From positions 1-64,000 of the forward strand of contig NZ_FNOK01000053.1 of the NCBI RefSeq assembly GCF_900106995.1: a DNA stretch of 64,000 bases, read 5' to 3'. The notes below the pieces were generated by a model. That model saw nothing but the letters and a program-made list of their open reading frames with translations, ran no database searches and was not told where the DNA came from. Positions 1-64,000 of this stretch are shown piece after piece. This DNA comes from Saccharopolyspora shandongensis (GTDB lineage: Bacteria > Actinomycetota > Actinomycetes > Mycobacteriales > Pseudonocardiaceae). The position numbers were made by a program, and so were the translations under genes. The number at the start of each line of letters is the position of its first letter. Positions within the stretch are counted from its first letter, which is position 1.

Positions 1-367
1 GCTGGCGACTCTGGACGAGGGCCAGGCACCGTTGGTGCACTCCGACCAGGGATTTCAGTATCAGCATCGTTCCTGGCGGCACCTGCTGGCCGGAGTGGGC
101 GCGACCCAGTCGATGTCCCGCACAGGCAACTGCCACGACAACGCCGTCATCGAGAGCTTCTTCGGCCACCTCAAAGAAGAAGTGTTCCACCACACCCGCT
201 ATCTCAGCGTTGAGGCGTTCACGACCGCGCTGGATGACTACATCACGTGGTTCAACACCGACCGGGGCCACACACACTGCAAGGGCCTGAGCCCGGTGCA
301 ATACCGAGCCCAGACCCTCGCTGCCTAGACTCTTACTTAACGAGTCCAACTCCCGGGGACCAGTTCA
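1..367 (+). mobile_element. IS3-family insertion sequence, right-hand end only
   Basis: The window opens inside an insertion sequence. It holds the 3' part of an orfB-type transposase followed by a candidate terminal inverted repeat at 345-367; read inward on the opposite strand this begins TGAACTGGTCCCCGGGAG, which resembles ends of IS3-family elements from actinobacteria. The left end and the target-site duplication lie outside the window, so the exact boundary is an estimate. Confidence 0.7.
2..328 (+). CDS. IS3-family transposase OrfB, 5'-truncated by window edge
   Basis: This is the C-terminal part of a DDE integrase-core (rve) transposase. The second catalytic Asp is in VHSDQGFQY, and the final catalytic Glu is in the block NCHDNAVIESFFGHLKEE. 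The frame is open from base 2, so translation starts upstream of the window. The C-terminus (GLSPVQYRAQ) is typical of IS3-family OrfB proteins. The protein would act in trans on the element ends, including the repeat at 345-367. No frameshift is visible in the part present, so the copy may be intact. Confidence 0.85.
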   Translation: MATLDEGQAPLVHSDQGFQYQHRSWRHLLAGVGATQSMSRTGNCHDNAVIESFFGHLKEEVFHHTRYLSVEAFTTALDDYITWFNTDRGHTHCKGLSPVQYRAQTLAA

Positions 368-401
368 AACCAGGCGGCACCCCTCCATCGCTTCGTCCGC
401 G

Positions 402-1238
402 TCAGGCCTGGACGTCGACCGTCTCGAACTTGACTTCCTTATTCGGGTGGCCGCCGCCCGGCGACGGCTCGAACGCTCCGTCGTGGCCCGCGCGGGCGAT
501 GCCGTCGATGACCTTCAGGCCGTCCTCCGAGATGGTGCCGAACACGGTGTAGTCCGGCGACAGCGGAGCCTCGCCGAAGACCATGAAGAACTGGCTCCCG
601 TTGGTGTTCGGGCCGGCGTTGGCCATCGCGAGGTAGCCGCGCCCGTACTGCAGCTCCGGGAACGTCTCGTCGTCGAAGGTGTAGCCCGGGCCGCCGGAGC
701 CCTTGCCGGTCGGGTCACCGCACTGCAGCATCTGCAGGCCCTCGGTGCCGATCCGGTGGCACGCGGTCCCGTTGTAGTAGCCCTGCTTGGACAGGTTGAT
801 GAAGCTGTTCACGGTGCACGGCGCCAGCGCGCGGTCGAGCGTCAGCGGGATCGCGCCCTGGCTGGTGTTGATGGTGGCCTGCACGGTGCCCTTGGAGGAC
901 ACCTCGCCGTTGGCCGGCGGCTGCACCGCCTTGCTCGGGCCCTTGCTGTCCGGCCGGTACTGGCAGGACACCGGGTCCGCCAGCGGCGTCGGCCGGGCCG
1001 GCGGCGGCGCTAGCTCGGTCGGGATCTGGATCTCCGGCTGCGCCTGCTCCGGCTGCTGCTGGGCGGTGTCGTCGCCGCTGCGGGTGAAGTAGAAGACGCC
1101 CACCACGACCGCGATGACCACGACGATCGTCGCGCCGATGGTGATCATCCGGCGTCGCTTGGCCTGCTCCGCCCGGCGCTGCAGTTGGCGTTCGAGCTTC
1201 CGCTTGGCCGCCTGGCGACGTTGCTCGTTGCTGGGCAC
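402..1238 (-). CDS. Membrane-anchored cyclophilin-type peptidyl-prolyl isomerase
   Basis: Predicted 278 aa peptidyl-prolyl cis-trans isomerase that would assist protein folding outside the membrane. A very basic N-terminus (residues 1-32) is followed by one membrane segment (about 33-54), a Gln/Pro-rich linker, and a C-terminal cyclophilin domain with NTNGSQFFMVFGEAPL and DYTVFGTI. The frame is open for 56 more codons upstream, but GTG at 1238 is preferred: it has a GGGAGG ribosome site just upstream, and MPSNEQRRQAAKRKL matches this family's usual start. In actinobacteria it commonly lies next to relA and the MBL-hisS pair; here MBL and hisS follow divergently. Confidence 0.88.
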   Translation of the reverse strand: MPSNEQRRQAAKRKLERQLQRRAEQAKRRRMITIGATIVVVIAVVVGVFYFTRSGDDTAQQQPEQAQPEIQIPTELAPPPARPTPLADPVSCQYRPDSKGPSKAVQPPANGEVSSKGTVQATINTSQGAIPLTLDRALAPCTVNSFINLSKQGYYNGTACHRIGTEGLQMLQCGDPTGKGSGGPGYTFDDETFPELQYGRGYLAMANAGPNTNGSQFFMVFGEAPLSPDYTVFGTISEDGLKVIDGIARAGHDGAFEPSPGGGHPNKEVKFETVDVQA

Positions 1239-1422
1239 CTGCTCCCTCCCCGGATTCGGTGAACCTGATGTCGTTCCGGGGAGTTTATGGGGTCGGTCGC
1301 GGACCGTTCCTGAGAGCCTGCGCATCGTGCCTGCCGCGCGCGAAGGCGCACGTGGGCGGGACGATAACCTTGGGGGACCGACCCGCCCCATCGGGTGTCG
1401 CCGCAACGAAAGGTCGCGCTTC

Positions 1423-2106
1423 GTGCTTGTCCTCGGGTTCCCGGTAGGACCGCTGCAGGCGAACTGCTACGTGCTCGCGCGCGGGGAAGGCGAGCCCTGC
1501 GTCGTCGTGGATCCCGGCCAGGACGCCGTGGCGCCGCTGGACGAACAACTGCGCAAGCATCGCCTCGCGCCCGCCGCGGTGCTGCTCACCCACGGGCACT
1601 TCGACCACGTCCTCTCCGCCGGTGAGGTCTGCGCCGCGCACGACGTGCCCGCCTACGTCCACCCGGCCGACCGCTTCATGCTCGACGACCCGGGCGCCGC
1701 GCTCGGCCCGGCCGGGCGGCAGCTCTTCGGCGACGGCCCGGTGATGGACGCGCCCGCCGACGTCCGCGACCTCGCCGACGGCGACGTGCTGGAGCTCGCC
1801 GGGCTGCGCTTCGACGTCACGCACACCCCGGGCCATACCGGCGGATCGGTGCTGTTCGGCGTCGGGACCGACGAGGGCGGGCAGCTGCTGCTGTCCGGCG
1901 ACACCCTCTTCGCCGGCGCCATCGGGCGCACCGATCTGCCCGGCGGCGACCACGGCCAGATGCTCGAGTCGCTGAGCACCAAGGTGCTGCCGCTGGACGA
2001 CGAGATCGTCGTGCTGCCGGGCCACGGACCGACCACCACCATCGGGCGCGAGCGCGCGGGCAACCCGTTCCTGCAGGGCCTGCCGGCTTCCGACGCCATT
2101 TCCTGA
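1423..2106 (+). CDS. MBL-fold hydrolase, glyoxalase II-like
   Basis: Predicted 227 aa zinc metallo-beta-lactamase-fold hydrolase of the hydroxyacylglutathione hydrolase-like group. Metal-binding motifs are [22 protein letters not shown] and LPGHGPTTT. The start GTG at 1423 gives the usual N-terminus ([16 protein letters not shown]); the open frame upstream overlaps the divergent cyclophilin gene and is not needed. It ends 20 bases before hisS, so the two are probably co-transcribed, a common actinobacterial arrangement. The true substrate is unknown; a mycothiol-linked thioester is possible, as these bacteria use mycothiol, but nothing in the sequence proves it. Confidence 0.85.
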
Positions 2107-2126
2107 CGAGGACTGAACCACCACTC

Positions 2127-3395
2127 ATGAGCACGTTCACCGCACCCAAGGGCATCCCCGAGTACTACCCGCCGGAGTCGGCGGGCTTCCTGGCGGTCCG
2201 CGACACCCTGTCCGACGCCGCGCGCCGCGCCGGCTACGGCTACATCGAGCTGCCGGTGTTCGAGGACACCACGCTGTTCGCCCGCGGCGTCGGGGAGTCC
2301 ACCGACGTCGTCAGCAAGGAGATGTACACCTTCGCCGACCGCGGCGGCCGGTCCGTGACGCTGCGCCCGGAGGGCACGGCGGGCGTGATGCGCTCGGTCA
2401 TCGAGCACGGCCTGGACCGCGGCCAGCTGCCGGTGAAGCTCTACTACAGCGGCGCGTTCTTCCGCTACGAGCGGCCGCAGGCCGGGCGGTACCGGCAGCT
2501 GCAGCAGGTCGGCGTGGAGGCGATCGGGGTCGACGACCCGGCGCTGGACGCCGAGGTCATCGCGATCGCCGACGAGGGCTACCGGCGGCTGGGGCTCAGC
2601 GGGCACCGCATCGAGATCACCTCCCTCGGCGACAACACCTGCCGCCCCGTCTACCGGGCGAAGCTGCAGGAGTTCCTGCGCGGGCTGCCGCTGGACGAGG
2701 AGACCCGGCGCCGCGCCGAGCTCAACCCGCTGCGGGTGCTCGACGACAAGCGGCCGGAGGTGCGGGAACTCGTCGCCGACGCCCCGCTGATGGTCGACCA
2801 CCTCTCGGCGGAGTCGAAGGAGCACTACGAGCAGGTCAAGGCGCACCTGCTCGACCTCGGCGTGGCGTTCGTGGAGAACCCCCGCCTGGTGCGCGGCCTC
2901 GACTACTACACCAAGACCACCTTCGAGTTCGTCCACGATGGACTCGGCGCGCAGTCCGGCATCGGCGGCGGCGGCCGCTACGACGGCCTGATGGCCGAGC
3001 TCGGCGGCCAGGAGTACTCCGGCGTCGGCTTCGGGCTCGGTGTCGACCGCACCCTGCTGGCCTGCCAGGCCGAGGGGCTACAGGTCGGCGACCAGGCGCG
3101 CTGCGACGTGTACTGCGTGCCGATGGGCGAGACCGCCAAGCGCCGCCTGGTGGCGGCCGCGGGCGGACTGCGGGCGGCCGGGATCCGCGTCGACGTGGCC
3201 TACGGCGGCAAGGGCCTCAAGGGCGCCATGAAGGCCGCCGACCGCTCGGGCGCGCGGTTCGCGCTGGTCCTCGGCGAGCGGGACCTCGAAGCCGGCACCG
3301 CGCAGCTGAAGGAGCTGGCCAGCGGTGAGCAGCGCGCGGTGTCGCTGGAGTCGCTGGAAGCCGAGGTCCGGGACGCGGTCGCGGTGCCGAGATGA
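2127..3395 (+). CDS. hisS: Histidine--tRNA ligase
   Basis: Class II aminoacyl-tRNA synthetase (422 aa) that charges tRNA-His in the cytoplasm. Motif 2 is seen in [18 protein letters not shown], the histidine-specific motif in [14 protein letters not shown], and motif 3 in [12 protein letters not shown]-terminal anticodon-binding domain follows from about residue 330. Length and start ([16 protein letters not shown]) fit the family. It follows the MBL hydrolase closely and overlaps the next gene by four bases (ATGA), so the three are probably one transcription unit. Confidence 0.97.
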
Positions 3396-4027
3396 CCGAA
3401 GCCGAGGCGGTTCCGCTGGATCTGCTGGATCGCAAGACGATCCGGACACGGGCTCGCAACGTCGCGATCGCCGCGCTGATCGTCGCCGCCGCGATGGGCG
3501 GCATCGTGAGCCTGTTCGCGGGGCCCACGGGCTTCGGGGTCACCGCGGCGATCGTGGGGATCCCGTTGCTGCTGCTGGCTTTCGCGGAGTCCCGCAAGAC
3601 CATCGAGCTGCGCGGCGGCGAGCTGGTGGCCCGCGCGATGGGCACCCGCGTGGTCGAGGTGAAGAACGCGGAGCGGTTCGACCTGTTCGTCACCGACCTG
3701 CGCGGCGCCCGGACGGTCAACCTGCTGGTCGGCGGCCCGCCCAAGGGCAAGGCGATCAGCGTGTCGCTGGCGCTCTACGCGGGCACCGGCGGCCGGGAGC
3801 TCGGGATCTACGCGCTGCGCAGGCTGGCGGACACGCTGGCCGCCTCGGCCGACACCCGGGCGCTGGTGTTGTCGCAGCTGATCGTGGCCCAGCTGCGGGC
3901 GGAGGCGCGCGGCGACGCGGCCCCGGACCGCCCGCTGTACCGGCTGGCATCGGTCGCGCCGCCGGGCCGCATGGCGCAGCGGCTGCATCCCGACGCGGTC
4001 GCCAGGTTCGTCGCCGCACTGGGCTAG
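3392..4027 (+). CDS. Two-TM membrane protein with PH-like C-terminal region
   Basis: A 211 aa protein of unknown function. Two adjacent hydrophobic segments lie at about residues 27-46 and 50-68, followed by a soluble region rich in predicted strands ([15 protein letters not shown] and onward), which resembles the bacterial PH-like domains found after membrane hairpins. Its ATG overlaps the hisS stop as ATGA, so translation is probably coupled to hisS. Codon use matches its neighbours. I cannot assign a biochemical role; the fold assignment is inference from the strand pattern only. Confidence 0.7.
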
Positions 4028-4063
4028 GAGCGCGGCCGACCATCGGGTCCGAAGGCCGACGGC

Positions 4064-5566
4064 TCAGCGGCCGGGCCTGAGGTGCGGCGGCCGTCGGCGC
4101 ACCGTCGGGGTTTCCGCGCTGGTGGCGGCCGCCCGCCCCACGCGGTCCGCGACCGAGCCGCCGCTGCGGCCCGCGCTCTTCGCCGGTTCCCGGACCGCCA
4201 CCGCGGCGGCGATCGCCGTGGTGATCGGCACCGCGGCGACCAGGCCGATGCTGCCGACCAGCGTCCGCACGACCTCCTGGGCCACCGCCTGCGAACTCAC
4301 CACCTCGCCGAAGGTCCGGCCGGAGAGCGTGTACGCCAGCAGCAGCGGCAGGGCCGCACCCGCATAGGCCAGGACCAGCGTGTTCACCGCCGACGACACG
4401 TGGTCGCGGCCGATCCGCTGACCCGCCTTGTAGAGCTGGCGCCAGGACAACGACGGGTTGGCCTTGCGCAGCTCCCACACCGCGCTGGTCTGGGTGACGG
4501 TCACGTCGTCGAGCACGCCGAGCGCGCCGATCACGATTCCGGCCAGCAGCAGGCCGCGCGCGTCGATCGGCGTGCCGAGCACTCCCATCAGGCTCGACGT
4601 GTCCTCGTCCAGCCCGGTCAGGCTGGTGGCCGCCGAGAAGACCATGCTGAGCAGGCCGATCAGGGCGAGGCTCAACAGCGTGCCGAGCACCGCGGTCGAG
4701 GTCCGCGCGGAGAAGCCGTGCGTCAGGTAGAGCACCACGAACATGATCAGCCCGGCCCCGACGACGGCCACCAGCAGCGGGTCCTCGCCGGCGAGGATGG
4801 CGGGCAGCACGAAGCCGATCAGCACGACGAAGCTCAGCCCGAGCGCGACCAGCGCGGCGACGCCCTGCCAGCGGCCGAGCACGATCACCGCGGCGGCGAA
4901 CACGAGGGCCAGGACCAGCAGCGGCATGCCGCGCTGGAAGTCGACGACCTGGTAGGACGTCGGATCGTCGGGGTTGGCCCCGGCGTAGCTGAGCACCACG
5001 TGGTCGCCGACGGCGAATCGCGGCGTGCCGGGGTCCGTCGGCACGGTCTGCTCGATCGTCTGGTCGGGACGCGGCCCGTCCTGCATCCGGATTCCGAGCA
5101 CCACGCAGCCGCCCTCGTCGGGCGAGCCCTGGGTGCACGAGCCCGCGGCGGCGGAGACGACGACGGCGTTGACCGGGTACTGGCCGAAGCCGAGGTCGGC
5201 GCCGGTGCGCTGCTGGTGGTCGAACGGGTAGAGCAGCAGGAAACCGACGACGGCGGCCAGCGCGAAGGGCGCCAGCGCGATCGCGAGCACCCGCTTGACC
5301 TGCTTGGACGCCGGGTCGGTGGGGCCGTGACCGTGCCCATGGCCGTGACCGTGCCCATGGCCGTGACCGTGCCCATGGCCGTGACCGTGCCCGGTGGCAG
5401 GGCTGTCGTCCGGTCGAGGGCCGGGGTTGGCGCGGCGACCGCGCTGCGGCCGGTCCGCGGCCGGTTGGGCGGGCGGTGGCTGGACCTGATCGGTGGAGCG
5501 GCGGTGGCGAGCACGATGGCCGCCTCCGGGCTGGGGAGGCTCTCCGGCGGGGCGGCGGTCGGTCAC
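4064..5566 (-). CDS. YibE/F-family membrane protein with His-Gly repeat
   Basis: A 500 aa YibE/F-like integral membrane protein. The N-terminus (about 80 residues) is soluble, rich in Pro, Gln and Arg, and contains an almost perfect run of alternating His and Gly encoded by the 18-base repeat at 5323-5392. One membrane segment follows, then an external domain of about 100 residues, then at least seven membrane segments. Function of the family is not established. The His-Gly run lies directly before the first membrane segment and could bind divalent metal. The gene is convergent with the hisS operon. Confidence 0.85.
   Translation of the reverse strand: MTDRRPAGEPPQPGGGHRARHRRSTDQVQPPPAQPAADRPQRGRRANPGPRPDDSPATGHGHGHGHGHGHGHGHGHGHGHGPTDPASKQVKRVLAIALAPFALAAVVGFLLLYPFDHQQRTGADLGFGQYPVNAVVVSAAAGSCTQGSPDEGGCVVLGIRMQDGPRPDQTIEQTVPTDPGTPRFAVGDHVVLSYAGANPDDPTSYQVVDFQRGMPLLVLALVFAAAVIVLGRWQGVAALVALGLSFVVLIGFVLPAILAGEDPLLVAVVGAGLIMFVVLYLTHGFSARTSTAVLGTLLSLALIGLLSMVFSAATSLTGLDEDTSSLMGVLGTPIDARGLLLAGIVIGALGVLDDVTVTQTSAVWELRKANPSLSWRQLYKAGQRIGRDHVSSAVNTLVLAYAGAALPLLLAYTLSGRTFGEVVSSQAVAQEVVRTLVGSIGLVAAVPITTAIAAAVAVREPAKSAGRSGGSVADRVGRAAATSAETPTVRRRPPHLRPGR
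5323..5392. repeat. 18-bp tandem repeat, about 3.8 copies, encoding HGHGHG units
   Basis: The unit GGCCGTGACCGTGCCCAT is repeated at 5323, 5341 and 5359 and partly at 5377. Copies are identical. The unit length is a multiple of three, so gain or loss of copies keeps the YibE/F reading frame and alters only the length of its His-Gly tract. Identical short tandem units are prone to replication slippage. Confidence 0.92.
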
Positions 5567-5874
5567 CGGGCAATTATGCGGACCGCCTGCCGCGGCCCGA
5601 AGCGGGGCGTTTGGCCGGGCTCGCGCGCCTCCGCCACTCGAGAGTTCGAATCGAGCGATGGGAACCGCAGCGGGTCAAGCCGCCGGTGCCCGTTGTTGCC
5701 GTCGTTGCAGGGTTGGGGCTCATCGCATGGGCCGTGTCCCACTGGCAAGTTTGAGAGCTCAATGCGTGTTGGGGCGAGGCTCAGGATTGCGCGGTCCCTC
5801 GGGCCCGTCGGGTGTCGTGACTCGGTGGGGTGAACCGAGTCGACAAGGAATCGAAACTGTGTTCGAATTGGGTC
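5567..5874. other. Divergent intergenic region, yibE/F to radical SAM gene
   Basis: About 308 bases with no convincing gene. It should hold promoters for both flanking genes. The half nearest the radical SAM gene is less GC-rich than the surroundings. A TTCGAATC at 5646 recalls a tRNA T-loop, but flanking bases do not form a T-stem. The only clear structure is the hairpin at 5819-5841. Confidence 0.6.
5819..5841. promoter_or_regulatory. Perfect 8-bp inverted repeat upstream of radical SAM gene
   Basis: GACTCGGT (5819-5826) and ACCGAGTC (5834-5841) are exact inverted repeats with a 7-base loop, ending 33 bases before the ATG of the radical SAM gene. It could be an operator or a 5' leader hairpin. 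No known regulator motif is recognised. Confidence 0.5.
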
Positions 5875-6948
5875 ATGCGTTGGGAAGAGCAGCGGGTTGG
5901 CGTTGGCCGGGTCGCCGAGTTGCCGCTTGGTCTGCCGGAGCCCGTTGAACGCGGGAGTGGTCGGGCGGGTCTGCGCCTGCCGGAGCCGGTGCCGATCGAG
6001 GCGGGCACCGAGGAGGCCTACGCGATCGAGATCCATGCGAAGTCGGTGCTGAATCGGGTGCCGGGTGAGTCGCAGGTGCCGTTTCGCTGGACGGTGAATC
6101 CTTACAGAGGTTGCACCCATGCCTGCATTTATTGTTTCGCGAGGCGCACGCACACGTACTTGGACCTGGACGCGGGGCACGACTTCGACAGCAAGGTCGT
6201 CGTCAAGGTCAACGCCGGCACCTTGCTGCGCAAGGAGCTGGCCAGCCCGCGCTGGACCGGCGAGCCGATTGCAATGGGCACGAACACGGATCCCTACCAG
6301 CGCGCCGAGGGACGCTACCGGCTGATGAGAGAGATCCTTGCGGCGCTACGGGATCACGCGAATCCGTTCTCGATCCTCACCAAGGGCACGCTGATCCTCC
6401 GAGACCTGGATCTGATTACGGAGGCTGCGCAGCGGACCAGGGTCTCGGTGGCGGTGTCGGTGGGGTCGGTCGACGAGGCTTTGTGGCGGGCAGTGGAACC
6501 GGGGACGCCATCGCCGCTGCGGCGTCTCGACGTTGTGCGCCGGTTTACCGAGGCGGGCATCGGGTGCTCGGTCTTGATGGCGCCGATCCTGCCCGGACTC
6601 AGCGACTCGCCGGCCGAGATCGATCGTACGGTGGCCGCGATCGCCGAGGCGGGTGCGACGAGCCTGACGCCGTTGATACTTCATCTGCGTCCGGGTGCAC
6701 GCGAGTGGTACCACGAGTGGCTGCGCGGTCAGCGGCCCGAACTGCTCCCGTTGTACGAGCGGCTGTACCGCAACGGCGCGTACGCCCCGAAGTCGTATCA
6801 GCGTGAAGTCATGCATCTGGTGGAGCAGGCCAAGCGTCGTCACGGGTTGGCGCACCCGCAGCGACCGGAGAACTTCCGGACGCAGCAGCATGATCCCCCG
6901 CAGTCCGATGCAGACCGGGATCGGGCGCGTCAGCTCGCCCTGTTGTGA
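5875..6948 (+). CDS. Rv2578c-family radical SAM protein
   Basis: A 357 aa radical S-adenosylmethionine protein related to spore photoproduct lyase and to mycobacterial Rv2578c. The cluster-binding CX3CX2C motif is in GCTHACIYCFARRTHTY, preceded by NPYRGC, which is characteristic of this family. The rest forms the TIM barrel (SVGSVDEALW, GCSVLMAPILPGLSDS). The start ATG at 5875 gives MRWEEQ; an upstream in-frame GTG at 5830 would include the hairpin and is less likely. Some relatives carry an intein near the Cys motif; this copy has none. Physiological substrate is unknown. Codon use is less GC-biased than in neighbouring genes. Confidence 0.87.
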   Translation: MRWEEQRVGVGRVAELPLGLPEPVERGSGRAGLRLPEPVPIEAGTEEAYAIEIHAKSVLNRVPGESQVPFRWTVNPYRGCTHACIYCFARRTHTYLDLDAGHDFDSKVVVKVNAGTLLRKELASPRWTGEPIAMGTNTDPYQRAEGRYRLMREILAALRDHANPFSILTKGTLILRDLDLITEAAQRTRVSVAVSVGSVDEALWRAVEPGTPSPLRRLDVVRRFTEAGIGCSVLMAPILPGLSDSPAEIDRTVAAIAEAGATSLTPLILHLRPGAREWYHEWLRGQRPELLPLYERLYRNGAYAPKSYQREVMHLVEQAKRRHGLAHPQRPENFRTQQHDPPQSDADRDRARQLALL

Positions 6949-7201
6949 CGCGGCGCAGAACGTGGCCTGTTGTGAGCCCGGTCGGCGACGATCGGGGAGT
7001 GAATCCCGGGAATGCACATCATTTTCGATTGGGATAGCACAATGTTAAGGAAAACGATTTCTGGCAAGTCCGGAAACTACGTCGTTCGTTTCGGGGTGGT
7101 AAAGATGTCGATGATGTTGATGATTCGGTCGCGCATCGGCGCGTCACCGATTCATGGTTACCTACCGTGCTGGAAGGCGATCGGCGCGTCCCTGGAACGG
7201 G
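6949..7201. other. Intergenic region, lower GC, no supported gene
   Basis: The stretch separates the convergent radical SAM and HTH regulator genes. Bases around 7015-7100 are notably AT-rich for this genome. Short open frames are present but show no recognised motif or ribosome site, so none is called. Confidence 0.45.
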
Positions 7202-8245
7202 TCAACGTGTCGTGGTGCGCGAAGAGGTGCTGGAGCCCAGCTGCTCCTCGGGCTGCCATCGGACGCCGAAGACGCCCATGCCGAAGTCCAGCGCCACCGC
7301 GTGCGTGCGGCCGAACCGGTCGACCGTCAGTGGCTTCGGGGGCTCGACCTCCTGCGTGGTGGAGTCGCCGACGTAGCTCTCGCACCGCGTCGGCGGGTGC
7401 GCCGGATCGAACTGCAGCTCCACCACGTACTGGCGCACGGGCAGCCGGAACAGCCGGCAGAAGCTGTGCTCGGCCTCGTTCGGGCCGGTCGGCGGGTCGA
7501 TGATCTCGTACTCCAGCAGCAGCGTCTCGCCGCGCGCCAGGGCTCGGTCGAACAGCAGCTCCGCCACCACCAGGTCACGGGCGTGGTCGGTGAGGACCTG
7601 CCCCAGCCGGCAGGACCGGATCGGCCGGATGATCGGGGGCGTTTCGCCGGAGGAGGCGCCGTCGAACATGATCACCCAGCGGTCGACGCCGTTGGTCTCG
7701 GCCCGGACCAGCTTGCGGGTGCGGATCTTGCGCAGCTCGCCGCGCTGGTCGACGTGCACGACGTCGTGGTGGCTCAGCCGGGCGAGCTTGCTGTCGTGGC
7801 TGGTGTCGATCTTGGTGAGGAGCTCGGCGGCGGACTCGTTCTCCGACCAGAGCGCGCTCAGCGGCGGCGCCTCGGCGGGCGCCTGCCGGGTGCGGCCGCG
7901 CGGGCGCGGCGGGCCGAGCAGGGCCGACAGCGAGCTCTCCGGCACGCCGAGCACCTGCTCCAGCTGCTGCAGGGCGAGCAGCGAGTCGGGGCGCTCGGGG
8001 CGCCGGCGGCCGGACTGCCAGTAACTCAGCGCGGTGATGCTGACCGGGGTGCCGCGGGCGCGCAGCCGGTGCTGGATGCGTTCCAGGCTCAGCCGGCTGG
8101 CCCGGATCGCGGTGCGGAGGGCGGCCTCGAACGGACCGGTTCGGAGCAGTTCGGAGAGTTCGGCAGACAAAGCGTTCACTCCTTGCTGCGTGCCGCGGAC
8201 GGCCGGGTAGGTGGCCGGGCGAGCCTCGGTTTTCGGGCCGGTCAT
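7202..8245 (-). CDS. HTH (XRE-like) regulator with large C-terminal domain
   Basis: A 347 aa protein. A helix-turn-helix of the lambda-repressor type lies at about residues 50-100 (LSLERIQHRLRARG, SITALSYWQSGRRRPERPDS), followed by a region rich in strands that recurs in actinobacterial regulators. The C-terminal part contains paired Cys/Trp/His residues but no enzyme motif I recognise. It is divergent from aspS, separated by more than 500 bases. The palindrome at 8299-8310 lies 54 bases before its start and is a candidate autoregulatory site. The ligand is unknown. Confidence 0.72.
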   Translation of the reverse strand: MTGPKTEARPATYPAVRGTQQGVNALSAELSELLRTGPFEAALRTAIRASRLSLERIQHRLRARGTPVSITALSYWQSGRRRPERPDSLLALQQLEQVLGVPESSLSALLGPPRPRGRTRQAPAEAPPLSALWSENESAAELLTKIDTSHDSKLARLSHHDVVHVDQRGELRKIRTRKLVRAETNGVDRWVIMFDGASSGETPPIIRPIRSCRLGQVLTDHARDLVVAELLFDRALARGETLLLEYEIIDPPTGPNEAEHSFCRLFRLPVRQYVVELQFDPAHPPTRCESYVGDSTTQEVEPPKPLTVDRFGRTHAVALDFGMGVFGVRWQPEEQLGSSTSSRTTTR

Positions 8246-8764
8246 CGTTACTCCTCGTGTCCGCCGAATTCCGAACTTACGCTAATCAGTGAGGTCTGCG
8301 TTGCGCAACGACCGAGTTCCGGTAGGCGCCTACGACTAAAGGAGGAACTCGGGTGCACTTAAGGCGGGAATCAACTCCTTCATCGCTTCGCGGACGCCTG
8401 GCAATGCCGCTGTGTGATCGTCGGGTGTGCCTCGAATCAGTTGAATTGTGGACCAGCTGTGGCAAAATTGGTATCGACCATTTGGCGCCGCTCGGGCGAA
8501 CGGGGGAACCAAGGGGCGCGAGCAGGCGGCCGGGTGGGGGAGGCCGCGGCCGGGAGGTGTGGTCGTGCTCCGCGGGGGCGGCGGGACGCGCGGCACCTGC
8601 GCGCTGCGCTTCGAGGTTCGTTGGCTAGCCTTAATGCCTTGCGTCCCAGCTGCTGAACACCGTGATCGACAGATGTCCTGCCGATCGGGAGCGGCGAGGA
8701 TCGCCGACAGCTACACCGTCCATGCCGTCAAGCGCTGAACAGCGGAAGAAGGAGCTCAGTACCC
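8246..8764. other. Long divergent intergenic region upstream of aspS
   Basis: About 519 bases without a supported gene. It holds the palindrome at 8299-8310 and should contain the aspS promoter. A GTG at 8353 has a good AGGAGG upstream and opens a 91-codon frame, and a minus-strand frame covers 8336-8596, but neither product has recognisable features. An aspS leader is possible; no T-box-like specifier structure was recognised. Confidence 0.5.
8299..8310. promoter_or_regulatory. Perfect 12-bp palindrome CGTTGCGCAACG
   Basis: A perfect palindrome located upstream of the divergent HTH regulator gene. Its position 54 bases from that start codon suits an operator. The TTGCG/CGCAA half-sites recur at 13871-13896. 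Confidence 0.45.
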
Positions 8765-10585
8765 GTGATGCGCACGCACGAGGCCGGATCGCTTCGCTCC
8801 GGTCATGCCGGGCAGACCGTCACCCTCGCCGGGTGGGTGGCGCGCCGTCGCGATCACGGCGGGGTCATCTTCATCGATCTGCGCGACGCCTCGGGCGTCG
8901 CACAGGTCGTCTTCCGCGAAGGCGAGATGGCCGAGCGCGCCCACCGGCTGCGCGCCGAGTTCTGCGTCCGGGTCACCGGCGAGGTGACCCGCCGCCCGGC
9001 GGGCAACGAGAACGCGGAGATCGCGACCGGCGAGATCGAGGTGACCGCCACCGAGCTGGAGGTCCTGTCCGAGGCCGCGCCGCTGCCGTTCCCGCTGGAC
9101 GAGCACCTGGAGGTCGGCGAGGAGGTCCGGCTCAAGCACCGCTACCTGGACCTGCGGCGCGCCGAGCCCGCCCGGATCATGCGGATGCGCAGCGAGCTCA
9201 ACCGCATCGCCCGGGACGTGCTGCACGGCCGCAACTTCGTCGAGGTCGAGACGCCGACGATGACCCGCTCGACGCCGGAGGGTGCCCGGGACTTCCTCAT
9301 CCCGGCCCGCCTGCAGCCCGGCAACTGGTACGCGCTGCCGCAGTCGCCGCAGCTGTTCAAGCAGCTGCTGATGGTCGGCGGCCTGGAGCGGTACTTCCAG
9401 ATCGCGCGCTGCTACCGCGACGAGGACTTCCGCGCCGACCGGCAGCCGGAGTTCACGCAGCTCGACATCGAGATGAGCTTCGTCGAGCAGGACGACGTGA
9501 TCGAGCTCGGCGAGGCGATCCTGACCGCGCTGTGGGGCAAGCTGGCGGGCCACGAGATTCCGCGCCCGATCCCGCGGATGACGTACGCCGACGCGATGGC
9601 CAAGTACGGCACGGACAAGCCGGACCTGCGCTTCGGCCTCGAACTCACCGAGATGACCGAGTACTTCAAGGACACCACGTTCCGGGTGTTCCAGGCGCCC
9701 TACGTCGGGGCGGTCGTGATGCCCGGCGGCGCCGACCAGCCGCGGCGGCAGCTCGACGCCTGGCAGGAGTGGGCCAAGCAGCGCGGGCACAAGGGCCTCG
9801 CGTACGTGCTCATCGGGTCCGACGGCACGCTGTCCGGCCCGGTTGCGAAGAACCTGTCCGACGCCGAGCGCGAAGGGCTCGCCAAGACGGTCGGGGCCTC
9901 CCCGGGCGACTGCGTGTTCTTCGCGGCCGGTCCGCGCTCCGCGGCACGCGGCCTGCTGGGCGCGGCGCGGCTGGAGATCGGTGAGCGCTGCGGCCTGATC
10001 GACCACGACGCCTGGTCGTTCGTCTGGGTCGTCGACGCCCCGATGTTCGAGCCGGTGGACGAGACCGACGACGTCGCGGTCGGCACCGGTCGGTGGACGG
10101 CGGTGCACCACCCGTTCACCTCGCCGAACGCCGACTGGATCGACAGCTTCGACCAGAATCCGGAGAACGCGCTGGCCTGGGCGTACGACATCGTCTGCAA
10201 CGGCAACGAGATCGGCGGCGGCTCGATCCGTATCCACCGCTCCGAGATCCAGGAGCGGGTGTTCGAGCTGCTCGGCATCTCGCAGGACCAGGCGGAGGAC
10301 AAGTTCGGCTTCCTGCTCGACGCGTTCAAGTTCGGCCCGCCGCCGCACGGCGGCATCGCCTTCGGCTGGGACCGGATCTGCATGCTGCTCGCCGGCGCCG
10401 ACTCGCTGCGCGATGTCATCGCCTTCCCGAAGAGCGGTGGCGGGTTCGACCCGCTGACCGGCGCGCCGTCGCCGATCACCATCGAGCAGCGCAAGGAAGC
10501 CGGGATCGACGCCAAGCCTGCGGCGCAGGTCGGTGACCAGAGCATCTCGGTGTTCCCGCCCGGCGTGGTGGAGAAGCAGGGCTGA
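8765..10585 (+). CDS. aspS: Aspartate--tRNA ligase
   Basis: Class II bacterial-type aspartyl-tRNA synthetase (606 aa). It has an N-terminal OB-fold ([19 protein letters not shown]), motif 2 in [19 protein letters not shown], the bacterial GAD insertion domain (about residues 295-420), and motif 3 in [15 protein letters not shown] at 8765 is chosen because AAGGAG lies 10 bases upstream and [11 protein letters not shown] matches the usual family start; ATG at 8768 is an alternative. Since I see no gatCAB genes here, I cannot say whether the enzyme is discriminating or not. Confidence 0.96.
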
Positions 10586-10606
10586 CCGGAGCGCGGCGGG
10601 CACGAG

Positions 10607-11548
10607 GTGCTGCACCTGCGGATCATCTGTCCGGCCGAGCACACCGATCGGGTGCTCGCCGATGCCCGGTCGCACCCGGGCACGGCGCACCTGGTCGTCG
10701 TGCGTGGCGGCGCGCTCGATCCGGCGGGTGATCTCGTCGAGTTCGACGTGGCCCGCGAGGCCGCCGACGACGTGCTCGCCGCGATCGGCTCTTCCGAGCT
10801 GGCCGCGGTCGGCGCGGTGACCATCACCGAGGCGGGCACCACGCTGTCGCAGCGCGCCGAGCGGGCCGAGGAGGCGGCTCCCGGCGACGGCGACGACGCG
10901 GTGGTCTGGGACGAGCTGATCGCCCGCACCGGCGAGGAATGCCGGCTGAACGCCACGTTCCTGACGTTCCTGTCCATCGCGTGCGTGCTGGCGGCGGTCG
11001 GCGTGGTCACCGACTCGCCGGTGACGATCGTCGGCGCGATGGTGGTCGGCCCCGAGTTCGGGCCGCTGGCCGCCATCGCCGTCGGGCTGGTGTCCCGTCG
11101 CTGGCTGCTGGTGCGCCGCGCGTCGGTGGCGCTCGCGGTGGGCTTCCCGGCGGCCATGGTGGTGACCGCGGTGGCCGCGCTGCTCGGCGAGTGGACGGGC
11201 CTGATCGACCGGCTCAGCCTGCCCGCCGTCAGCCAGGTGGCGTTCGTGTACCAGGTCGGCTGGTCGTCGCTCATCGTGTCGTTGCTGGCCGGTGCGGCCG
11301 GGATGCTGTCGCTGACCTCGGCCAAGTCGGCGGTGCTGGTCGGCGTGTTCATCTCGGTCACGACGGTGCCCGCCGCCGGCTACGCGGTGGTGGCGGCGAC
11401 GCTCGGCGACTGGGCGCAATGCTTCGGCTCGGTCGCGCAGCTCGTGGTCAACCTGGTGGGCATCGTCGTTTCGGCGGCCGCGGTGCTCGTGTTGCGGCGC
11501 AGGCGGGCCGGCCTGGCCGACCGGGTGCCGACGCGGGAGATGCGGTGA
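10607..11548 (+). CDS. DUF389-family membrane protein
   Basis: A 313 aa integral membrane protein. The N-terminal 100 residues form a soluble region with an ACT-like pattern (MLHLRIICPAEHTDRVLAD). About five to six membrane segments follow, with the family-typical ESxxxNATFLTFL-like and IVGAMVVGPEFGPLAA motifs. The biochemical function of DUF389 proteins is not known. The GTG start lies 21 bases after aspS, so read-through from aspS is likely. Confidence 0.85.
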   Translation: MLHLRIICPAEHTDRVLADARSHPGTAHLVVVRGGALDPAGDLVEFDVAREAADDVLAAIGSSELAAVGAVTITEAGTTLSQRAERAEEAAPGDGDDAVVWDELIARTGEECRLNATFLTFLSIACVLAAVGVVTDSPVTIVGAMVVGPEFGPLAAIAVGLVSRRWLLVRRASVALAVGFPAAMVVTAVAALLGEWTGLIDRLSLPAVSQVAFVYQVGWSSLIVSLLAGAAGMLSLTSAKSAVLVGVFISVTTVPAAGYAVVAATLGDWAQCFGSVAQLVVNLVGIVVSAAAVLVLRRRRAGLADRVPTREMR

Positions 11549-11755
11549 GGAAGCCCAATCTTCGCCGCCGTGCAACGCCGCCGCAGCTTCGTTCCGTCAG
11601 CGTCTAGGAGGCGACTGACGTTCGGCGGATCGTCGAGGGTGGGAGCGTGTTGAGCCCAGGTGAACACGCTGCGATTACGGGTGTTGACCGGTTGTGTGTC
11701 ACTTGACCGGTAATGCCCTTTCAGGTTCATGTTGTGGGGGTAGTGTCTGGAGACG
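11549..11755. promoter_or_regulatory. Intergenic region with two TTGACCGGT direct repeats and a -10 candidate
   Basis: TTGACCGGT occurs at 11684-11692 and again at 11703-11711, exactly 19 bases apart, suggesting paired binding sites on nearly the same DNA face or a duplicated -35-like element. A TAGTGT -10 candidate is at 11741-11746, ten bases before the next gene's ATG, with GGAG in between. Confidence 0.45.
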
Positions 11756-12967
11756 ATGAGCGTGGAGATCACCACCGGTCCCCCAGAGGTTCGCGTCCCG
11801 GTCAGCGCCGAGGCGACCGATACCGTAGGGACCGCGGAAGCCGTGCTGAGCAAGCGGACTGGAGCAACCGTCCGGCTTGCTGATGCGGAGGATCTCGGTG
11901 GCAGCGACCGCTCCGTCGTGATGCGGGTCCGGATCGCCGAATCGCCGTTCGAGCTGCCTCGCACCGTCGTGGTCAAGCACTACGGCGAGTGTCCGGCGGA
12001 AGCCCGGTCTGACCCGTTCGCGCACGAGGCGGCGAGCTGCCAGCTCACCACCGCGCTGCCGCCCGAGGCCCGGATCGGCCCCGAACTCATCGCGCACGAC
12101 GCCGCCGAACGTCTGCTGGTGCTGGAGGACCTGGGCCGCGGCTCCACCCTGGCCGACGTGCTGTTCGCCGACGATCCGCGGATGGCGGAGCGGGCGCTGC
12201 TGGCGTGGGCGAGGGCGCTGGGCCGCCTGCACAGCACCACGGCGGGGTGCGAGGCGGACTTCGACGCGCTGATGCGCCGGCTGGGCGCCAGGTCGTGGAC
12301 GGATCCGGTCGCCGACGACATCACGCGATCGGTGGGCGAGCTGCCGGAGCTGCTGTCGCAGACCCTCGGCGTGGACACCCCGCCGCGCATGGTCGAGCGG
12401 CTGACCGGCGCCACCGAACTGCTGGAGTCGAGCCGGTACCGGTCGTTCAGCCCGTCGGACATCTGCCCGGACAACAGCCTCGTGACGGGCAGCGGCGTGC
12501 GGTTCATGGACTTCGAGTGGGGCTGCGTGCGTGACGTCGCGATGGATGCCGCCTACCTGCAGTACCCGTTCCCGTCGTCGTGGTGCTCGTACGCGCTGCC
12601 GGACAACCTGGCGGAGAGCATGTTGTCGACGTGGCGTTCGGAGATCGTCGAGGTCTGGCCGGAGCTGGACGACGACGAGGTGCTTATGCCCCGGCTGTTC
12701 AACGCCCAGCTGCTGTGGGTGTGGGTGTCGACCTGGTGGTTCCTGCCGCGGACCGGCGAGACCGACCGGCCGATCGACCTGCACATGCCTTCGCCGCGCC
12801 GCAGCACGGCGCTGGTGGACCGCTGGCGGCACCTGCGTTCGGACGCGGAGAAGGCCGACATGGCCGACGTCGCGGAGTTCGCGGACCGGGTGGTCGACGC
12901 GCTGGTGGACCGCTTCGGCGCCGGCGCGCTGCACCTGCAGCCGTACCCGGCGTTCCGCACCACGTAG
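11756..12967 (+). CDS. Protein-kinase-fold phosphotransferase (APH-like)
   Basis: A 403 aa protein with the aminoglycoside phosphotransferase/choline kinase fold. The ATP-binding Lys is probably Lys74 in TVVVKHYGE. The catalytic loop is SPSDICPDNSLV (about residues 230-241), where the His usual in the HxDxxxxN motif is missing, and the metal-binding segment is MDFEWG (about 250-255). Substrate is unknown; there is no basis to call it a resistance enzyme. It stands alone, with a possible near-leaderless promoter, and the GNAT gene follows after 90 bases. Confidence 0.75.
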   Translation: MSVEITTGPPEVRVPVSAEATDTVGTAEAVLSKRTGATVRLADAEDLGGSDRSVVMRVRIAESPFELPRTVVVKHYGECPAEARSDPFAHEAASCQLTTALPPEARIGPELIAHDAAERLLVLEDLGRGSTLADVLFADDPRMAERALLAWARALGRLHSTTAGCEADFDALMRRLGARSWTDPVADDITRSVGELPELLSQTLGVDTPPRMVERLTGATELLESSRYRSFSPSDICPDNSLVTGSGVRFMDFEWGCVRDVAMDAAYLQYPFPSSWCSYALPDNLAESMLSTWRSEIVEVWPELDDDEVLMPRLFNAQLLWVWVSTWWFLPRTGETDRPIDLHMPSPRRSTALVDRWRHLRSDAEKADMADVAEFADRVVDALVDRFGAGALHLQPYPAFRTT

Positions 12968-13057
12968 ACACACCCGCCCAAATCCGTTGATGGCCCGCCC
13001 CTCCCGTGGTTGTATGCATATACGAGTTGTTGCATGGTATGCATCGGGAGGTGCGGG

Positions 13058-13780
13058 TTGAGTTCCGTTGAGGCGGAGATCGAGCGGGCCGCCGTCGCCA
13101 CCTGGCCCGCTTCGACGGTCGAGCACGCCGACGGCTGGGTGCTGCGGCACTGCGGGCTGCTGAACCGCAAACGCTCGAACTCGGCGCTGCCGCCGGCGGC
13201 CGTGCCCGATCCCGATGCCGCGGTCGAGCTCGTGGAGAAGTTCTACGCGGCGCGGGAGGCGGCGCCGATCGTGCAGGTCAGCCCGCTGGACCGGCACGCC
13301 GAGCTGGACGCGTTCCTGGCCGGCCGGGGCTATCGCGTGGTCGGCCGCACGTCGGCGATGTTCGCCGACTGCGATCGGGTGCTCGGCGCGCCGGAGGACT
13401 TCGAGGTGCGACTGGAGCCCGGCCCGCAGCCGTCCTGGCTCGTCGCCGCCGAGGCGGTCGGCCGCCAGCCGGAGCCGAGCCTGGATCGCATCCCGCAGCC
13501 GGTGCGGTTCGCCATCGCGCTGCGCGGCGGGGTCCCGGTCGGCGTCGGGACGTTCGTCGTCTCGTCGGGTTGGTGCGGGATCTACGGCATGGCCACGAGC
13601 CCCGACTGGCGGCGGCGCGGTGTCGCCAGCGCGGTGCTGCGCGCGGGCGCGCGGTGGGCCTCCGGCGCCGGGGCGAAGCGGCTGTTCCTCCAGGTGGAGG
13701 ACGACAATCCCGGAGCGCGGTCGTGCTACGAAGCGTTGGGTTTCATCCCCTCGCACGGCTACCACTATCGGGTCCGCTAA
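13058..13780 (+). CDS. GNAT-family N-acetyltransferase
   Basis: A 240 aa acetyltransferase. The acetyl-CoA-binding loop is in MATSPDWRRRGVASAVLRAG, followed by LFLQVEDDNPGARSCYEALGF, both typical of GNAT proteins. The N-terminal half (WPASTVEHADGWVLRHCG) resembles a degenerate GNAT repeat. TTG at 13058 is preferred because GGGAGGTG lies 4-8 bases upstream; the frame stays open to 13010. The acetyl acceptor is unknown. A small inverted repeat around TATGCATA precedes the gene at about 13013-13022. Confidence 0.82.
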   Translation: MSSVEAEIERAAVATWPASTVEHADGWVLRHCGLLNRKRSNSALPPAAVPDPDAAVELVEKFYAAREAAPIVQVSPLDRHAELDAFLAGRGYRVVGRTSAMFADCDRVLGAPEDFEVRLEPGPQPSWLVAAEAVGRQPEPSLDRIPQPVRFAIALRGGVPVGVGTFVVSSGWCGIYGMATSPDWRRRGVASAVLRAGARWASGAGAKRLFLQVEDDNPGARSCYEALGFIPSHGYHYRVR

Positions 13781-14119
13781 GCTTTGCTGTTTCCGGCGCG
13801 TTGCGTGGGCGAATATGTTTCAGGTTTCAAGCTAACTCGATGCGGTAATCCTGGTCACATCTCGAATACTTTGCGTAGTGAACATCGTTTACGCAACGCA
13901 GTGACGGGCCTCCTGTCCACCCGGCATACGGGTGAATTACCAGGTCGAACCGAGTTGTATTAGAACGTCTTCATTTGTTTCCCGGTCGACTCCACCGGAT
14001 CTGCGACTTGCGCGTGCACCGCCGTTGTCGGATATCTTGAGTTCAGCGTTTCGCTACTTCTCTCCGCTACCGTCGATGCCGCCGGATGGGGATCGGCTGC
14101 TCTATTACAGGAGGCATTC
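13781..14119. other. Intergenic region before small secreted protein
   Basis: A 339-base stretch, lower in GC than neighbouring DNA, without a supported gene. It holds the inverted repeat at 13871-13896 and a TACAGGAGG ribosome-binding region just before the gene at 14120. Confidence 0.55.
13871..13896. promoter_or_regulatory. Inverted repeat TTGCGTA-N12-TACGCAA
   Basis: TTGCGTA (13871-13877) and TACGCAA (13890-13896) are perfect inverted arms separated by 12 bases. The size is suitable for a dimeric regulator site. Its half-site resembles the palindrome at 8299-8310. The target gene could be the secreted-protein gene at 14120. Confidence 0.45.
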
Positions 14120-14491
14120 GTGCGCGGCAAGGCTTGGCAGATCACGAGGGCGGGCTTGTTCCTGCTCTTCGCGGTCCTGCTCGCCGTGCTGGGCCCGCTG
14201 AGTGCCGAAGCCGGCCCGCAATTGCGCACCGGACCTGCGGAAACGAAGTCCGAGACCGAGCACCGGGACAGCGAGAAGCTGCGCGAGCGGATGCCGGGAA
14301 TCGCGCTGCACCGCCGCAGCGTCGAACGGCGGGAAGACCGCCGCCCGCTGTTGCCGCGCGGCCTGCAGGGCATCGCCCGCATCGAAAATCAGACCGAGGT
14401 GGAGGCGCTCCCGAATGCTGGGAGCAAGCCGCACCCCACATATGCCAAGCTCAAACATTCCCCCGCCACGCTCCAGGTCATCCGCCACTGA
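14120..14491 (+). CDS. Small secreted or membrane-anchored protein, unknown function
   Basis: A 123 aa protein not recognised by family. Residues 1-8 are basic, 9-30 form a hydrophobic segment (AGLFLLFAVLLAVLGPL) ending in SAEAG, a plausible signal-peptidase site. The mature part is highly charged and rich in Arg and Glu, with RRSVERREDRRPLLPRG suggestive of a processing or nucleic-acid-like basic patch. AGGAGG lies 7 bases before the GTG start, which supports expression. It ends 47 bases before the carbonic anhydrase gene, so the two may be co-transcribed. Confidence 0.6.
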   Translation: MRGKAWQITRAGLFLLFAVLLAVLGPLSAEAGPQLRTGPAETKSETEHRDSEKLRERMPGIALHRRSVERREDRRPLLPRGLQGIARIENQTEVEALPNAGSKPHPTYAKLKHSPATLQVIRH

Positions 14492-14538
14492 TCGGCGGCT
14501 CGCTACGCATTCCGAGCCGACGACCAGGAGAGGCGACA

Positions 14539-15135
14539 ATGAGCTTCGAACATTTCGTGCGACACGCCCGGCGACACCCGGGCATGCTTTCCGCTGACCG
14601 CCGCCAGCAGCTTGCCGCAGGTCAGAAACCGGCCGCGCTGTTCATCGGTTGCTCCGATTCGCGGGTGGTCCCATCGCAGATCACCGGCGCGGAACCGGGC
14701 AATCTGTTCGAACTGCGGACCGCGGGCAATGTGGTGCCGAAATACGCGCCGGATTCGGCGTCCAGCGAAATGGCCACCATCGAGTACGCGGTGCTCCAGC
14801 TGCGCGTGCCGGAGATCATCGTCTGCGGGCACTCGCACTGCGGTGCCGTGACGGCGTTGACCCTGGCCGGGCGCGGCCTGGAAGAACTGCCTGCGCTGCG
14901 GGGCTGGCTCGGCACCGACGGCCAGGACGGCGTCGAGCCGGACGATCCCAGCGTGCGCGCCGAGAGCAAGCGGCACATCCACGCGCAGCTGCAGACCCTG
15001 CGCGAGTACCCGTTCATCCAGGCCCGGATCGCCGCCGGCGAGCTGCGACTGCACGGCTGGTTCTACGAGATCGACACCGGCCTCGTCTTCGCCTGCCCGC
15101 AGAAGCCGGAAGCCACCGACTTCCTGCCGCTCTAA
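14539..15135 (+). CDS. Beta-class carbonic anhydrase
   Basis: A 198 aa zinc enzyme that interconverts CO2 and bicarbonate. Zinc ligands are Cys38, His98 and Cys101 (IGCSDSRVV and CGHSHCGAV), and Asp40-Arg42 form the usual catalytic dyad. ATG at 14539 has AGGAGAGG upstream; the long open frame before it is a shadow. The following gene encodes a SulP transporter 124 bases downstream, so the pair is probably a bicarbonate uptake/hydration module. The protein is somewhat short at the N-terminus compared with plant-type beta enzymes, as is common in bacteria. Confidence 0.92.
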   Translation: MSFEHFVRHARRHPGMLSADRRQQLAAGQKPAALFIGCSDSRVVPSQITGAEPGNLFELRTAGNVVPKYAPDSASSEMATIEYAVLQLRVPEIIVCGHSHCGAVTALTLAGRGLEELPALRGWLGTDGQDGVEPDDPSVRAESKRHIHAQLQTLREYPFIQARIAAGELRLHGWFYEIDTGLVFACPQKPEATDFLPL

Positions 15136-15259
15136 CGACAGTTTCCAAACTCGGCCTACAAGAGCTGGCCCTAACACCTCCCGCCGGGTCGACGCCCGCA
15201 CCGCCAGGTGCGCGGCGCGATACCCGTTTCCCGCATTTCGACCTGCCCAGGAGGGCATC

Positions 15260-16774
15260 GTGATAACTCGACTCGAAACGCCTCGCCCGGCGCGCCGGAG
15301 GCTCGGCGCGCCGCGCTGGCCGAAGGCCACCTTCGGCGCCGACCTGGGGGCCTCGCTGGTGGTGTTCCTGGTGGCGGTGCCGCTGTGCGTCGGCGTTGCC
15401 GTCGCCTCTGGCGTTCCCGCCGAACTGGGCATCGTCACCGGCATCATCGGTGGGCTCGTGGTCGGCCTGCTGCCCGGCAGCACGATGCAGGTGAGCGGCC
15501 CCGCCGCGGGCCTGACGGTGCTGGTGGCCTCGGCGGTGGACCAGCACGGGCTGGCCGCGCTCGGCGTGATCGTGCTCGGCGCCGGCGTGGTGCAGATCGT
15601 GCTCGGCCTGAGCAGGCTCGGCACCTGGTTCCGCGCCATCTCGCCGTCGGTGGTGCAGGGGATGCTCGCCGGCATCGGGCTGGTGCTCATCCTCGGCCAG
15701 ATCTACCCGGTGGGCGGGCTCGCGCAGCCCGAGTCCACCTGGGCGAAGTTCGCCGAGATCCCGGACCTGCTGATCGCGGGGGCGACCACCGCGGAGGGCA
15801 TCAGCGGCCTCGTGCTCGCCGCGCTGGCCCTGGGGATCATGAGCGGCTGGAAGAAGATGCCCGCGCGGCTGCGGCTCGTGCCCGGCGCGCTGATCGCCGT
15901 CGTGGCCACCAGCGCGCTGGCGGTGATCTTCGCGATGCCGGTGCACAAGGTCGAGGTCGGCTCGCTGCTCGCGGCGCTGAACGTGCCGACCGCCGAGGCC
16001 TGGGGCGGGCTCATGACGCCCGCCGTGCTCGGCTCGATCCTGACGTTCGCGCTGATCGCTTCGGCGGAAAGCCTGTTCAGCGCCGCGGCCGTGGACCGCA
16101 TGCACGACGGCCCGAAGACCCAGTACAACAAGGAGCTCGTCGCGCAGGGCGCGGGCAACGCGCTCTGCGGCCTGCTCGGGGCGTTGCCGATGACCGCGGT
16201 GATCGTGCGCAGCGCCGCGAACGTGCAGGCCGGCGCGAAGACCAGGCTCTCCCGCGTGATGCACGGGTTCTGGCTGCTGCTGTTCGTGGTTCTGCTGCCC
16301 GGTGTGCTGGCCTTCATCCCGACGGCGGTGCTCGCGGCGCTGCTGATCCAGGCCGGCTGGAAGCTGCTGGAGCTGCGGCAGGTCGTCGCGCTGGTTCGGG
16401 AGCACCGCTCCGAGGCGTTCGTGCTGGTGCTGACAGCGGGCATGATCGTGGCCACGGACCTGCTGATCGGCACGCTGGCCGGACTCGCGGTCGCCATCGT
16501 CAAGACCGCGATCGAGGTGTCCCGGCTGTCGGTGCGCGCCGAGCACGGCGACGAGCAGGTGCGGGTCGAACTGGGGGGCAACGCGACGTTCCTGCGGCTA
16601 CCGCGACTGCTGGACCACCTCGAACAGCTGCCGACCGGCAAGCACGTGCACCTGGACCTGACGATGGTCCGGCACCTCGACCGCGCTTGCCACCAGGCCG
16701 TCGAGCACTGGGCGGCGCAACGCCGCCGCGGCGACAGCACCGTCGAGGTCGCGATGCCGGCCCGCGTGGGCTGA
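15260..16774 (+). CDS. SulP-family anion (probably bicarbonate) transporter
   Basis: A 504 aa membrane protein of the SulP/SLC26 family with about 10-12 membrane segments (start LGASLVVFLVAVPLCVGVAV; VSGPAAGLTV is in the substrate region). A short C-terminal STAS-like tail follows from about residue 420 (HVHLDLTMVRHLDRACHQAV). Proteins of this branch include BicA-type bicarbonate transporters and are often linked to or fused with carbonic anhydrase; the gene lies directly after a carbonic anhydrase here, so bicarbonate is the most likely substrate. Sulfate remains possible. GTG at 15260 has AGGAGG upstream. Confidence 0.88.
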   Translation: MITRLETPRPARRRLGAPRWPKATFGADLGASLVVFLVAVPLCVGVAVASGVPAELGIVTGIIGGLVVGLLPGSTMQVSGPAAGLTVLVASAVDQHGLAALGVIVLGAGVVQIVLGLSRLGTWFRAISPSVVQGMLAGIGLVLILGQIYPVGGLAQPESTWAKFAEIPDLLIAGATTAEGISGLVLAALALGIMSGWKKMPARLRLVPGALIAVVATSALAVIFAMPVHKVEVGSLLAALNVPTAEAWGGLMTPAVLGSILTFALIASAESLFSAAAVDRMHDGPKTQYNKELVAQGAGNALCGLLGALPMTAVIVRSAANVQAGAKTRLSRVMHGFWLLLFVVLLPGVLAFIPTAVLAALLIQAGWKLLELRQVVALVREHRSEAFVLVLTAGMIVATDLLIGTLAGLAVAIVKTAIEVSRLSVRAEHGDEQVRVELGGNATFLRLPRLLDHLEQLPTGKHVHLDLTMVRHLDRACHQAVEHWAAQRRRGDSTVEVAMPARVG

Positions 16775-16837
16775 GCGCGGCCGGCGCCGGGAATCGCGCC
16801 GCACCTCCTGGCCGGTGGGACGGTCGGTGGTGCCCGG

Positions 16838-16843
16838 TAGCGT
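16838..16843 (+). promoter_or_regulatory. -10 element TAGCGT of a predicted leaderless rarA transcript
   Basis: TAGCGT ends 6 bases before the GTG start of rarA, so transcription should begin at or next to the start codon. There is no ribosome site between them. No clear -35 box was seen. Confidence 0.4.
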
Positions 16844-16849
16844 CGAGGT

Positions 16850-18205
16850 GTGAGCGAGGGCTTGTTCGACGAAGGGCTGTTCGGCGCCGACACCGAGATG
16901 CGCGCGGGCGAGAAGTTGGCCGAGAACGCGCCGTTGGCGGTGCGGATGCGGCCCCGCTCGCTGGACGAGGTCGTGGGCCAGCAGCACCTGCTGGGGGCCG
17001 GGGCCCCGTTGCGTCGCCTGGTCGAAGGCGCGGCACCGGCATCGGTGCTGCTCTACGGCCCGCCGGGCACCGGCAAGACCACGCTCGCCAACCTCGTTTC
17101 GCTGGCCACCGGCCGCCGGTTCGCCGCGCTTTCCGCGCTGTCCTCCGGCGTCAAGGAGGTGCGCGCGGTCATCGAGGAGGCGCGTCGTCGGCTCGGCCGC
17201 TCGGGCGAGGCGACGGTGCTCTTCATCGACGAGGTGCACCGGTTTTCCAAGACCCAACAGGACGCGCTGCTGGGCGCGGTCGAGGACCGCACCGTGCTGC
17301 TGGTGGCGGCCACCACGGAGAATCCCCACTTCTCCGTGGTGGCCCCGCTGCTGTCGCGGTCGTTGGTGCTGCAGCTGCGCAGCCTGGAGGAAGACGACAT
17401 CCGCACGCTGCTGCGCCGAGCGGTCGGCGAGGAACGCGGCCTGGGCGGTGCTTTGCGCCTGGCCGAGGACGCCGAGGCGCACCTGGTCGCGCTCGCCGGT
17501 GGCGACGCGCGGCGCGCGCTGACCGCGCTGGAAGTGGCGGCGGAGTCGGCGAGTTCGACCGGCGCGGACGCGATCGACCTGGCGACGGTCGAGGCCACCG
17601 TGAACCGCGCCGCGGTGCTCTACGACCGGGGCGGCGACCAGCACTACGACGTGGCGAGCGCGTTCATCAAGTCGATCCGCGGGTCCGATGTGGACGCCGC
17701 GCTGCACTACCTGGCCCGGATGGTGGAGGCGGGGGAGGACCCGCGGTTCATCGCCCGCCGGCTCGTCGTGCACGCCAGCGAGGACATCGGCATGGCCGAC
17801 CCGACCGCGCTGCAGACCGCCGTCGCGGCGGCGCACGCGGTGCAGTTCATCGGGATGCCGGAGGGGCGGATCGCGTTGGCGCAGGCCACGATCCACCTTG
17901 CCACCGCGCCGAAGTCGAATGCGGTGATCATGGCGATCGACGAGGCGCTGGGCGACGTCCGGGCGGGCAAGGCCGGCCCGGTACCGCCGCACCTGCGCGA
18001 CGGGCATTACGCCGGGGCGGAGAAGCTCGGCAACGCCAAGGGCTACCAGTACCCGCACAGCAAGCCGGAAGGCGTGCTCGCCCAGCAGTACCCGCCCCGC
18101 GAGCTGGTGGGCCGCGACTACTACCAGCCGACCGGCCGCGGCGCGGAGCGCACGCTCAGCGACCGGGTCCCGAAGCTCCGCGGCATCATCCGCGGCGAGG
18201 ACTGA
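16850..18205 (+). CDS. rarA: Replication-associated recombination protein RarA/MgsA
   Basis: A 451 aa AAA+ ATPase related to clamp loaders and to eukaryotic WRNIP1, acting at stalled replication forks. Walker A is GPPGTGKTT (residues 70-78), Walker B is LFIDEVHRF (about 124-132), and the sensor/Arg-finger region is in [16 protein letters not shown]. The C-terminal tetramerisation region ends with [19 protein letters not shown], typical of the family. The gene appears to have its own leaderless promoter. In many actinobacteria it sits between aspS and alaS as it does here. Confidence 0.95.
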
Positions 18206-18608
18206 GCGCCCGCTGGACACCTGGCCCACGCCGTGGAGTCCGCAGTTTCAATTGAGGTTTTTCCAACCTCGATTTGCGTGGCGGTGCGGGTGGCGGAACC
18301 TCAGAGGCTCCCTGGTCTGTGGGTGCCCCTCCTGATGTATGTCCGATACACGGCGTCAGGGCCGTCCTCGCCAGGAAGCCTCTGAGAACCCGCGGCGGTG
18401 CAGGTGTCGTAGGTGGGTTATGCGCCTGCGGCGCATGCGGCACCCCATCGACGTGCAGCTTTGCGACCTGCGGCTGCGGGCCGACCAGGATGAAAAACGC
18501 TCATTGAAACTGCGAGCGGGGACCGTGGGGATGGTGGCGGTCGACCGGTGATGCCGGGGTGGGGCGGCAGGTAGATTCCGGCGGGGTTCTCGTCTCGAGG
18601 AGGTCGTT
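18206..18608. other. Intergenic region largely filled by structured repeat copy A
   Basis: The 403 bases between rarA and the 2-hydroxyacid dehydrogenase gene contain the repeat at 18243-18512. The remainder (18513-18608) leads into the dehydrogenase and has CGAGGAGG as ribosome site; no gene is supported. Confidence 0.7.
18243..18512 (+). repeat. Structured dispersed repeat, copy A
   Basis: Copy A of a three-copy family (others at 27126-27387 on the minus strand and about 45100-45290). Ends: CAGTTTCAAT at 18243 and ATTGAAACTG ending at 18512 are exact inverted repeats. Stems seen: 16 bp with one mismatch between 18300-18315 (CTCAGAGGCTCCCTGG) and 18371-18386; nested 10-bp stem 18331-18340 with 18346-18360 (CCTGA/TCAGG and TGTAT/ATACA, a small internal bulge); terminal hairpin ATGCGCC-TGC-GGCGCAT at 18420-18436. 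Conserved blocks between copies include TTGCGTGGCGGTGCGG and GAGAACCCGCGGCGGTGCA. Confidence 0.85.
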
Positions 18609-19574
18609 GTGGACAAGCGGATCGTGGTCAGCCGGGTGGTTCCGGAGTCCGCGCTGGACGTGCTGCGCGAGGTCGGCGACGTGCACGTCTGCCCGCAGGA
18701 CCGGCCGCTGACCGCGCCCGAGCTGCGCGAGGCGGTGCGCGGCGCGCACGCGATCGTCACGATGCTGCACGACCGGGTCGACGCCGAGCTCGTCGAGGCC
18801 GCCGGCCCGCAGCTGGAGGTGGTCGCGAACGTGGCGGTCGGTTACGACAACGTCGACGTCCCGGCCGTGACCGGGCGCGGCGTCACCGTCACCAACACGC
18901 CCGGCGTGCTCGTCGACGCGACCGCCGACCTGACCATCGGGTTGCTGCTGATGGCGACCCGGCGGCTCGGCGAGGGCGAACGGCTGCTGCGGTCGCGCCG
19001 GCCGTGGACCTTCCACCTCGGCTTCATGCTCGGCGCCGGGTTGCAGGGCAAGACGCTCGGCATCGTCGGGCTCGGCGACATCGGGCAGGCCGTGGCCCGG
19101 CGGGCCCGCGCGTTCGGGATGGACATCGCCTACACCGGCCGCCGCCGCGTCGCCGCGGACGTGGAGGCCGAACTCGACGCCCGCTTCCTGACCAAGGACG
19201 AGCTGCTGCGCACCGCCGACGTGGTGTCCCTGCACTGCCCGCTGACCGAGCAGACCCGGCACCTCATCGACGAGGCGGCGCTCGCGGCCATGAAGCCGAC
19301 CGCGTTCCTGATCAACACCAGTCGCGGCCCCGTGGTCGACGAGGGCGCGCTGGCCAAGGCCCTCCACGAGCACCGGATCGGCGGCGCGGCCCTCGACGTC
19401 TTCGAGCGCGAGCCCGAGGTGGAGCCCGCGCTGCTCGACCTCGACAACGTCGTGGTGGTGCCGCACCTGGGATCGGCGACCACCGAGACGCGAACCGCGA
19501 TGGCCGAGCTCGCCGCCCGCAACGCCGCCGCGGTCCTCAGCGGCCGGGAACCGCTTAACCCGGTCCGCTCGTAA
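18609..19574 (+). CDS. D-isomer-specific 2-hydroxyacid dehydrogenase
   Basis: A 321 aa NAD(P)-dependent dehydrogenase of the glyoxylate/hydroxypyruvate reductase group. The Rossmann motif is GLGDIGQAVARRA (about residues 155-167), the catalytic region NTSRGPVVDEGAL (about 237), and the catalytic His is in VVPHLGSATTETR (about 286). Precise substrate cannot be read from sequence. The GTG start has CGAGGAGG nine bases upstream. It stands alone between the repeat element and the alaS operon. Confidence 0.9.
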   Translation: MDKRIVVSRVVPESALDVLREVGDVHVCPQDRPLTAPELREAVRGAHAIVTMLHDRVDAELVEAAGPQLEVVANVAVGYDNVDVPAVTGRGVTVTNTPGVLVDATADLTIGLLLMATRRLGEGERLLRSRRPWTFHLGFMLGAGLQGKTLGIVGLGDIGQAVARRARAFGMDIAYTGRRRVAADVEAELDARFLTKDELLRTADVVSLHCPLTEQTRHLIDEAALAAMKPTAFLINTSRGPVVDEGALAKALHEHRIGGAALDVFEREPEVEPALLDLDNVVVVPHLGSATTETRTAMAELAARNAAAVLSGREPLNPVRS

Positions 19575-19938
19575 CACGATCGGTTCGAGATGCGCGGGTC
19601 GACCGGCTCGTCCGCATGCGGTGCGGGACTCGGCTTGCGCCGCCGCGGGTCGGCTCTCGGCGAGGGCGGCGCGAGTCGGGCCGCCCTCGCCCAGGCGGCT
19701 TCCGGGGTTCCGCCAGCCACGCCGCCGCGTTCTCGTTCGTCAAATTGTTTGTCGAAGGGCGCCGCTCGTTCGCGGATCGGCGCCCAGGTCGGATGGGCGC
19801 GCCGCCCGGCGGTGCCCTCCCGCGGGCGTGGCCGACCGGGTGCGAGAGTGAGGATCGGGGCCGGTAACCTGACGCACGATCAACGGACCGGGCCGCGAGC
19901 TCGGTCCTACCGAATGACGTGGACATACGGGAGGGCAC
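19575..19938. other. Intergenic region before the DUF948-alaS operon
   Basis: About 364 bases. It presumably holds the promoter of the operon that includes alaS. Several short open frames are shadows of GC-rich DNA. A possible -10 (GTAACCT near 19863) lies upstream of a roughly 70-base leader. Nothing else is recognised. Confidence 0.45.
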
Positions 19939-20346
19939 GTGACGCCCACGCAGATCGCCGCGCTGATCGCCGCCGGAGCGTTCGTGCTGCTGGTCGTGCT
20001 GCTGGCGATCCCGCTGATCAAGCTCGGCCGCACGCTGGACGAGGCGACCATCGCGATCCGCAAGGCGCACGAGAACTCCGATCCGCTGTTCACCGGGGCG
20101 AACTCGACCATCACGCACGTCAACACCCAGCTGGAGCGCGTCGACGGGATCACCGCCAACGCCAAGACGATCAGCGGCAACGTCTCGGCGTTGTCCTCGC
20201 TGTTCACGGCTACACTGGGTGGCCCGTTGGTGAAGACGGCGGCGTTCTCCTACGGGGTCAGCAAGGCCCTGCGGGCCCGCCGGAAGCGGCGGCAGGAGCC
20301 TGCTGGCCGGCACTTCCGCCGCAAGGGCAAAGGGGGGCGCAAGTGA
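19939..20346 (+). CDS. DUF948-domain membrane protein
   Basis: A 135 aa protein with one N-terminal membrane segment (about residues 7-27, ALIAAGAFVLLVVLLAIPLI), a helical middle (LDEATIAIRKAHENSD) typical of DUF948, and a very basic C-terminus. Function is unknown. GGGAGGG lies just upstream of the GTG start. The stop overlaps the start of the next gene (GTGA), and this pair regularly precedes alaS in actinobacteria, so an operon is likely. Confidence 0.85.
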   Translation: MTPTQIAALIAAGAFVLLVVLLAIPLIKLGRTLDEATIAIRKAHENSDPLFTGANSTITHVNTQLERVDGITANAKTISGNVSALSSLFTATLGGPLVKTAAFSYGVSKALRARRKRRQEPAGRHFRRKGKGGRK

Positions 20347-20657
20347 GGCGCCTGTTCTGGTTCGGCGCCGGTGTCGCGGCCGGTGTCGCGGTGGCGCGCA
20401 AGCTCAACGAGACCGCCCGCAAGGCGACTCCGAGCGGCATGGCCGAGCAGCTGGGCGGCGCGGTCCGGGAGCTGGCCGGCGCGGTCGGCTCCTTCGGTGC
20501 CGAGGTGCGCGCGGGAATGCAGGAGCGGGAGCAGGAGCTGCACGACGTCGTCGAGCGCGGCAGCGCCGCGGACACGGTGCAGTTCCGCCGGATCGACGCC
20601 CCGATCGCCGACGAGGGCGCGGCCGGCAGTCGGCGAGCTCGCCGGGCGGGCCGCTGA
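20343..20657 (+). CDS. DUF6167-like small protein
   Basis: A 104 aa protein with a short hydrophobic N-terminus ([18 protein letters not shown]), a helical region and a charged C-terminus. The GTG start overlaps the preceding stop by four bases, which fixes the frame. It is the usual small gene between the DUF948 gene and alaS in this group of bacteria. No function is known. The family name is from memory of this gene neighbourhood and is less certain than the gene itself. Confidence 0.7.
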
Positions 20658-20733
20658 CGCCGGCGCCTTGGCGCCACCAGCCGTCCGCCGGTACCCCAAG
20701 CCGTCTCCGTCACCCGAGTTCCGAGGACCCACC

Positions 20734-23406
20734 GTGCAGACCCACGAGATCAACACCCGGTTCACCGAGCACTTCCGCGGCCGCGGCCACACCGTGGTGC
20801 CCAGCGCGTCGCTGATCCTGGACGACCCGACGCTGCTGTTCGTCAACGCCGGGATGGTTCAGTTCAAGCCCTACTTCCTGGGCGAGGCGCCGGCCCCGTA
20901 CCCGCGGGCCACCAGCATCCAGAAGTGCGTGCGCACCGGCGACATCGACGAGGTCGGCAAGACGACCCGGCACAACACGTTCTTCCAGATGGCGGGCAAC
21001 TTCTCCTTCGGCGATTACTTCAAAGAAGGCGCCATGGGGTTCGCCTGGGAGCTGCTCACCAAGTCCCAGGCCGACGGCGGCTACGGCTTCGACCCGGAGC
21101 GGCTGTGGGTGACCGTCTACGAGAAGGACGACGAGGCAGCCCAGCTGTGGCAGCGGGTCGCCGGCGTGCCCACCGAGCGGATCCAGGCCCGCGACGGCAA
21201 GGACAACTACTGGGACATGGGCGTGCCCGGTCCCGGCGGCCCGTGCTCGGAGATCTACTACGACCGCGGCCCGAAGTACGGCCGCGAGGGCGGCCCGATC
21301 GCCGACGAGGACCGCTACATCGAGATCTGGAACCTGGTGTTCATGCAGGACATCAGGGGTGAGCAGTCGCCGAAGCTGGGACACCCGCCGATCGGCACGC
21401 TGCCGACCAAGAACATCGACACCGGCATGGGCGTCGAGCGGGTGGCGTGCCTGCTGCAGGGCGTGGAGAACGTCTACGAGACCGACCTGGTCCGCCCGGT
21501 GATCGCCAAGGCCGAGGAGCTCTCCGGCCGCCGCTACGGCGCGAACCACGAGGACGACGTGCGGTTCCGCGTCATCGCCGACCACGCCCGCTCCGGCGTG
21601 ATGCTGGTCGGCGACGGCGTCACCCCCGGCAACGAGGCCCGCGGCTACGTGCTGCGGCGGTTGCTGCGCCGGATCATCCGCTCCACCCGCCTGCTGGGCG
21701 TGCAGGAGCCGGTGCTCGGCGAGTTCAGCAAGGTCGTGCGCGACGCGATGGCGCCGAGCTACCCGGAGCTGGTCACCGAGTTCGACCGCATCGACTCGGT
21801 GATGCGCAACGAGGAAGAGGCCTTCCTGACCACCCTGACGGCGGGCTCGAAGATCTTCGACGTCGCGGTGGCCGAGACGAAGAAGGCCGGCGGCAAGCAG
21901 CTGGGCGGTGAGCAGGCCTTCCAGCTGCACGACACCTACGGCTTCCCGATCGACCTGACGCTGGAGATGGCCTCCGAGCAGGGCCTGACCGTCGACGAGC
22001 AGGGCTTCCGGAACCTGATGGCCGAGCAGCGCCGCCGGGCCAAGGAGGACGCCAAGGCCCGCAAGACCGGCCACGGTGACCTGTCGACCTACCGGACGCT
22101 GCTGGACCAGCACGGCACCACCGAGTTCATCGGCTACACCGACCTGCAGTCGCACAGCCGGGTGCTGGGCCTGCTGGTCGACGGCCAGCCGGTGAAGTCC
22201 GCCGCCGCGGGCACCGAGATCGAGCTGGTCCTGGACCGCACCCCGTTCTACGCCGAGGGCGGTGGCCAGATCGCCGACACCGGCCGGCTGGTCGGTCCCG
22301 GGGTGGCCGTCGAGGTGCACGACGTGCAGCGCGCGGTCCCGGGCCTGTTCGTGCACCGCGCCAAGGTCGTCGAGGGCGAGCTCGGCGTGGACACCACGCT
22401 GGAGGCCGCCGTCGACGTCGCGCGGCGCCACGCGATCGAGCGGTCGCACTCCGCCACCCACCTCGTGCACGCGGCGGTGCGCAGCGCCTACGGCAAGCGC
22501 GCCGCGCAGGCCGGTTCGCTGAACTCGCCCGGCCGGATGCGCTTCGACTTCACCGCCCCGTCCGCGGTGTCGACCGCCGTCCTCACCGGGGTCGAGGAAG
22601 AGGTCAACGACTACCTGCAGAGCGACATCGAGGTGCAGGCCTACACCACGACGATGGACCGGGCCATGGAGCTCGGCGCCGTCGCGCTGTTCGGCGAGAA
22701 GTACGGCGACCAGGTGCGCGTCGTCGACATGGGCGACTACTCCCGCGAGCTGTGCGGCGGCACCCACGTGCCGCGCATCGGCCGCCTAGGCGTGGTCAAG
22801 CTGGTCGCGGACTCCTCCGTGGGTTCCGGCGTGCACCGCGTCGAAGCGCTGGTCGGCATGGACGCGATGCGCCACATCAGCAAGGAGCACCTGCTGGTCA
22901 GCCAGCTCGCCGAGCAGTTCAAGGTGCCGTCCGACGAGCTTCCGGAGCGCATCCAGGGCGTGGTGTCCCGGCTGCGCAGCGCGGAGAAGGAGCTGCACCA
23001 GCTGCGCATCGCGCAGGTCCTGCAGTCCGCGGGCGAGCTCGCCGACAAGGGCACCGACGTGCACGGCGTGACGCTGGTGGCCGAGCAGGTGCCGGACGGC
23101 GTGGACGGCAACGCGCTGCGCGCGCTGGCCGGGGAGATCCGCGGCCGGCTCGGCTCCCGCCCGTCCGTGGTGGCGCTGTTCTCCGCCGAAGAGGGCAAGG
23201 TCAGCTTCGTGGTCGGCGCCAACGACGCCGCGCGGGACAAGGGCATCGCGGCGGGCAAGCTGGTGCCCGGCTTCGCGGCCGAGGTCGGCGGGCGCGGCGG
23301 CGGCAAGCCGGACATGGCGCAGGGCGGCGGCACGAACCCCGCGGGTATCACCGCGGCGATCGCGGCGCTGCGCACGGCCCTGGATCAGGTGGTGGCTGGC
23401 GGGTGA
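20734..23406 (+). CDS. alaS: Alanine--tRNA ligase
   Basis: An 890 aa class II synthetase with full domain set: N-terminal catalytic domain ([39 protein letters not shown]), tRNA-recognition region, editing domain with [12 protein letters not shown] and [10 protein letters not shown] supplying the zinc ligands that clear Ser- or Gly-tRNA-Ala, and the C-Ala domain at the end ([12 protein letters not shown]). GTG at 20734 gives the normal N-terminus; the longer open frame overlaps the previous gene and is a shadow. It overlaps ruvX by four bases. Confidence 0.97.
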
Positions 23407-23873
23407 CCGAACACCGGCAGGCGGAACCCGGACCGGGACGTCGGCTCGGCGTCGACGTGGGTGCGGTCCGGGTCGGTGTCGCGCTCAGCGACCCCGCCCC
23501 GATGCTGGCGACCCCGCTGGTCACCCTGCGGCGGGATGCCGACGGCGACACCGATCTCGCGCAGCTGGCCGAGCTCGTCGCCGAACACGAGGTGGTGGAA
23601 GTCGTGGTCGGCCTGCCCAAGACGTTGGCAGGCCGGCACGGAACCGCGGCGGAGACGGCGCAGTCCTACGGGGCGGCGCTCGCGGAGCGGATCGCGCCGG
23701 TGCCGGTGCGGTTCGCCGACGAGCGGCTGACCACCGTGACGGCCAGCCGGATGCTGTCGCAACGCGGAGTACGGGGGAAGAAGCAGCGAGCCGTGGTCGA
23801 CCAGGCGGCCGCGGTGGAGATATTGCAGGCGTTCCTGGACAGTCGGGGGAAGACACGAGAGGACCTTTCGTGA
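23403..23873 (+). CDS. ruvX: Putative pre-16S rRNA nuclease / Holliday junction resolvase YqgF
   Basis: A 156 aa RNase H-fold protein of the YqgF/RuvX family, thought to process the 5' end of 16S rRNA. Acidic active-site residues are in [15 protein letters not shown], the [11 protein letters not shown] and [11 protein letters not shown] motifs are present, and [14 protein letters not shown] closes the domain. It overlaps alaS upstream (GTGA) and mltG downstream (GTGA), showing tight translational coupling. Confidence 0.92.
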
Positions 23874-25072
23874 CCGACGATCTCGGATTGTTCGCGGACG
23901 AGCCCGACGAGCGGCAACGACGCGCCCCCGACCCAGAGCGGTTCCGCCGCCGCAAGCGGCGCCGCCTGGTGACCGCGTTGGCCAGCCTGTTCGTGCTGGT
24001 GCTGGTCGGTTGCGGCGTGCTGTACGCCACCAGCCAGCTGATGCAGATCGGTTCCTACGAGGACTACCAGGGCGAAGGTGCCGGTGACGTCGTCATCGAG
24101 ATCAAGTCCGGGGAGACCGTCAGCGCCATCGGGCGCAACCTCGCCGAACAGGACGTGGTGGCCAGCACCAAGGCGTTCACCAAGGCCGCCGAGGGCAACC
24201 GGCAGATCAACAGCATCCAGCCGGGCTACTACCTGATGCGCAACAAGATGTCCGGCGACGCCGCCGTGACGCACATCCTGTCGGCGGCCGCGAAGGTCGG
24301 CCGGGTGGACATCCGCGCGGGCATGCGGCTGGAGGACCAGCTGGCGCCCGACAACGGGCACACCCCGGGCATCCTGACCAAGCTCGCGGAGGCCACCTGC
24401 GCCGGCGAGAACCCCACCTGCGTCACCTCCGAGGAGATGCACCGGGTCGCCGCGACCGCCGACCTGGCCTCGCTCGGCGTGCCGCAGTGGGCGCTCGCCG
24501 ACGCCTCCAAGGCCGAGCCGAAGCGCCGGCTGGAGGGCCTGATCATGCCCGGCCTCTACGACGTGAAGCCCGGCGAGACCGCGGAGAACGTGCTCCGCGA
24601 CGTGGTCACCCGGTCCGCGGCGGCGCTCGAGGTCGCCGGATTGCCGAAGGCCGCCGAGGGCAGTCGCTACAGCCCGTACGAGCTGCTCAAGATCGCGTCG
24701 CTGGTGCAGAGCGAAGGCATCACCAAGGACTTCGGGCAGATCTCGCGGGTGATCCACAACCGGCTCGCGCCGCCCGCGATGCACCTCGGGCTGGACTCCA
24801 CGATCAACTACCCGCTGGACAAGCCGTCGCTGCTGACCAGGCCGGAGGATCGCGGGATAGACGGGCTGTACAACACGTACAAGAACTACGGCCTGCCGCC
24901 CACGCCGATCTCGGCGGTCAGCAAGGAAGCCGTGCAGGCGGCGGAGAAGCCGACCGACGGAACCTGGAAGTTCTTCGTGAAGTGCTACCCGGACGGCACC
25001 TCGTGCTTCGCCGACAACCAGGCGCAGCACGACGCCTACATCGACGAGGCACGGGCCCGTGGCGCGTTCTGA
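23870..25072 (+). CDS. mltG: Endolytic murein transglycosylase MltG
   Basis: A 400 aa YceG-like enzyme that cuts nascent peptidoglycan strands. After a charged cytoplasmic region there is one membrane segment (about residues 37-57, [19 protein letters not shown]), a LysM-like part ([20 protein letters not shown]), and the catalytic domain with [11 protein letters not shown] carrying the conserved Glu, then [19 protein letters not shown]. The arrangement matches known MltG proteins. It overlaps ruvX by four bases, and aroE begins within its last codons. Confidence 0.93.
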
Positions 25073-25913
25073 GCCGCGGCGGGCAGCGGTGCTCGGTTCA
25101 CCGATCGAGCACTCGCTGTCCCCGGTGCTGCACGGCGCCGCCTACGCCGCGCTCGGCCTGGACGACTGGACCTACGAGCGGGTGGAGGCCGACGCCGACC
25201 GGCTCGTCGAGTTCGTCGCCGGGCTCGGCCCCGAGTGGGCCGGGCTGTCGGTGACCATGCCCGGCAAGCGAGCGGCGCTGGGCGTCGCGAGCGAGGTCAG
25301 CGAGCGGGCGGCGGCGGTCGGAGCGGCGAACACCCTGGTGCACCGGCCCGACGGCAGCTGGGCCGCGGACTGCACCGACGTCGACGGAGTCGTCGGAGCG
25401 TTGCGCAGCGCGGGCGGATTCACCACCGGCCACAGCGCGTTGGTCCTGGGAGCCGGCGGCACCGCCGCCGCGGCCCTGGCCGCGCTCGCGGAGCTCGGGC
25501 TGAGCGAAGCCACGCTCGCGGTGCGCGAGCCCGCGCGAGCGCGCGACGCGGCCGAGACCGCGGAGCGGGTCGGGCTGCGGGTGCGCGTGGAGCGGCTGGA
25601 CCGCGTCGCGCTCGCGGACGCCGCGGCAGCGGCGGACGTCGTGGTGTCGACGCTCCCGGCAGGGGCGTTGGACGCGCAAGCGGCGGAGCTGGGGAAGGCC
25701 GCGTGCGTGCTGGACGTGGTCTACCACCCGTGGCCGACGCCGCTGGCCGCCGCGGTCACCGCGGCCGGCGGGCGGATCGCCACCGGGCTGGACATGCTGC
25801 TGCACCAGGCCTTCGGGCAGGTCGAGCAGTTCACCGGGCTTTCGGCGCCCCGCGAGGCCATGCGCGATGCCCTCGCCGCCGCCACCGGCGGCGAACTCCC
25901 GCTCCCGCTCTGA
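25059..25913 (+). CDS. aroE: Shikimate dehydrogenase
   Basis: A 284 aa NADPH-dependent enzyme of the shikimate pathway. Substrate-binding motifs are GSPIEHSLSPVLH and VTMPGKRAA (with the catalytic Lys), and the dinucleotide motif is GAGGTAAAALAAL. GTG at 25059 overlaps the end of mltG by 14 bases, so it is the last gene of the alaS operon. In related bacteria prepilin peptidase and aroC follow directly; here about 5 kb of accessory genes are inserted between them. Confidence 0.93.
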   Translation: MARSEPRRAAVLGSPIEHSLSPVLHGAAYAALGLDDWTYERVEADADRLVEFVAGLGPEWAGLSVTMPGKRAALGVASEVSERAAAVGAANTLVHRPDGSWAADCTDVDGVVGALRSAGGFTTGHSALVLGAGGTAAAALAALAELGLSEATLAVREPARARDAAETAERVGLRVRVERLDRVALADAAAAADVVVSTLPAGALDAQAAELGKAACVLDVVYHPWPTPLAAAVTAAGGRIATGLDMLLHQAFGQVEQFTGLSAPREAMRDALAAATGGELPLPL

Positions 25914-26089
25914 CCGCGGTTGACCAGCAGCGTCGTGGGACGCCACCCGAACGGCTCGTGAGCAAGGCGACGTGTGAAGAGCCGGACAGGTGATCACCGG
26001 CGGGGTAAACAAACGTCGCCCGGATTCTCGAGTCTCGGGCGCAACCGCGGTCTGCGGGGGCCGGTGATCGTCCGGTGGTGTTTGGCCTG

Positions 26090-26458
26090 TCAGGCGCGGT
26101 CGTGGAGAGTGACCTGGTAGCCGTCGGGGTCGGCGAAGGTGAATGTCCGACCGAAGGGGCCGTCGATCGGTGCGGAGACGATGGTGTGACCGTCGGCGAC
26201 GAGAGCATCGTGAATGGCCTGGACGTCGGTGGCGTGGAGCCAGATCGCGACACCGATGCCGGGCCGAGCAACGGATGCGAGATCGGTGCCGGGAACGACG
26301 TCGCGGAGTGCGAACGCGATCGGCTTCGTCTCGAAGACGACGGCGTGCGGAGGTCCGGCCTGCGAGCGGACGAGGCCGAGGTACTGCTCGTAGAACGCCT
26401 GTGAAGCGTTGAGGTCGCGCGCTTGGAGCGAGATGAAGTCGGGGCCGGTGGCGGGCAT
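26090..26458 (-). CDS. VOC-family (glyoxalase/bleomycin-resistance-fold) protein
   Basis: A 122 aa protein of the vicinal oxygen chelate fold. The N-terminal half begins MPATGPDFISLQARDLNASQ and the C-terminal half ends with FGRTFTFADPDGYQVTLHDRA, the usual VOC signature. It may bind a small molecule or metal; substrate is not predictable. It is divergent from a marR gene across two operators, which strongly suggests control by that regulator. Confidence 0.87.
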   Translation of the reverse strand: MPATGPDFISLQARDLNASQAFYEQYLGLVRSQAGPPHAVVFETKPIAFALRDVVPGTDLASVARPGIGVAIWLHATDVQAIHDALVADGHTIVSAPIDGPFGRTFTFADPDGYQVTLHDRA

Positions 26459-26476
26459 GATGATGCTCCTTCTTTC

Positions 26477-26494
26477 GTGTCAGTCTTCTGACAC
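26477..26494. promoter_or_regulatory. MarR operator 1, GTGTCAG-TCTT-CTGACAC
   Basis: An 18-bp near-perfect palindrome just before the VOC start codon (minus strand). It shares the TGTCAG-N4-CTGACA core with operator 2, whose centre is 28 bases away, in keeping with binding of a MarR dimer to each. Confidence 0.78.
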
Positions 26495-26505
26495 GGGGCA
26501 ATCTA

Positions 26506-26521
26506 TGTCAGAATACTGACA
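26506..26521. promoter_or_regulatory. MarR operator 2, TGTCAG-AATA-CTGACA, overlapping marR start
   Basis: A 16-bp palindrome whose last base is the A of the marR start codon. CAGAAT within it can serve as a -10 six bases before the ATG, so the marR mRNA is probably leaderless and self-repressed by the site. Confidence 0.75.
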
Positions 26522-26973
26522 TGAGTCAAGACGGTGTCGACCTGAAGACGTCACTGGGCTACCTGCTGAAAGAGGCGTCGAGCGCGCTCCGCGTAGCCAT
26601 GGAGGAGGTGCTGCGGCCGCTAGGGATGAGCGTGACGCACTACTCCTGCCTCGAGCTGCTGGCTCAACGACCGGGCTTGTCGAACTCCGAGCTCGCGCGG
26701 GGCGCATTCGTGACCCGGCAGACGATGAACGTGCTGCTCCAGGCCCTGGAACGAGAGGGCCACGTGACCAGGCCTGCGGAGGCACCCGTCGGGAAGGTTC
26801 TTCCCGCGCGGCTCACGCCTCGCGGCCGGCGGAGCCTGGAGAAGGCGACCGTAGCGGTCCGGTCCGTCGAGGTCAGAATGCTGGCCGGCATGACCGAGAC
26901 CGAGCAGTCAAACGCGTTCCGGATCCTGCAGAGCATGATCCATTCCCTGCGCGATGGCAACGACGGCGCATAG
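26521..26973 (+). CDS. MarR-family transcriptional regulator
   Basis: A 150 aa winged-helix regulator. The recognition helix region is LSNSELARGAFVTRQTMNVL (about residues 56-75), followed by the wing (EGHVTRPAEAPVGKVLPARLT) and a C-terminal dimerisation helix. It is divergent from the VOC gene, and the two TGTCAG-N4-CTGACA palindromes between them are its probable targets. The inducer is unknown. Confidence 0.9.
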   Translation: MSQDGVDLKTSLGYLLKEASSALRVAMEEVLRPLGMSVTHYSCLELLAQRPGLSNSELARGAFVTRQTMNVLLQALEREGHVTRPAEAPVGKVLPARLTPRGRRSLEKATVAVRSVEVRMLAGMTETEQSNAFRILQSMIHSLRDGNDGA

Positions 26974-27092
26974 CTCGTCCCCCGGCGCACGTCTCGCCGC
27001 GCCCGGATAGGAGTGCAGCCGAGCGTGAAAATCCGTGCGGGCGACCTCGAAAACCGACAGACCCCGACTACACCCTCTTCTGCGATGAGCCG

Positions 27093-27140
27093 AAAAACGC
27101 TCAACGGAAATCGAGTCTCCGATTTCCACTGAGCGTTTTT
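27093..27140. terminator. Long hairpin sharing the repeat-B end, possible marR terminator
   Basis: AAAAACGCTCA..GGAAATCG (27093-27113) pairs with CGATTTCC..TGAGCGTTTTT (27120-27140): 19 of 21 positions complementary, 6-base loop AGTCTC, followed by five T. It could end marR transcription. Its right arm is also the left terminal repeat of repeat copy B. Confidence 0.6.
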
Positions 27141-27387
27141 CATCTTGGCTGGTGACCGCAGCCGCGACGGCTAGCGGACCGTATCCCGGAAGCGGTCGCA
27201 TGCGCCGCAGGCGCATGGCCCACCTCTGCAGCTTGCACCGCCGCGGGTTCTCAGCGTTCGCCTGGCGAGGACGGCCCAACCGCCGTGTATTGGACATACA
27301 TCAGGTTGGGCACCCACAGTCCAGGCGGACGCTGAGGTTCCGCCACCCGCACCGCTACGCAAAACGAGGATGAAAAACGCTCACTGG
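27126..27387 (-). repeat. Structured dispersed repeat, copy B
   Basis: Copy B lies on the minus strand. Terminal inverted repeats 27126-27144 and 27369-27387 match at 18 of 19 positions. Main stem: 27250-27265 (CTCAGCGTTCGCCTGG) with 27321-27336, 15 of 16 pairs. Nested stem: GCCCAACC (27274-27281) with GGTTGGGC (27304-27311), perfect, and TGTAT (27286-27290) with ATACA (27296-27300). Terminal hairpin ATGCGCC-GCA-GGCGCAT at 27200-27216. Compared with copy A the stem bases differ but pairing is kept. Confidence 0.85.
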
Positions 27388-27412
27388 AATCGCGTGAGTT
27401 GTCCACATATGG

Positions 27413-27447
27413 CGAACGGCCCCTCCTCGGGATGGAGGGGCCGTTCG
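27413..27447 (-). terminator. Terminator of the HPr gene
   Basis: CGAACGGCCCCTCC (27413-27426) and GGAGGGGCCGTTCG (27434-27447) form a perfect 14-bp stem with a 7-base loop, 13 bases beyond the ptsH stop. Confidence 0.8.
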
Positions 27448-27459
27448 TGCTTCTCGGGG

Positions 27460-27729
27460 TCAGTTGTTGTCGAGGTCCGAGGCGACCAGCTGGGCGAGGT
27501 GGTCCAGCGCCGCTTCCGCGCCTTCGCCCTCGGCCGAGAGCACGACCTCGTCGCCGTGGCCCGCGCCCAGCGTCATCAGGCCCAGGATGCTGCCCGCCTC
27601 CACCGGCTCCGTGTCGTCCTTGCGGATCGTGATCTTCACGGACTGCGCTGCGGCGGCCTTGGCGACCAGTGCCGCCGGCCGCGCGTGCAGCCCGACCTTG
27701 CTTGCCACGGTGACCCGTCGCTCGAACAT
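27460..27729 (-). CDS. ptsH: Phosphocarrier protein HPr
   Basis: An 89 aa phosphoryl carrier of the sugar phosphotransferase system that takes phosphate from enzyme I and passes it to EIIA. The active-site His is in SKVGLHARPAALV (about residue 15). The regulatory-Ser region is SILGLMTLGAGHGDEV. It lies downstream of the EIIC gene, with 42 bases between, so dasR-like, EIIC and ptsH probably form one operon. The enzyme I gene is not in this window. Confidence 0.95.
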   Translation of the reverse strand: MFERRVTVASKVGLHARPAALVAKAAAAQSVKITIRKDDTEPVEAGSILGLMTLGAGHGDEVVLSAEGEGAEAALDHLAQLVASDLDNN

Positions 27730-27771
27730 GGCTCTCCGTTCGTCGGGGGAATGGGGAACGCTGGCCGGGGA

Positions 27772-29034
27772 TCAGCTCTTGTCGGGGCCCGACTTGACTC
27801 CCTCACCGGCATTATCCGTGCTCGCCTCGGCGTTTTCCGTGTCGTCCTCCTCACGGCCCGGGGTGCGCAGGTTCCACTTCGTGATCACGAACCGGAACAC
27901 GAAGTAGTAGATGACCGCGTAGCCCAGGCCGATCGGGATCAGCCACAGCGAGTTCTGCGAGATGCCGAAGTTGAGCAGGTAGTCGATGGCGCCCGCGGAG
28001 AACCCGAACCCGGAGTGGATGTCCAGGGCGTTGACCAGCGCCATCGAGGTGCCGGTGAGCACCGCGTGGACCAGCAGCAGCGGCCAGGCCACGAAGATGA
28101 ACGAGAACTCCAGCGGCTCGGTGATGCCGGTCAGGAACGAGGTCAGAGCGACCGAGATCATGATTCCGCCGACGACCTTGCGCTGCGACGGCTTCGCGGA
28201 CTGCCAGATGGCCAGCGCCGCGGCGGGCAGGGCGAACATGAAGATCGGGAAGAAGCCGGTCATGAAGGTGCCCGCGGTCGGGTCACCGGCGAAGAACCGG
28301 GCGATGTCGCCCTTCTCACCGTGGTAGTCGCCGAAGAGGAACCAGACGACGTTGTTCGGGATGTGGTGCAGGCCGAACGGCAGCAGCAGCCGGTTGATCA
28401 CGCCGTAGATGCCGCCGCCGATCACCGCGTTCTGGGTGACCGCGTCGCTGAAGGCGGTCAGCGCGGTGTCGAAGATCGGGAACAGCAGGCCCATGATCAC
28501 GCCGGCGATCACCATGGCGAACGCCGTGATGATGGGCACGAACCGCCGCCCGCCGAAGAAGCCCAGGTAGGCGGGCAGCTTGATGCGGTGGTAGCGCTGC
28601 CACAGCCAGGCCGCGGTCAACCCGGCGACGATGCCGCCGAGGACGCCGTACGGGCCCTTGTTGAAGGCCTTGTCCGCATCGGTGCCGGTGATCTCCCAGA
28701 GCACGCCCGAGAGCACCAGGTAGCCGACCGCACCGGCCAGCGCCGTGGAACCGTCGGCCTTCTTCGCGAAGCCGATCGCCACACCGATCGCGAACAGCAG
28801 CGGCAGGTAGTTGAACAGCGAGTTGCCCGCCGCGCCGATCACACCGGCCACGGGCTGCATCCAGGGCAGCAGCGCCCCGAGGCCCTCCTTGCCGAGCAGG
28901 TCGTCCTGGCCGAGGCGGTTCAGCAGCGCGGCTGCGGGCAGGACCGCGATCGGCAGCATCAGGCTCCGGCCGAGCCGTTGCAGCAGGGCGAATCCCTTTC
29001 TGTCGCCCTTCGCCGCGGTGGCGTTGGCACTCAT
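27772..29034 (-). CDS. PTS EIIC, N-acetylglucosamine/glucose family
   Basis: A 420 aa integral membrane permease of the glucose-glucoside PTS family, beginning LLQRLGRSLMLPIAVLPAAALLNR, a signature of NagE/PtsG-type EIIC proteins. About ten membrane segments are visible, and GITEPLEFSF is the conserved sugar-site motif. It lacks its own EIIB and EIIA domains, which are encoded separately at 30178 and 30411. Regulation by a DasR-like protein makes N-acetylglucosamine the probable sugar (nagE-like). Its ATG overlaps the upstream stop (ATGA), and its AGGAGG lies inside the upstream gene. Confidence 0.9.
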   Translation of the reverse strand: MSANATAAKGDRKGFALLQRLGRSLMLPIAVLPAAALLNRLGQDDLLGKEGLGALLPWMQPVAGVIGAAGNSLFNYLPLLFAIGVAIGFAKKADGSTALAGAVGYLVLSGVLWEITGTDADKAFNKGPYGVLGGIVAGLTAAWLWQRYHRIKLPAYLGFFGGRRFVPIITAFAMVIAGVIMGLLFPIFDTALTAFSDAVTQNAVIGGGIYGVINRLLLPFGLHHIPNNVVWFLFGDYHGEKGDIARFFAGDPTAGTFMTGFFPIFMFALPAAALAIWQSAKPSQRKVVGGIMISVALTSFLTGITEPLEFSFIFVAWPLLLVHAVLTGTSMALVNALDIHSGFGFSAGAIDYLLNFGISQNSLWLIPIGLGYAVIYYFVFRFVITKWNLRTPGREEDDTENAEASTDNAGEGVKSGPDKS

Positions 29035-29930
29035 CGGTTACCTCCTGTGTCGTGGACACCGGGTCGTCTGGCGGGATGTTCGCGTCCGGTCGGCCCGGTG
29101 GGCCGCCTGGACGGGCGGTGGTGGCCGGCGCCGCTCGGGGTGCGGTCCAGCTGCATCGTCACCTGGTACAGGTCGCCGCGGTACCAGGAAGTCATGTCCT
29201 CGATCGGGCGCCCCTGGGCCGTGGAGATCCGGCGGAAAACCAGGACCGGGCTGCCGGCGCGGACGCCGAGCAGCCGCGCGGTTTCGGCGTCGGCGCCCTC
29301 GGCGAGCACGGTCTGCGTGCCGTTTTCCAGCTGCACCTCGTAGTCGCGGGCGAGCAGGGTGTACAGCGAGTCGGACAGGTCGCGGTCGAGCAGGCCGGGC
29401 AGCAGCCCGGCGTGGTACCAGCCGCGTTCCACCGCCATCGGCGCGCCGTCGGCCTTGCGCAGCCGGTACAGCCAGTACGCGGGCTGGTCGGGCCGGAGGC
29501 CGAGCGCCTCGGCGGTGGTCGGCGGCGGGATCGCCTCGGTCGCGTCGAGCAGCACCGTCTCCGGTCGCATGCCGCGGCGGCGCATGTCCTCGGTGAACGA
29601 GGCGAGGTGCAGTTGGGAATCCACCCGGGGCCGGGTGGTGAAGGTGCCCTTGCCGCGGACCCGCACCAGCAGGCCCTCGGCGACGAGCTGCCCGACCGCC
29701 TCGCGGACGGTGAGCCGGGAGACGCCGTAGCGCACCGCGAGGTCGCGCTCCGACGGCACCGGCGAACCGGGCAGCAGTTCTTCGCTCGCCAGCTCGCGCA
29801 GGATTTCCCGCAGCTGGGCGTGCTTCGGCGTCGGGCCGTCGCGCAGCACGTCAGTCACGCCCTCGGGGCGGGAACTGCCGTCCGCGGTTCGCCGTGCGGC
29901 CACGATGCCTCCATCGGTCTTGCTGGACAT
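29031..29930 (-). CDS. GntR/HutC-family regulator, DasR-like
   Basis: A 299 aa regulator. A winged helix with the GntR pattern lies at about residues 40-105 (PTPKHAQLREILREL, PSERDLAVRYGVSRLTVREA, GLLVRVRGKGTFT). A UTRA effector-binding domain follows (residues 115-250; QLHLASFTEDMRRRGMRPET). These features and the PTS context fit DasR, the GlcNAc-related regulator of actinomycetes. ATG at 29930 is preferred to one six codons upstream. The dre-like site at 30024-30038 lies between this gene and the EIIB gene. C-terminal tail of about 30 residues is unusually Arg/Pro-rich. Confidence 0.88.
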   Translation of the reverse strand: MSSKTDGGIVAARRTADGSSRPEGVTDVLRDGPTPKHAQLREILRELASEELLPGSPVPSERDLAVRYGVSRLTVREAVGQLVAEGLLVRVRGKGTFTTRPRVDSQLHLASFTEDMRRRGMRPETVLLDATEAIPPPTTAEALGLRPDQPAYWLYRLRKADGAPMAVERGWYHAGLLPGLLDRDLSDSLYTLLARDYEVQLENGTQTVLAEGADAETARLLGVRAGSPVLVFRRISTAQGRPIEDMTSWYRGDLYQVTMQLDRTPSGAGHHRPSRRPTGPTGREHPARRPGVHDTGGNR

Positions 29931-30023
29931 CGACGTCCGGTGTCTCAATGGACACCTGGCGCCGGTCGATCTCGAACGGATCGGATCCGGTGCTGTTCAC
30001 CGGTCCGACCGAGTTGGTACTGT

Positions 30024-30038
30024 CCGGTCTAAACCAGT
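30024..30038. promoter_or_regulatory. DasR-responsive (dre)-like element
   Basis: CCGGTCTAAACCAGT lies in the divergent region between the DasR-like gene and the EIIB/EIIA genes. On the opposite strand it reads ACTGGTTTAGACCGG, close to the known dre consensus built on TGGTCTAGACCA. It probably controls both directions. Confidence 0.7.
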
Positions 30039-30177
30039 CGGTTGCGAACAATGCGCTTTCATGCAATCGAGTGTCAAGACGGCTCGCGATTCGTTGCCGC
30101 ATCGACACCGAGTGGCGCAAGATCGTCGCGACGCGGTGCGCAACGCCCGCGTCGTCGGAGGACGAAGGGAGCACGGG

Positions 30178-30414
30178 GTGGCTCAGGACAAGGCCGCGGC
30201 AATCCTGGCCGCACTTGGCGGCGGCGACAACGTGGTGGAGATCGAGCCGTGCATCACGCGGCTCCGCTGCGAGGTCGAAGACGGTTCGAAGATCGACGAA
30301 GCGGCCCTGAAGGCCGCCGGGGCGCACGGCGTGATGATGCAGGGCTCCGTCGTGCAGGTCGTCGTCGGCCCGGAGGCGGACACGCTGGCCGAGGACATCG
30401 AGGACCTGCGGTGA
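30178..30414 (+). CDS. PTS EIIB component, glucose/GlcNAc type
   Basis: A 78 aa stand-alone EIIB domain. The phosphorylated Cys is in EIEPCITRLRCEVED, and VVVGPEADTLAEDI closes the domain. GTG at 30178 follows GAAGGGAG; the longer open frame upstream runs through the dre region and is not used. It overlaps the EIIA gene by four bases. Together with EIIC (27772) it would import and phosphorylate the sugar. Confidence 0.9.
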   Translation: MAQDKAAAILAALGGGDNVVEIEPCITRLRCEVEDGSKIDEAALKAAGAHGVMMQGSVVQVVVGPEADTLAEDIEDLR

Positions 30415-30866
30415 GCACGGAGGTCGGCAGCCCGGTCGCGGGCCTGGCCACCGCCCTCAGCGAGGTGCCCGACCCGGTCTTCTCGCAGGCCATGGTGGGC
30501 CCGGGAGTGGCGGTGCAGCCGTCCGGCGGGCGCGCCGACGCGGTCGCGCCGGTGGCCGGCACGATCGCGACGCTGCACCCGCACGCCTTCGTGGTCGCCT
30601 CGCCCGGCGGCGCCGCGGTGCTGGTGCACCTGGGCATCGACACGGTGAAGCTGAAGGGCGAGGGCTTCGAGCTGCACGTCGCCAAGGGCGACGTCGTCGA
30701 GGCCGGTCAGCGCATCGTCACCTGGGACCCGTCCGAGGTGGAGTCGCACGGCTACTCGTCGATCTGCCCGGTCATCGCGCTGGACATCGCGCCGGAGGCC
30801 CTGGTCGACGTCCGGGAGGACGGCCAGGTAGTCACGGGCGACACCCTGTTCACGGTGGACGCCTGA
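30411..30866 (+). CDS. PTS EIIA component, glucose (Crr) type
   Basis: A 151 aa EIIA-Glc-like protein. The domain starts at PVAGTIATLHPH, and the phosphorylated His is in VLVHLGIDTVKLKGEGFELH, followed by VEAGQRIVTWD. The GTG start overlaps the EIIB stop (GTGA). It would pass phosphate from HPr to the EIIB. The strong hairpin after it ends the operon. Confidence 0.93.
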   Translation: MSTEVGSPVAGLATALSEVPDPVFSQAMVGPGVAVQPSGGRADAVAPVAGTIATLHPHAFVVASPGGAAVLVHLGIDTVKLKGEGFELHVAKGDVVEAGQRIVTWDPSEVESHGYSSICPVIALDIAPEALVDVREDGQVVTGDTLFTVDA

Positions 30867-30894
30867 GCCTCGCGCGGGGCGCGTCAGGTTTTTG

Positions 30895-30945
30895 GAGCGA
30901 ACGGCCTGTTCGCCTCGCTAGGTGAGGCGAACAGGCCGTTCGCTC
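30895..30945 (+). terminator. Perfect 22-bp hairpin after EIIA
   Basis: Arms 30895-30916 and 30924-30945 are exact inverted repeats (GAGCGAACGGCCTGTTCG at the start), with a 7-base loop GCTAGGT. A run of T precedes it (30889-30893). It should separate the PTS operon from the prepilin peptidase gene. Confidence 0.82.
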
Positions 30946-31026
30946 GTTCGCAGCGGGGTTCCCGACACGCGCGGTTTCGCGGATCGGGTGCGCGGGGTTC
31001 CGGGGCGGCGCATCGATGCTGGTGCG

Positions 31027-31638
31027 ATGGTCGTGTTGATCGGGATCGCCGGTGGCGCAGCGGGTTTCGGCGCGGGCCGGCTCGGGCGGCTCTTGTTGTG
31101 CTCGGCGCGCCGGGGTGTCCGGCCGCCTCGGATGTGGTGCGAGGTGGCGGTGGGTCTGCTGTGGACGGTGGTGGCCGTGCGTGCGGCGACCGGGATGCCG
31201 CTGTGGTGGGTGGCGGTGCCGCTGTTGCTCGGCTGGCTCGCGGTGTTGCTGACGGCGTGCGATGTGCTCGCCTCGCGGCTGCCGGATGTGCTGACCCTGC
31301 CCGCGTATCCGGTCGCCGCGGTGTTGCTGGCCGTTGCGGCGGTGCACCGGCCGGATGTGCTGCTCGGTGGCGCCGCCGGTGCGGTGGTGTTCGCCGGGAC
31401 GTATCTGCTGGTGCGCGTGGTGTCGCCGGGGGCGATGGGGCCGGGTGATGTGAAGCTGGCGGGCAGCCTCGGCGCCGTGGTGGGCGCGGTCTCGTTGCCC
31501 GCGGTGCTGTTCGTGATGGCGGCTGCGGCGGCGTTGACGCTGGTCGCGGCCTTCTGGGCGAGGATCGGCGGCGTCCCGCACGGCCCCGCCATGCTCGCCC
31601 CGGCCTGGCTCGTGACGGCCTTCGCACCGTGGCCGTGA
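31027..31638 (+). CDS. A24-family prepilin peptidase-like protein
   Basis: A 203 aa membrane aspartic protease with about six segments. The two catalytic Asp residues are in CDVLASRLPDVLTLP and GPGDVKLAGSLGA. It lacks the N-terminal methyltransferase-type domain of PilD, as usual in actinobacteria. It normally lies between aroE and aroC. ATG at 31027 is chosen because the upstream extension crosses the terminator-side DNA and is Arg-rich. No pilin gene is in the window. Confidence 0.8.
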   Translation: MVVLIGIAGGAAGFGAGRLGRLLLCSARRGVRPPRMWCEVAVGLLWTVVAVRAATGMPLWWVAVPLLLGWLAVLLTACDVLASRLPDVLTLPAYPVAAVLLAVAAVHRPDVLLGGAAGAVVFAGTYLLVRVVSPGAMGPGDVKLAGSLGAVVGAVSLPAVLFVMAAAAALTLVAAFWARIGGVPHGPAMLAPAWLVTAFAPWP

Positions 31639-31749
31639 GCGGGCGGAACTCCTGGGCCGGGTCGCCGCTGCTCACCACGGTTGTGCGCCTCCCAGGCTGC
31701 TTGGGGCGTGGTGGAGTCTGGAAACGAGCTTCCGCAGGACCCCGGGCGG

Positions 31750-31767
31750 GTTCAGTCTGGACTGAAC
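31750..31767. promoter_or_regulatory. Perfect 18-bp palindrome before aroC
   Basis: GTTCAGTC-TG-GACTGAAC is a perfect palindrome apart from the two central bases and ends 16 bases before the aroC start. It is a strong candidate operator for the aroC-aroK-aroB-aroQ cluster. The regulator is not identified. Confidence 0.6.
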
Positions 31768-31783
31768 GTGGCAGGATCTATGT

Positions 31784-32988
31784 GTGCTGCGTTGGATGAC
31801 CGCTGGAGAATCGCATGGCCCCGCCCTGGTGGCGGTGCTGGAAGGCATGGTGGCCGGTGTCGAGGTGACCTCCACCGACATCGCGACCCAGTTGGAGCGG
31901 CGCAAACTCGGGTTTGGCCGCAGCCCCCGGATGAACTTCGAGGCCGATGAGCTCGAGCTGATCGGCGGCATCCGGCACGGGCGGACCCAGGGCGGCCCGG
32001 TCGCGATCCGCATCGGCAACACCGAGTGGCCCAAGTGGGAGCAGGTGATGGCCGCCGACCCGGTCGACGAGGACGTGCTGTCGTCGCTGGCCCGCAACGC
32101 GCCGCTGACCCGCCCCCGGCCCGGGCACGCCGACCTCGCCGGGATGCAGAAGTACGGCTTCGAAGAGGCCCGGCCGGTCCTGGAGCGCGCGAGCGCCCGC
32201 GAGACCGCCGCCCGCGTCGCCGTCGGCACCGTCGCCCGGCAGTTCCTGCGGCAGCTGCTCGGCGTGGAGATCGTCAGCCACGTCATCAGCCTCGGCGGCG
32301 TCGACGCCACGCACGACGTGCTGCCCGGCCCGGACGACCTGGACGCCATCGACGACAACCCGGTGCGCGCCTTCGGCGACGACGCCACCGAGAAGATGAT
32401 GGCCGAGGTCGACGCGGCGAAGAAGGACGGCGACACCCTCGGCGGCGTCGTCGAGGTCATCGCCTACGGGCTGCCCCCGGGCATCGGCTCCCACGTGCAC
32501 TGGGACCGCAAGCTCGACGCGCGGCTGGCCGGCGCGCTGATGAGCATCCAGGCGATCAAGGGTGTCGAGATCGGCGAGGGCTTCGCCAACGCGCACCGGC
32601 GCGGCAGCGCGGCGCACGACGAGATCTACCCCGACCAGGGCGCCAAGTGGGTCCGGCGGGACAGCAACCGGGCCGGCGGCCTGGAGGGCGGTATCACCAA
32701 CGGCGAGCCGCTGATCGTCCGCGCCGCCAAGAAGCCGATCTCCAGCCTGCCGCGGGCACTGGCCACTGTGGACATGGTGACCGGCGAGCCGGCGCAGGCG
32801 ATGCACCAGCGCTCCGACATCACGGCGGTGCCGCGCGCCGCGGTCGTCGCCGAGACCATGGTCGCGCTGGTCCTCGCGGAGGCCGTGCTGGAGAAGTTCG
32901 GCGGCGACTCGCTGCCGGAGACCCGCCGCAACGTCGAGGGCTACCTGGCCTCGCTGCGCGAGCGCGCCGAGAAGCGGCAGGTGCGGTG

Positions 32989-32989
<1 letters not shown>
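31784..32989 (+). CDS. aroC: Chorismate synthase
   Basis: A 401 aa flavin-dependent enzyme for the last step of the shikimate pathway. Signatures are [17 protein letters not shown] at the N-terminus, [16 protein letters not shown], and [20 protein letters not shown] near the C-terminus. GTG at 31784 is the conventional start. It overlaps aroK by one base (TGATG). Confidence 0.97.
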
Positions 32990-35154
<2,165 letters not shown>

Positions 35155-35300
35155 TTCGCCTGGTCCGGGTCGTGAGTGCTTTGGGCTGCCACAGCGATCC
35201 AGAACACTCGCGAACCGGACGCGCCTCGGCCCGTTCGGGATCTAAGTTGGGTGCAGGTGCCCTTCACCTCGGTGTTGGCGCGGGTCTGGGGGGAGCGTCG

Positions 35301-36770
35301 GTGCGGATTCGGATCGGGCTGCGCTGGTCGGGCGCGTTGGCCGCGGTTGCGCTGCTGGCGGGCTGCACGCAGGTCGAGGGCGCGCCCGGGCCGTCGCCGC
35401 AGGTGGAGAAGCGGGCCGAGGCGCCGGAGGCGCCGGTCGAGCTGGCGGTCGGCGGCGAGCGCGGCAGCGCCGGGGTGGTGGCGGCGGGCGGGATGCCCGC
35501 GCCGTACAACTACGGCCCGACCGTGCTGGTGGAGGGCGGGAAGTACCGCACCTGGTGGTGCAGCCAGCTGCCCGGGGTCGGCCCGCCCGGTGACGACATC
35601 CTGACGGCCGAGTCGGGCAGCCCCGACGGCCCGTTCCTCGCCGCCGGCGGCGCGCCCGCGGTGCCGGTCTTCACCGGCCAGCCCGGCGCGTTCGACGGCA
35701 TGCACACCTGCGATCCGTCGGTGCTGCGCGTCGACGGCCGCTACTACCTGTACTACACCGGCGCGGCGGGGGATCACGCGCACGGCAACGCCATCGGCGT
35801 GGCCAGCAGCGAGGACGGCCTGGCCTGGCGGCGGGAGGCCGGTGGCAGGCCGATCGTCCTGGCTTCCCGCGAGGTGAACCGGGAGAACGTCTACGGCGCG
35901 GGCCAGCCGTCCGCGCTGTACCTGGACGGCTGGTTCTACCTGATGTTCACCGACACCACGGCGTCCGGCGCGGGCTGGAACGGCGCGGGCCAGTTCGTGC
36001 TCCGCGCGCGCAATCCCGAGTTCACCGACCAGCTGCAGGCGTTGACGGAGCAGGGTTTCCAGCCGGCGGGCGCGCAGCGTTCGCGTTCGGTGGTGGACGC
36101 CTTCAGCGCGGACTGGATGTGGGTTCCGGCGCTGGACGCGTTCGCGATCGCCCACCAGACCTCGGCGGGCACCACGATCACCTTCTGGGACCGGGATTTC
36201 ACCCGCCACCCCTACGAACCGGTGGTCGTGCCCGGACCCTGGCGGGAGGGCCCGGGCCTGGTCCGCAGCCCCGACGGGCACGCTCCCACGTCCACAGCGG
36301 ATCCGTGCGGCACGGTGCCGGTGGACGTTCTCCGCGCCACCGCGGAGTTTCCGTCGCCGACCGATATCCGCCACTTCGGCATCGACGTCTCCGGCGCCGA
36401 CGGGTGCCGGTCGACCGCGCGGGCCGCGACGGTCCTCGACGGGTTCGCGGTGCCGTCCCCGGCCCGCACCGTGGACGTGGTGCGGGGCGGCCAGCGGGTC
36501 CGCGTCGAGCGCCGCTCCGTCGCCGAGCAGCTGGTCACGAGGGTTCTCGACGAGCGGGTGCCCGCGCTGGACGAGCTCCCGGTGGCAGGCACCATCCGTT
36601 CCGCGGCGCCCGCCCTGCGGTCCCCGCAGGGCGCTGTCGGCCTGCTCGACGACAAGGGTCGACTGTGGACGGTGACCGCGGAGGTGGCGGCCGCCAACGG
36701 CTCGTCGATCACCGACGTCTCCCAGCAGGAGTGGGACGCGCGCGCCCCGGCCGGCGACCTCCGCCGCTGA
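35301..36770 (+). CDS. Lipoprotein with GH32/43-like beta-propeller pattern
   Basis: A 489 aa predicted lipoprotein. The signal peptide ends in VALLAGCTQ (lipobox LAGC, about residues 17-20). The mature part has repeated blade-like motifs, such as YNYGPTVLVEGGKYRTWWC, CDPSVLRVDGRYYLYYTGA and GQPSALYLDGWFYLMFTD, resembling five-bladed glycoside hydrolases (GH32/43/117 group). Catalytic acids cannot be placed with confidence. GTG at 35301 has GGGGGGAG upstream. It would be anchored outside the cell, perhaps binding or cutting a polysaccharide. Confidence 0.7.
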   Translation: MRIRIGLRWSGALAAVALLAGCTQVEGAPGPSPQVEKRAEAPEAPVELAVGGERGSAGVVAAGGMPAPYNYGPTVLVEGGKYRTWWCSQLPGVGPPGDDILTAESGSPDGPFLAAGGAPAVPVFTGQPGAFDGMHTCDPSVLRVDGRYYLYYTGAAGDHAHGNAIGVASSEDGLAWRREAGGRPIVLASREVNRENVYGAGQPSALYLDGWFYLMFTDTTASGAGWNGAGQFVLRARNPEFTDQLQALTEQGFQPAGAQRSRSVVDAFSADWMWVPALDAFAIAHQTSAGTTITFWDRDFTRHPYEPVVVPGPWREGPGLVRSPDGHAPTSTADPCGTVPVDVLRATAEFPSPTDIRHFGIDVSGADGCRSTARAATVLDGFAVPSPARTVDVVRGGQRVRVERRSVAEQLVTRVLDERVPALDELPVAGTIRSAAPALRSPQGAVGLLDDKGRLWTVTAEVAAANGSSITDVSQQEWDARAPAGDLRR

Positions 36771-37568
36771 TCAGCGCCCGGCGGCCAGGTCCGCGACCCG
36801 CAGGTCGGTCAGGAACATGCATCCGGGCGCGTGCGTGATCGCCAGCTCCGGGCGCACCTCGGCGAGCACCGCCTGCGGGGTGACACCGCAGGCCCAGAAC
36901 ACCGGGAGCTCGTCGGCTTCGAGCGGCATCGGGTCGCCCCAGTCCGGTGTGGACGGATCGGCGATGCCGATCTCCGCCGGGTCGCCGACGTGCAGCGGCG
37001 CGCCGTGCGCGAACGGCAGCTCGGCCGTCACGGCGACGGCGCGATCGACCTCGGAGCGCCTGATCGCCCGCATGGACACCACCACCGGCCCGTGGAACCG
37101 GCCGACCGGCCGGCAGCGCAGCGACGTGCGGAACATCGGCACGTTGCCGCCCGTTTCCAGGTGGCGCAACCGAACCCCGGCCGCGAGCAGCCGTTCTTCC
37201 GCGCTGAAGCTGCAACCGAGCAGGAAGGCGACGAAATCGTCGCGCCAGAGCTCGCGCACGGAGTCCACTTCGGACTCGACGATGCCGTGCCGGTGCACCC
37301 GGTACTTCGGCAGGTCCGTGCGGAGGTCGGCGTGCGGCGCCACCCGCAGCCGGTCCGCGACCCCGGGCTCGGTGGCCTCCAGCAGTGGCAGCGGCTGCGG
37401 GTTCTGCCTACAGAACTCCGCGAACTCGTCCGCGAGCTCGCCAGGGAGAACGGCCAGGTTCGCCTGCACGTAGCCGGCGCACAGGCCGGTCGTGACGGCG
37501 CTCCAGGCTCCGGCCCGGATGCTCTCCCGCGCTGCCGCCGGCGTGGATTCCGCTGTGATGGAAGGCAT
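36771..37568 (-). CDS. DUF1445 (YcsI-like) putative hydro-lyase / D-glutamate cyclase-related
   Basis: A 265 aa protein of the DUF1445 family. Motifs include GYVQANLAVLP, DDFVAFLLGCSFSAEE, GGNVPMFRTSL and FWACGVTPQAVL. Family members are often encoded next to 5-oxoprolinase genes (such as ycsI in Bacillus), and relatives have been linked to D-glutamate cyclisation. ATG at 37568 has AAGGG upstream. It lies downstream of the MFS gene with an 11-base gap, so both are one operon. An enzymatic role in 5-oxoproline supply is inference. Confidence 0.8.
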   Translation of the reverse strand: MPSITAESTPAAARESIRAGAWSAVTTGLCAGYVQANLAVLPGELADEFAEFCRQNPQPLPLLEATEPGVADRLRVAPHADLRTDLPKYRVHRHGIVESEVDSVRELWRDDFVAFLLGCSFSAEERLLAAGVRLRHLETGGNVPMFRTSLRCRPVGRFHGPVVVSMRAIRRSEVDRAVAVTAELPFAHGAPLHVGDPAEIGIADPSTPDWGDPMPLEADELPVFWACGVTPQAVLAEVRPELAITHAPGCMFLTDLRVADLAAGR

Positions 37569-37579
37569 TTCGGCACCCT

Positions 37580-38932
37580 TCAGTCGAGGTCGGCGTCGCG
37601 GGTTTCCGGGCCGCGCAGCGCGCCGATCGCGGTCAGCACCCCGCCCAGCACGATCAGCACGATCGGCGTGTACTCGTACGGCATGAGGCGAGTCAGGCCG
37701 AGCATGTAGAAGGCGTAGAACCCGGGGATGATCACGGCGAGGCTGTAGCCGATCCCGTAGCCGGAGGCGCGGACGCCGGTGGCGAAGCGCTCGATGATGT
37801 AGGTCGAGACGATTCCCCACGGCGACACGGTGAGCACCAGCGCGGCCGTCGCGTAGACCATCACCAGCAGCGTGCTCCCGTCACCTGCGGCCGCGCCGAT
37901 GGCCTCGCGGACCATCGCGACGAACGCGAGCGGTGCCAGCAGCACCGTCCAGATCCCGGAGAGGACGAGCATGCGGCGCCGTCCGAAGCGCTGGCCCAGC
38001 TGCGCCATCACCAGGTAGCCCACGGCGACGAAGACGTTCGCGACGAGCAGGCCGGTGTTCACCTCGGTGCTCGGCAGCCCGATGACCGCGGACAGCAGCG
38101 CGGGTGTCGCCGACAGCGTGGCCTGGACGGTGAACCACATGCCGGTCATCAGCAACAGCACCTGCAGCAGCTTGCGCCGGTGCTCGCCGGTGAGCAGTTC
38201 TCGCAGCGGCGACTTCGGCTTCTCCGCCCCCTGGACCCGCTTGAACGCGGCGGATTCCTCGACCTTCCGGTAGTAGAGCAGGAACCAGGCGGACAGCGCC
38301 GCGCCGACGAAGAACGGGATGCGCCAACCCCATTGCACGTAAGGGGAATCCGGGCTGCCGGCCGGGGCGAACTGGAAGGTGATCGCGACGACGATCGAGA
38401 TCGCGATGTAGCCCAGCGGGTAGGAGGCCGCGATCATGCCGCCGACCAGGCCGCGCAGGCGCTTCGGGCTGGCCTCCATCGCGAGCGGGTTCGCGCTGGA
38501 GTACTCGCCGCCCATGAACACGCCGCCGACGAACCGCAGCAGCAGCACCAGGATGATCGACAGCCAGCCGATCGTGGCGTAGCCGGGCAGCAGGCCCATC
38601 AGCAGGGTGCAGGCGCCGGCGCCGGCGACCGCGATCAGGGTGGCCCGGCGGCGGCCGGTGATGTCCGCGATCCGGCCGAAGATGATGGCCCCGACGGGCC
38701 GGCCGATCAGGGTGAGCGCGAGCGTCACGTAGGACAGCGTGGCCGCGACGGAGGCCGGGGTGTGCTGGGCCTGGAAGTAGGCGATGGCGGGGGTCAAGGC
38801 CACTACCGGCAGGTAGATGTCGAAGTAGTCGACGAAGAATCCGAAGCAGGCACCCTTCACGGCGCGCTTCGCCGGTGGGCTCAGCCGTTGCTGCTCGGGA
38901 TCGTTCGTGCGGTCGGAGAGATCAGTGGGCAT
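37580..38932 (-). CDS. MFS transporter of the metabolite:proton symporter type
   Basis: A 450 aa transporter with twelve membrane segments. The family loop GRIADITGRRRATLIA lies between segments 2 and 3, and GGEYSSANPLAMEASPKRLRG between 4 and 5 is typical of the metabolite:H+ symporter group that carries organic acids. Clustering with DUF1445 and HyuAB-like genes suggests 5-oxoproline, D-glutamate or a hydantoin as substrate. The operator at 39066-39080 lies upstream. Confidence 0.87.
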   Translation of the reverse strand: MPTDLSDRTNDPEQQRLSPPAKRAVKGACFGFFVDYFDIYLPVVALTPAIAYFQAQHTPASVAATLSYVTLALTLIGRPVGAIIFGRIADITGRRRATLIAVAGAGACTLLMGLLPGYATIGWLSIILVLLLRFVGGVFMGGEYSSANPLAMEASPKRLRGLVGGMIAASYPLGYIAISIVVAITFQFAPAGSPDSPYVQWGWRIPFFVGAALSAWFLLYYRKVEESAAFKRVQGAEKPKSPLRELLTGEHRRKLLQVLLLMTGMWFTVQATLSATPALLSAVIGLPSTEVNTGLLVANVFVAVGYLVMAQLGQRFGRRRMLVLSGIWTVLLAPLAFVAMVREAIGAAAGDGSTLLVMVYATAALVLTVSPWGIVSTYIIERFATGVRASGYGIGYSLAVIIPGFYAFYMLGLTRLMPYEYTPIVLIVLGGVLTAIGALRGPETRDADLD

Positions 38933-39065
38933 GGGGGAGCGCTCCTTGGCTCGGGCGAGCGAGGCGTGGCGCTTGCGCCGGTGTCGCGGACCGAGTTGGT
39001 CCGGTGTGGACAGTCGACGCTCCGGTGTGCTCGCGGGGCGGCCGCGAGTGGCCCGACTTTAAGAG

Positions 39066-39080
39066 TTCGTCAGACGATAA
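39066..39080. promoter_or_regulatory. FCD-GntR operator upstream of MFS gene
   Basis: TTCGTCAGACGATAA carries the same TCGTCAGACGA core as the two sites at 39833-39873. It lies between the MFS start (38932) and the end of the GntR gene. Confidence 0.65.
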
Positions 39081-39113
39081 TCAAGGCGTGCCGCGTCATC
39101 GGCCCGCTGTTCG

Positions 39114-39755
39114 TCAGTCGATGAAGTGGTTCTGCAGCGCTTCTTCGGCGTCGACGAGGTAGGCGTCCAGCAGTGTCGCCGCGCCCTCCACGTCGCCGGA
39201 GCGCAGCGCGTCGGCGATCTCCTCGTTGCGCTTGAGGAACGCCGAGTGGAACACCTGGGTGTCCTTCATGTGCGCGTAGGCGAGCCGGAACTCGGCGAGG
39301 ATCTCGCCGACCACCGCGTCCAGCCGCGCGCTGCCGGCCAGCGCGACGAGCGCCTCGTGGAACCTGATGCTGGCCGCCGCGACGTCGTCCCAGCGGCCCT
39401 TCTCGGCGGCCTCGCGGCCGTCGGAGATCGCGGCGGAAAGCCGGCGCAGCCCGGCGGGTTCGAGGCTGCGGATGTGCCGTAGGGCAGCACATTCGATGAC
39501 CCGGCGCACCTCGTAGAGGTCGGTGACGTCCTGTCGCGAGAGCTGCCGGACGAAGACGCCGCGGCTGAGCTCGTGGACCAGCAGCCGCTCCCGGATCAGC
39601 AGCCGGAACGCCTCGCGCAGCGTGCTGCGGGAGACGCCGTGCGCCTGCTTGACGCGCTCTTCGGACAGCCGCATGCCGGGCACGAGCTCGCCGGCGGCGA
39701 TCTCGGCGCGCAGCGCGTCGGCGACCCGGCTCGCGGCGCCGCTCGTGTCGCTCAC
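39114..39755 (-). CDS. GntR-family regulator with FCD domain
   Basis: A 213 aa regulator. Winged helix at about residues 10-75 (LRAEIAAGELVPGMRLSEER, HGVSRSTLREAFRLLI), then an all-helical FCD ligand-binding domain (DLYEVRRVIECAALRHI; metal-type His in RFHEALVAL). FCD regulators typically sense organic acids. Three copies of a 13-base palindrome flank it, which points to autoregulation and control of both the MFS-DUF1445 and the hyuAB-like transcripts. Confidence 0.9.
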   Translation of the reverse strand: MSDTSGAASRVADALRAEIAAGELVPGMRLSEERVKQAHGVSRSTLREAFRLLIRERLLVHELSRGVFVRQLSRQDVTDLYEVRRVIECAALRHIRSLEPAGLRRLSAAISDGREAAEKGRWDDVAAASIRFHEALVALAGSARLDAVVGEILAEFRLAYAHMKDTQVFHSAFLKRNEEIADALRSGDVEGAATLLDAYLVDAEEALQNHFID

Positions 39756-39832
39756 GTCGGTCTCCTCTGTCCGGCCGCGGCGGGCGCGCGCGGTTCGTGC
39801 AGTTTACCCGGCGGGCCTCGCGATACCCGCAC

Positions 39833-39849
39833 GGATCGTCTGACGATCC
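39833..39849. promoter_or_regulatory. FCD-GntR operator, perfect palindrome GGATCGTCTGACGATCC
   Basis: This 17-bp palindrome lies in the divergent region between the GntR gene and the hydantoinase A-like gene. The second copy centres 23 bases downstream. Confidence 0.72.
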
Positions 39850-39856
39850 GTTGCCA

Positions 39857-39873
39857 GATCGTCAGACGATCCG
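39857..39873. promoter_or_regulatory. FCD-GntR operator, GATCGTCAGACGATCC core
   Basis: Second copy of the palindrome, reading ATCGTCAGACGAT at 39858-39870. It is 43 bases before the hydantoinase A-like start and could block its promoter. Confidence 0.72.
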
Positions 39874-39915
39874 TACTGTCCCGGGTTGCGCTCCCCGTCG
39901 AACCGGAGGGTTCCA

Positions 39916-42009
39916 ATGGCAGATTCACGCGCGCTGCGGGTCGGGGTGGACATCGGCGGCACCTTCACCGACCTGGCGGTCCTCGACGACAGCGGGATCG
40001 TCGCCGTGGGCAAGGCGCTGACCACCCACCACGAGCCCGCGGCGGCGGTCGAAGCGGTGCTGCGGCAGGCGATCGCGGATCACCGGCTCGACCCGGCCGA
40101 CATCGCGACCGTCGTGCACGGCACGACCCTGGTGACCAACGCGCTGATCGAGCGCCGCGGCGCCCGCACCGCGCTGCTCACCACCGAAGGCTTCCGCGAC
40201 GTGGTCGAGATGGGCCGCGAACACCGGTACGAGCTCTACGACCTCGGGCTCGAACTGCCGCGCCCGCTCGTGCCCCGGCACCTGCGGTTCGGCGTGCGGG
40301 AACGGGTGCGCGCCGACGGCGCGGTGGTGACGTCGCTGGACGCGGCCGCCGTCAAGCAGCTCGGCGTCGAACTCGCCGCCGCCGGCGTCGAAGCCGTCGC
40401 CGTCTGCTTCCTGCACAGCCACACCAACGGCGAGCACGAGCGGCAGGCCAGGGAGATCCTCGAAGCCGCCGCGCCGGAGCTGCGGGTGGCGCTGTCCAGC
40501 GAGGTGAACCCGGAGATCCGGGAGTACGAGCGGAGCTCCACCACCCTCGCGAACGTCTACGTGCAGCAACTCGTCGAGGACTACCTCGCGGACCTGCGCG
40601 CCCGGCTCGGCGGGCTCGGGGTGCGCACCGATCCGCTGATCATGCTGTCCAACGGCGGCGTCGCGGCGATCGAGGTGGCGCGGCGGTTCCCCATCCGGAT
40701 GCTGGAGTCGGGACCGGCGGGCGGTGCGCTGGGCGCCGTCGCGTTCGGCCGGACCGCGCGGCGGCCGGACCAGCTGGCCTTCGACATGGGCGGCACCACC
40801 GCGAAGCTCTGCATGATCGAGCAGGACCGCCCGCTGATCACTCACACCTTCGAGGTGGACCGGGTGTACCGGCTGCGCGCCGGTTCCGGGCTGCCGGTGC
40901 GGGCGCCGGTGATCGACATGATCGAGATCGGCACCGGCGGCGGCTCGATCGCCCGCGTCGACCCGCTCGGCCTGATCACCGTCGGCCCCGACTCGGCGGG
41001 CTCGGAACCCGGGCCGGTGAGCTACGGGCGCGGCGGCACGCGGTGCACCGTCACCGATGCGGACGTCGTGCTCGGCTACCTCGACCCGGCCCGGTTCCTG
41101 GGCGGCGACATGCCGCTGGACGCGGCGGCCGCCGCGTCGGCGATCCGGGAACAGGTCGCGGACCGGCTGGGCGTGTCCGTCCCGGAGGCGGCGTGGGGCA
41201 TCCACACCACGGCGAACGAGAACATGGCCAACGCCGCCCGGGTGCACGCCATCGAGCGCGGGCAGGATCCAGGGCGGCTGCCGCTGTTCGTCTCGGGCGG
41301 CAACGGGCCGCTGCACGGCCCGGGCGTGGCGCGGGCGCTCGGGTCGCCCTCGATGGTCGCGCCGCCGGCCGCCGGGGTGCTCAGCGCGCTGGGCTTCCTG
41401 TCCGCGCCGATGTCGATCGACATCGTCCGGTCCCGGCACGCGCTGCTCGGCGAGATCGGGCTCGACGAGGCGCGGGCGCTGTTCGCGGAGATGGAAAGCG
41501 AGGGCGCCGAGGTGCTGACCGCGTCCGGGGTCGCGGCCGCCGACGTCGTCCACGAGCGGACGCTGGAGATGCGGTTCGTCGGGCAGGGCAGCGAGATCGA
41601 GGTGCCGGTCCCGCCGGTCGGCGACGGCTGGCGCGACGAGGTGCTGGCGAGCTTCCGGCGGCAGTACGCGCAGCGCTTCGGCACGGTCGCCCCGGCCGGC
41701 GTCGAGCCGGAACTGCTCACCTGGCGGGTCACCGCGCGCGGCCCGGAACCGGCCGCCCGGCTCGGCTTCGAGTCCACTTCGGACGGACGAGACGCGTTGA
41801 TCGGGCACCGCGACGCCTACTTCTCGCCGGACGGCTACGCGCCGACGCCGGTCTACGACCGCTACCGGTTGCGCCCCGGCGCGGTGCTGACCGGGCCCGC
41901 GCTCGTGGAGGAGCGGGAAGCGACGCTGCTCGTCCCGCCCGGTGCGCGCTGCACCGTCGAGGCCGACAGCAGCATCTTCGTCGAGTTCGCCGTGGGAGGT
42001 TCCCGATGA
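39916..42009 (+). CDS. Hydantoinase A/5-oxoprolinase N-domain-type protein
   Basis: A 697 aa ATP-dependent hydrolase subunit. The N-terminal ASKHA-type ATP site is VGVDIGGTFTDLAVLDD, followed by VHGTTLVTNALIERRG and the central FDMGGTTAKLCMI and GTGGGSIARVDPLG motifs. With the B subunit it should open a hydantoin or 5-oxoproline ring using ATP. ATG at 39916 has GGAGGG upstream. It overlaps the next gene by four bases. N-methylhydantoinase or acetophenone carboxylase-like activity are alternatives. Confidence 0.9.
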   Translation: MADSRALRVGVDIGGTFTDLAVLDDSGIVAVGKALTTHHEPAAAVEAVLRQAIADHRLDPADIATVVHGTTLVTNALIERRGARTALLTTEGFRDVVEMGREHRYELYDLGLELPRPLVPRHLRFGVRERVRADGAVVTSLDAAAVKQLGVELAAAGVEAVAVCFLHSHTNGEHERQAREILEAAAPELRVALSSEVNPEIREYERSSTTLANVYVQQLVEDYLADLRARLGGLGVRTDPLIMLSNGGVAAIEVARRFPIRMLESGPAGGALGAVAFGRTARRPDQLAFDMGGTTAKLCMIEQDRPLITHTFEVDRVYRLRAGSGLPVRAPVIDMIEIGTGGGSIARVDPLGLITVGPDSAGSEPGPVSYGRGGTRCTVTDADVVLGYLDPARFLGGDMPLDAAAAASAIREQVADRLGVSVPEAAWGIHTTANENMANAARVHAIERGQDPGRLPLFVSGGNGPLHGPGVARALGSPSMVAPPAAGVLSALGFLSAPMSIDIVRSRHALLGEIGLDEARALFAEMESEGAEVLTASGVAAADVVHERTLEMRFVGQGSEIEVPVPPVGDGWRDEVLASFRRQYAQRFGTVAPAGVEPELLTWRVTARGPEPAARLGFESTSDGRDALIGHRDAYFSPDGYAPTPVYDRYRLRPGAVLTGPALVEEREATLLVPPGARCTVEADSSIFVEFAVGGSR

Positions 42010-43727
42010 GCCGCGTCGATCCGGTGCTGGTCGGCCTGGTCGCCAACCGGCTGCACTCGCTGCTCGACGAGCAGCAGGCCGCCCTGGTGCACACCGCGTT
42101 CAGCCCGGTGGTGCGCGAATCCCTGGACCTGGCCTGCGCCGTGTTCAACTCGGCGGGGGAGATGGTGGGGCAGTCCAGCGGCGGCACTCCCGGGCACATC
42201 AACGCGATGGCCACCGGGATGCGGCACATCGTCGCCGAGCACCCGCCCGAGGTCCTGGCTGACGGCGACGTGCTGATCACCAACGACCCGTGGATGACCT
42301 CGGGGCAGATCAACGACATCACCATCGCCACGCCGGTGTTCCGGGGCGGGGCGCTGGTCGCGTGGTTCGCCAGCTGCTGCCACTCGCCGGACATCGGCGG
42401 CCGGATCCTGTCCGCGGCGGCCACCGAGGTCTTCGAGGAGGGGCTGCGGCTGCCGATCCTGAAGCTGCGGACCGCGGAGGGTCCTAATAGGACGCTGGAG
42501 CGGTTGATCCGGGCGAACGTGCGGACGCCGAACGAGACGATGGGCGACATCTACGCGCAGGTTTCGGCCAACCAGGTCGCCATCCGCAGCCTCGACCGGA
42601 TGCTGGACGAATTCGGCCTCGACGGCATCGACGAGGTCGCCGCCGAGATCATGCTGCGCTCCGAGCAGGCGCTGCGCGCGGCGCTGCGGGAGATCCCGGA
42701 CGGCAGGTACTCGGCGAGCATGGACTCGGACGGCTTCGACGGCGACGCGATCCACCTGGCCGTCGAGGTGACCGTCGACGGCGACGCCGTCCGCGTCGAC
42801 TACGCGGGCTCCTCGCCGCAGTCCCCGCACGGCGTCAACGTGGTGCTCAACTACACCCGGGCGTACACGTCGTTCGCGATCAAGGCGGCGCTGGCGCCGG
42901 AGGTGCCGCACAACGCCGGGTCGTTCCGGCCGGTGGAGGTCGTCGCGCCGCGCGGTTCGGTGCTCAACTGCGTCGAACCCGCGCCCGTCGCCTCCCGCCA
43001 CCTCGTCGGGCACTTCCTGCCCAGCCTGCTCTTCGAGGCGCTCCGCCCGGCCGTGACCGGCGGTCTTCCGGCGGTGAGCGCGGACGCACTGTGGATGACG
43101 GTGTGGCGCGGCGCGGGCATCGACGAGCCGCAGCCGTTCACGCTGACGGTCTTCGGCGCGGGCGGGACCGGCGCGCGGCCGGACAAGGACGGGCTGAACA
43201 CCACGGGTTTCCCGACCGGGGTGCGCGCCGCGCCGACCGAGGTGCTGGAAACCCTGACGCCGCTGGTGCAGTGGCGCCGGGAGCTGCGGCCGGATTCCGG
43301 TGGCGCGGGGCGGTTCCGCGGCGGCCTGGGGCAATCGGTGGAGGTGTCGCGGCACGGGCCGCACGGCTGGACCGTGAACGCGAACATCGACCGCGTCGAC
43401 TTCCCGGCCGTCGGCGCCGAGTCCGGATCTTCTGGCGCGCCAGGGGAATTCGTCGACGCGAGCACCGACCGGGAGCTGCCGCGCAAGCAGCTGGTCCGGC
43501 TCGGCGCCGACTCCCGGGTGCGGCTGCGCTTCCCGGGCGGGGGCGGCTACGGCCATCCGGAGGCCCGGCCGGTCGACCGCGTGCTCGACGACGTCGTCAA
43601 CGGCTACGTGAGCATCGACGCCGCGCGCGAGCTCTACGGCGTGGAGATCGAGTACACCGGCGACCCGGACGCGCTGGTGCGGCCGCCCGACTCCTACCGC
43701 GTCCGCAGCTCGACGCCGCGCCGTTGA
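42006..43727 (+). CDS. Hydantoinase B/5-oxoprolinase C-domain-type protein
   Basis: A 573 aa partner of the preceding protein. Family motifs are QSSGGTPGHINAMATGMRHI, NDPWMTSGQINDITI and CHSPDIGGR in the N-terminal half, and RFPGGGGYGHPEARP near the end. ATGA overlap with the A subunit indicates equal synthesis. The neighbouring DUF1445, MFS and FCD-GntR genes make the unit look like a complete uptake and degradation module for a cyclic amide. Confidence 0.9.
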   Translation: MSRVDPVLVGLVANRLHSLLDEQQAALVHTAFSPVVRESLDLACAVFNSAGEMVGQSSGGTPGHINAMATGMRHIVAEHPPEVLADGDVLITNDPWMTSGQINDITIATPVFRGGALVAWFASCCHSPDIGGRILSAAATEVFEEGLRLPILKLRTAEGPNRTLERLIRANVRTPNETMGDIYAQVSANQVAIRSLDRMLDEFGLDGIDEVAAEIMLRSEQALRAALREIPDGRYSASMDSDGFDGDAIHLAVEVTVDGDAVRVDYAGSSPQSPHGVNVVLNYTRAYTSFAIKAALAPEVPHNAGSFRPVEVVAPRGSVLNCVEPAPVASRHLVGHFLPSLLFEALRPAVTGGLPAVSADALWMTVWRGAGIDEPQPFTLTVFGAGGTGARPDKDGLNTTGFPTGVRAAPTEVLETLTPLVQWRRELRPDSGGAGRFRGGLGQSVEVSRHGPHGWTVNANIDRVDFPAVGAESGSSGAPGEFVDASTDRELPRKQLVRLGADSRVRLRFPGGGGYGHPEARPVDRVLDDVVNGYVSIDAARELYGVEIEYTGDPDALVRPPDSYRVRSSTPRR

Positions 43728-43728
43728 G

Positions 43729-43758
43729 GGTGGGGCGTCTTTGGGAAGGCGCCCCACC
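43729..43758. terminator. Terminator between convergent hyuB-like and DUF4232 genes
   Basis: GGTGGGGCG (43729-43737) and CGCCCCACC (43750-43758) form a perfect 9-bp stem with a 12-base loop. It can act for both converging genes. Confidence 0.7.
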
Positions 43759-43767
43759 ACGGGCGGA

Positions 43768-44427
43768 TCACCGCTCGCCGGTACCCGCCTCGATGCTCCG
43801 CACGGTGAGCTGGTTGCCGGGCAGCTTGTCGTTCGCGCAGCCGGATTCGGAGTAGTCGAACTCGATGAACATCGACGCCGTTTCCTGCGGCGGGTAGATC
43901 CGCAGGCCCTTGGCCGGTTCCGGGCGGCAGACGGCGGTCTCGTAGTTCTCGACGGTCGCGAATCCGATCACGGCGGAGGCCTTCTCGCCGGGCCGGAGGG
44001 TGATCGCCGGCCCCTTCTCGTCGACCCGGGCGGCGGGCGCGCCGATCTGGTGCCCGTCGTTGCCGCCGACGTAGGACACGCCCGGGAAGCCCTGGATCAC
44101 GCACTGGTCGCCGCTGGTGTTGGTGAAGATCAGCGGGCGGTAGGCGGTGCCGGCCGCCGCGCCGCCCTTGCCGAACGACAGCTGGAGATCCGTGGCCTTG
44201 CAGAGCCCGTTGTCGGGCTTCTGCTCCGGCCGGGAGCTCGCAGAGCCGGCGGCCGGGACCGTGGTTCCCGTCGAGCCGGACTCGGGCGACTCGGCGGGAG
44301 CCGAGTTCGCGGGCGGGTCCTGGATGACGGATCCCGGAGCCTGCGCGTCCGATCCGCCGGGGCTGCAGGCCGTCAGCCCGACGGTCAGCGCAGCCGCCGC
44401 GACCGCGAGAATCCTCGCTCGGATCAT
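43768..44427 (-). CDS. DUF4232-domain lipoprotein
   Basis: A 219 aa predicted lipoprotein. The signal peptide (MIRARILAVAAAALTVGL) ends at a TACS lipobox Cys near residue 21. A Ser/Pro-rich linker leads to a DUF4232 domain (LCKATDLQLSFG, QCVIQGFPGVSYVGG, GFATVENYETAVCRP). Such proteins are common and uncharacterised in actinomycetes. ATG at 44427 is chosen over one eight codons upstream because GGAGAGG precedes it. Confidence 0.83.
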   Translation of the reverse strand: MIRARILAVAAAALTVGLTACSPGGSDAQAPGSVIQDPPANSAPAESPESGSTGTTVPAAGSASSRPEQKPDNGLCKATDLQLSFGKGGAAAGTAYRPLIFTNTSGDQCVIQGFPGVSYVGGNDGHQIGAPAARVDEKGPAITLRPGEKASAVIGFATVENYETAVCRPEPAKGLRIYPPQETASMFIEFDYSESGCANDKLPGNQLTVRSIEAGTGER

Positions 44428-44508
44428 CGATTTCGCCTCTCCGTGCACCAATGTCGGCCGTAGGACGCGTGGTCGCAGGTGAGGTTGCCGGAGTTGTTCG
44501 ATCTGTGA

Positions 44509-45069
44509 TCAACGGCCGCCGAGGAGCCCGGCGACCAGCCCGCGGGCGTAGGCGGCGTCGAGATCGTTGGGGCGGAACAGGATGCGGTACATCATGGGGG
44601 CGACGACGTGGTCGATGACCGCCTCCGTGCCGGGCACGCCCTCGCCGCGTTCGGCCGCGCGGGCGAGGATGACGTCGACCTGCTCGGCCGCGTAGGCCGA
44701 GCACTGACCGGCGTTGCTGCCGTCCGGGTCGCCGAGCAGCGCGTCGCGGATGTAGGCGCGGCCCGGGGGAGAGGTCATCTCCTCCAGGAACTGCTCGGCC
44801 CAGCCCGTCAGGTCGGCGGCCAGGGCGCCCCGGTCCTCCGGCGGAGCCTCGGGGCGCAGCCGCTCGACCGCCACGTCCGACAGCAACTCCTGCAGATCGC
44901 CCCAGCGGCGGTAGATCGTCGACGGCGTGACCCCGGCGCGGGTTGCCACCAGCGGAACAGTCAGCGCGTCCCGGCCCGCCTCGGTCTCGAGCTCGCGCAC
45001 GGCGTTGTGCACCGCTTCCTGGACCCGGGCGCTGCGTCCGCCCGGACGCACCATCGGCTTCCTGCTCAT
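44509..45069 (-). CDS. TetR-family transcriptional regulator
   Basis: A 186 aa regulator. The N-terminal helix-turn-helix is in LTVPLVATRAGVTPSTIYRRW (about residues 38-58). The C-terminal helical domain matches the TetR_C group with the PPEDRGALAADLTGW start. Target genes are unclear: the nearest are the DUF4232 gene downstream and, upstream, the repeat copy C. No clean palindrome is seen at its start. Confidence 0.85.
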   Translation of the reverse strand: MSRKPMVRPGGRSARVQEAVHNAVRELETEAGRDALTVPLVATRAGVTPSTIYRRWGDLQELLSDVAVERLRPEAPPEDRGALAADLTGWAEQFLEEMTSPPGRAYIRDALLGDPDGSNAGQCSAYAAEQVDVILARAAERGEGVPGTEAVIDHVVAPMMYRILFRPNDLDAAYARGLVAGLLGGR

Positions 45070-45099
45070 GGCCCAACCTTAAGAGACGATTTCAGATTG

Positions 45100-45293
45100 G
45101 ATTTGCGTGGCGGTGCGGGAAGCGGAACCTCAGACGCCGTCTGGACTGTGGGATCCCCGACTTACGTATGACCAATACGCGGCTTCGGGGCTGTCCTCGC
45201 CAAGAGCCCAGGGGCGGGCCGCTGTCTGAGAACCCGCGGCGGTGCAAGCTGAGTCCCACACCGCATGCGGCTGACGCCGCATGCTGAAAAGCC
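45100..45293 (+). repeat. Structured dispersed repeat, copy C
   Basis: Third and most diverged copy, between the TetR gene start and the amidase 3' end. It keeps TTGCGTGGCGGTGCGG, GCGGAACCTCAG, CTGTGGG, GTCCTCGCCA and GAGAACCCGCGGCGGTGCA. Stems: CTCAGAC (45129-45135) with GTCTGAG (45224-45230); CCCCGA (45155-45160) with TCGGGG (45185-45190); CGTAT (45165-45169) with ATACG (45175-45179); terminal GCATGCGGC (45263-45271) with GCCGCATGC (45276-45284). An extra 15 bases or so lie in the 3' half. Boundaries are approximate because terminal repeats are degraded. Confidence 0.78.
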
Positions 45294-45324
45294 CTTAAAA
45301 CAAGATCGTTGCTTCTAGCGGCGT

Positions 45325-46659
45325 CTAGGCCACCGGCGCGAGCTCGCGGGCGGGCTCGGTCTGCTCGTACGCGTGCCCGACCCGGAGGAGCAGGGCCTCC
45401 GCGAAGGGCTTCCCGAGCAGCTGCATGCCGATCGGCATGCCCGCCCCATCGCGCCCGACCGGCACGGACAGCGAGGGCGCCCCGGTGACGTTGGCGGGAG
45501 CGGACAGGCGCACGTAGGCGTCGGAGGCGGTCTCGCTCGTGCCATCGGGCCAGGTGATCGACCCCGCATCGGCGCGCACGGCGGTCACCGGCACCGTCGG
45601 CGCGGCGATCACGTCCACCTCCTCCATCATGCGCGCCCATTCCTGGCGCATCAGCGTCTGCGCGCGCTGGGCGCGCAGGTAGTCGGCGGCGGGCATCAGG
45701 GCGCCGGCTTCGAGGAGGATGCGCACATCGGGCCCGTAGGCGTCCGGGGCCGTCCGCAGGGTCTGCTCGTGGTACGCGGCGGCCTCGGGGACCATCAGGC
45801 CCCAGTGCGTCGCCTGGATGTAGCGCGTCATCGGGATCTCGACCTCGACGGGCCGGGCGCCGAGGCTCGCGAGGCGGTCGATGGCCTGCCGGACCGCGGC
45901 CTCGACCTCCGGGGCGACCCGGTCGAAGTAGTGGTTGCGCGGCACGCCGACGCGCAGGCCGGTCAGGTCGGTTCCGGCGAGCTCGCCGGGGTCGCGCCCG
46001 GCGAGGGTGGCCAGTACCAGGGCCGCGTCCTCGACGGTGCGGGTGATGGGGCCGACGTGGTCCAGGGACCAGGACAGCGACGTGACGCCGCGCCGGGGCA
46101 CGAGGCCGTACGTCGGCTTGAGGCCGACCACCCCGTTCAGCGCGGCCGGCACCCGGATCGATCCGCCGGTGTCGGTGCCCAGGGCGAACGTCGCCGCGCC
46201 CGCCGCGACCGCGACGGCCGACCCGCCGCTGGAACCCCCGGCGATCCGCTCCTGGTCCCAGGCGTTGTTCGTCTGCGGCGTGATCAGCCCGTAGGCGAAC
46301 TCGTGGGTGTGGGTCTTGCCGAGCAGGACGGCGCCTGCCGCCGCCAGGCGTGCGGCGACGGTGCTGTCGGCGTCCGCGCGGTGACCGGCCCGCGCCCGGG
46401 AACTCGCGGTGGTCGCCGTGCCCGCGACGTCGATGAGGTCCTTGAGCCCCATGGGAATTCCGCGCAGCGGACCCTGGAATCGGTCGGCCGCGCGCGCCTC
46501 CTGGCGCGCTCGATCCGCCAGCACCGAGACGTAGGCTTGCAGGCGAGGCTCGACCTGCTCGATGCGGCCGAGCACCGAGTCCACCAGTTCGACGGGCGAC
46601 AGCCGCCCGGCCCGCATCTCCGCGGCGGCGGCCGCGACGGTCAGCTCATACGGCTGCAT
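45325..46659 (-). CDS. Amidase, AtzE/GatA type
   Basis: A 444 aa amidase-signature hydrolase. The catalytic Lys73 is in IPMGLKDLID, the cis-Ser lies in GGSSGGS (141-147), and the nucleophile Ser167 in GTDTGGSIRV. ATG at 46659 starts inside the upstream small gene, with a 14-base overlap. Pairing with an AtzG-like subunit places it with 1-carboxybiuret hydrolase (AtzE)-like enzymes rather than GatA, and no gatB or gatC is present. The natural amide is unknown; the rest of the cyanurate pathway is not seen. Confidence 0.88.
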   Translation of the reverse strand: MQPYELTVAAAAAEMRAGRLSPVELVDSVLGRIEQVEPRLQAYVSVLADRARQEARAADRFQGPLRGIPMGLKDLIDVAGTATTASSRARAGHRADADSTVAARLAAAGAVLLGKTHTHEFAYGLITPQTNNAWDQERIAGGSSGGSAVAVAAGAATFALGTDTGGSIRVPAALNGVVGLKPTYGLVPRRGVTSLSWSLDHVGPITRTVEDAALVLATLAGRDPGELAGTDLTGLRVGVPRNHYFDRVAPEVEAAVRQAIDRLASLGARPVEVEIPMTRYIQATHWGLMVPEAAAYHEQTLRTAPDAYGPDVRILLEAGALMPAADYLRAQRAQTLMRQEWARMMEEVDVIAAPTVPVTAVRADAGSITWPDGTSETASDAYVRLSAPANVTGAPSLSVPVGRDGAGMPIGMQLLGKPFAEALLLRVGHAYEQTEPARELAPVA

Positions 46660-46849
46660 CGTGCGGCTCCTCGTCTGCGTGGTGGGCGGGCGCGGTGTCC
46701 CCGAAGTCCAGCTCCCGCAGGATCGAGACCACGGAGTGGATGTGTTCGGCCGTGGCCGCGACCGCGGCGTGGCGGTCGGCCGCCAGCGGGAGCCCGGAGC
46801 GGTCGGCCCAACGGGCGGCCTCCGGCGGCGTGAGTCCAGCGGTGGACAT
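46646..46849 (-). CDS. AtzG-like small subunit (DUF4089)
   Basis: A 67 aa protein with a helical pattern (PPEAARWADRSGLPLA, AAVAATAEHIHSVVSILREL) ending FGDTAPAHHAD, as in AtzG-like DUF4089 proteins. These bind and stabilise AtzE-type amidases. Overlap with the amidase start supports co-translation. AGGAGGACAC lies before the ATG. The divergent promoter region with a long inverted repeat follows. Confidence 0.8.
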   Translation of the reverse strand: MSTAGLTPPEAARWADRSGLPLAADRHAAVAATAEHIHSVVSILRELDFGDTAPAHHADEEPHDAAV

Positions 46850-46864
46850 GGGGGGTGTCCTCCT

Positions 46865-46945
46865 GTCGAATAAAAGCTAACCGTTTGCGTTAGCTGACTG
46901 TAGGGCCTATCGTGACTTAAAGCAAACAGATAGCTTTTAGTCGAC
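46865..46945. promoter_or_regulatory. Two 24-base inverted arms in the divergent amidase/MBL promoter region
   Basis: Left arm 46865-46888 begins GTCGAATAAAAGCTAACC; the inverse of the right arm 46922-46945 begins GTCGACTAAAAGCTATCT. They match at 20 or 21 of 24 bases. Each arm carries AAAAGCTA and GTTTGC, and the centres are 57 bases apart. The local AT content is high. It is probably a pair of operators for a shared regulator. Confidence 0.65.
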
Positions 46946-46981
46946 GGCCCGCGATCGGGCCGACGGAGGAAACGACGCACC

Positions 46982-47872
46982 ATGAACGAATCCGCCGCGA
47001 CGTGGACCGTGGGCGACACGACCGTCCGCCGCATCGACGAGGTCCTCCTGCCGCCGGAGACCGGGCCGTGGCTGCTGCCCGACGCCACCGCGGACGTGGT
47101 CGCGCGGCAGGACTGGCTGCGCCCGGACTTCGCGGACCGCGAGGGCGTCCTGCGCCTCGACAGCCACAGCTTCGCGCTGGTCGTGGGCGGACTGCGCGTC
47201 CTCGTCGACACCGGCATCGGCAACGGCAAGACCCGGGCGAACCCGGCGTGGCACGACCTGCGGACGGACTACCCGGAGCGCCTCGCCGCCGCCGGATTCG
47301 CCCCGGAATCCATTGATCTGGTCGTCCTCACCCACCTGCACACCGACCACGTCGGCTGGAACACGCGCGACGCGGGCGGCGAATGGGTTCCCACCTTCCC
47401 CCGCGCCCGCTACGTCGTCTCCCGCGCCGAGCGGGAGTTCTGGGCCGGCTACGACATGGACGAGCCGCGGCGGCAGATGTTCCGGGACTCCGTGCACCCC
47501 GTCGAGGACGCGGGCCTGCTCGACCTGGTCGACGTCCCGGCCGAGGGCACCGAGGTCGCGCCGGGCCTGCGCCTGCTGCCCACCCCCGGGCACACGCCCG
47601 GCCACGTCGCCGTCCAGGTGCGCAGCGGCGGCGAGACGGCGCTGATCACCGGCGACTGCGTCCACCACCCCGTCCAGCTCGCCCACCCGGCCATCGGCAG
47701 CTGCGTCGACATCGACCCGGAACGGGCCGGGGCCACGCGCCGATCGCTGCTCGCCGCCCTCGCCGACACGGGAACCTTGTTGCTGGGCACGCACTTCCCG
47801 CCGCCGACGGCGGGCCGGGTGATCACCGACGGCGACGCCTACCGCCTCGTGCCGGTCCCCGGAGGCCGCTAG
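46982..47872 (+). CDS. MBL-fold hydrolase, lactonase-like
   Basis: A 296 aa metallo-beta-lactamase-fold enzyme. The dinuclear metal motif is VLTHLHTDHVGWNTR; further ligands are in PTPGHTPGHVAV, LITGDCVHHP and LLGTHFPPPTAG. The pattern resembles AHL lactonase or methyl parathion hydrolase relatives. It is divergent from the AtzG-AtzE pair over a shared operator region, so the two hydrolases may act in one pathway. No signal peptide is seen. Confidence 0.87.
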   Translation: MNESAATWTVGDTTVRRIDEVLLPPETGPWLLPDATADVVARQDWLRPDFADREGVLRLDSHSFALVVGGLRVLVDTGIGNGKTRANPAWHDLRTDYPERLAAAGFAPESIDLVVLTHLHTDHVGWNTRDAGGEWVPTFPRARYVVSRAEREFWAGYDMDEPRRQMFRDSVHPVEDAGLLDLVDVPAEGTEVAPGLRLLPTPGHTPGHVAVQVRSGGETALITGDCVHHPVQLAHPAIGSCVDIDPERAGATRRSLLAALADTGTLLLGTHFPPPTAGRVITDGDAYRLVPVPGGR

Positions 47873-47889
47873 ACGCCGGCGGTGCGGTT

Positions 47890-48858
47890 CTAGGCGCCGC
47901 GGCGAAACGTGCGGCGGTAGGCCGCGGGGCTGGTGCCGAGGCGCAGCCGCAGGTGCTTGCGCAGTGATGCCGCGGTGTTCAGGCCGGACTGCTCGGCCAC
48001 CGCGTCGATCGGCAGATCCGTGGCCTCCAGCAGGTGGCGGGCGTGCTCGATGCGCTGCTGCAGCAGCCAGTCCAGCGGGCTGGTGCCGGTCTCCTCCCGG
48101 AACCGGCGGGTGAAGGTCCGCACGCTCATCCCGGCGTGCGCCGCCGCGTCGTCCAGGGTGAGCGGCTCGGTGAGCCGTTCCAGCAGCCACGCCCGCGTCG
48201 GCGCGGTGCCGGAGCCGCTGGTCTCCGGAAGCGGCCGCTCGATGAACTGGGACTGGCCGCCGTCCCGCCACGGCGGCACGACGCAGGACCGGGCCGCGCG
48301 GTTGGCCACCTCGCTGCCGTGGTCGCGGCGGAGCACGTGCAGGCACAGGTCGATCCCGGCGGCCACGCCTGCCGAGGTCAGCACGTCGCCGTCGTCCACG
48401 AAGAGCACGTCCGGATGCAGCTCCACCTGCGGGTACAGCAGCCGGAAGCGCGCCACGTGCTCCCAGTGCGTGGTGGCCGGGCGGCCGTCGAGCAGGCCCG
48501 CCGCCGCGAGCACGAACGCGCCGGTGCAGATCGACATGATCCGCGTGGTTCCGGGCAATCCGGCCAGGTAGCCGGCGAGTTCGGGGGACAGGCTGCCGTC
48601 CGTGCGCGGCCCTTCGGCGTAGGTGCCCGGGATGATCAGCGTGTCCGGCGCGGCCAGGAAGTCCGGGCTGGCCCCGGGCAGGATCGAGAAGCCCTTGGTG
48701 GTCTGGATCGGGCCGCCGTCGAGGCTGCAGACCTGGACGTCGTAGAGCGGCTCCCCGTGCTCGTCGCGGGCGCCGGAGAAGACCTGCGGGGGGATCACCA
48801 GGTCGAAGCCGACGACGTCGGAGAGCCCCAGGACGGCGATCCGGTGCGGGTTGGCCAT
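47890..48858 (-). CDS. GlxA-family AraC-type regulator with DJ-1/PfpI domain
   Basis: A 322 aa regulator. The N-terminal DJ-1/PfpI-like domain (about residues 5-175; RIAVLGLSDVVGFDLVIPPQ, MSICTGAFVLAAAGLLDGR) senses an unknown ligand. The C-terminal AraC domain has two HTH motifs (AAHAGMSVRTFTRRFREETG; AEQSGLNTAASLRKHLRLRL). It is divergent from an MFS gene 70 bases away and convergent with the lactonase-like gene. Confidence 0.9.
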   Translation of the reverse strand: MANPHRIAVLGLSDVVGFDLVIPPQVFSGARDEHGEPLYDVQVCSLDGGPIQTTKGFSILPGASPDFLAAPDTLIIPGTYAEGPRTDGSLSPELAGYLAGLPGTTRIMSICTGAFVLAAAGLLDGRPATTHWEHVARFRLLYPQVELHPDVLFVDDGDVLTSAGVAAGIDLCLHVLRRDHGSEVANRAARSCVVPPWRDGGQSQFIERPLPETSGSGTAPTRAWLLERLTEPLTLDDAAAHAGMSVRTFTRRFREETGTSPLDWLLQQRIEHARHLLEATDLPIDAVAEQSGLNTAASLRKHLRLRLGTSPAAYRRTFRRGA

Positions 48859-48928
48859 GGCCGGATCATCTCACATATTGTCCCTCCGGCCACTGGTTCC
48901 GGGCCACCGGTTCGGCGAGGCTTTCGAT

Positions 48929-50224
48929 GTGATCAGTACTGGGACCGCGCGACGCGTCCACCCCGCCTGGTGGGTGGCGGTCGTCGCCTTCATCGCCTTG
49001 CTCGGATCTGCCGCCTTCCGGTCGATGCCCGGCGTGTTCATGAATCCGCTGCACGACGAGTTCGGCTGGCCGCACAGCGTCATCTCGGCCGCCGTGTCGC
49101 TGAACCTCCTCCTCTACGGCCTGACCGCGCCGTTCGCCGCGGCGCTGATGGCGCGCTTCGGCATCCGCCGGGTCACCGTCGCGGCGCTGCTGCTCATCGC
49201 GGCCGGCAGCGGTCTGACGGTGTTCATGACCGCAAGCTGGCAGCTGATCGTGTGCTGGGGCCTCCTCGTGGGCCTGGGCACCGGGTCGATGGCACTGGCC
49301 TTCGTGTCCACAGTGGTCGATCGGTGGTTCGTGCAGCGGCGCGGGCTCGTCAGCGGCGTGCTGACCGCGGGCAGCGCGACCGGCCAGCTGATCTTCCTGC
49401 CGCTGGCGGCCGTGCTCGTCGAGAGCGACGGCTGGCGCTTCACCTCGCTGGTCATCGCCGGCACCGCACTGCTGGTCGGCCTTCTGGTGCGGCTGGTGAT
49501 GCGCGATCACCCCCGCGACGCCGGCGTCACCGCCTACGGCGCGACGGGCGACGAGCCGGAGCCGGAGCGCGACCGCGGCAACCCGGCCGCGGTCGCGCTC
49601 CGCGCCCTTCGCGACGCGGCCCGCAAGCCCGCTTTCTGGCTGCTGGCGGGCGGATTCGCGATCTGCGGGGCGAGCACCAACGGACTGGTGAACACGCACT
49701 TCGTGCCCGCCGCGCACGACCACGGCATGCCGACCACGACCGCCGCCGGGCTGCTCGCGGTGATCGGCGTCTTCGACGTCCTCGGCACCGTGCTCTCCGG
49801 CTGGCTGACCGACAAGGTCAACCCGCGCCTGCTGCTCGCCGCCTACTACACGCTGCGCGGCCTGTCGCTGTTCGTGCTGCCGCAGCTGCTCGGCCCCTCG
49901 GTGGAAGCGAGCATGGTGCTGTTCGTGGTGTTCTACGGGCTGGACTGGGTGGCCACCGTGCCGCCGACCATGGCGCTGTGCCGCGAGCACTTCGGGCCCC
50001 GCGCCTCGGTGGTGTTCGGCTGGGTGTTCGCCTCGCACCAGATCGGCGCGGCGGCCATCGCCAGCATCGCGGGCGTGGTGCGCGACCAGTTCGGCGACTA
50101 CGCCGCCGCCTGGTACGGCGCGGGCCTGCTCTGCCTGCTGGCGACGGCGTTCTCGGTGTCGATCCGGGTCGCCGGGCCGCGGTCGAAGCCGGCGCCGGTC
50201 ACCACGGGGTCAGCGTCACGGTGA
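48929..50224 (+). CDS. MFS transporter, monocarboxylate/oxalate-formate-like
   Basis: A 431 aa transporter with twelve membrane segments, starting with VHPAWWVAVVAFIALLGSAAF and FMNPLHDEFGWPHSVISAAV, a pattern of the OFA/MCT branch that carries organic anions. GTG at 48929 is preferred, with GGCGAGG about 8 bases upstream. A longer version from 48851 would overlap the divergent regulator. The divergent GlxA-type regulator is the likely controller. Confidence 0.85.
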   Translation: MISTGTARRVHPAWWVAVVAFIALLGSAAFRSMPGVFMNPLHDEFGWPHSVISAAVSLNLLLYGLTAPFAAALMARFGIRRVTVAALLLIAAGSGLTVFMTASWQLIVCWGLLVGLGTGSMALAFVSTVVDRWFVQRRGLVSGVLTAGSATGQLIFLPLAAVLVESDGWRFTSLVIAGTALLVGLLVRLVMRDHPRDAGVTAYGATGDEPEPERDRGNPAAVALRALRDAARKPAFWLLAGGFAICGASTNGLVNTHFVPAAHDHGMPTTTAAGLLAVIGVFDVLGTVLSGWLTDKVNPRLLLAAYYTLRGLSLFVLPQLLGPSVEASMVLFVVFYGLDWVATVPPTMALCREHFGPRASVVFGWVFASHQIGAAAIASIAGVVRDQFGDYAAAWYGAGLLCLLATAFSVSIRVAGPRSKPAPVTTGSASR

Positions 50225-51371
50225 TCGACTTCGGCGCGCCGTCCTGGACGTAGGAGGCGAAACCGGCCACGTCGTCGAAGGCGAACCCGTAGGCCTTGCC
50301 GTCCTCGGTGTTGGCGTGCATCACCTTGGCGAAGTGGTTGGTGACCTGGTGCTGGTAGAACGCGGCCGGATCGGTGCCGGGCTGGTCGGCCAGGTCCAGC
50401 AGGATGGAGCGGTTGAAGCCGGCGCCCAGGATGGCCGCCACCGGACCGGTGATGCCGTCGTTCGGGGCGGCCAGCGCGCCGTCGCAGAACAGCACGTCCC
50501 GTGTGGATGGTCGGCCGATCGGCTGCACGCCACCGTCGAAGTTGAAGGTGTCGCCGGAGATCTGGCCGGTGAAGATCCGGCCGTCGCCGGTGTTCACCTT
50601 CAGCCGGCTGCCCTGGTACTTGGCCCAGACCTCGTCGATGTAGGAGTCGTAGTAGGTGCCGGAGAACGCGCCGAGGTCGAGCCCGTGGCCCGGCGCGATC
50701 ACCCGCAGGTCCTGCTGCCGCAGCCCGGCGAAGTCCGCGTTCTCGGTGACACCGCTGAGGATCTTCTCGCGGCCCCCGGCGGGCACCGTGCCCGTGGTCT
50801 GGTCCTGCGCGCCCTGCAGCCGGATCGACAGCGGCACGCTGAACATGTCGACCATCGTCGTGTTGCAGTACATCCCGTCGGGCTTGAGGGTGAATTCGAC
50901 GGTGTCGTGCAGGATCGAGTGGTTCGGGTCGGTGTCGACCCAGCCCGCCGGATACTGCAGCGCGGGCTTGCCGTCGCCGCCCGAGACGACCTTGAACTTC
51001 AGCTTCTCGCCGAGCGCGAAGTAGATCCGGCCGGACATGCTCGGCAGGTTCAGGGTCGTGTCGCCGCTGCCCTGCAGCGGGATGGCGTAGTCGGCGAAGC
51101 CGTCGGAACCGTTGTCGGACGGCGAAACCGGCACCAGCTGCCCGTCCGGCGCGACCCGGCACTGCTCGCCGGAGTCGAGGTTCACGCCGACGACGTAGAC
51201 CCAGATGGAGGCGTTGTCGAACTGGCCGCTGCGGTTGACGATCGTCAGCGGTAGCGGGACGTCGGGAGCGCGGCGGCCGGCGAAGGCCGGGGCGGCGGCG
51301 AGGCCGCCGATGGCGGGGACGGCGAGGGCGGCGGCCGAGACGCCGCCGAGGAAGGATCGTCTGCTGAGCAC
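50199..51371 (-). CDS. GH64-family beta-1,3-glucanase-like secreted protein
   Basis: A 390 aa protein with a twin-arginine signal (SRRSFLGGVSAAALAVPAI, ending PAFA near residue 32). The mature part resembles GH64 laminaripentaose-producing glucanases, with thaumatin-like beta segments (PLPLTIVNRSGQFDN, IWVYVVGVNL, GRIYFALGEKLKFKV) and GKAYGFAFDDVAGF at the C-terminus. It would be exported folded and cut beta-1,3-glucan. GTG at 51371 has AAGGGAAG upstream. The CebR-like box lies 48 bases before it. Its 3' end overlaps the convergent MFS gene by 26 bases. Confidence 0.85.
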   Translation of the reverse strand: MLSRRSFLGGVSAAALAVPAIGGLAAAPAFAGRRAPDVPLPLTIVNRSGQFDNASIWVYVVGVNLDSGEQCRVAPDGQLVPVSPSDNGSDGFADYAIPLQGSGDTTLNLPSMSGRIYFALGEKLKFKVVSGGDGKPALQYPAGWVDTDPNHSILHDTVEFTLKPDGMYCNTTMVDMFSVPLSIRLQGAQDQTTGTVPAGGREKILSGVTENADFAGLRQQDLRVIAPGHGLDLGAFSGTYYDSYIDEVWAKYQGSRLKVNTGDGRIFTGQISGDTFNFDGGVQPIGRPSTRDVLFCDGALAAPNDGITGPVAAILGAGFNRSILLDLADQPGTDPAAFYQHQVTNHFAKVMHANTEDGKAYGFAFDDVAGFASYVQDGAPKSITVTLTPW

Positions 51372-51418
51372 GGCGCTTCCCTTCGGGGTGGGGAATAAGT
51401 TTTGGGTCACAACAATTG

Positions 51419-51432
51419 TGGGAGCGCTCTCA
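51419..51432. promoter_or_regulatory. CebR-like operator TGGGAGCGCTCTCA
   Basis: The 14-base sequence differs at one position from the perfect palindrome TGGGAGCGCTCCCA, the known target of LacI-family CebR, which controls cellulose and glucan use in Streptomyces. It lies directly upstream of the glucanase gene on the minus strand. Confidence 0.72.
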
Positions 51433-51546
51433 TCGGCCGCCAATACCCCGAAGCGCCGCCGCCGACTACCCGAACCGGCTCACCCGACCGGCCAAAACCG
51501 GACAACGGCCGGCCAGGTGGTTCGGCCGCCCCGCCGCCGGGTTGGC

Positions 51547-51552
51547 TAACTT
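51547..51552 (+). promoter_or_regulatory. -10 element TAACTT of a predicted leaderless methyltransferase mRNA
   Basis: TAACTT ends 8 bases before the ATG at 51561, so the transcript should start at or near the codon. Confidence 0.4.
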
Positions 51553-51560
51553 TGGTGGCG

Positions 51561-52223
51561 ATGACGGAACAAGTCGCGCGCAACGATTCCGAACGCGGGG
51601 AACTCGTGCTGCTCCGCCGGGAAGGCGTCCTGGAGCTCCGGGTCAACGGCGTTTTCGTGATGGACACCGTGCACACCGAGACCGAACGGCTGCTCGCCGG
51701 CGCCACCCTGCGGGCCGCCGCCCGGACCGACCGGGTGCTGGTCGGCGGCCTGGGACTGGGGTTCACGCTGCGGGAGGTGCTGGCGGATCCGCGGGTCCGC
51801 GAAGCGCACGTCGTCGAGATCGAGCCGGACCTGATCGACTGGCACCGCCGCGGGCTCGTCCCCGAAACCGCCGACGCGATCCGGGACGACCGCGTGGTGT
51901 TCCGCGTCGGCGACGTCGCCGAGGTGCTCGACGCGCAACCACCCGGCAGCTTCGACGTCCTGCTGCTCGATGTGGACAACGGGCCGGACTTCCTCGTCTA
52001 CGACGGCAATTCCGCTCTCTACCGGGCCGATTTCCTGGTCCGCTGCAGGGAAAAGCTCACCCCGGCAGGCATCGTGGCGATCTGGTCGGCCGACGCCTCC
52101 CCGGACCTGAGCGCCGCCATGCACGAGGTCTTCGGCAACTGCGAGGAGATCCCGATCCCGGTGACCCTGGGGCAGCAGGAGACGACCTACCACCTGTTCC
52201 TGGGCCGCCGCGCTCGGGAGTGA
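51561..52223 (+). CDS. Spermidine synthase-like methyltransferase-fold protein
   Basis: A 220 aa protein with a Rossmann-type SAM-binding fold. The glycine-rich loop is VLVGGLGLGFTLREVL (about residues 58-73), followed by AHVVEIEPDLIDWHRRGL and FDVLLLDVDNGPDFLVY, which resembles the polyamine aminopropyltransferase core. It lacks the N-terminal beta domain typical of full-length spermidine synthases, so the true reaction is unclear. It converges with ogt over a terminator hairpin. Confidence 0.78.
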   Translation: MTEQVARNDSERGELVLLRREGVLELRVNGVFVMDTVHTETERLLAGATLRAAARTDRVLVGGLGLGFTLREVLADPRVREAHVVEIEPDLIDWHRRGLVPETADAIRDDRVVFRVGDVAEVLDAQPPGSFDVLLLDVDNGPDFLVYDGNSALYRADFLVRCREKLTPAGIVAIWSADASPDLSAAMHEVFGNCEEIPIPVTLGQQETTYHLFLGRRARE

Positions 52224-52253
52224 AAATTCCGGTTCTTGCCAGAACTTTCACTC
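52218..52253. terminator. Bidirectional hairpin between methyltransferase gene and ogt
   Basis: GAGTGAAA (52218-52225) pairs with TTTCACTC (52246-52253), and GTTCT (52232-52236) with AGAAC (52241-52245). It overlaps the stop codons of both convergent genes. Confidence 0.7.
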
Positions 52254-52773
52254 ACGAGAGCAGGTCGAGCTCCAGCAGGCTGGGCTCCAAGACGCCCTCC
52301 AGCACCAGCAGCCGCCGCTTGGCCTCCAGGCCGGGGCCGAACCCGCCGAGGCCGCCGCCGCTGGCCAGCACCCGGTGGCACGGCACCAGCAGCGGCACCG
52401 GATTGCTGCCCATGATCGTGCCGACCGCCCGCGAGGCCTCCGGCCGCCCGGACAGCTCCGCCAGCCGCTTGTAGCTCACCGTCTCGCCGAAGGGCACCAG
52501 CTCGTGCAGCGTGCGCAACACGTGCAGCCGCAGGCCCTCCATCGGTGCCCACGCGATCGGCACGTCGAATTCCCGGCGCCCGCGCGAGAAGTACTCGCCG
52601 AGCTGCCGCGCGGCCTCGGCCGCCACACCGGTGTCCCGGCTCGGCTCGACGCCGTCGAACTCGCCGAGCGCCCGGTCCGGCGCGGCGAAGGCGACCCGGC
52701 ACACCTCGCCGGCGGCCGCGACGACCGTCAGCTCTCCGACGGGACTGTCCAACGCGCTCCACGTCAGCGACAT
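52252..52773 (-). CDS. ogt: Methylated-DNA--protein-cysteine methyltransferase
   Basis: A 173 aa DNA-repair protein that removes alkyl groups from O6-alkylguanine onto its own Cys. The acceptor motif is PLLVPCHRVLASGG; the helix-turn-helix Arg finger lies in SGRPEASRAVGTIMGSNP. ATG at 52773 (MSLTWSALDSPVGELTV) gives a normal Ogt length; the open frame upstream is Arg-rich shadow. No Ada regulatory domain is attached. Confidence 0.93.
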   Translation of the reverse strand: MSLTWSALDSPVGELTVVAAAGEVCRVAFAAPDRALGEFDGVEPSRDTGVAAEAARQLGEYFSRGRREFDVPIAWAPMEGLRLHVLRTLHELVPFGETVSYKRLAELSGRPEASRAVGTIMGSNPVPLLVPCHRVLASGGGLGGFGPGLEAKRRLLVLEGVLEPSLLELDLLS

Positions 52774-52875
52774 GCCGGGAGGGTAGCGCCCTGCACCGAC
52801 GCGCCGGGCCGCGCAAGCTCGTGGCGGCTTCCCGCCGACGTTGGCGTGACCAGGCCCGTTCGCCACGGCGCGAGC

Positions 52876-52881
52876 TAGGCT
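52876..52881 (+). promoter_or_regulatory. -10 element TAGGCT of a predicted leaderless pepQ mRNA
   Basis: TAGGCT ends 7 bases before the ATG at 52889, and no ribosome site lies between. Confidence 0.42.
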
Positions 52882-52888
52882 CCGAAAC

Positions 52889-53998
52889 ATGCCCGAAACG
52901 CACGCCCACCGGCGCCACGCCCTCCGCGACCAGCTGCGCGAGCGGGAACTGGACGCGATGTTGGTGACCGGTCTGCTCAACATCCGCTACCTGACCGGCT
53001 TCACCGGATCCAACGCGGCGCTGGTGGTGCACGCCGCCGACGAGCCGGGGACCGAGTCGCGGACGGTGTTCTGCACCGACGGCCGGTACCTGATCCAGGC
53101 CGAGGCGCAGGTGCCGGACCTGGAGCGGGTCATCGACCGGCCGAGCGATCTGGCGCTGGCCGAGCGGATCGGGGCCGACGCCGCCGGGCACCGCCGCGTC
53201 GGCTTCGAAAGCCAGCACGTCACCGTCGATGGCCGCGACCTGCTGGCCGCCGCGGTGAGCGAGGCGGAGCTGGTGCGCGCGCCCGGCCTCGTCGAGCAGC
53301 TGCGGCTGATCAAGGACGAGACCGAGATCGACGCGCTGCGGATGGCGTGCGCGGCCGCCGACCGGGCGCTGGCCGACCTCATCGCGCACGGCGGGCTGCG
53401 CCCCGGCCGCACCGAGCTGGAGGTCGCCCGCGAGCTGGAGACCCGGATGCTCGACCACGGCGCGGCCGGACCGTCGTTCGAGACGATCATCGCCGCCGGG
53501 GCGAACTCCGCGGTGCCGCACCACCGGCCCACCGACGCGGTGCTGGCGGCCGGCGACCTCGTGAAGATGGATTTCGGCGCGCTCGTCGACGGCTACCACT
53601 CGGACATGACCCGGACCGTGGTGCTCGGCAAGGCGGCGGATTGGCAGCGCGAGATCTACGAGCTGGTGCGCGCCTCGCAGGCCGCCGGCCGGGCCGCCCT
53701 CGCCGTCGACGCCGACGTGAAGGCGGTGGACACCGCGGCCCGCAAGGTGATCGAGGACGCTGGCTACGGCGAGCAGTTCCTGCACGGCCTAGGACACGGC
53801 GTCGGCCTGGAGATCCACGAGGCACCGGCGTTGTCGCAGCGGGGGGACGGTAGAATCGGCGCCGGGATGGCGGTCACCGTCGAGCCTGGTGTCTACCTGG
53901 CAGGGCAGGGCGGGGTCCGCATCGAGGACACGCTGGTCGTGCGTCCCAGCACGCCGGAGCTCCTCACCTTGACGACGAAGGAGCTCGTCGAAGTCTGA
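52889..53998 (+). CDS. pepQ: Xaa-Pro aminopeptidase / PepQ-like M24 peptidase
   Basis: A 369 aa M24 metallopeptidase that cleaves peptides next to proline. The N-terminal creatinase-like domain is followed from about residue 145 by the pita-bread catalytic domain. Metal ligands are in [17 protein letters not shown] (two Asp), [15 protein letters not shown] (His), VTVEPGVYL (Glu) and [10 protein letters not shown] (Glu). In actinobacteria it normally precedes efp, as here, with 82 bases between. A second domain boundary uncertainty remains between dipeptidase and aminopeptidase specificity. Confidence 0.9.
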
Positions 53999-54080
53999 CG
54001 CGCCGAGGTGCGCCGGTACGCCGGAATCCGGTTCGCGTCGGCAACACGCCCAAGCCATCACCACAGGAGAGACCCCTACC

Positions 54081-54647
54081 GTGGCATCCACGAACGACCT
54101 GAAGAACGGACTGGTGCTCAACATCGACGGCCAGTTGTGGACCGTCGTGAACTTCCAGCACGTCAAGCCCGGCAAGGGCGGCGCCTTCGTTCGCACCACC
54201 CTGAAGAACGTCCTCTCCGGCAAGGTCGTGGACAAGACCTTCAACGCCGGCGTCAAGGTGGACACCGCGAACGTCGACCGCCGCGAGATGACCTACCTCT
54301 ACAACGACGGCACCGACTACGTGTTCATGGACCCCGACACCTACGACCAGGTCAACATCTCGGCCGACGTCGTCGGGGACGCCGCGAACTACATGCTGGA
54401 GAACAGCGCCGTCGTCGTGGCCCGCCACGACGAGGCCCCGCTGTACGTCGAACTGCCCGCCTCGGTCGAGCTCGTCGTCTCGCACACCGACCCGGGCCTG
54501 CAGGGCGACCGCTCCACCGGCGGCACCAAGCCCGCCACGCTGGAGACCGGTGCGGAGATCCAGGTCCCGCTGTTCCTCAACACCGGTGACAAGGTGAAGG
54601 TCGACCCGCGCGACGGCCGGTACCTCAGCCGCGTCAGCAGCAAATGA
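54081..54647 (+). CDS. efp: Elongation factor P
   Basis: A 188 aa translation factor that relieves ribosome stalling at polyproline. Three OB-like domains are expected; the loop that enters the peptidyl-transferase site is [10 protein letters not shown] with Lys32 at its tip. The C-terminus (RDGRYLSRV) is typical. No modification enzyme gene is nearby. The GTG start follows ACAGGAGAG. nusB begins 52 bases downstream. Confidence 0.97.
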
Positions 54648-54698
54648 TCGCCTGCCCGTCGGCCGCGGCATTCGGTCCGGCCGGAAAGAGGGTGTGAG

Positions 54699-55142
54699 GT
54701 GGGTTCTCGGAGCAAGGCACGCAAGCGTGCCGTGGATTTCCTCTACGAGGCCGATCAGCGCGGCGTCGACGCCGTGACCCTGCTGGCCGACCGCGTCGGC
54801 TCACCGGAGGTCCCGCCGGTCGGCGACTACACGATCGCCCTGGTCGAGGGCGTGACGGCGAACCGGGAGCGGATCGACGAGGTGCTCACGCAGCACGCCG
54901 AGGGCTGGTCGCTGGGGCGGATGCCCGCGGTCGACCGCTCGGTGCTGCGGCTGGGCCTGTACGAGCTGCTGTGGAGCGACGACGTGCCGCCGGCGGTGGC
55001 CATCGACGAGGCCGTGGAGCTGGTCAAGGCGCTGTCCACGGACGACTCGCCGCGCTTCGTCAACGGCGTGCTGGGCCGCATCGCGGGCATCGGCGACCGG
55101 CTCCGCAAGTCGGTCCGCCCGGAGCAGACTGCGGCGGAGTAG
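54699..55142 (+). CDS. nusB: Transcription antitermination factor NusB
   Basis: A 147 aa all-helical RNA-binding protein of the rRNA antitermination complex. Start MGSRSKARKRAVDFLYEADQ and RMPAVDRSVLRLGLYELLW are family signatures; SPRFVNGVLGRIA closes the domain. The GTG start has AGAGGGTG upstream. Strong hairpins follow the stop, so it ends the pepQ-efp-nusB unit. Confidence 0.95.
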   Translation: MGSRSKARKRAVDFLYEADQRGVDAVTLLADRVGSPEVPPVGDYTIALVEGVTANRERIDEVLTQHAEGWSLGRMPAVDRSVLRLGLYELLWSDDVPPAVAIDEAVELVKALSTDDSPRFVNGVLGRIAGIGDRLRKSVRPEQTAAE

Positions 55143-55157
55143 TCCGAACGAGTTACA

Positions 55158-55205
55158 GATGAGGGGCACCCCGGGCCGGGAGACCGGCCAGGGGTGCCCC
55201 TCATC
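55158..55205 (+). terminator. nusB terminator, 15-bp stem
   Basis: GATGAGGGGCACCCC (55158-55172) and GGGGTGCCCCTCATC (55191-55205) are perfect inverted repeats; a smaller GGCCGG/CCGGCC stem lies inside the loop. Confidence 0.85.
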
Positions 55206-55279
55206 GCGTCGTACCCCCGATCGGGTGACTGGGCCGCGGATCGGGCGCGGGCCGTGGTCGGCTGACCGGGCAAAACGAA

Positions 55280-55318
55280 GGGGCACCCGTTGCGGCCGAT
55301 GGTCGCGGTGGGTGCCCC
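55280..55318. terminator. Second hairpin between nusB and bldD
   Basis: GGGGCACCC (55280-55288) and GGGTGCCCC (55310-55318) form a 9-bp stem. The arms share GGGGCACCC with the nusB terminator. Confidence 0.65.
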
Positions 55319-55327
55319 GTCACGTGC

Positions 55328-55354
55328 CCGGCCCACACGAACGGGTGGGCCGGG
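55328..55354 (-). terminator. bldD terminator
   Basis: CCCGGCCCAC (55328-55337) and GTGGGCCGGG (55345-55354) form a perfect 10-bp stem, 7 bases beyond the bldD stop. Confidence 0.78.
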
Positions 55355-55361
55355 TGTTGTG

Positions 55362-55850
55362 TCACTCCTCCCGGGCTGGGCGGGCCTCCGGGGGAAGCAC
55401 GCCCCAGTCGATGAGCTGCTCGGTGAGCTCGCCTGGCGTCATGTCGTAGATGATGGCCAGGGATCGCAGGTCCTCGGTGCGGATGGACAGCACCTTGCCG
55501 TTGTAGTCACCGCGCTGGCTCTGGATGGTGGCCGCGTAGCGGGCCAGCGGGCCCACCTTCTCCGCAGGTAGCTGCTGCAGCCGCTCCAGGTTGATCACAA
55601 CCTTGGTGGCAGGTTCGGCGCCGGAGGGCACCCGGCCTTCGGGAAGCAGTTCCGCGACCGGAACACCGTAGAAGTCGGCCAGTTCGGCCAGCTTCTGCAC
55701 GGTCACCGCACGGTCGCCTCGCTCATAGGACCCGACGACCACGGCCTTCCACCGCCCGCCAGACTTCTGCTCGACGCCGTGCAGCGACAGACCCTGCTGC
55801 TGGCGGATAGCGCGGAGCTTGCTGCCCAGCGCCTTGGCGTAGTCGCCCAT
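55362..55850 (-). CDS. bldD: Developmental regulator BldD
   Basis: A 162 aa regulator of development and antibiotic genes. The N-terminal XRE-type HTH spans about residues 8-72 (LGSKLRAIRQQQGLSLHGVE; YERGDRAVTVQKLAEL). The C-terminal domain has the c-di-GMP signature RGD-X8-RxxD (Arg113-Asp115 and Arg124-Asp127), which in Streptomyces BldD binds tetrameric cyclic di-GMP. It is convergent to nusB and divergent from pyrR, its usual position. A perfect CGCTCGCGAGCG palindrome lies upstream. Confidence 0.96.
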   Translation of the reverse strand: MGDYAKALGSKLRAIRQQQGLSLHGVEQKSGGRWKAVVVGSYERGDRAVTVQKLAELADFYGVPVAELLPEGRVPSGAEPATKVVINLERLQQLPAEKVGPLARYAATIQSQRGDYNGKVLSIRTEDLRSLAIIYDMTPGELTEQLIDWGVLPPEARPAREE

Positions 55851-55933
55851 GTGGCGTTTCTCCGTTCGTTCGCCCCGTTAGCCGATAACGGCGACCGGGG
55901 AGCAAAGCTCAGATCGATACGGAGAGTAATGTT

Positions 55934-55945
55934 CGCTCGCGAGCG
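55934..55945. promoter_or_regulatory. Perfect 12-bp palindrome upstream of bldD
   Basis: CGCTCGCGAGCG lies 84 bases upstream of the bldD start in the divergent region with pyrR. It does not match the known BldD consensus well, so another factor may bind it. Confidence 0.4.
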
Positions 55946-56006
55946 TCACCAGGTCAAGTTGGTCTTTGCTGGCAATGCGGCGAACACCACCACACCACCC
56001 GGTCGA

Positions 56007-56035
56007 TTGACCTCGCGGCGCTGATAGCGTACAAG
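56007..56035 (+). promoter_or_regulatory. Candidate pyrimidine-operon promoter
   Basis: TTGACC (56007-56012) and TACAAG (56030-56035) are separated by 17 bases. A leader of about 97 bases would follow, carrying the PyrR-binding loop. Confidence 0.5.
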
Positions 56036-56108
56036 GCAGCCCGGTGGTCGGCACTGGTTTCCGAACCAGAGACTGCGGGGCAGCTCACACACCATCCTTT
56101 AAGGACCC

Positions 56109-56743
<635 letters not shown>

Positions 56744-56744
<1 letters not shown>

Positions 56745-57676
56745 TGCGACACCTGCTGTCCACCGAAGGTCTGGACGCCGCCACCGCGACGAGCGTGCTC
56801 GACACCGCCGACACCCTGAAGCAGACGCTGCTGGGGCGCGAGGTCAAGAAGCTGCCGACGCTGCGCGGCCGGACCGTGGTGACCCTGTTCTACGAGAACT
56901 CCACGCGCACCCGGGTGTCCTTCGAGGTCGCCGGGAAGTGGATGAGCGCCGACGTGATCAACGTCTCGGCCAGCAGTTCTTCGGTCAACAAGGGCGAGTC
57001 GCTGCGCGACACCGCGCTGACGCTGGCCGCCGCCGGCGCCGACTGCGTGATCGTCCGGCACCCCGCCTCGGGCGCGGCGCAACGGCTGGCCGGCTGGCTC
57101 GACGAGGTCGGCACCCAGATCATCAACGCCGGCGACGGCATGCACGAGCACCCCACCCAGGCGCTGCTGGACGCCGCGACGCTGCGGGAGCGGCTGGGCG
57201 AGCTGGCCGGGCGCCGCATCGCCATCGTCGGCGACCTGCTGCACAGCCGCGTGGCGCGCTCGAACGTGCACCTGCTGCGCACCCTCGGCGCCGAGGTGGT
57301 GCTGGTCGCGCCGCCGACGCTGGTGCCCGCCGGGGCGCAGCAGTGGGGCGCGGAGGTGCGCCACGAGCTGGACCCGGAGCTGCCGAAGCTGGACGCCGTG
57401 ATGATGCTGCGGGTCCAGGCCGAGCGGATGCACGGCGGCTTCTTCCCGTCGGCGCGGGAGTACTCGATCGCCTACGGCCTCAACGAGGCGCGGCTGGGCA
57501 GGCTGCCCGAGCACGCGGTGGTCCTGCACCCCGGCCCGATGCTGCGCGGCATGGAGATCGCGCCGGCCGTGGCCGATTCGCCGCGCGCCGCTATCACCCA
57601 GCAGGTCAGCAATGGCGTGCACGTGCGGATGGCGGTGCTCTACCACCTGCTGGCGGGAGAGGAGATCACGTCATGA
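56744..57676 (+). CDS. pyrB: Aspartate carbamoyltransferase catalytic chain
   Basis: A 310 aa enzyme for the first committed step of pyrimidine synthesis. The carbamoyl-phosphate loop is [18 protein letters not shown] (about residues 48-65), aspartate binding uses [12 protein letters not shown] and [13 protein letters not shown]. No pyrI regulatory subunit is encoded nearby. Its stop overlaps the start of a 48-codon gene (ATGA). Confidence 0.97.
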
Positions 57677-57819
57677 ACGGTCCTGTGCCAGTGTCAACTC
57701 CAGTCCTCCCCAACCGCACCTCAGGGGAACGTGAAGCAAACCAGCCACAAGAAACCGCGAAACGCGAGATTGAGCGGAACGCAACCACCACTGAAAATCG
57801 CGGAGAGGCGGAACTGTGA
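57673..57819 (+). CDS. Small ORF (48 aa) coupled between pyrB and pyrC
   Basis: A 48 aa hydrophilic frame, unrecognised. Its ATG overlaps the pyrB stop (ATGA) and its TGA overlaps the pyrC GTG (GTGA), the coupling pattern of true operon genes. Composition is rich in Glu, Asn, Thr and Arg, and the codons are clearly less GC-rich at third positions than flanking genes (AAA, GAA, CCA). It may be a real peptide, or a spacer that carries ribosomes from pyrB to pyrC. There is no membrane segment. Confidence 0.5.
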
Positions 57820-59129
57820 GCGGACCAGTCATGAGCCGGGTGCTGCTGAAGGACGTCCGCCCGTACGGCGAGGGCGAGCCGGTGGACGTGCTGATCGACG
57901 GCGAGGTGATCGCGGAGATCGGCCCCGGTCTGGACGCCGATGCGGACGAGATCGTGCACGCCGGCGGTGCCGTCGCGCTGCCGGGCTTCGTGGACTTGCA
58001 CACGCACCTGCGGGAGCCGGGCCGGGAGGACGCCGAGACCGTCGAGACCGGTTCGATGGCCGCCGCGCTCGGCGGCTACACCGCGGTCTTCGCGATGGCC
58101 AACACCGATCCGGTCGCCGACAACGCGGTGATCGTCGAGCACGTGTGGCGGCGCGGCCGCGAGGTCGGCCTGGTCGACGTGCACCCGGTGGGCGCGGTGA
58201 CGGTCGGGCTCAAGGGCGAGAAGCTGGCCGAGCTGGGCACCATGCGCCGCAGCATCGCCGAGGTCCGGGTGTTCTCCGACGACGGCCACTGCGTGCACGA
58301 CCCGCTGCTCATGCGCCGCGCGCTGGAGTACACGAAGTCCTTCGGCGGCGTGGTCGCGCAGCACGCCGAGGAGCCGCGGCTGACCGTGGGCGCGCAGGCG
58401 CACGAGGGTGCGAACGCCGCCCGGCTGGGCCTGGCCGGCTGGCCCGCGCCGGCGGAGGAAGCGATCGTGGCGCGTGACTGCCTGCTCGCCGGGCACACCG
58501 GCGGCACGCTGCACATCTGCCACGTCTCCACCGAAGGCACCGCCGAGATCCTGCGCTGGTGGAAGTCCCGCGAGTCGAGCGGGCGGGTGTCGGCCGAGGT
58601 CACGCCGCACCACCTGCTGCTGACCGACGACCGGCTGGCGACCTACGACCCGATCAACAAGGTCAACCCGCCGCTGCGCACCGATGCCGACGTGCTGGCG
58701 CTGCGCCAGGCGCTGGCCGACGGCACCGTGGACTGCGTGGCCACCGACCACGCCCCGCACGCCGCGCAGGACAAGGACTGCGAGTGGTCCGCGGCGAAGC
58801 CGGGCATGCTCGGCCTGCAGACCGCGCTCGGCATCGTCGTGCAGACGATGGTGCGCTCCGGGCTGCTGGACTGGCGCGGCGTGGCGCGGGTGATGAGCGA
58901 GCGGCCCGCCGAGATCGCCGGGCTGACCGACCAGGGCCGCCCGGTCGCCGCGGGCGAACCGGCGAACCTGGTGCTGGTCGATCCCGACGCCGAGTGGACG
59001 GTGCGCGCCGCGGAGCTGGCCAGCCTCGGCGAGAACTCGCCGTTCGAGGGCATGCGGCTGCCCGGCCGCGTGGTCGCGACGCTGCTGCGCGGCCGGATCA
59101 CCGCGCACGAGGGCAAGGTGACGCGCTGA
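57816..59129 (+). CDS. pyrC: Dihydroorotase
   Basis: A 437 aa zinc amidohydrolase that cyclises carbamoyl-aspartate. Metal ligands His62 and His64 are in [10 protein letters not shown]; further motifs are [23 protein letters not shown] and [12 protein letters not shown] at 57816 overlaps the small gene; ATG at 57831 (MSRVLLKDV) is an alternative start. GAGAGGCGG lies upstream of the first. Confidence 0.95.
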
Positions 59130-59667
59130 TGGAACGCTTCCTGTGGGTGCTGGGGATGGCCGCACTGGTCGCCCTGGTGTTCTTCGGCATGCGGCGGGGC
59201 TGGACCGGCCGGGCCCGCCGGCAGGCCGCCGAGCTGCCGGAATTCCCGGCTCCGCCGGCCGAACCGGGCGAGGAGTTGCTGCCCGCCGCGACCGGCATGT
59301 ACGTCGGCACCACGAAGGCGACCGACTGGCAGGACCGCATCGCGGTCGGCGACATCGGGCACCGCGCCAACGGCACCGCGCACCTGCACGCCGCAGGCCT
59401 GCTGCTGCGACGAACCGGGGCCAGCGACGTGTGGATCCCCGCGGAGTCCATCGTGGACAGTCGCCTGGACCACAAGCTGGCCAACAAGGTGGTGCCCGGA
59501 GCCGGCCTGGTCGTGGTGACCTGGCGGCTGGGCGAGCAGCTGCTGGACACCGGGTTCCGCGGCGACGACAAGACAACGCAGACCGAGTGGGTCGAGGCGG
59601 TCCGGGCACTGGCGCCCGCTGACGAGCCGACGCAACACGAGACCGCGAGCTCGCGGCAGGAGGACAA

Positions 59668-59671
<4 letters not shown>
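59129..59671 (+). CDS. Membrane-anchored PH-like protein of the pyr operon
   Basis: A 180 aa protein with one N-terminal membrane segment (about residues 4-21, FLWVLGMAALVALVFFGM), a Pro/Glu-rich linker, and a strand-rich domain (MYVGTTKATDWQDRIAVGD; VVPGAGLVVVTWRLGEQLLD) that resembles a PH-like fold. It regularly sits between pyrC and carA in actinobacteria. Function is unknown. It overlaps pyrC by one base and carA by four. Confidence 0.8.

Positions 59672-64000
<4,329 letters not shown>

Follow-up and report, generated by a model that had tools for sequence, protein, structure and literature searches.

The window, the whole 64,000-nucleotide stretch of Saccharopolyspora shandongensis DNA that was analyzed, contains three copies of an element with pairwise blastn identities of 74-79%, and all three copies named by an earlier sequence-only reading are present. 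Their limits were fixed by target duplications and by comparison with relatives. The copies and the neighboring genes are arranged as follows:

16850..18205, + strand, AAA+ ATPase gene of the MgsA/RarA kind, upstream of copy 1 (Pfam MgsA_C, E=3.4e-70)
18243..18512, + strand, copy 1 with both halves of the 18-bp target palindrome CAGTTTCAATTGAAACTG (halves at 18243-18253 and 18503-18512)
18251..18253, no strand, ATT, left copy of the 3-bp target duplication of copy 1 (filled versus empty site)
18254..18502, + strand, copy 1, palindrome-type (GAGG...GCTC), 249 bp (empty site in G017; own-genome matches)
18300..18315, + strand, 5' arm of the main stem P1 of copy 1 (sequence reading; covarying pairs)
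18371..18386, + strand, 3' arm of the main stem P1 of copy 1 (sequence reading; covarying pairs)
18420..18436, + strand, 3' hairpin P3 of copy 1 (pairs as UA/AU and GC/CG by RNAalifold)
18503..18505, no strand, ATT, right copy of the 3-bp target duplication of copy 1 (filled versus empty site)
18609..19574, + strand, D-2-hydroxyacid dehydrogenase gene, downstream of copy 1 (Pfam PF02826)
27131..27382, - strand, copy 2, palindrome-type, 252 bp (target duplication; element-free palindromes at the orthologous place)
27460..27729, - strand, HPr (PTS) gene, upstream of copy 2 (Pfam PF00381)
44509..45069, - strand, TetR-type regulator gene, whose start adjoins copy 3 (Pfam PF00440, PF16859)
45082..45295, + strand, copy 3, 214 bp, with an additional module in the 3' arm (TA flanks; absence in relatives)
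45325..46659, - strand, amidase gene, whose end adjoins copy 3 (Pfam PF01425), with copy 3 lying antisense to it

The ends of the copies and the sites that they occupy bear on mobility, which the sequence-only reading had missed. In a close relative, G017, the site of copy 1 is present in its exact, empty form (locus L282, CAGTTTCAATTGAAACTG), and comparison of the empty and filled sites showed that the insertion lies within this 18-bp palindrome and duplicated 3 bp (ATT). The terminal inverted repeats of copy 1 are GAGGTTTTTC / GAGCGTTTTTC. Copy 2 is flanked by a duplication of AGT (27383-27385 and 27128-27130), and at its orthologous place relatives carry palindromes without the element (for example, G017 at locus L305). 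Both ends were located in 61 of the 88 palindrome-type copies, and identical 3-mers were found at the two ends in 41 of these 61, compared to a mean of 18.0 and a maximum of 29 in 2000 shuffles.

Copy 3 has imperfect terminal inverted repeats (AGAGACGATTTCAG / AGGGCTTTTCAG), is missing in the relatives G011, G005 and G021, and is flanked by TA at 45080-45081 and 45296-45297, with up to TTAA being compatible. In its hairpin class (n=42), TA was found at the left end in 23 copies, at the right end in 21, and at both ends in 12, compared to 6.6% of background windows, and a TA target is retained for copy 3 and this class. The GAGNGTTTTTC ends are a type apart from the copy 3-like ends. The palindrome and ATT ends of copy 1 and the TA ends of copy 3 thus place at least two kinds of end on one folded core. 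The copies that adjoin TGA mostly have no TA at the left end, so that a TA target does not account for them. Tests for a duplication of the stop codon gave p=0.056 for one 4-mer (26/98 versus 20.0 shuffled), p=0.34 for another 4-mer and p=0.0035 for the 3-mer and the 5-mer, and for 42 copies the terminal words of length 4, 5 and 6 gave p=0.046, 0.021 and 0.005. These results are mixed, and a 3-6 bp stop-codon duplication is not established for the TGA-adjacent copies.

In terms of size and structure, copies 1-3 measure 214-252 bp, contain no protein gene, and are separated by many indels. Shortness without a gene, terminal inverted repeats and a target site duplication are thus all found, as in MITEs. 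The A+T-richness that is usual but not essential for MITEs is absent, with a GC content of 0.57-0.71 in the census matches.

The further homologues that the earlier reading had asked for are abundant: at least 150 matches with E<=7.5e-22, beyond what chance would give, were found in the same genome, as well as others across the genus. Copy 1 has at least 40 places in its own genome with 87-100% identity. A census, which counted whole stretches, found 24 matches of at least 59 bits in 790,865 bp, or about 30 copies/Mb, from which about 300 copies per genome can be extrapolated. The larger set of 271 copies was gathered mostly best-scoring first and is therefore not a random sample; 21 of the loci used (L247-L267) had no taxon assignment. 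Copies were found in 21 of 22 Saccharopolyspora genomes and in none of 19 genomes from other genera, and a search of the phylum with stricter filters gave one positive genome out of 396, which was the genome under study. The named matches come from Saccharopolyspora plus Amycolatopsis bartoniae. The view that the element belongs to no described family is borne out by Rfam 15, which gave no match over the whole window at the gathering threshold and only two chance-level matches for copy 1 at a permissive threshold. Nothing was found in a viral collection with the exact pattern, in a plasmid collection with copy 3, or in a phage collection with copy 1. The repeat was not found described in full-text literature, which included Saccharopolyspora-specific searches and covered few subscription papers, and the available portions of two S. 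erythraea transcriptome papers (PMC3610266, PMC3827479) name no such family.

The nested stems are found in copies 1-3, with each arm pairing with its own complement, and the main stem is shorter in copy 3 because of the extra module in its 3' arm. RNAalifold on 60 copies gave 43 pairs, 12 of which have pairing kept through double-sided changes. Covariation was tested on 101 non-redundant copies with our own R-scape-like implementation, whose tree-based null preserves the variability of the columns and has no exchange between copies in its model. The top 10 column pairs all fell on the diagonal i+j=141, and six of them had E<=0.017. The share of standard pairs in these ten was 0.68-1.00, so part of the covariation is not Watson-Crick. 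The 3' hairpin P3 lies outside the significant pairs. A mean of 24.2 of 27 pairs is formed, so that the stems are largely maintained in the homologues. Folding of single copies is weaker evidence than family covariation: copy 1 gave z=-4.35, and copy 3 with flanks gave z=-0.58, which makes copy 3 on its own unconvincing. The compensatory change claimed by the sequence-only reading is therefore real, the element is non-coding as claimed, and at the level of the family selection appears to act on a folded molecule, which may be RNA or single-stranded DNA. An excess of wobble pairs, as for a sense RNA, was considered and rejected, since on the sense strand changes from Watson-Crick to G.T (45 events) were fewer than those to A.C (77 events); unpaired columns used as a control had no bias (309 versus 312). 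By helix, the G.T and A.C counts were 13 versus 41 in P1, 8 versus 13 in P2, 13 versus 5 in the terminal helix, and 11 versus 18 in the 3' hairpin.

All gene-context counts are based on a simple custom ORF caller. Among the 183 copies whose ends are not of the palindrome type, 100 begin 6-31 nt past a stop codon. Between tandem genes, 109 copies are sense and 45 are antisense, and the census gave 13 versus 4 with one row at a contig end omitted. Divergent promoters hold 16 of the 271 copies. Same-strand gene pairs with a copy between them include ilvN-ilvC, gap-pgk, clpP-clpX and pdhA-pdhB, and the core genes with copies behind the stop in the examined loci are clpP, gap, ilvN, pdhA and pstB. 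On contigs C43 and C52, which have negative GC skew, 19 of 23 elements lie on the minus strand, as do most genes; G013 has a similar trend with exceptions, and orientation clustering over all contigs is weak (p=0.056). A replication-linked orientation was dropped because it is inseparable from the gene-sense bias.

The family has a high copy number, a genus-level range, inverted-repeat ends and at least two kinds of end. Relatives differ in which copies they carry, the site of copy 1 is known in its exact empty form, the cores are modular, and the stems covary. We consider it probable that these are non-autonomous, MITE-like mobile elements with a conserved folded core. In a mobile repeat, copies resemble one another as a result of transposition and exchange. 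The ends would be acted on by a DDE-type transposase whose gene lies elsewhere, and insertions would survive chiefly in intergenic DNA, often just past a stop codon and in the sense orientation relative to the gene. Where it is co-transcribed with that gene, the fold may act in cis on the mRNA, through decay, processing or partial termination, as is known for ERIC, BOX and REP elements. Only copies with the interior fold would be able to amplify, which would explain why it is kept: mobility may require the fold, in the form of RNA or of folded single-stranded DNA, or the fold may make insertions acceptable to the host.

It is possible, although we doubt it, that the element instead serves the host as a regulatory RNA, acting in cis from 3'-UTRs or between cistrons and retained at particular genes, and that mobility is a mere means of spreading. 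The spacing past the stop and the sense bias would fit this, as would the diverged copies of low-copy genomes, which lie behind stops within conserved gene pairs (L125, 43 nt behind ilvN; L128, 15 nt behind gap). Also in its favor, in 14 pairs of copies at orthologous sites, unpaired core positions differ in 80 of 860 cases and stem positions more often, in 135 of 749, with 24 compensated pairs. However, 56 changed pairs in the same set are broken in one copy, and with each copy's own MFE fold the counts are 24 compensated, 51 one-sided but kept, and 138 broken; core identity is lower than that of both flanks in 10 of the 14. Nor are the sites conserved: the model detects the element at copy 1's place in 2 of 21 loci (its own and G013, with a relic recognized by eye in G002) and at copy 2's place in 2 of 22 (its own and G004, with a weak 28-bit match in G007).

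That the stems arose without selection, by template switching between arms (quasi-palindrome correction) or by exchange of modules between copies, seems improbable to us. The cores are indeed mosaics across copies, and at the pdhA-pdhB site modules have been swapped in place (L183/L056), but internal mismatches stay fixed beside well-paired stems that change (T.C at columns 45-96 in 96 of 98 copies), and covariation exceeds the tree-based null, though that null leaves out inter-copy exchange. The same fixed mismatches in the rod (columns 45, 47 and 50 against 96, 94 and 91) agree with a fold that is a cis-acting part of transposition, an RNA or single-stranded DNA hairpin, recognized by the transposase or serving as a guide, that is common to two or more kinds of end. 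A conserved interior with differing ends also agrees with this, and so does the absence of G.U tolerance on the sense strand, as for DNA or the other strand. Against it, the inverted-repeat ends and short target duplications suggest an ordinary DDE enzyme needing nothing more than the ends, and an informal reading noticed nothing in the core that would match a target as a guide does. We regard this explanation as unlikely. An extended form, in which the internal fold is itself a working part of the spread, so that a cassette carried by at least two kinds of transposon end uses its fold either to guide or to license insertions next to stop codons, is offered only as a speculation.

Two other kinds of mobile element were considered. 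The bridge RNA of IS110 has loops complementary to target and donor and works with the IS110 recombinase; inverted-repeat ends and target duplications argue against it here. Elements derived from IS200/IS605 have hairpin ends and make no target duplication, and are ruled out by the 3-bp duplication at copy 1. No transposase for the element was found in the PF13358 and PF13359 families. The draft genome has 12 PF13358 (IS630-type) matches, mostly contig-end fragments, and one PF13359 match, and among these, with some ends read in the draft assembly, no partner with matching ends was seen. An IS630-type copy within the element at L279 was rejected as the partner, as it is an insertion into the element. 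Two pairs of ends lie 500-3000 bp apart, each enclosing an ordinary core and no partner. Right-end matches numbered 139 in 2.4 Mb, and the single one that has no core looks like an internal deletion.

Several known repeats are comparable. The BOX element of the pneumococcus is built of the modules boxA-boxB-boxC. The available part of one account of BOX in Streptococcus pneumoniae (PMC3049150) describes it as modular, dispersed, strongly folded when transcribed and bounded by inverted repeats, all of which the Saccharopolyspora element resembles, and as over-represented between convergent genes; in 36 cases the stop codon that closes a gene is encoded within BOX. Compared by description, the two differ in host, and that part reports no second kind of end for BOX; the Saccharopolyspora element further differs in its tree-tested interior covariation and in the many other-end copies (100/183) shortly past a stop. 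ERIC, RUP and Correia (NEMIS) elements, as far as the consulted parts describe them (PMC2229807, PMC10969869), are likewise small and non-autonomous with inverted-repeat ends and terminal TA, and a co-transcribed ERIC destabilizes upstream mRNA in an orientation-dependent manner. Their fold is described as an end-to-end pairing, whereas the Saccharopolyspora element has a conserved internal fold with varying ends and is G+C-rich (0.57-0.71 in census matches). Phylogenetically conserved, intergenic RNA secondary structure motifs are also reported for Borrelia plasmids (PMC2674063) and are similar by description.

MITEs are usually regarded as requiring their ends only. With an interior fold that persists while its ends vary, the family offers a testable case for selection inside a non-autonomous element, and raises the puzzle of why a genomic hitchhiker retains a folded shape. 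Structured mobile elements past the stops of core genes could alter mRNA fate, and Saccharopolyspora includes producers of antibiotics and insecticides. REP/BIME palindromes also lie behind genes, and IS elements insert into them; in the same way, palindrome-type copies enter the middle of abundant intergenic palindromes, although the Saccharopolyspora element is itself no such palindrome.

The three copies proposed by the sequence-only reading are present in the window with pairwise blastn identities of 74–79%, and in each of them its own complementary arms are kept. Their extents and neighbours are as follows:

18254-18502, + strand, copy 1, next to genes for an MgsA/RarA-kind ATPase and a D-2-hydroxyacid dehydrogenase
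27131-27382, - strand, copy 2, next to the HPr gene
45082-45295, + strand, copy 3, with an extra module in its 3′ arm, next to genes for a TetR-type regulator and an amidase

No described family had been recognised in that reading, and Rfam 15 agrees, giving no match for the window and none beyond chance for copy 1. It is well supported that the copies belong to a MITE-like family whose internal fold is conserved.

DNA searches of the own genome returned at least 41 matches with copy 1, at least 42 with copy 2 and at least 41 with copy 3, and 99 stretches (L009-L107) were taken from them. The further homologues that had been proposed as a check are abundant: a covariance model built from an alignment of 60 copies matched at least 150 places in the own genome and 21 of the 22 genus genomes (own counted). 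A census of 790,865 bp, made up of contigs C43 and C52 and part of C58 from the own genome, gave 24 model matches of at least 59 bits plus 8 weaker ones, two of these being reverse-strand shadows, which is a density of about 30 per Mb and, by extrapolation, about 300 per 10.15-Mb genome. At E≤0.01, weak matches included, the related genomes G009, G018, G020 and G021 had 7, 8, 4 and 45 matches, and G019 had none. Outside the genus the model matched 0 of 3 from the rest of the family and 0 of 16 from the rest of the order, and in a phylum sample of 396 genomes, under stricter filters, the own genome alone matched. An exact-pattern scan hit at least 101 stretches; among the 80 matches listed, 78 were in Saccharopolyspora (ten species), on which basis the window was assigned to this genus, and 2 in Amycolatopsis bartoniae, where horizontal transfer into another genus is possible; these two copies (L199 and L207) lie 12 and 17 nt after a same-strand stop. 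Viral (exact pattern), plasmid (copy 3) and phage (copy 1) collections gave no matches.

RNAalifold placed 43 pairs on the 60-copy alignment, 12 of them kept with both sides changed. For a stricter covariation analysis, 207 copies of simple architecture, those with extra modules being left out, were reduced to 188 unique copies and then to 101 by a 90% identity filter, and APC-corrected G statistics were compared with 60 tree-simulated alignments in which the number of changes per column was preserved. The ten top-scoring of all column pairs fell on a single diagonal (i+j=141), six at E≤0.017, which bears out the claim of compensatory change. Standard pairs made up 0.68–1.00 at these ten; pair 56-85, for example, is CG in 56 copies, GC in 18, TA in 11 and AT in 9, and pair 42-99 is GC in 66 and CG in 34. 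The fold is a rod of two paired parts with fixed mismatches between them, then a terminal helix, followed by a 3′ hairpin whose pairing is weaker on the 101-copy alignment. The arms are exchangeable modules among copies. Some cores (loci L054, L058, L064, L082 and others) are extended by an additional module on the 5′ side (GGCCCCCCTGCGGGAGTTACAG) and by one on the 3′ side that contains a CCCC-GGGG hairpin, and the combinations of modules vary between copies.

The suggestion of a folded RNA or DNA structure under selection is supported, at the level of the family, by the conserved, covarying fold; the selected molecule may be either of the two. Selection on sense RNA would be expected to tolerate G.T better than A.C; the inferred events were 45 from Watson-Crick to G.T versus 77 to A.C, with 309 versus 312 for the matching changes in unpaired columns. 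The main stem leaned most strongly (13 G.T versus 41 A.C), whereas the terminal helix leaned the opposite way (13 versus 5). In terms of where selection acts, a flank was shared by 30 locus pairs and both flanks by 16. In 8 of these 16 the flanks were 81–97% identical and the core plus ends 52–63% (gaps counted); two of the eight (L002/L115 and L124/L018) pair a palindrome-type copy with one of the other end type, and so are separate insertions. In 14 pairs studied further, of which three share loci and two are perhaps separate insertions, aligned core bases alone were 67–96% identical, below both flanks in 10. Over consensus columns these pairs differed at 80 of 860 unpaired and 135 of 749 stem positions, and the changed pairs comprised 24 compensated, 17 kept with one side changed, 56 broken in one copy and 3 unpaired in both; when pairs were instead taken from the MFE fold of the individual copies, 24 were compensated, 51 one-side kept and 138 broken. 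These data fit selection acting mainly upon spreading lineages, and some constraint may also operate in place at orthologous sites.

The sequences on either side of copy 1 are CAGTTTCAATT and ATTGAAACTG, and at the same place G017, with a neighbouring gene 97% identical, has CAGTTTCAATTGAAACTG without the element; comparison of the empty and filled sites therefore delimits the copy at 18254-18502, with ATT duplicated. Both ends could be placed in 61 of 88 palindrome-type copies, and 41 of the 61 had an identical 3-mer on both sides (shuffled mean 18.0, maximum 29). The neighbouring gene was held by 21 loci (G009 yielded none, and L283 has masked bases), and the model detected the element in two, from the own genome and G013; G002 has, by eye, a deleted relic. 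Copy 2 lies behind HPr inside a palindrome, with AGT duplicated. At its place (22 loci, including the seemingly non-syntenic L316) G004 also carries an element, by eye in a different palindrome arm; the match in G007 is weak (28 bits), and what seems by eye to be a solo end is present in G006. Copy 3 has ACCTTA on its left and TAAAAC on its right. A search for the gene next to it succeeded in 6 of 22 genomes, with a partial match in G006; the element is absent there from G011, G005 and G021, and G017 retains only a left-end remnant, followed by a rearrangement. Among the 42 copies of the hairpin class to which copy 3 belongs, 23 had TA at the left end, 21 had it at the right end and 12 had it at both, compared with 6.6% of background windows. 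From presence and absence at the three sites, and from the ATT/AGT versus TA ends, it follows that the tested insertions turn over between species and that the family has at least two kinds of ends. A transposase partner was not found, either among those PF13358/PF13359 hits of the own draft genome whose ends were read or by right-end matches in 2.4 Mb.

The targets of palindrome-type copies are A+T-rich intergenic palindromes (flanks of 18243-18512; L282, L284, L295, L305, L309), which may resemble the parS site. Across 233,518 bp of sequence surrounding copies there are 15 exact instances of the 18-mer palindrome of the copy 1 site. Many such short palindromes are seen in Saccharopolyspora intergenic DNA, as CAGTTTCAATTGAAACTG, GTTTTCATGAAAAC and paired CGCAATTTCAATGGAAATC... 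forms. Directly behind copy 2, at 27091-27102 (-), a second GAGCGTTTTTCG end-like sequence beside another half palindrome is perhaps the remnant of a further copy.

Position relative to genes was determined with a custom-made, simple frame-composition caller. The 271 unique copies comprise 88 with a palindrome-type 5′ end and 183 with other ends. Of the latter, 100 begin 6–31 nt past the stop of a same-strand gene, 60 of them at 18–23 nt. The stops ahead of these were TGA in 63, TAG in 21 and TAA in 16, compared with 785, 128 and 32 for all called genes; TA-bearing stops are enriched, though TGA is the majority. Gaps between tandem genes held 109 sense and 45 antisense copies (p=2.6e-7, the copies being non-independent), and divergent-gene gaps held 16 of 271. 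In the census a same-strand gene preceded 20 of 26 copies (one further row skipped), and tandem-gene copies were 13 sense and 4 antisense. Copies occur behind pstB and in the ilvN/ilvC, gap/pgk, clpP/clpX and pdhA/pdhB gaps. Co-transcription is usual for gene pairs such as these last four, and if they are co-transcribed here, complete termination by the element is ruled out at those places. Place and orientation, together with the behaviour published for ERIC, BOX and REP elements (PMC2229807, PMC3049150, PMC10969869), suggest that the element may act on mRNA.

A terminator-like hairpin (ACGGCCCCTCC...GGAGGGGCCGT), at about 27405-27460 (-), separates copy 2 from the HPr stop, and similar hairpins precede the insertion place in many relatives (by eye). 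In contig C33 of the own genome, an IS630-type element sits within a family copy (L279). Copy 3 lies at the start of the TetR-type gene (45079-45320; also L336-L338), and the TTAAAGC...TTGCTTTTAG-like repeat in which it sits is a possible operator of this regulator.
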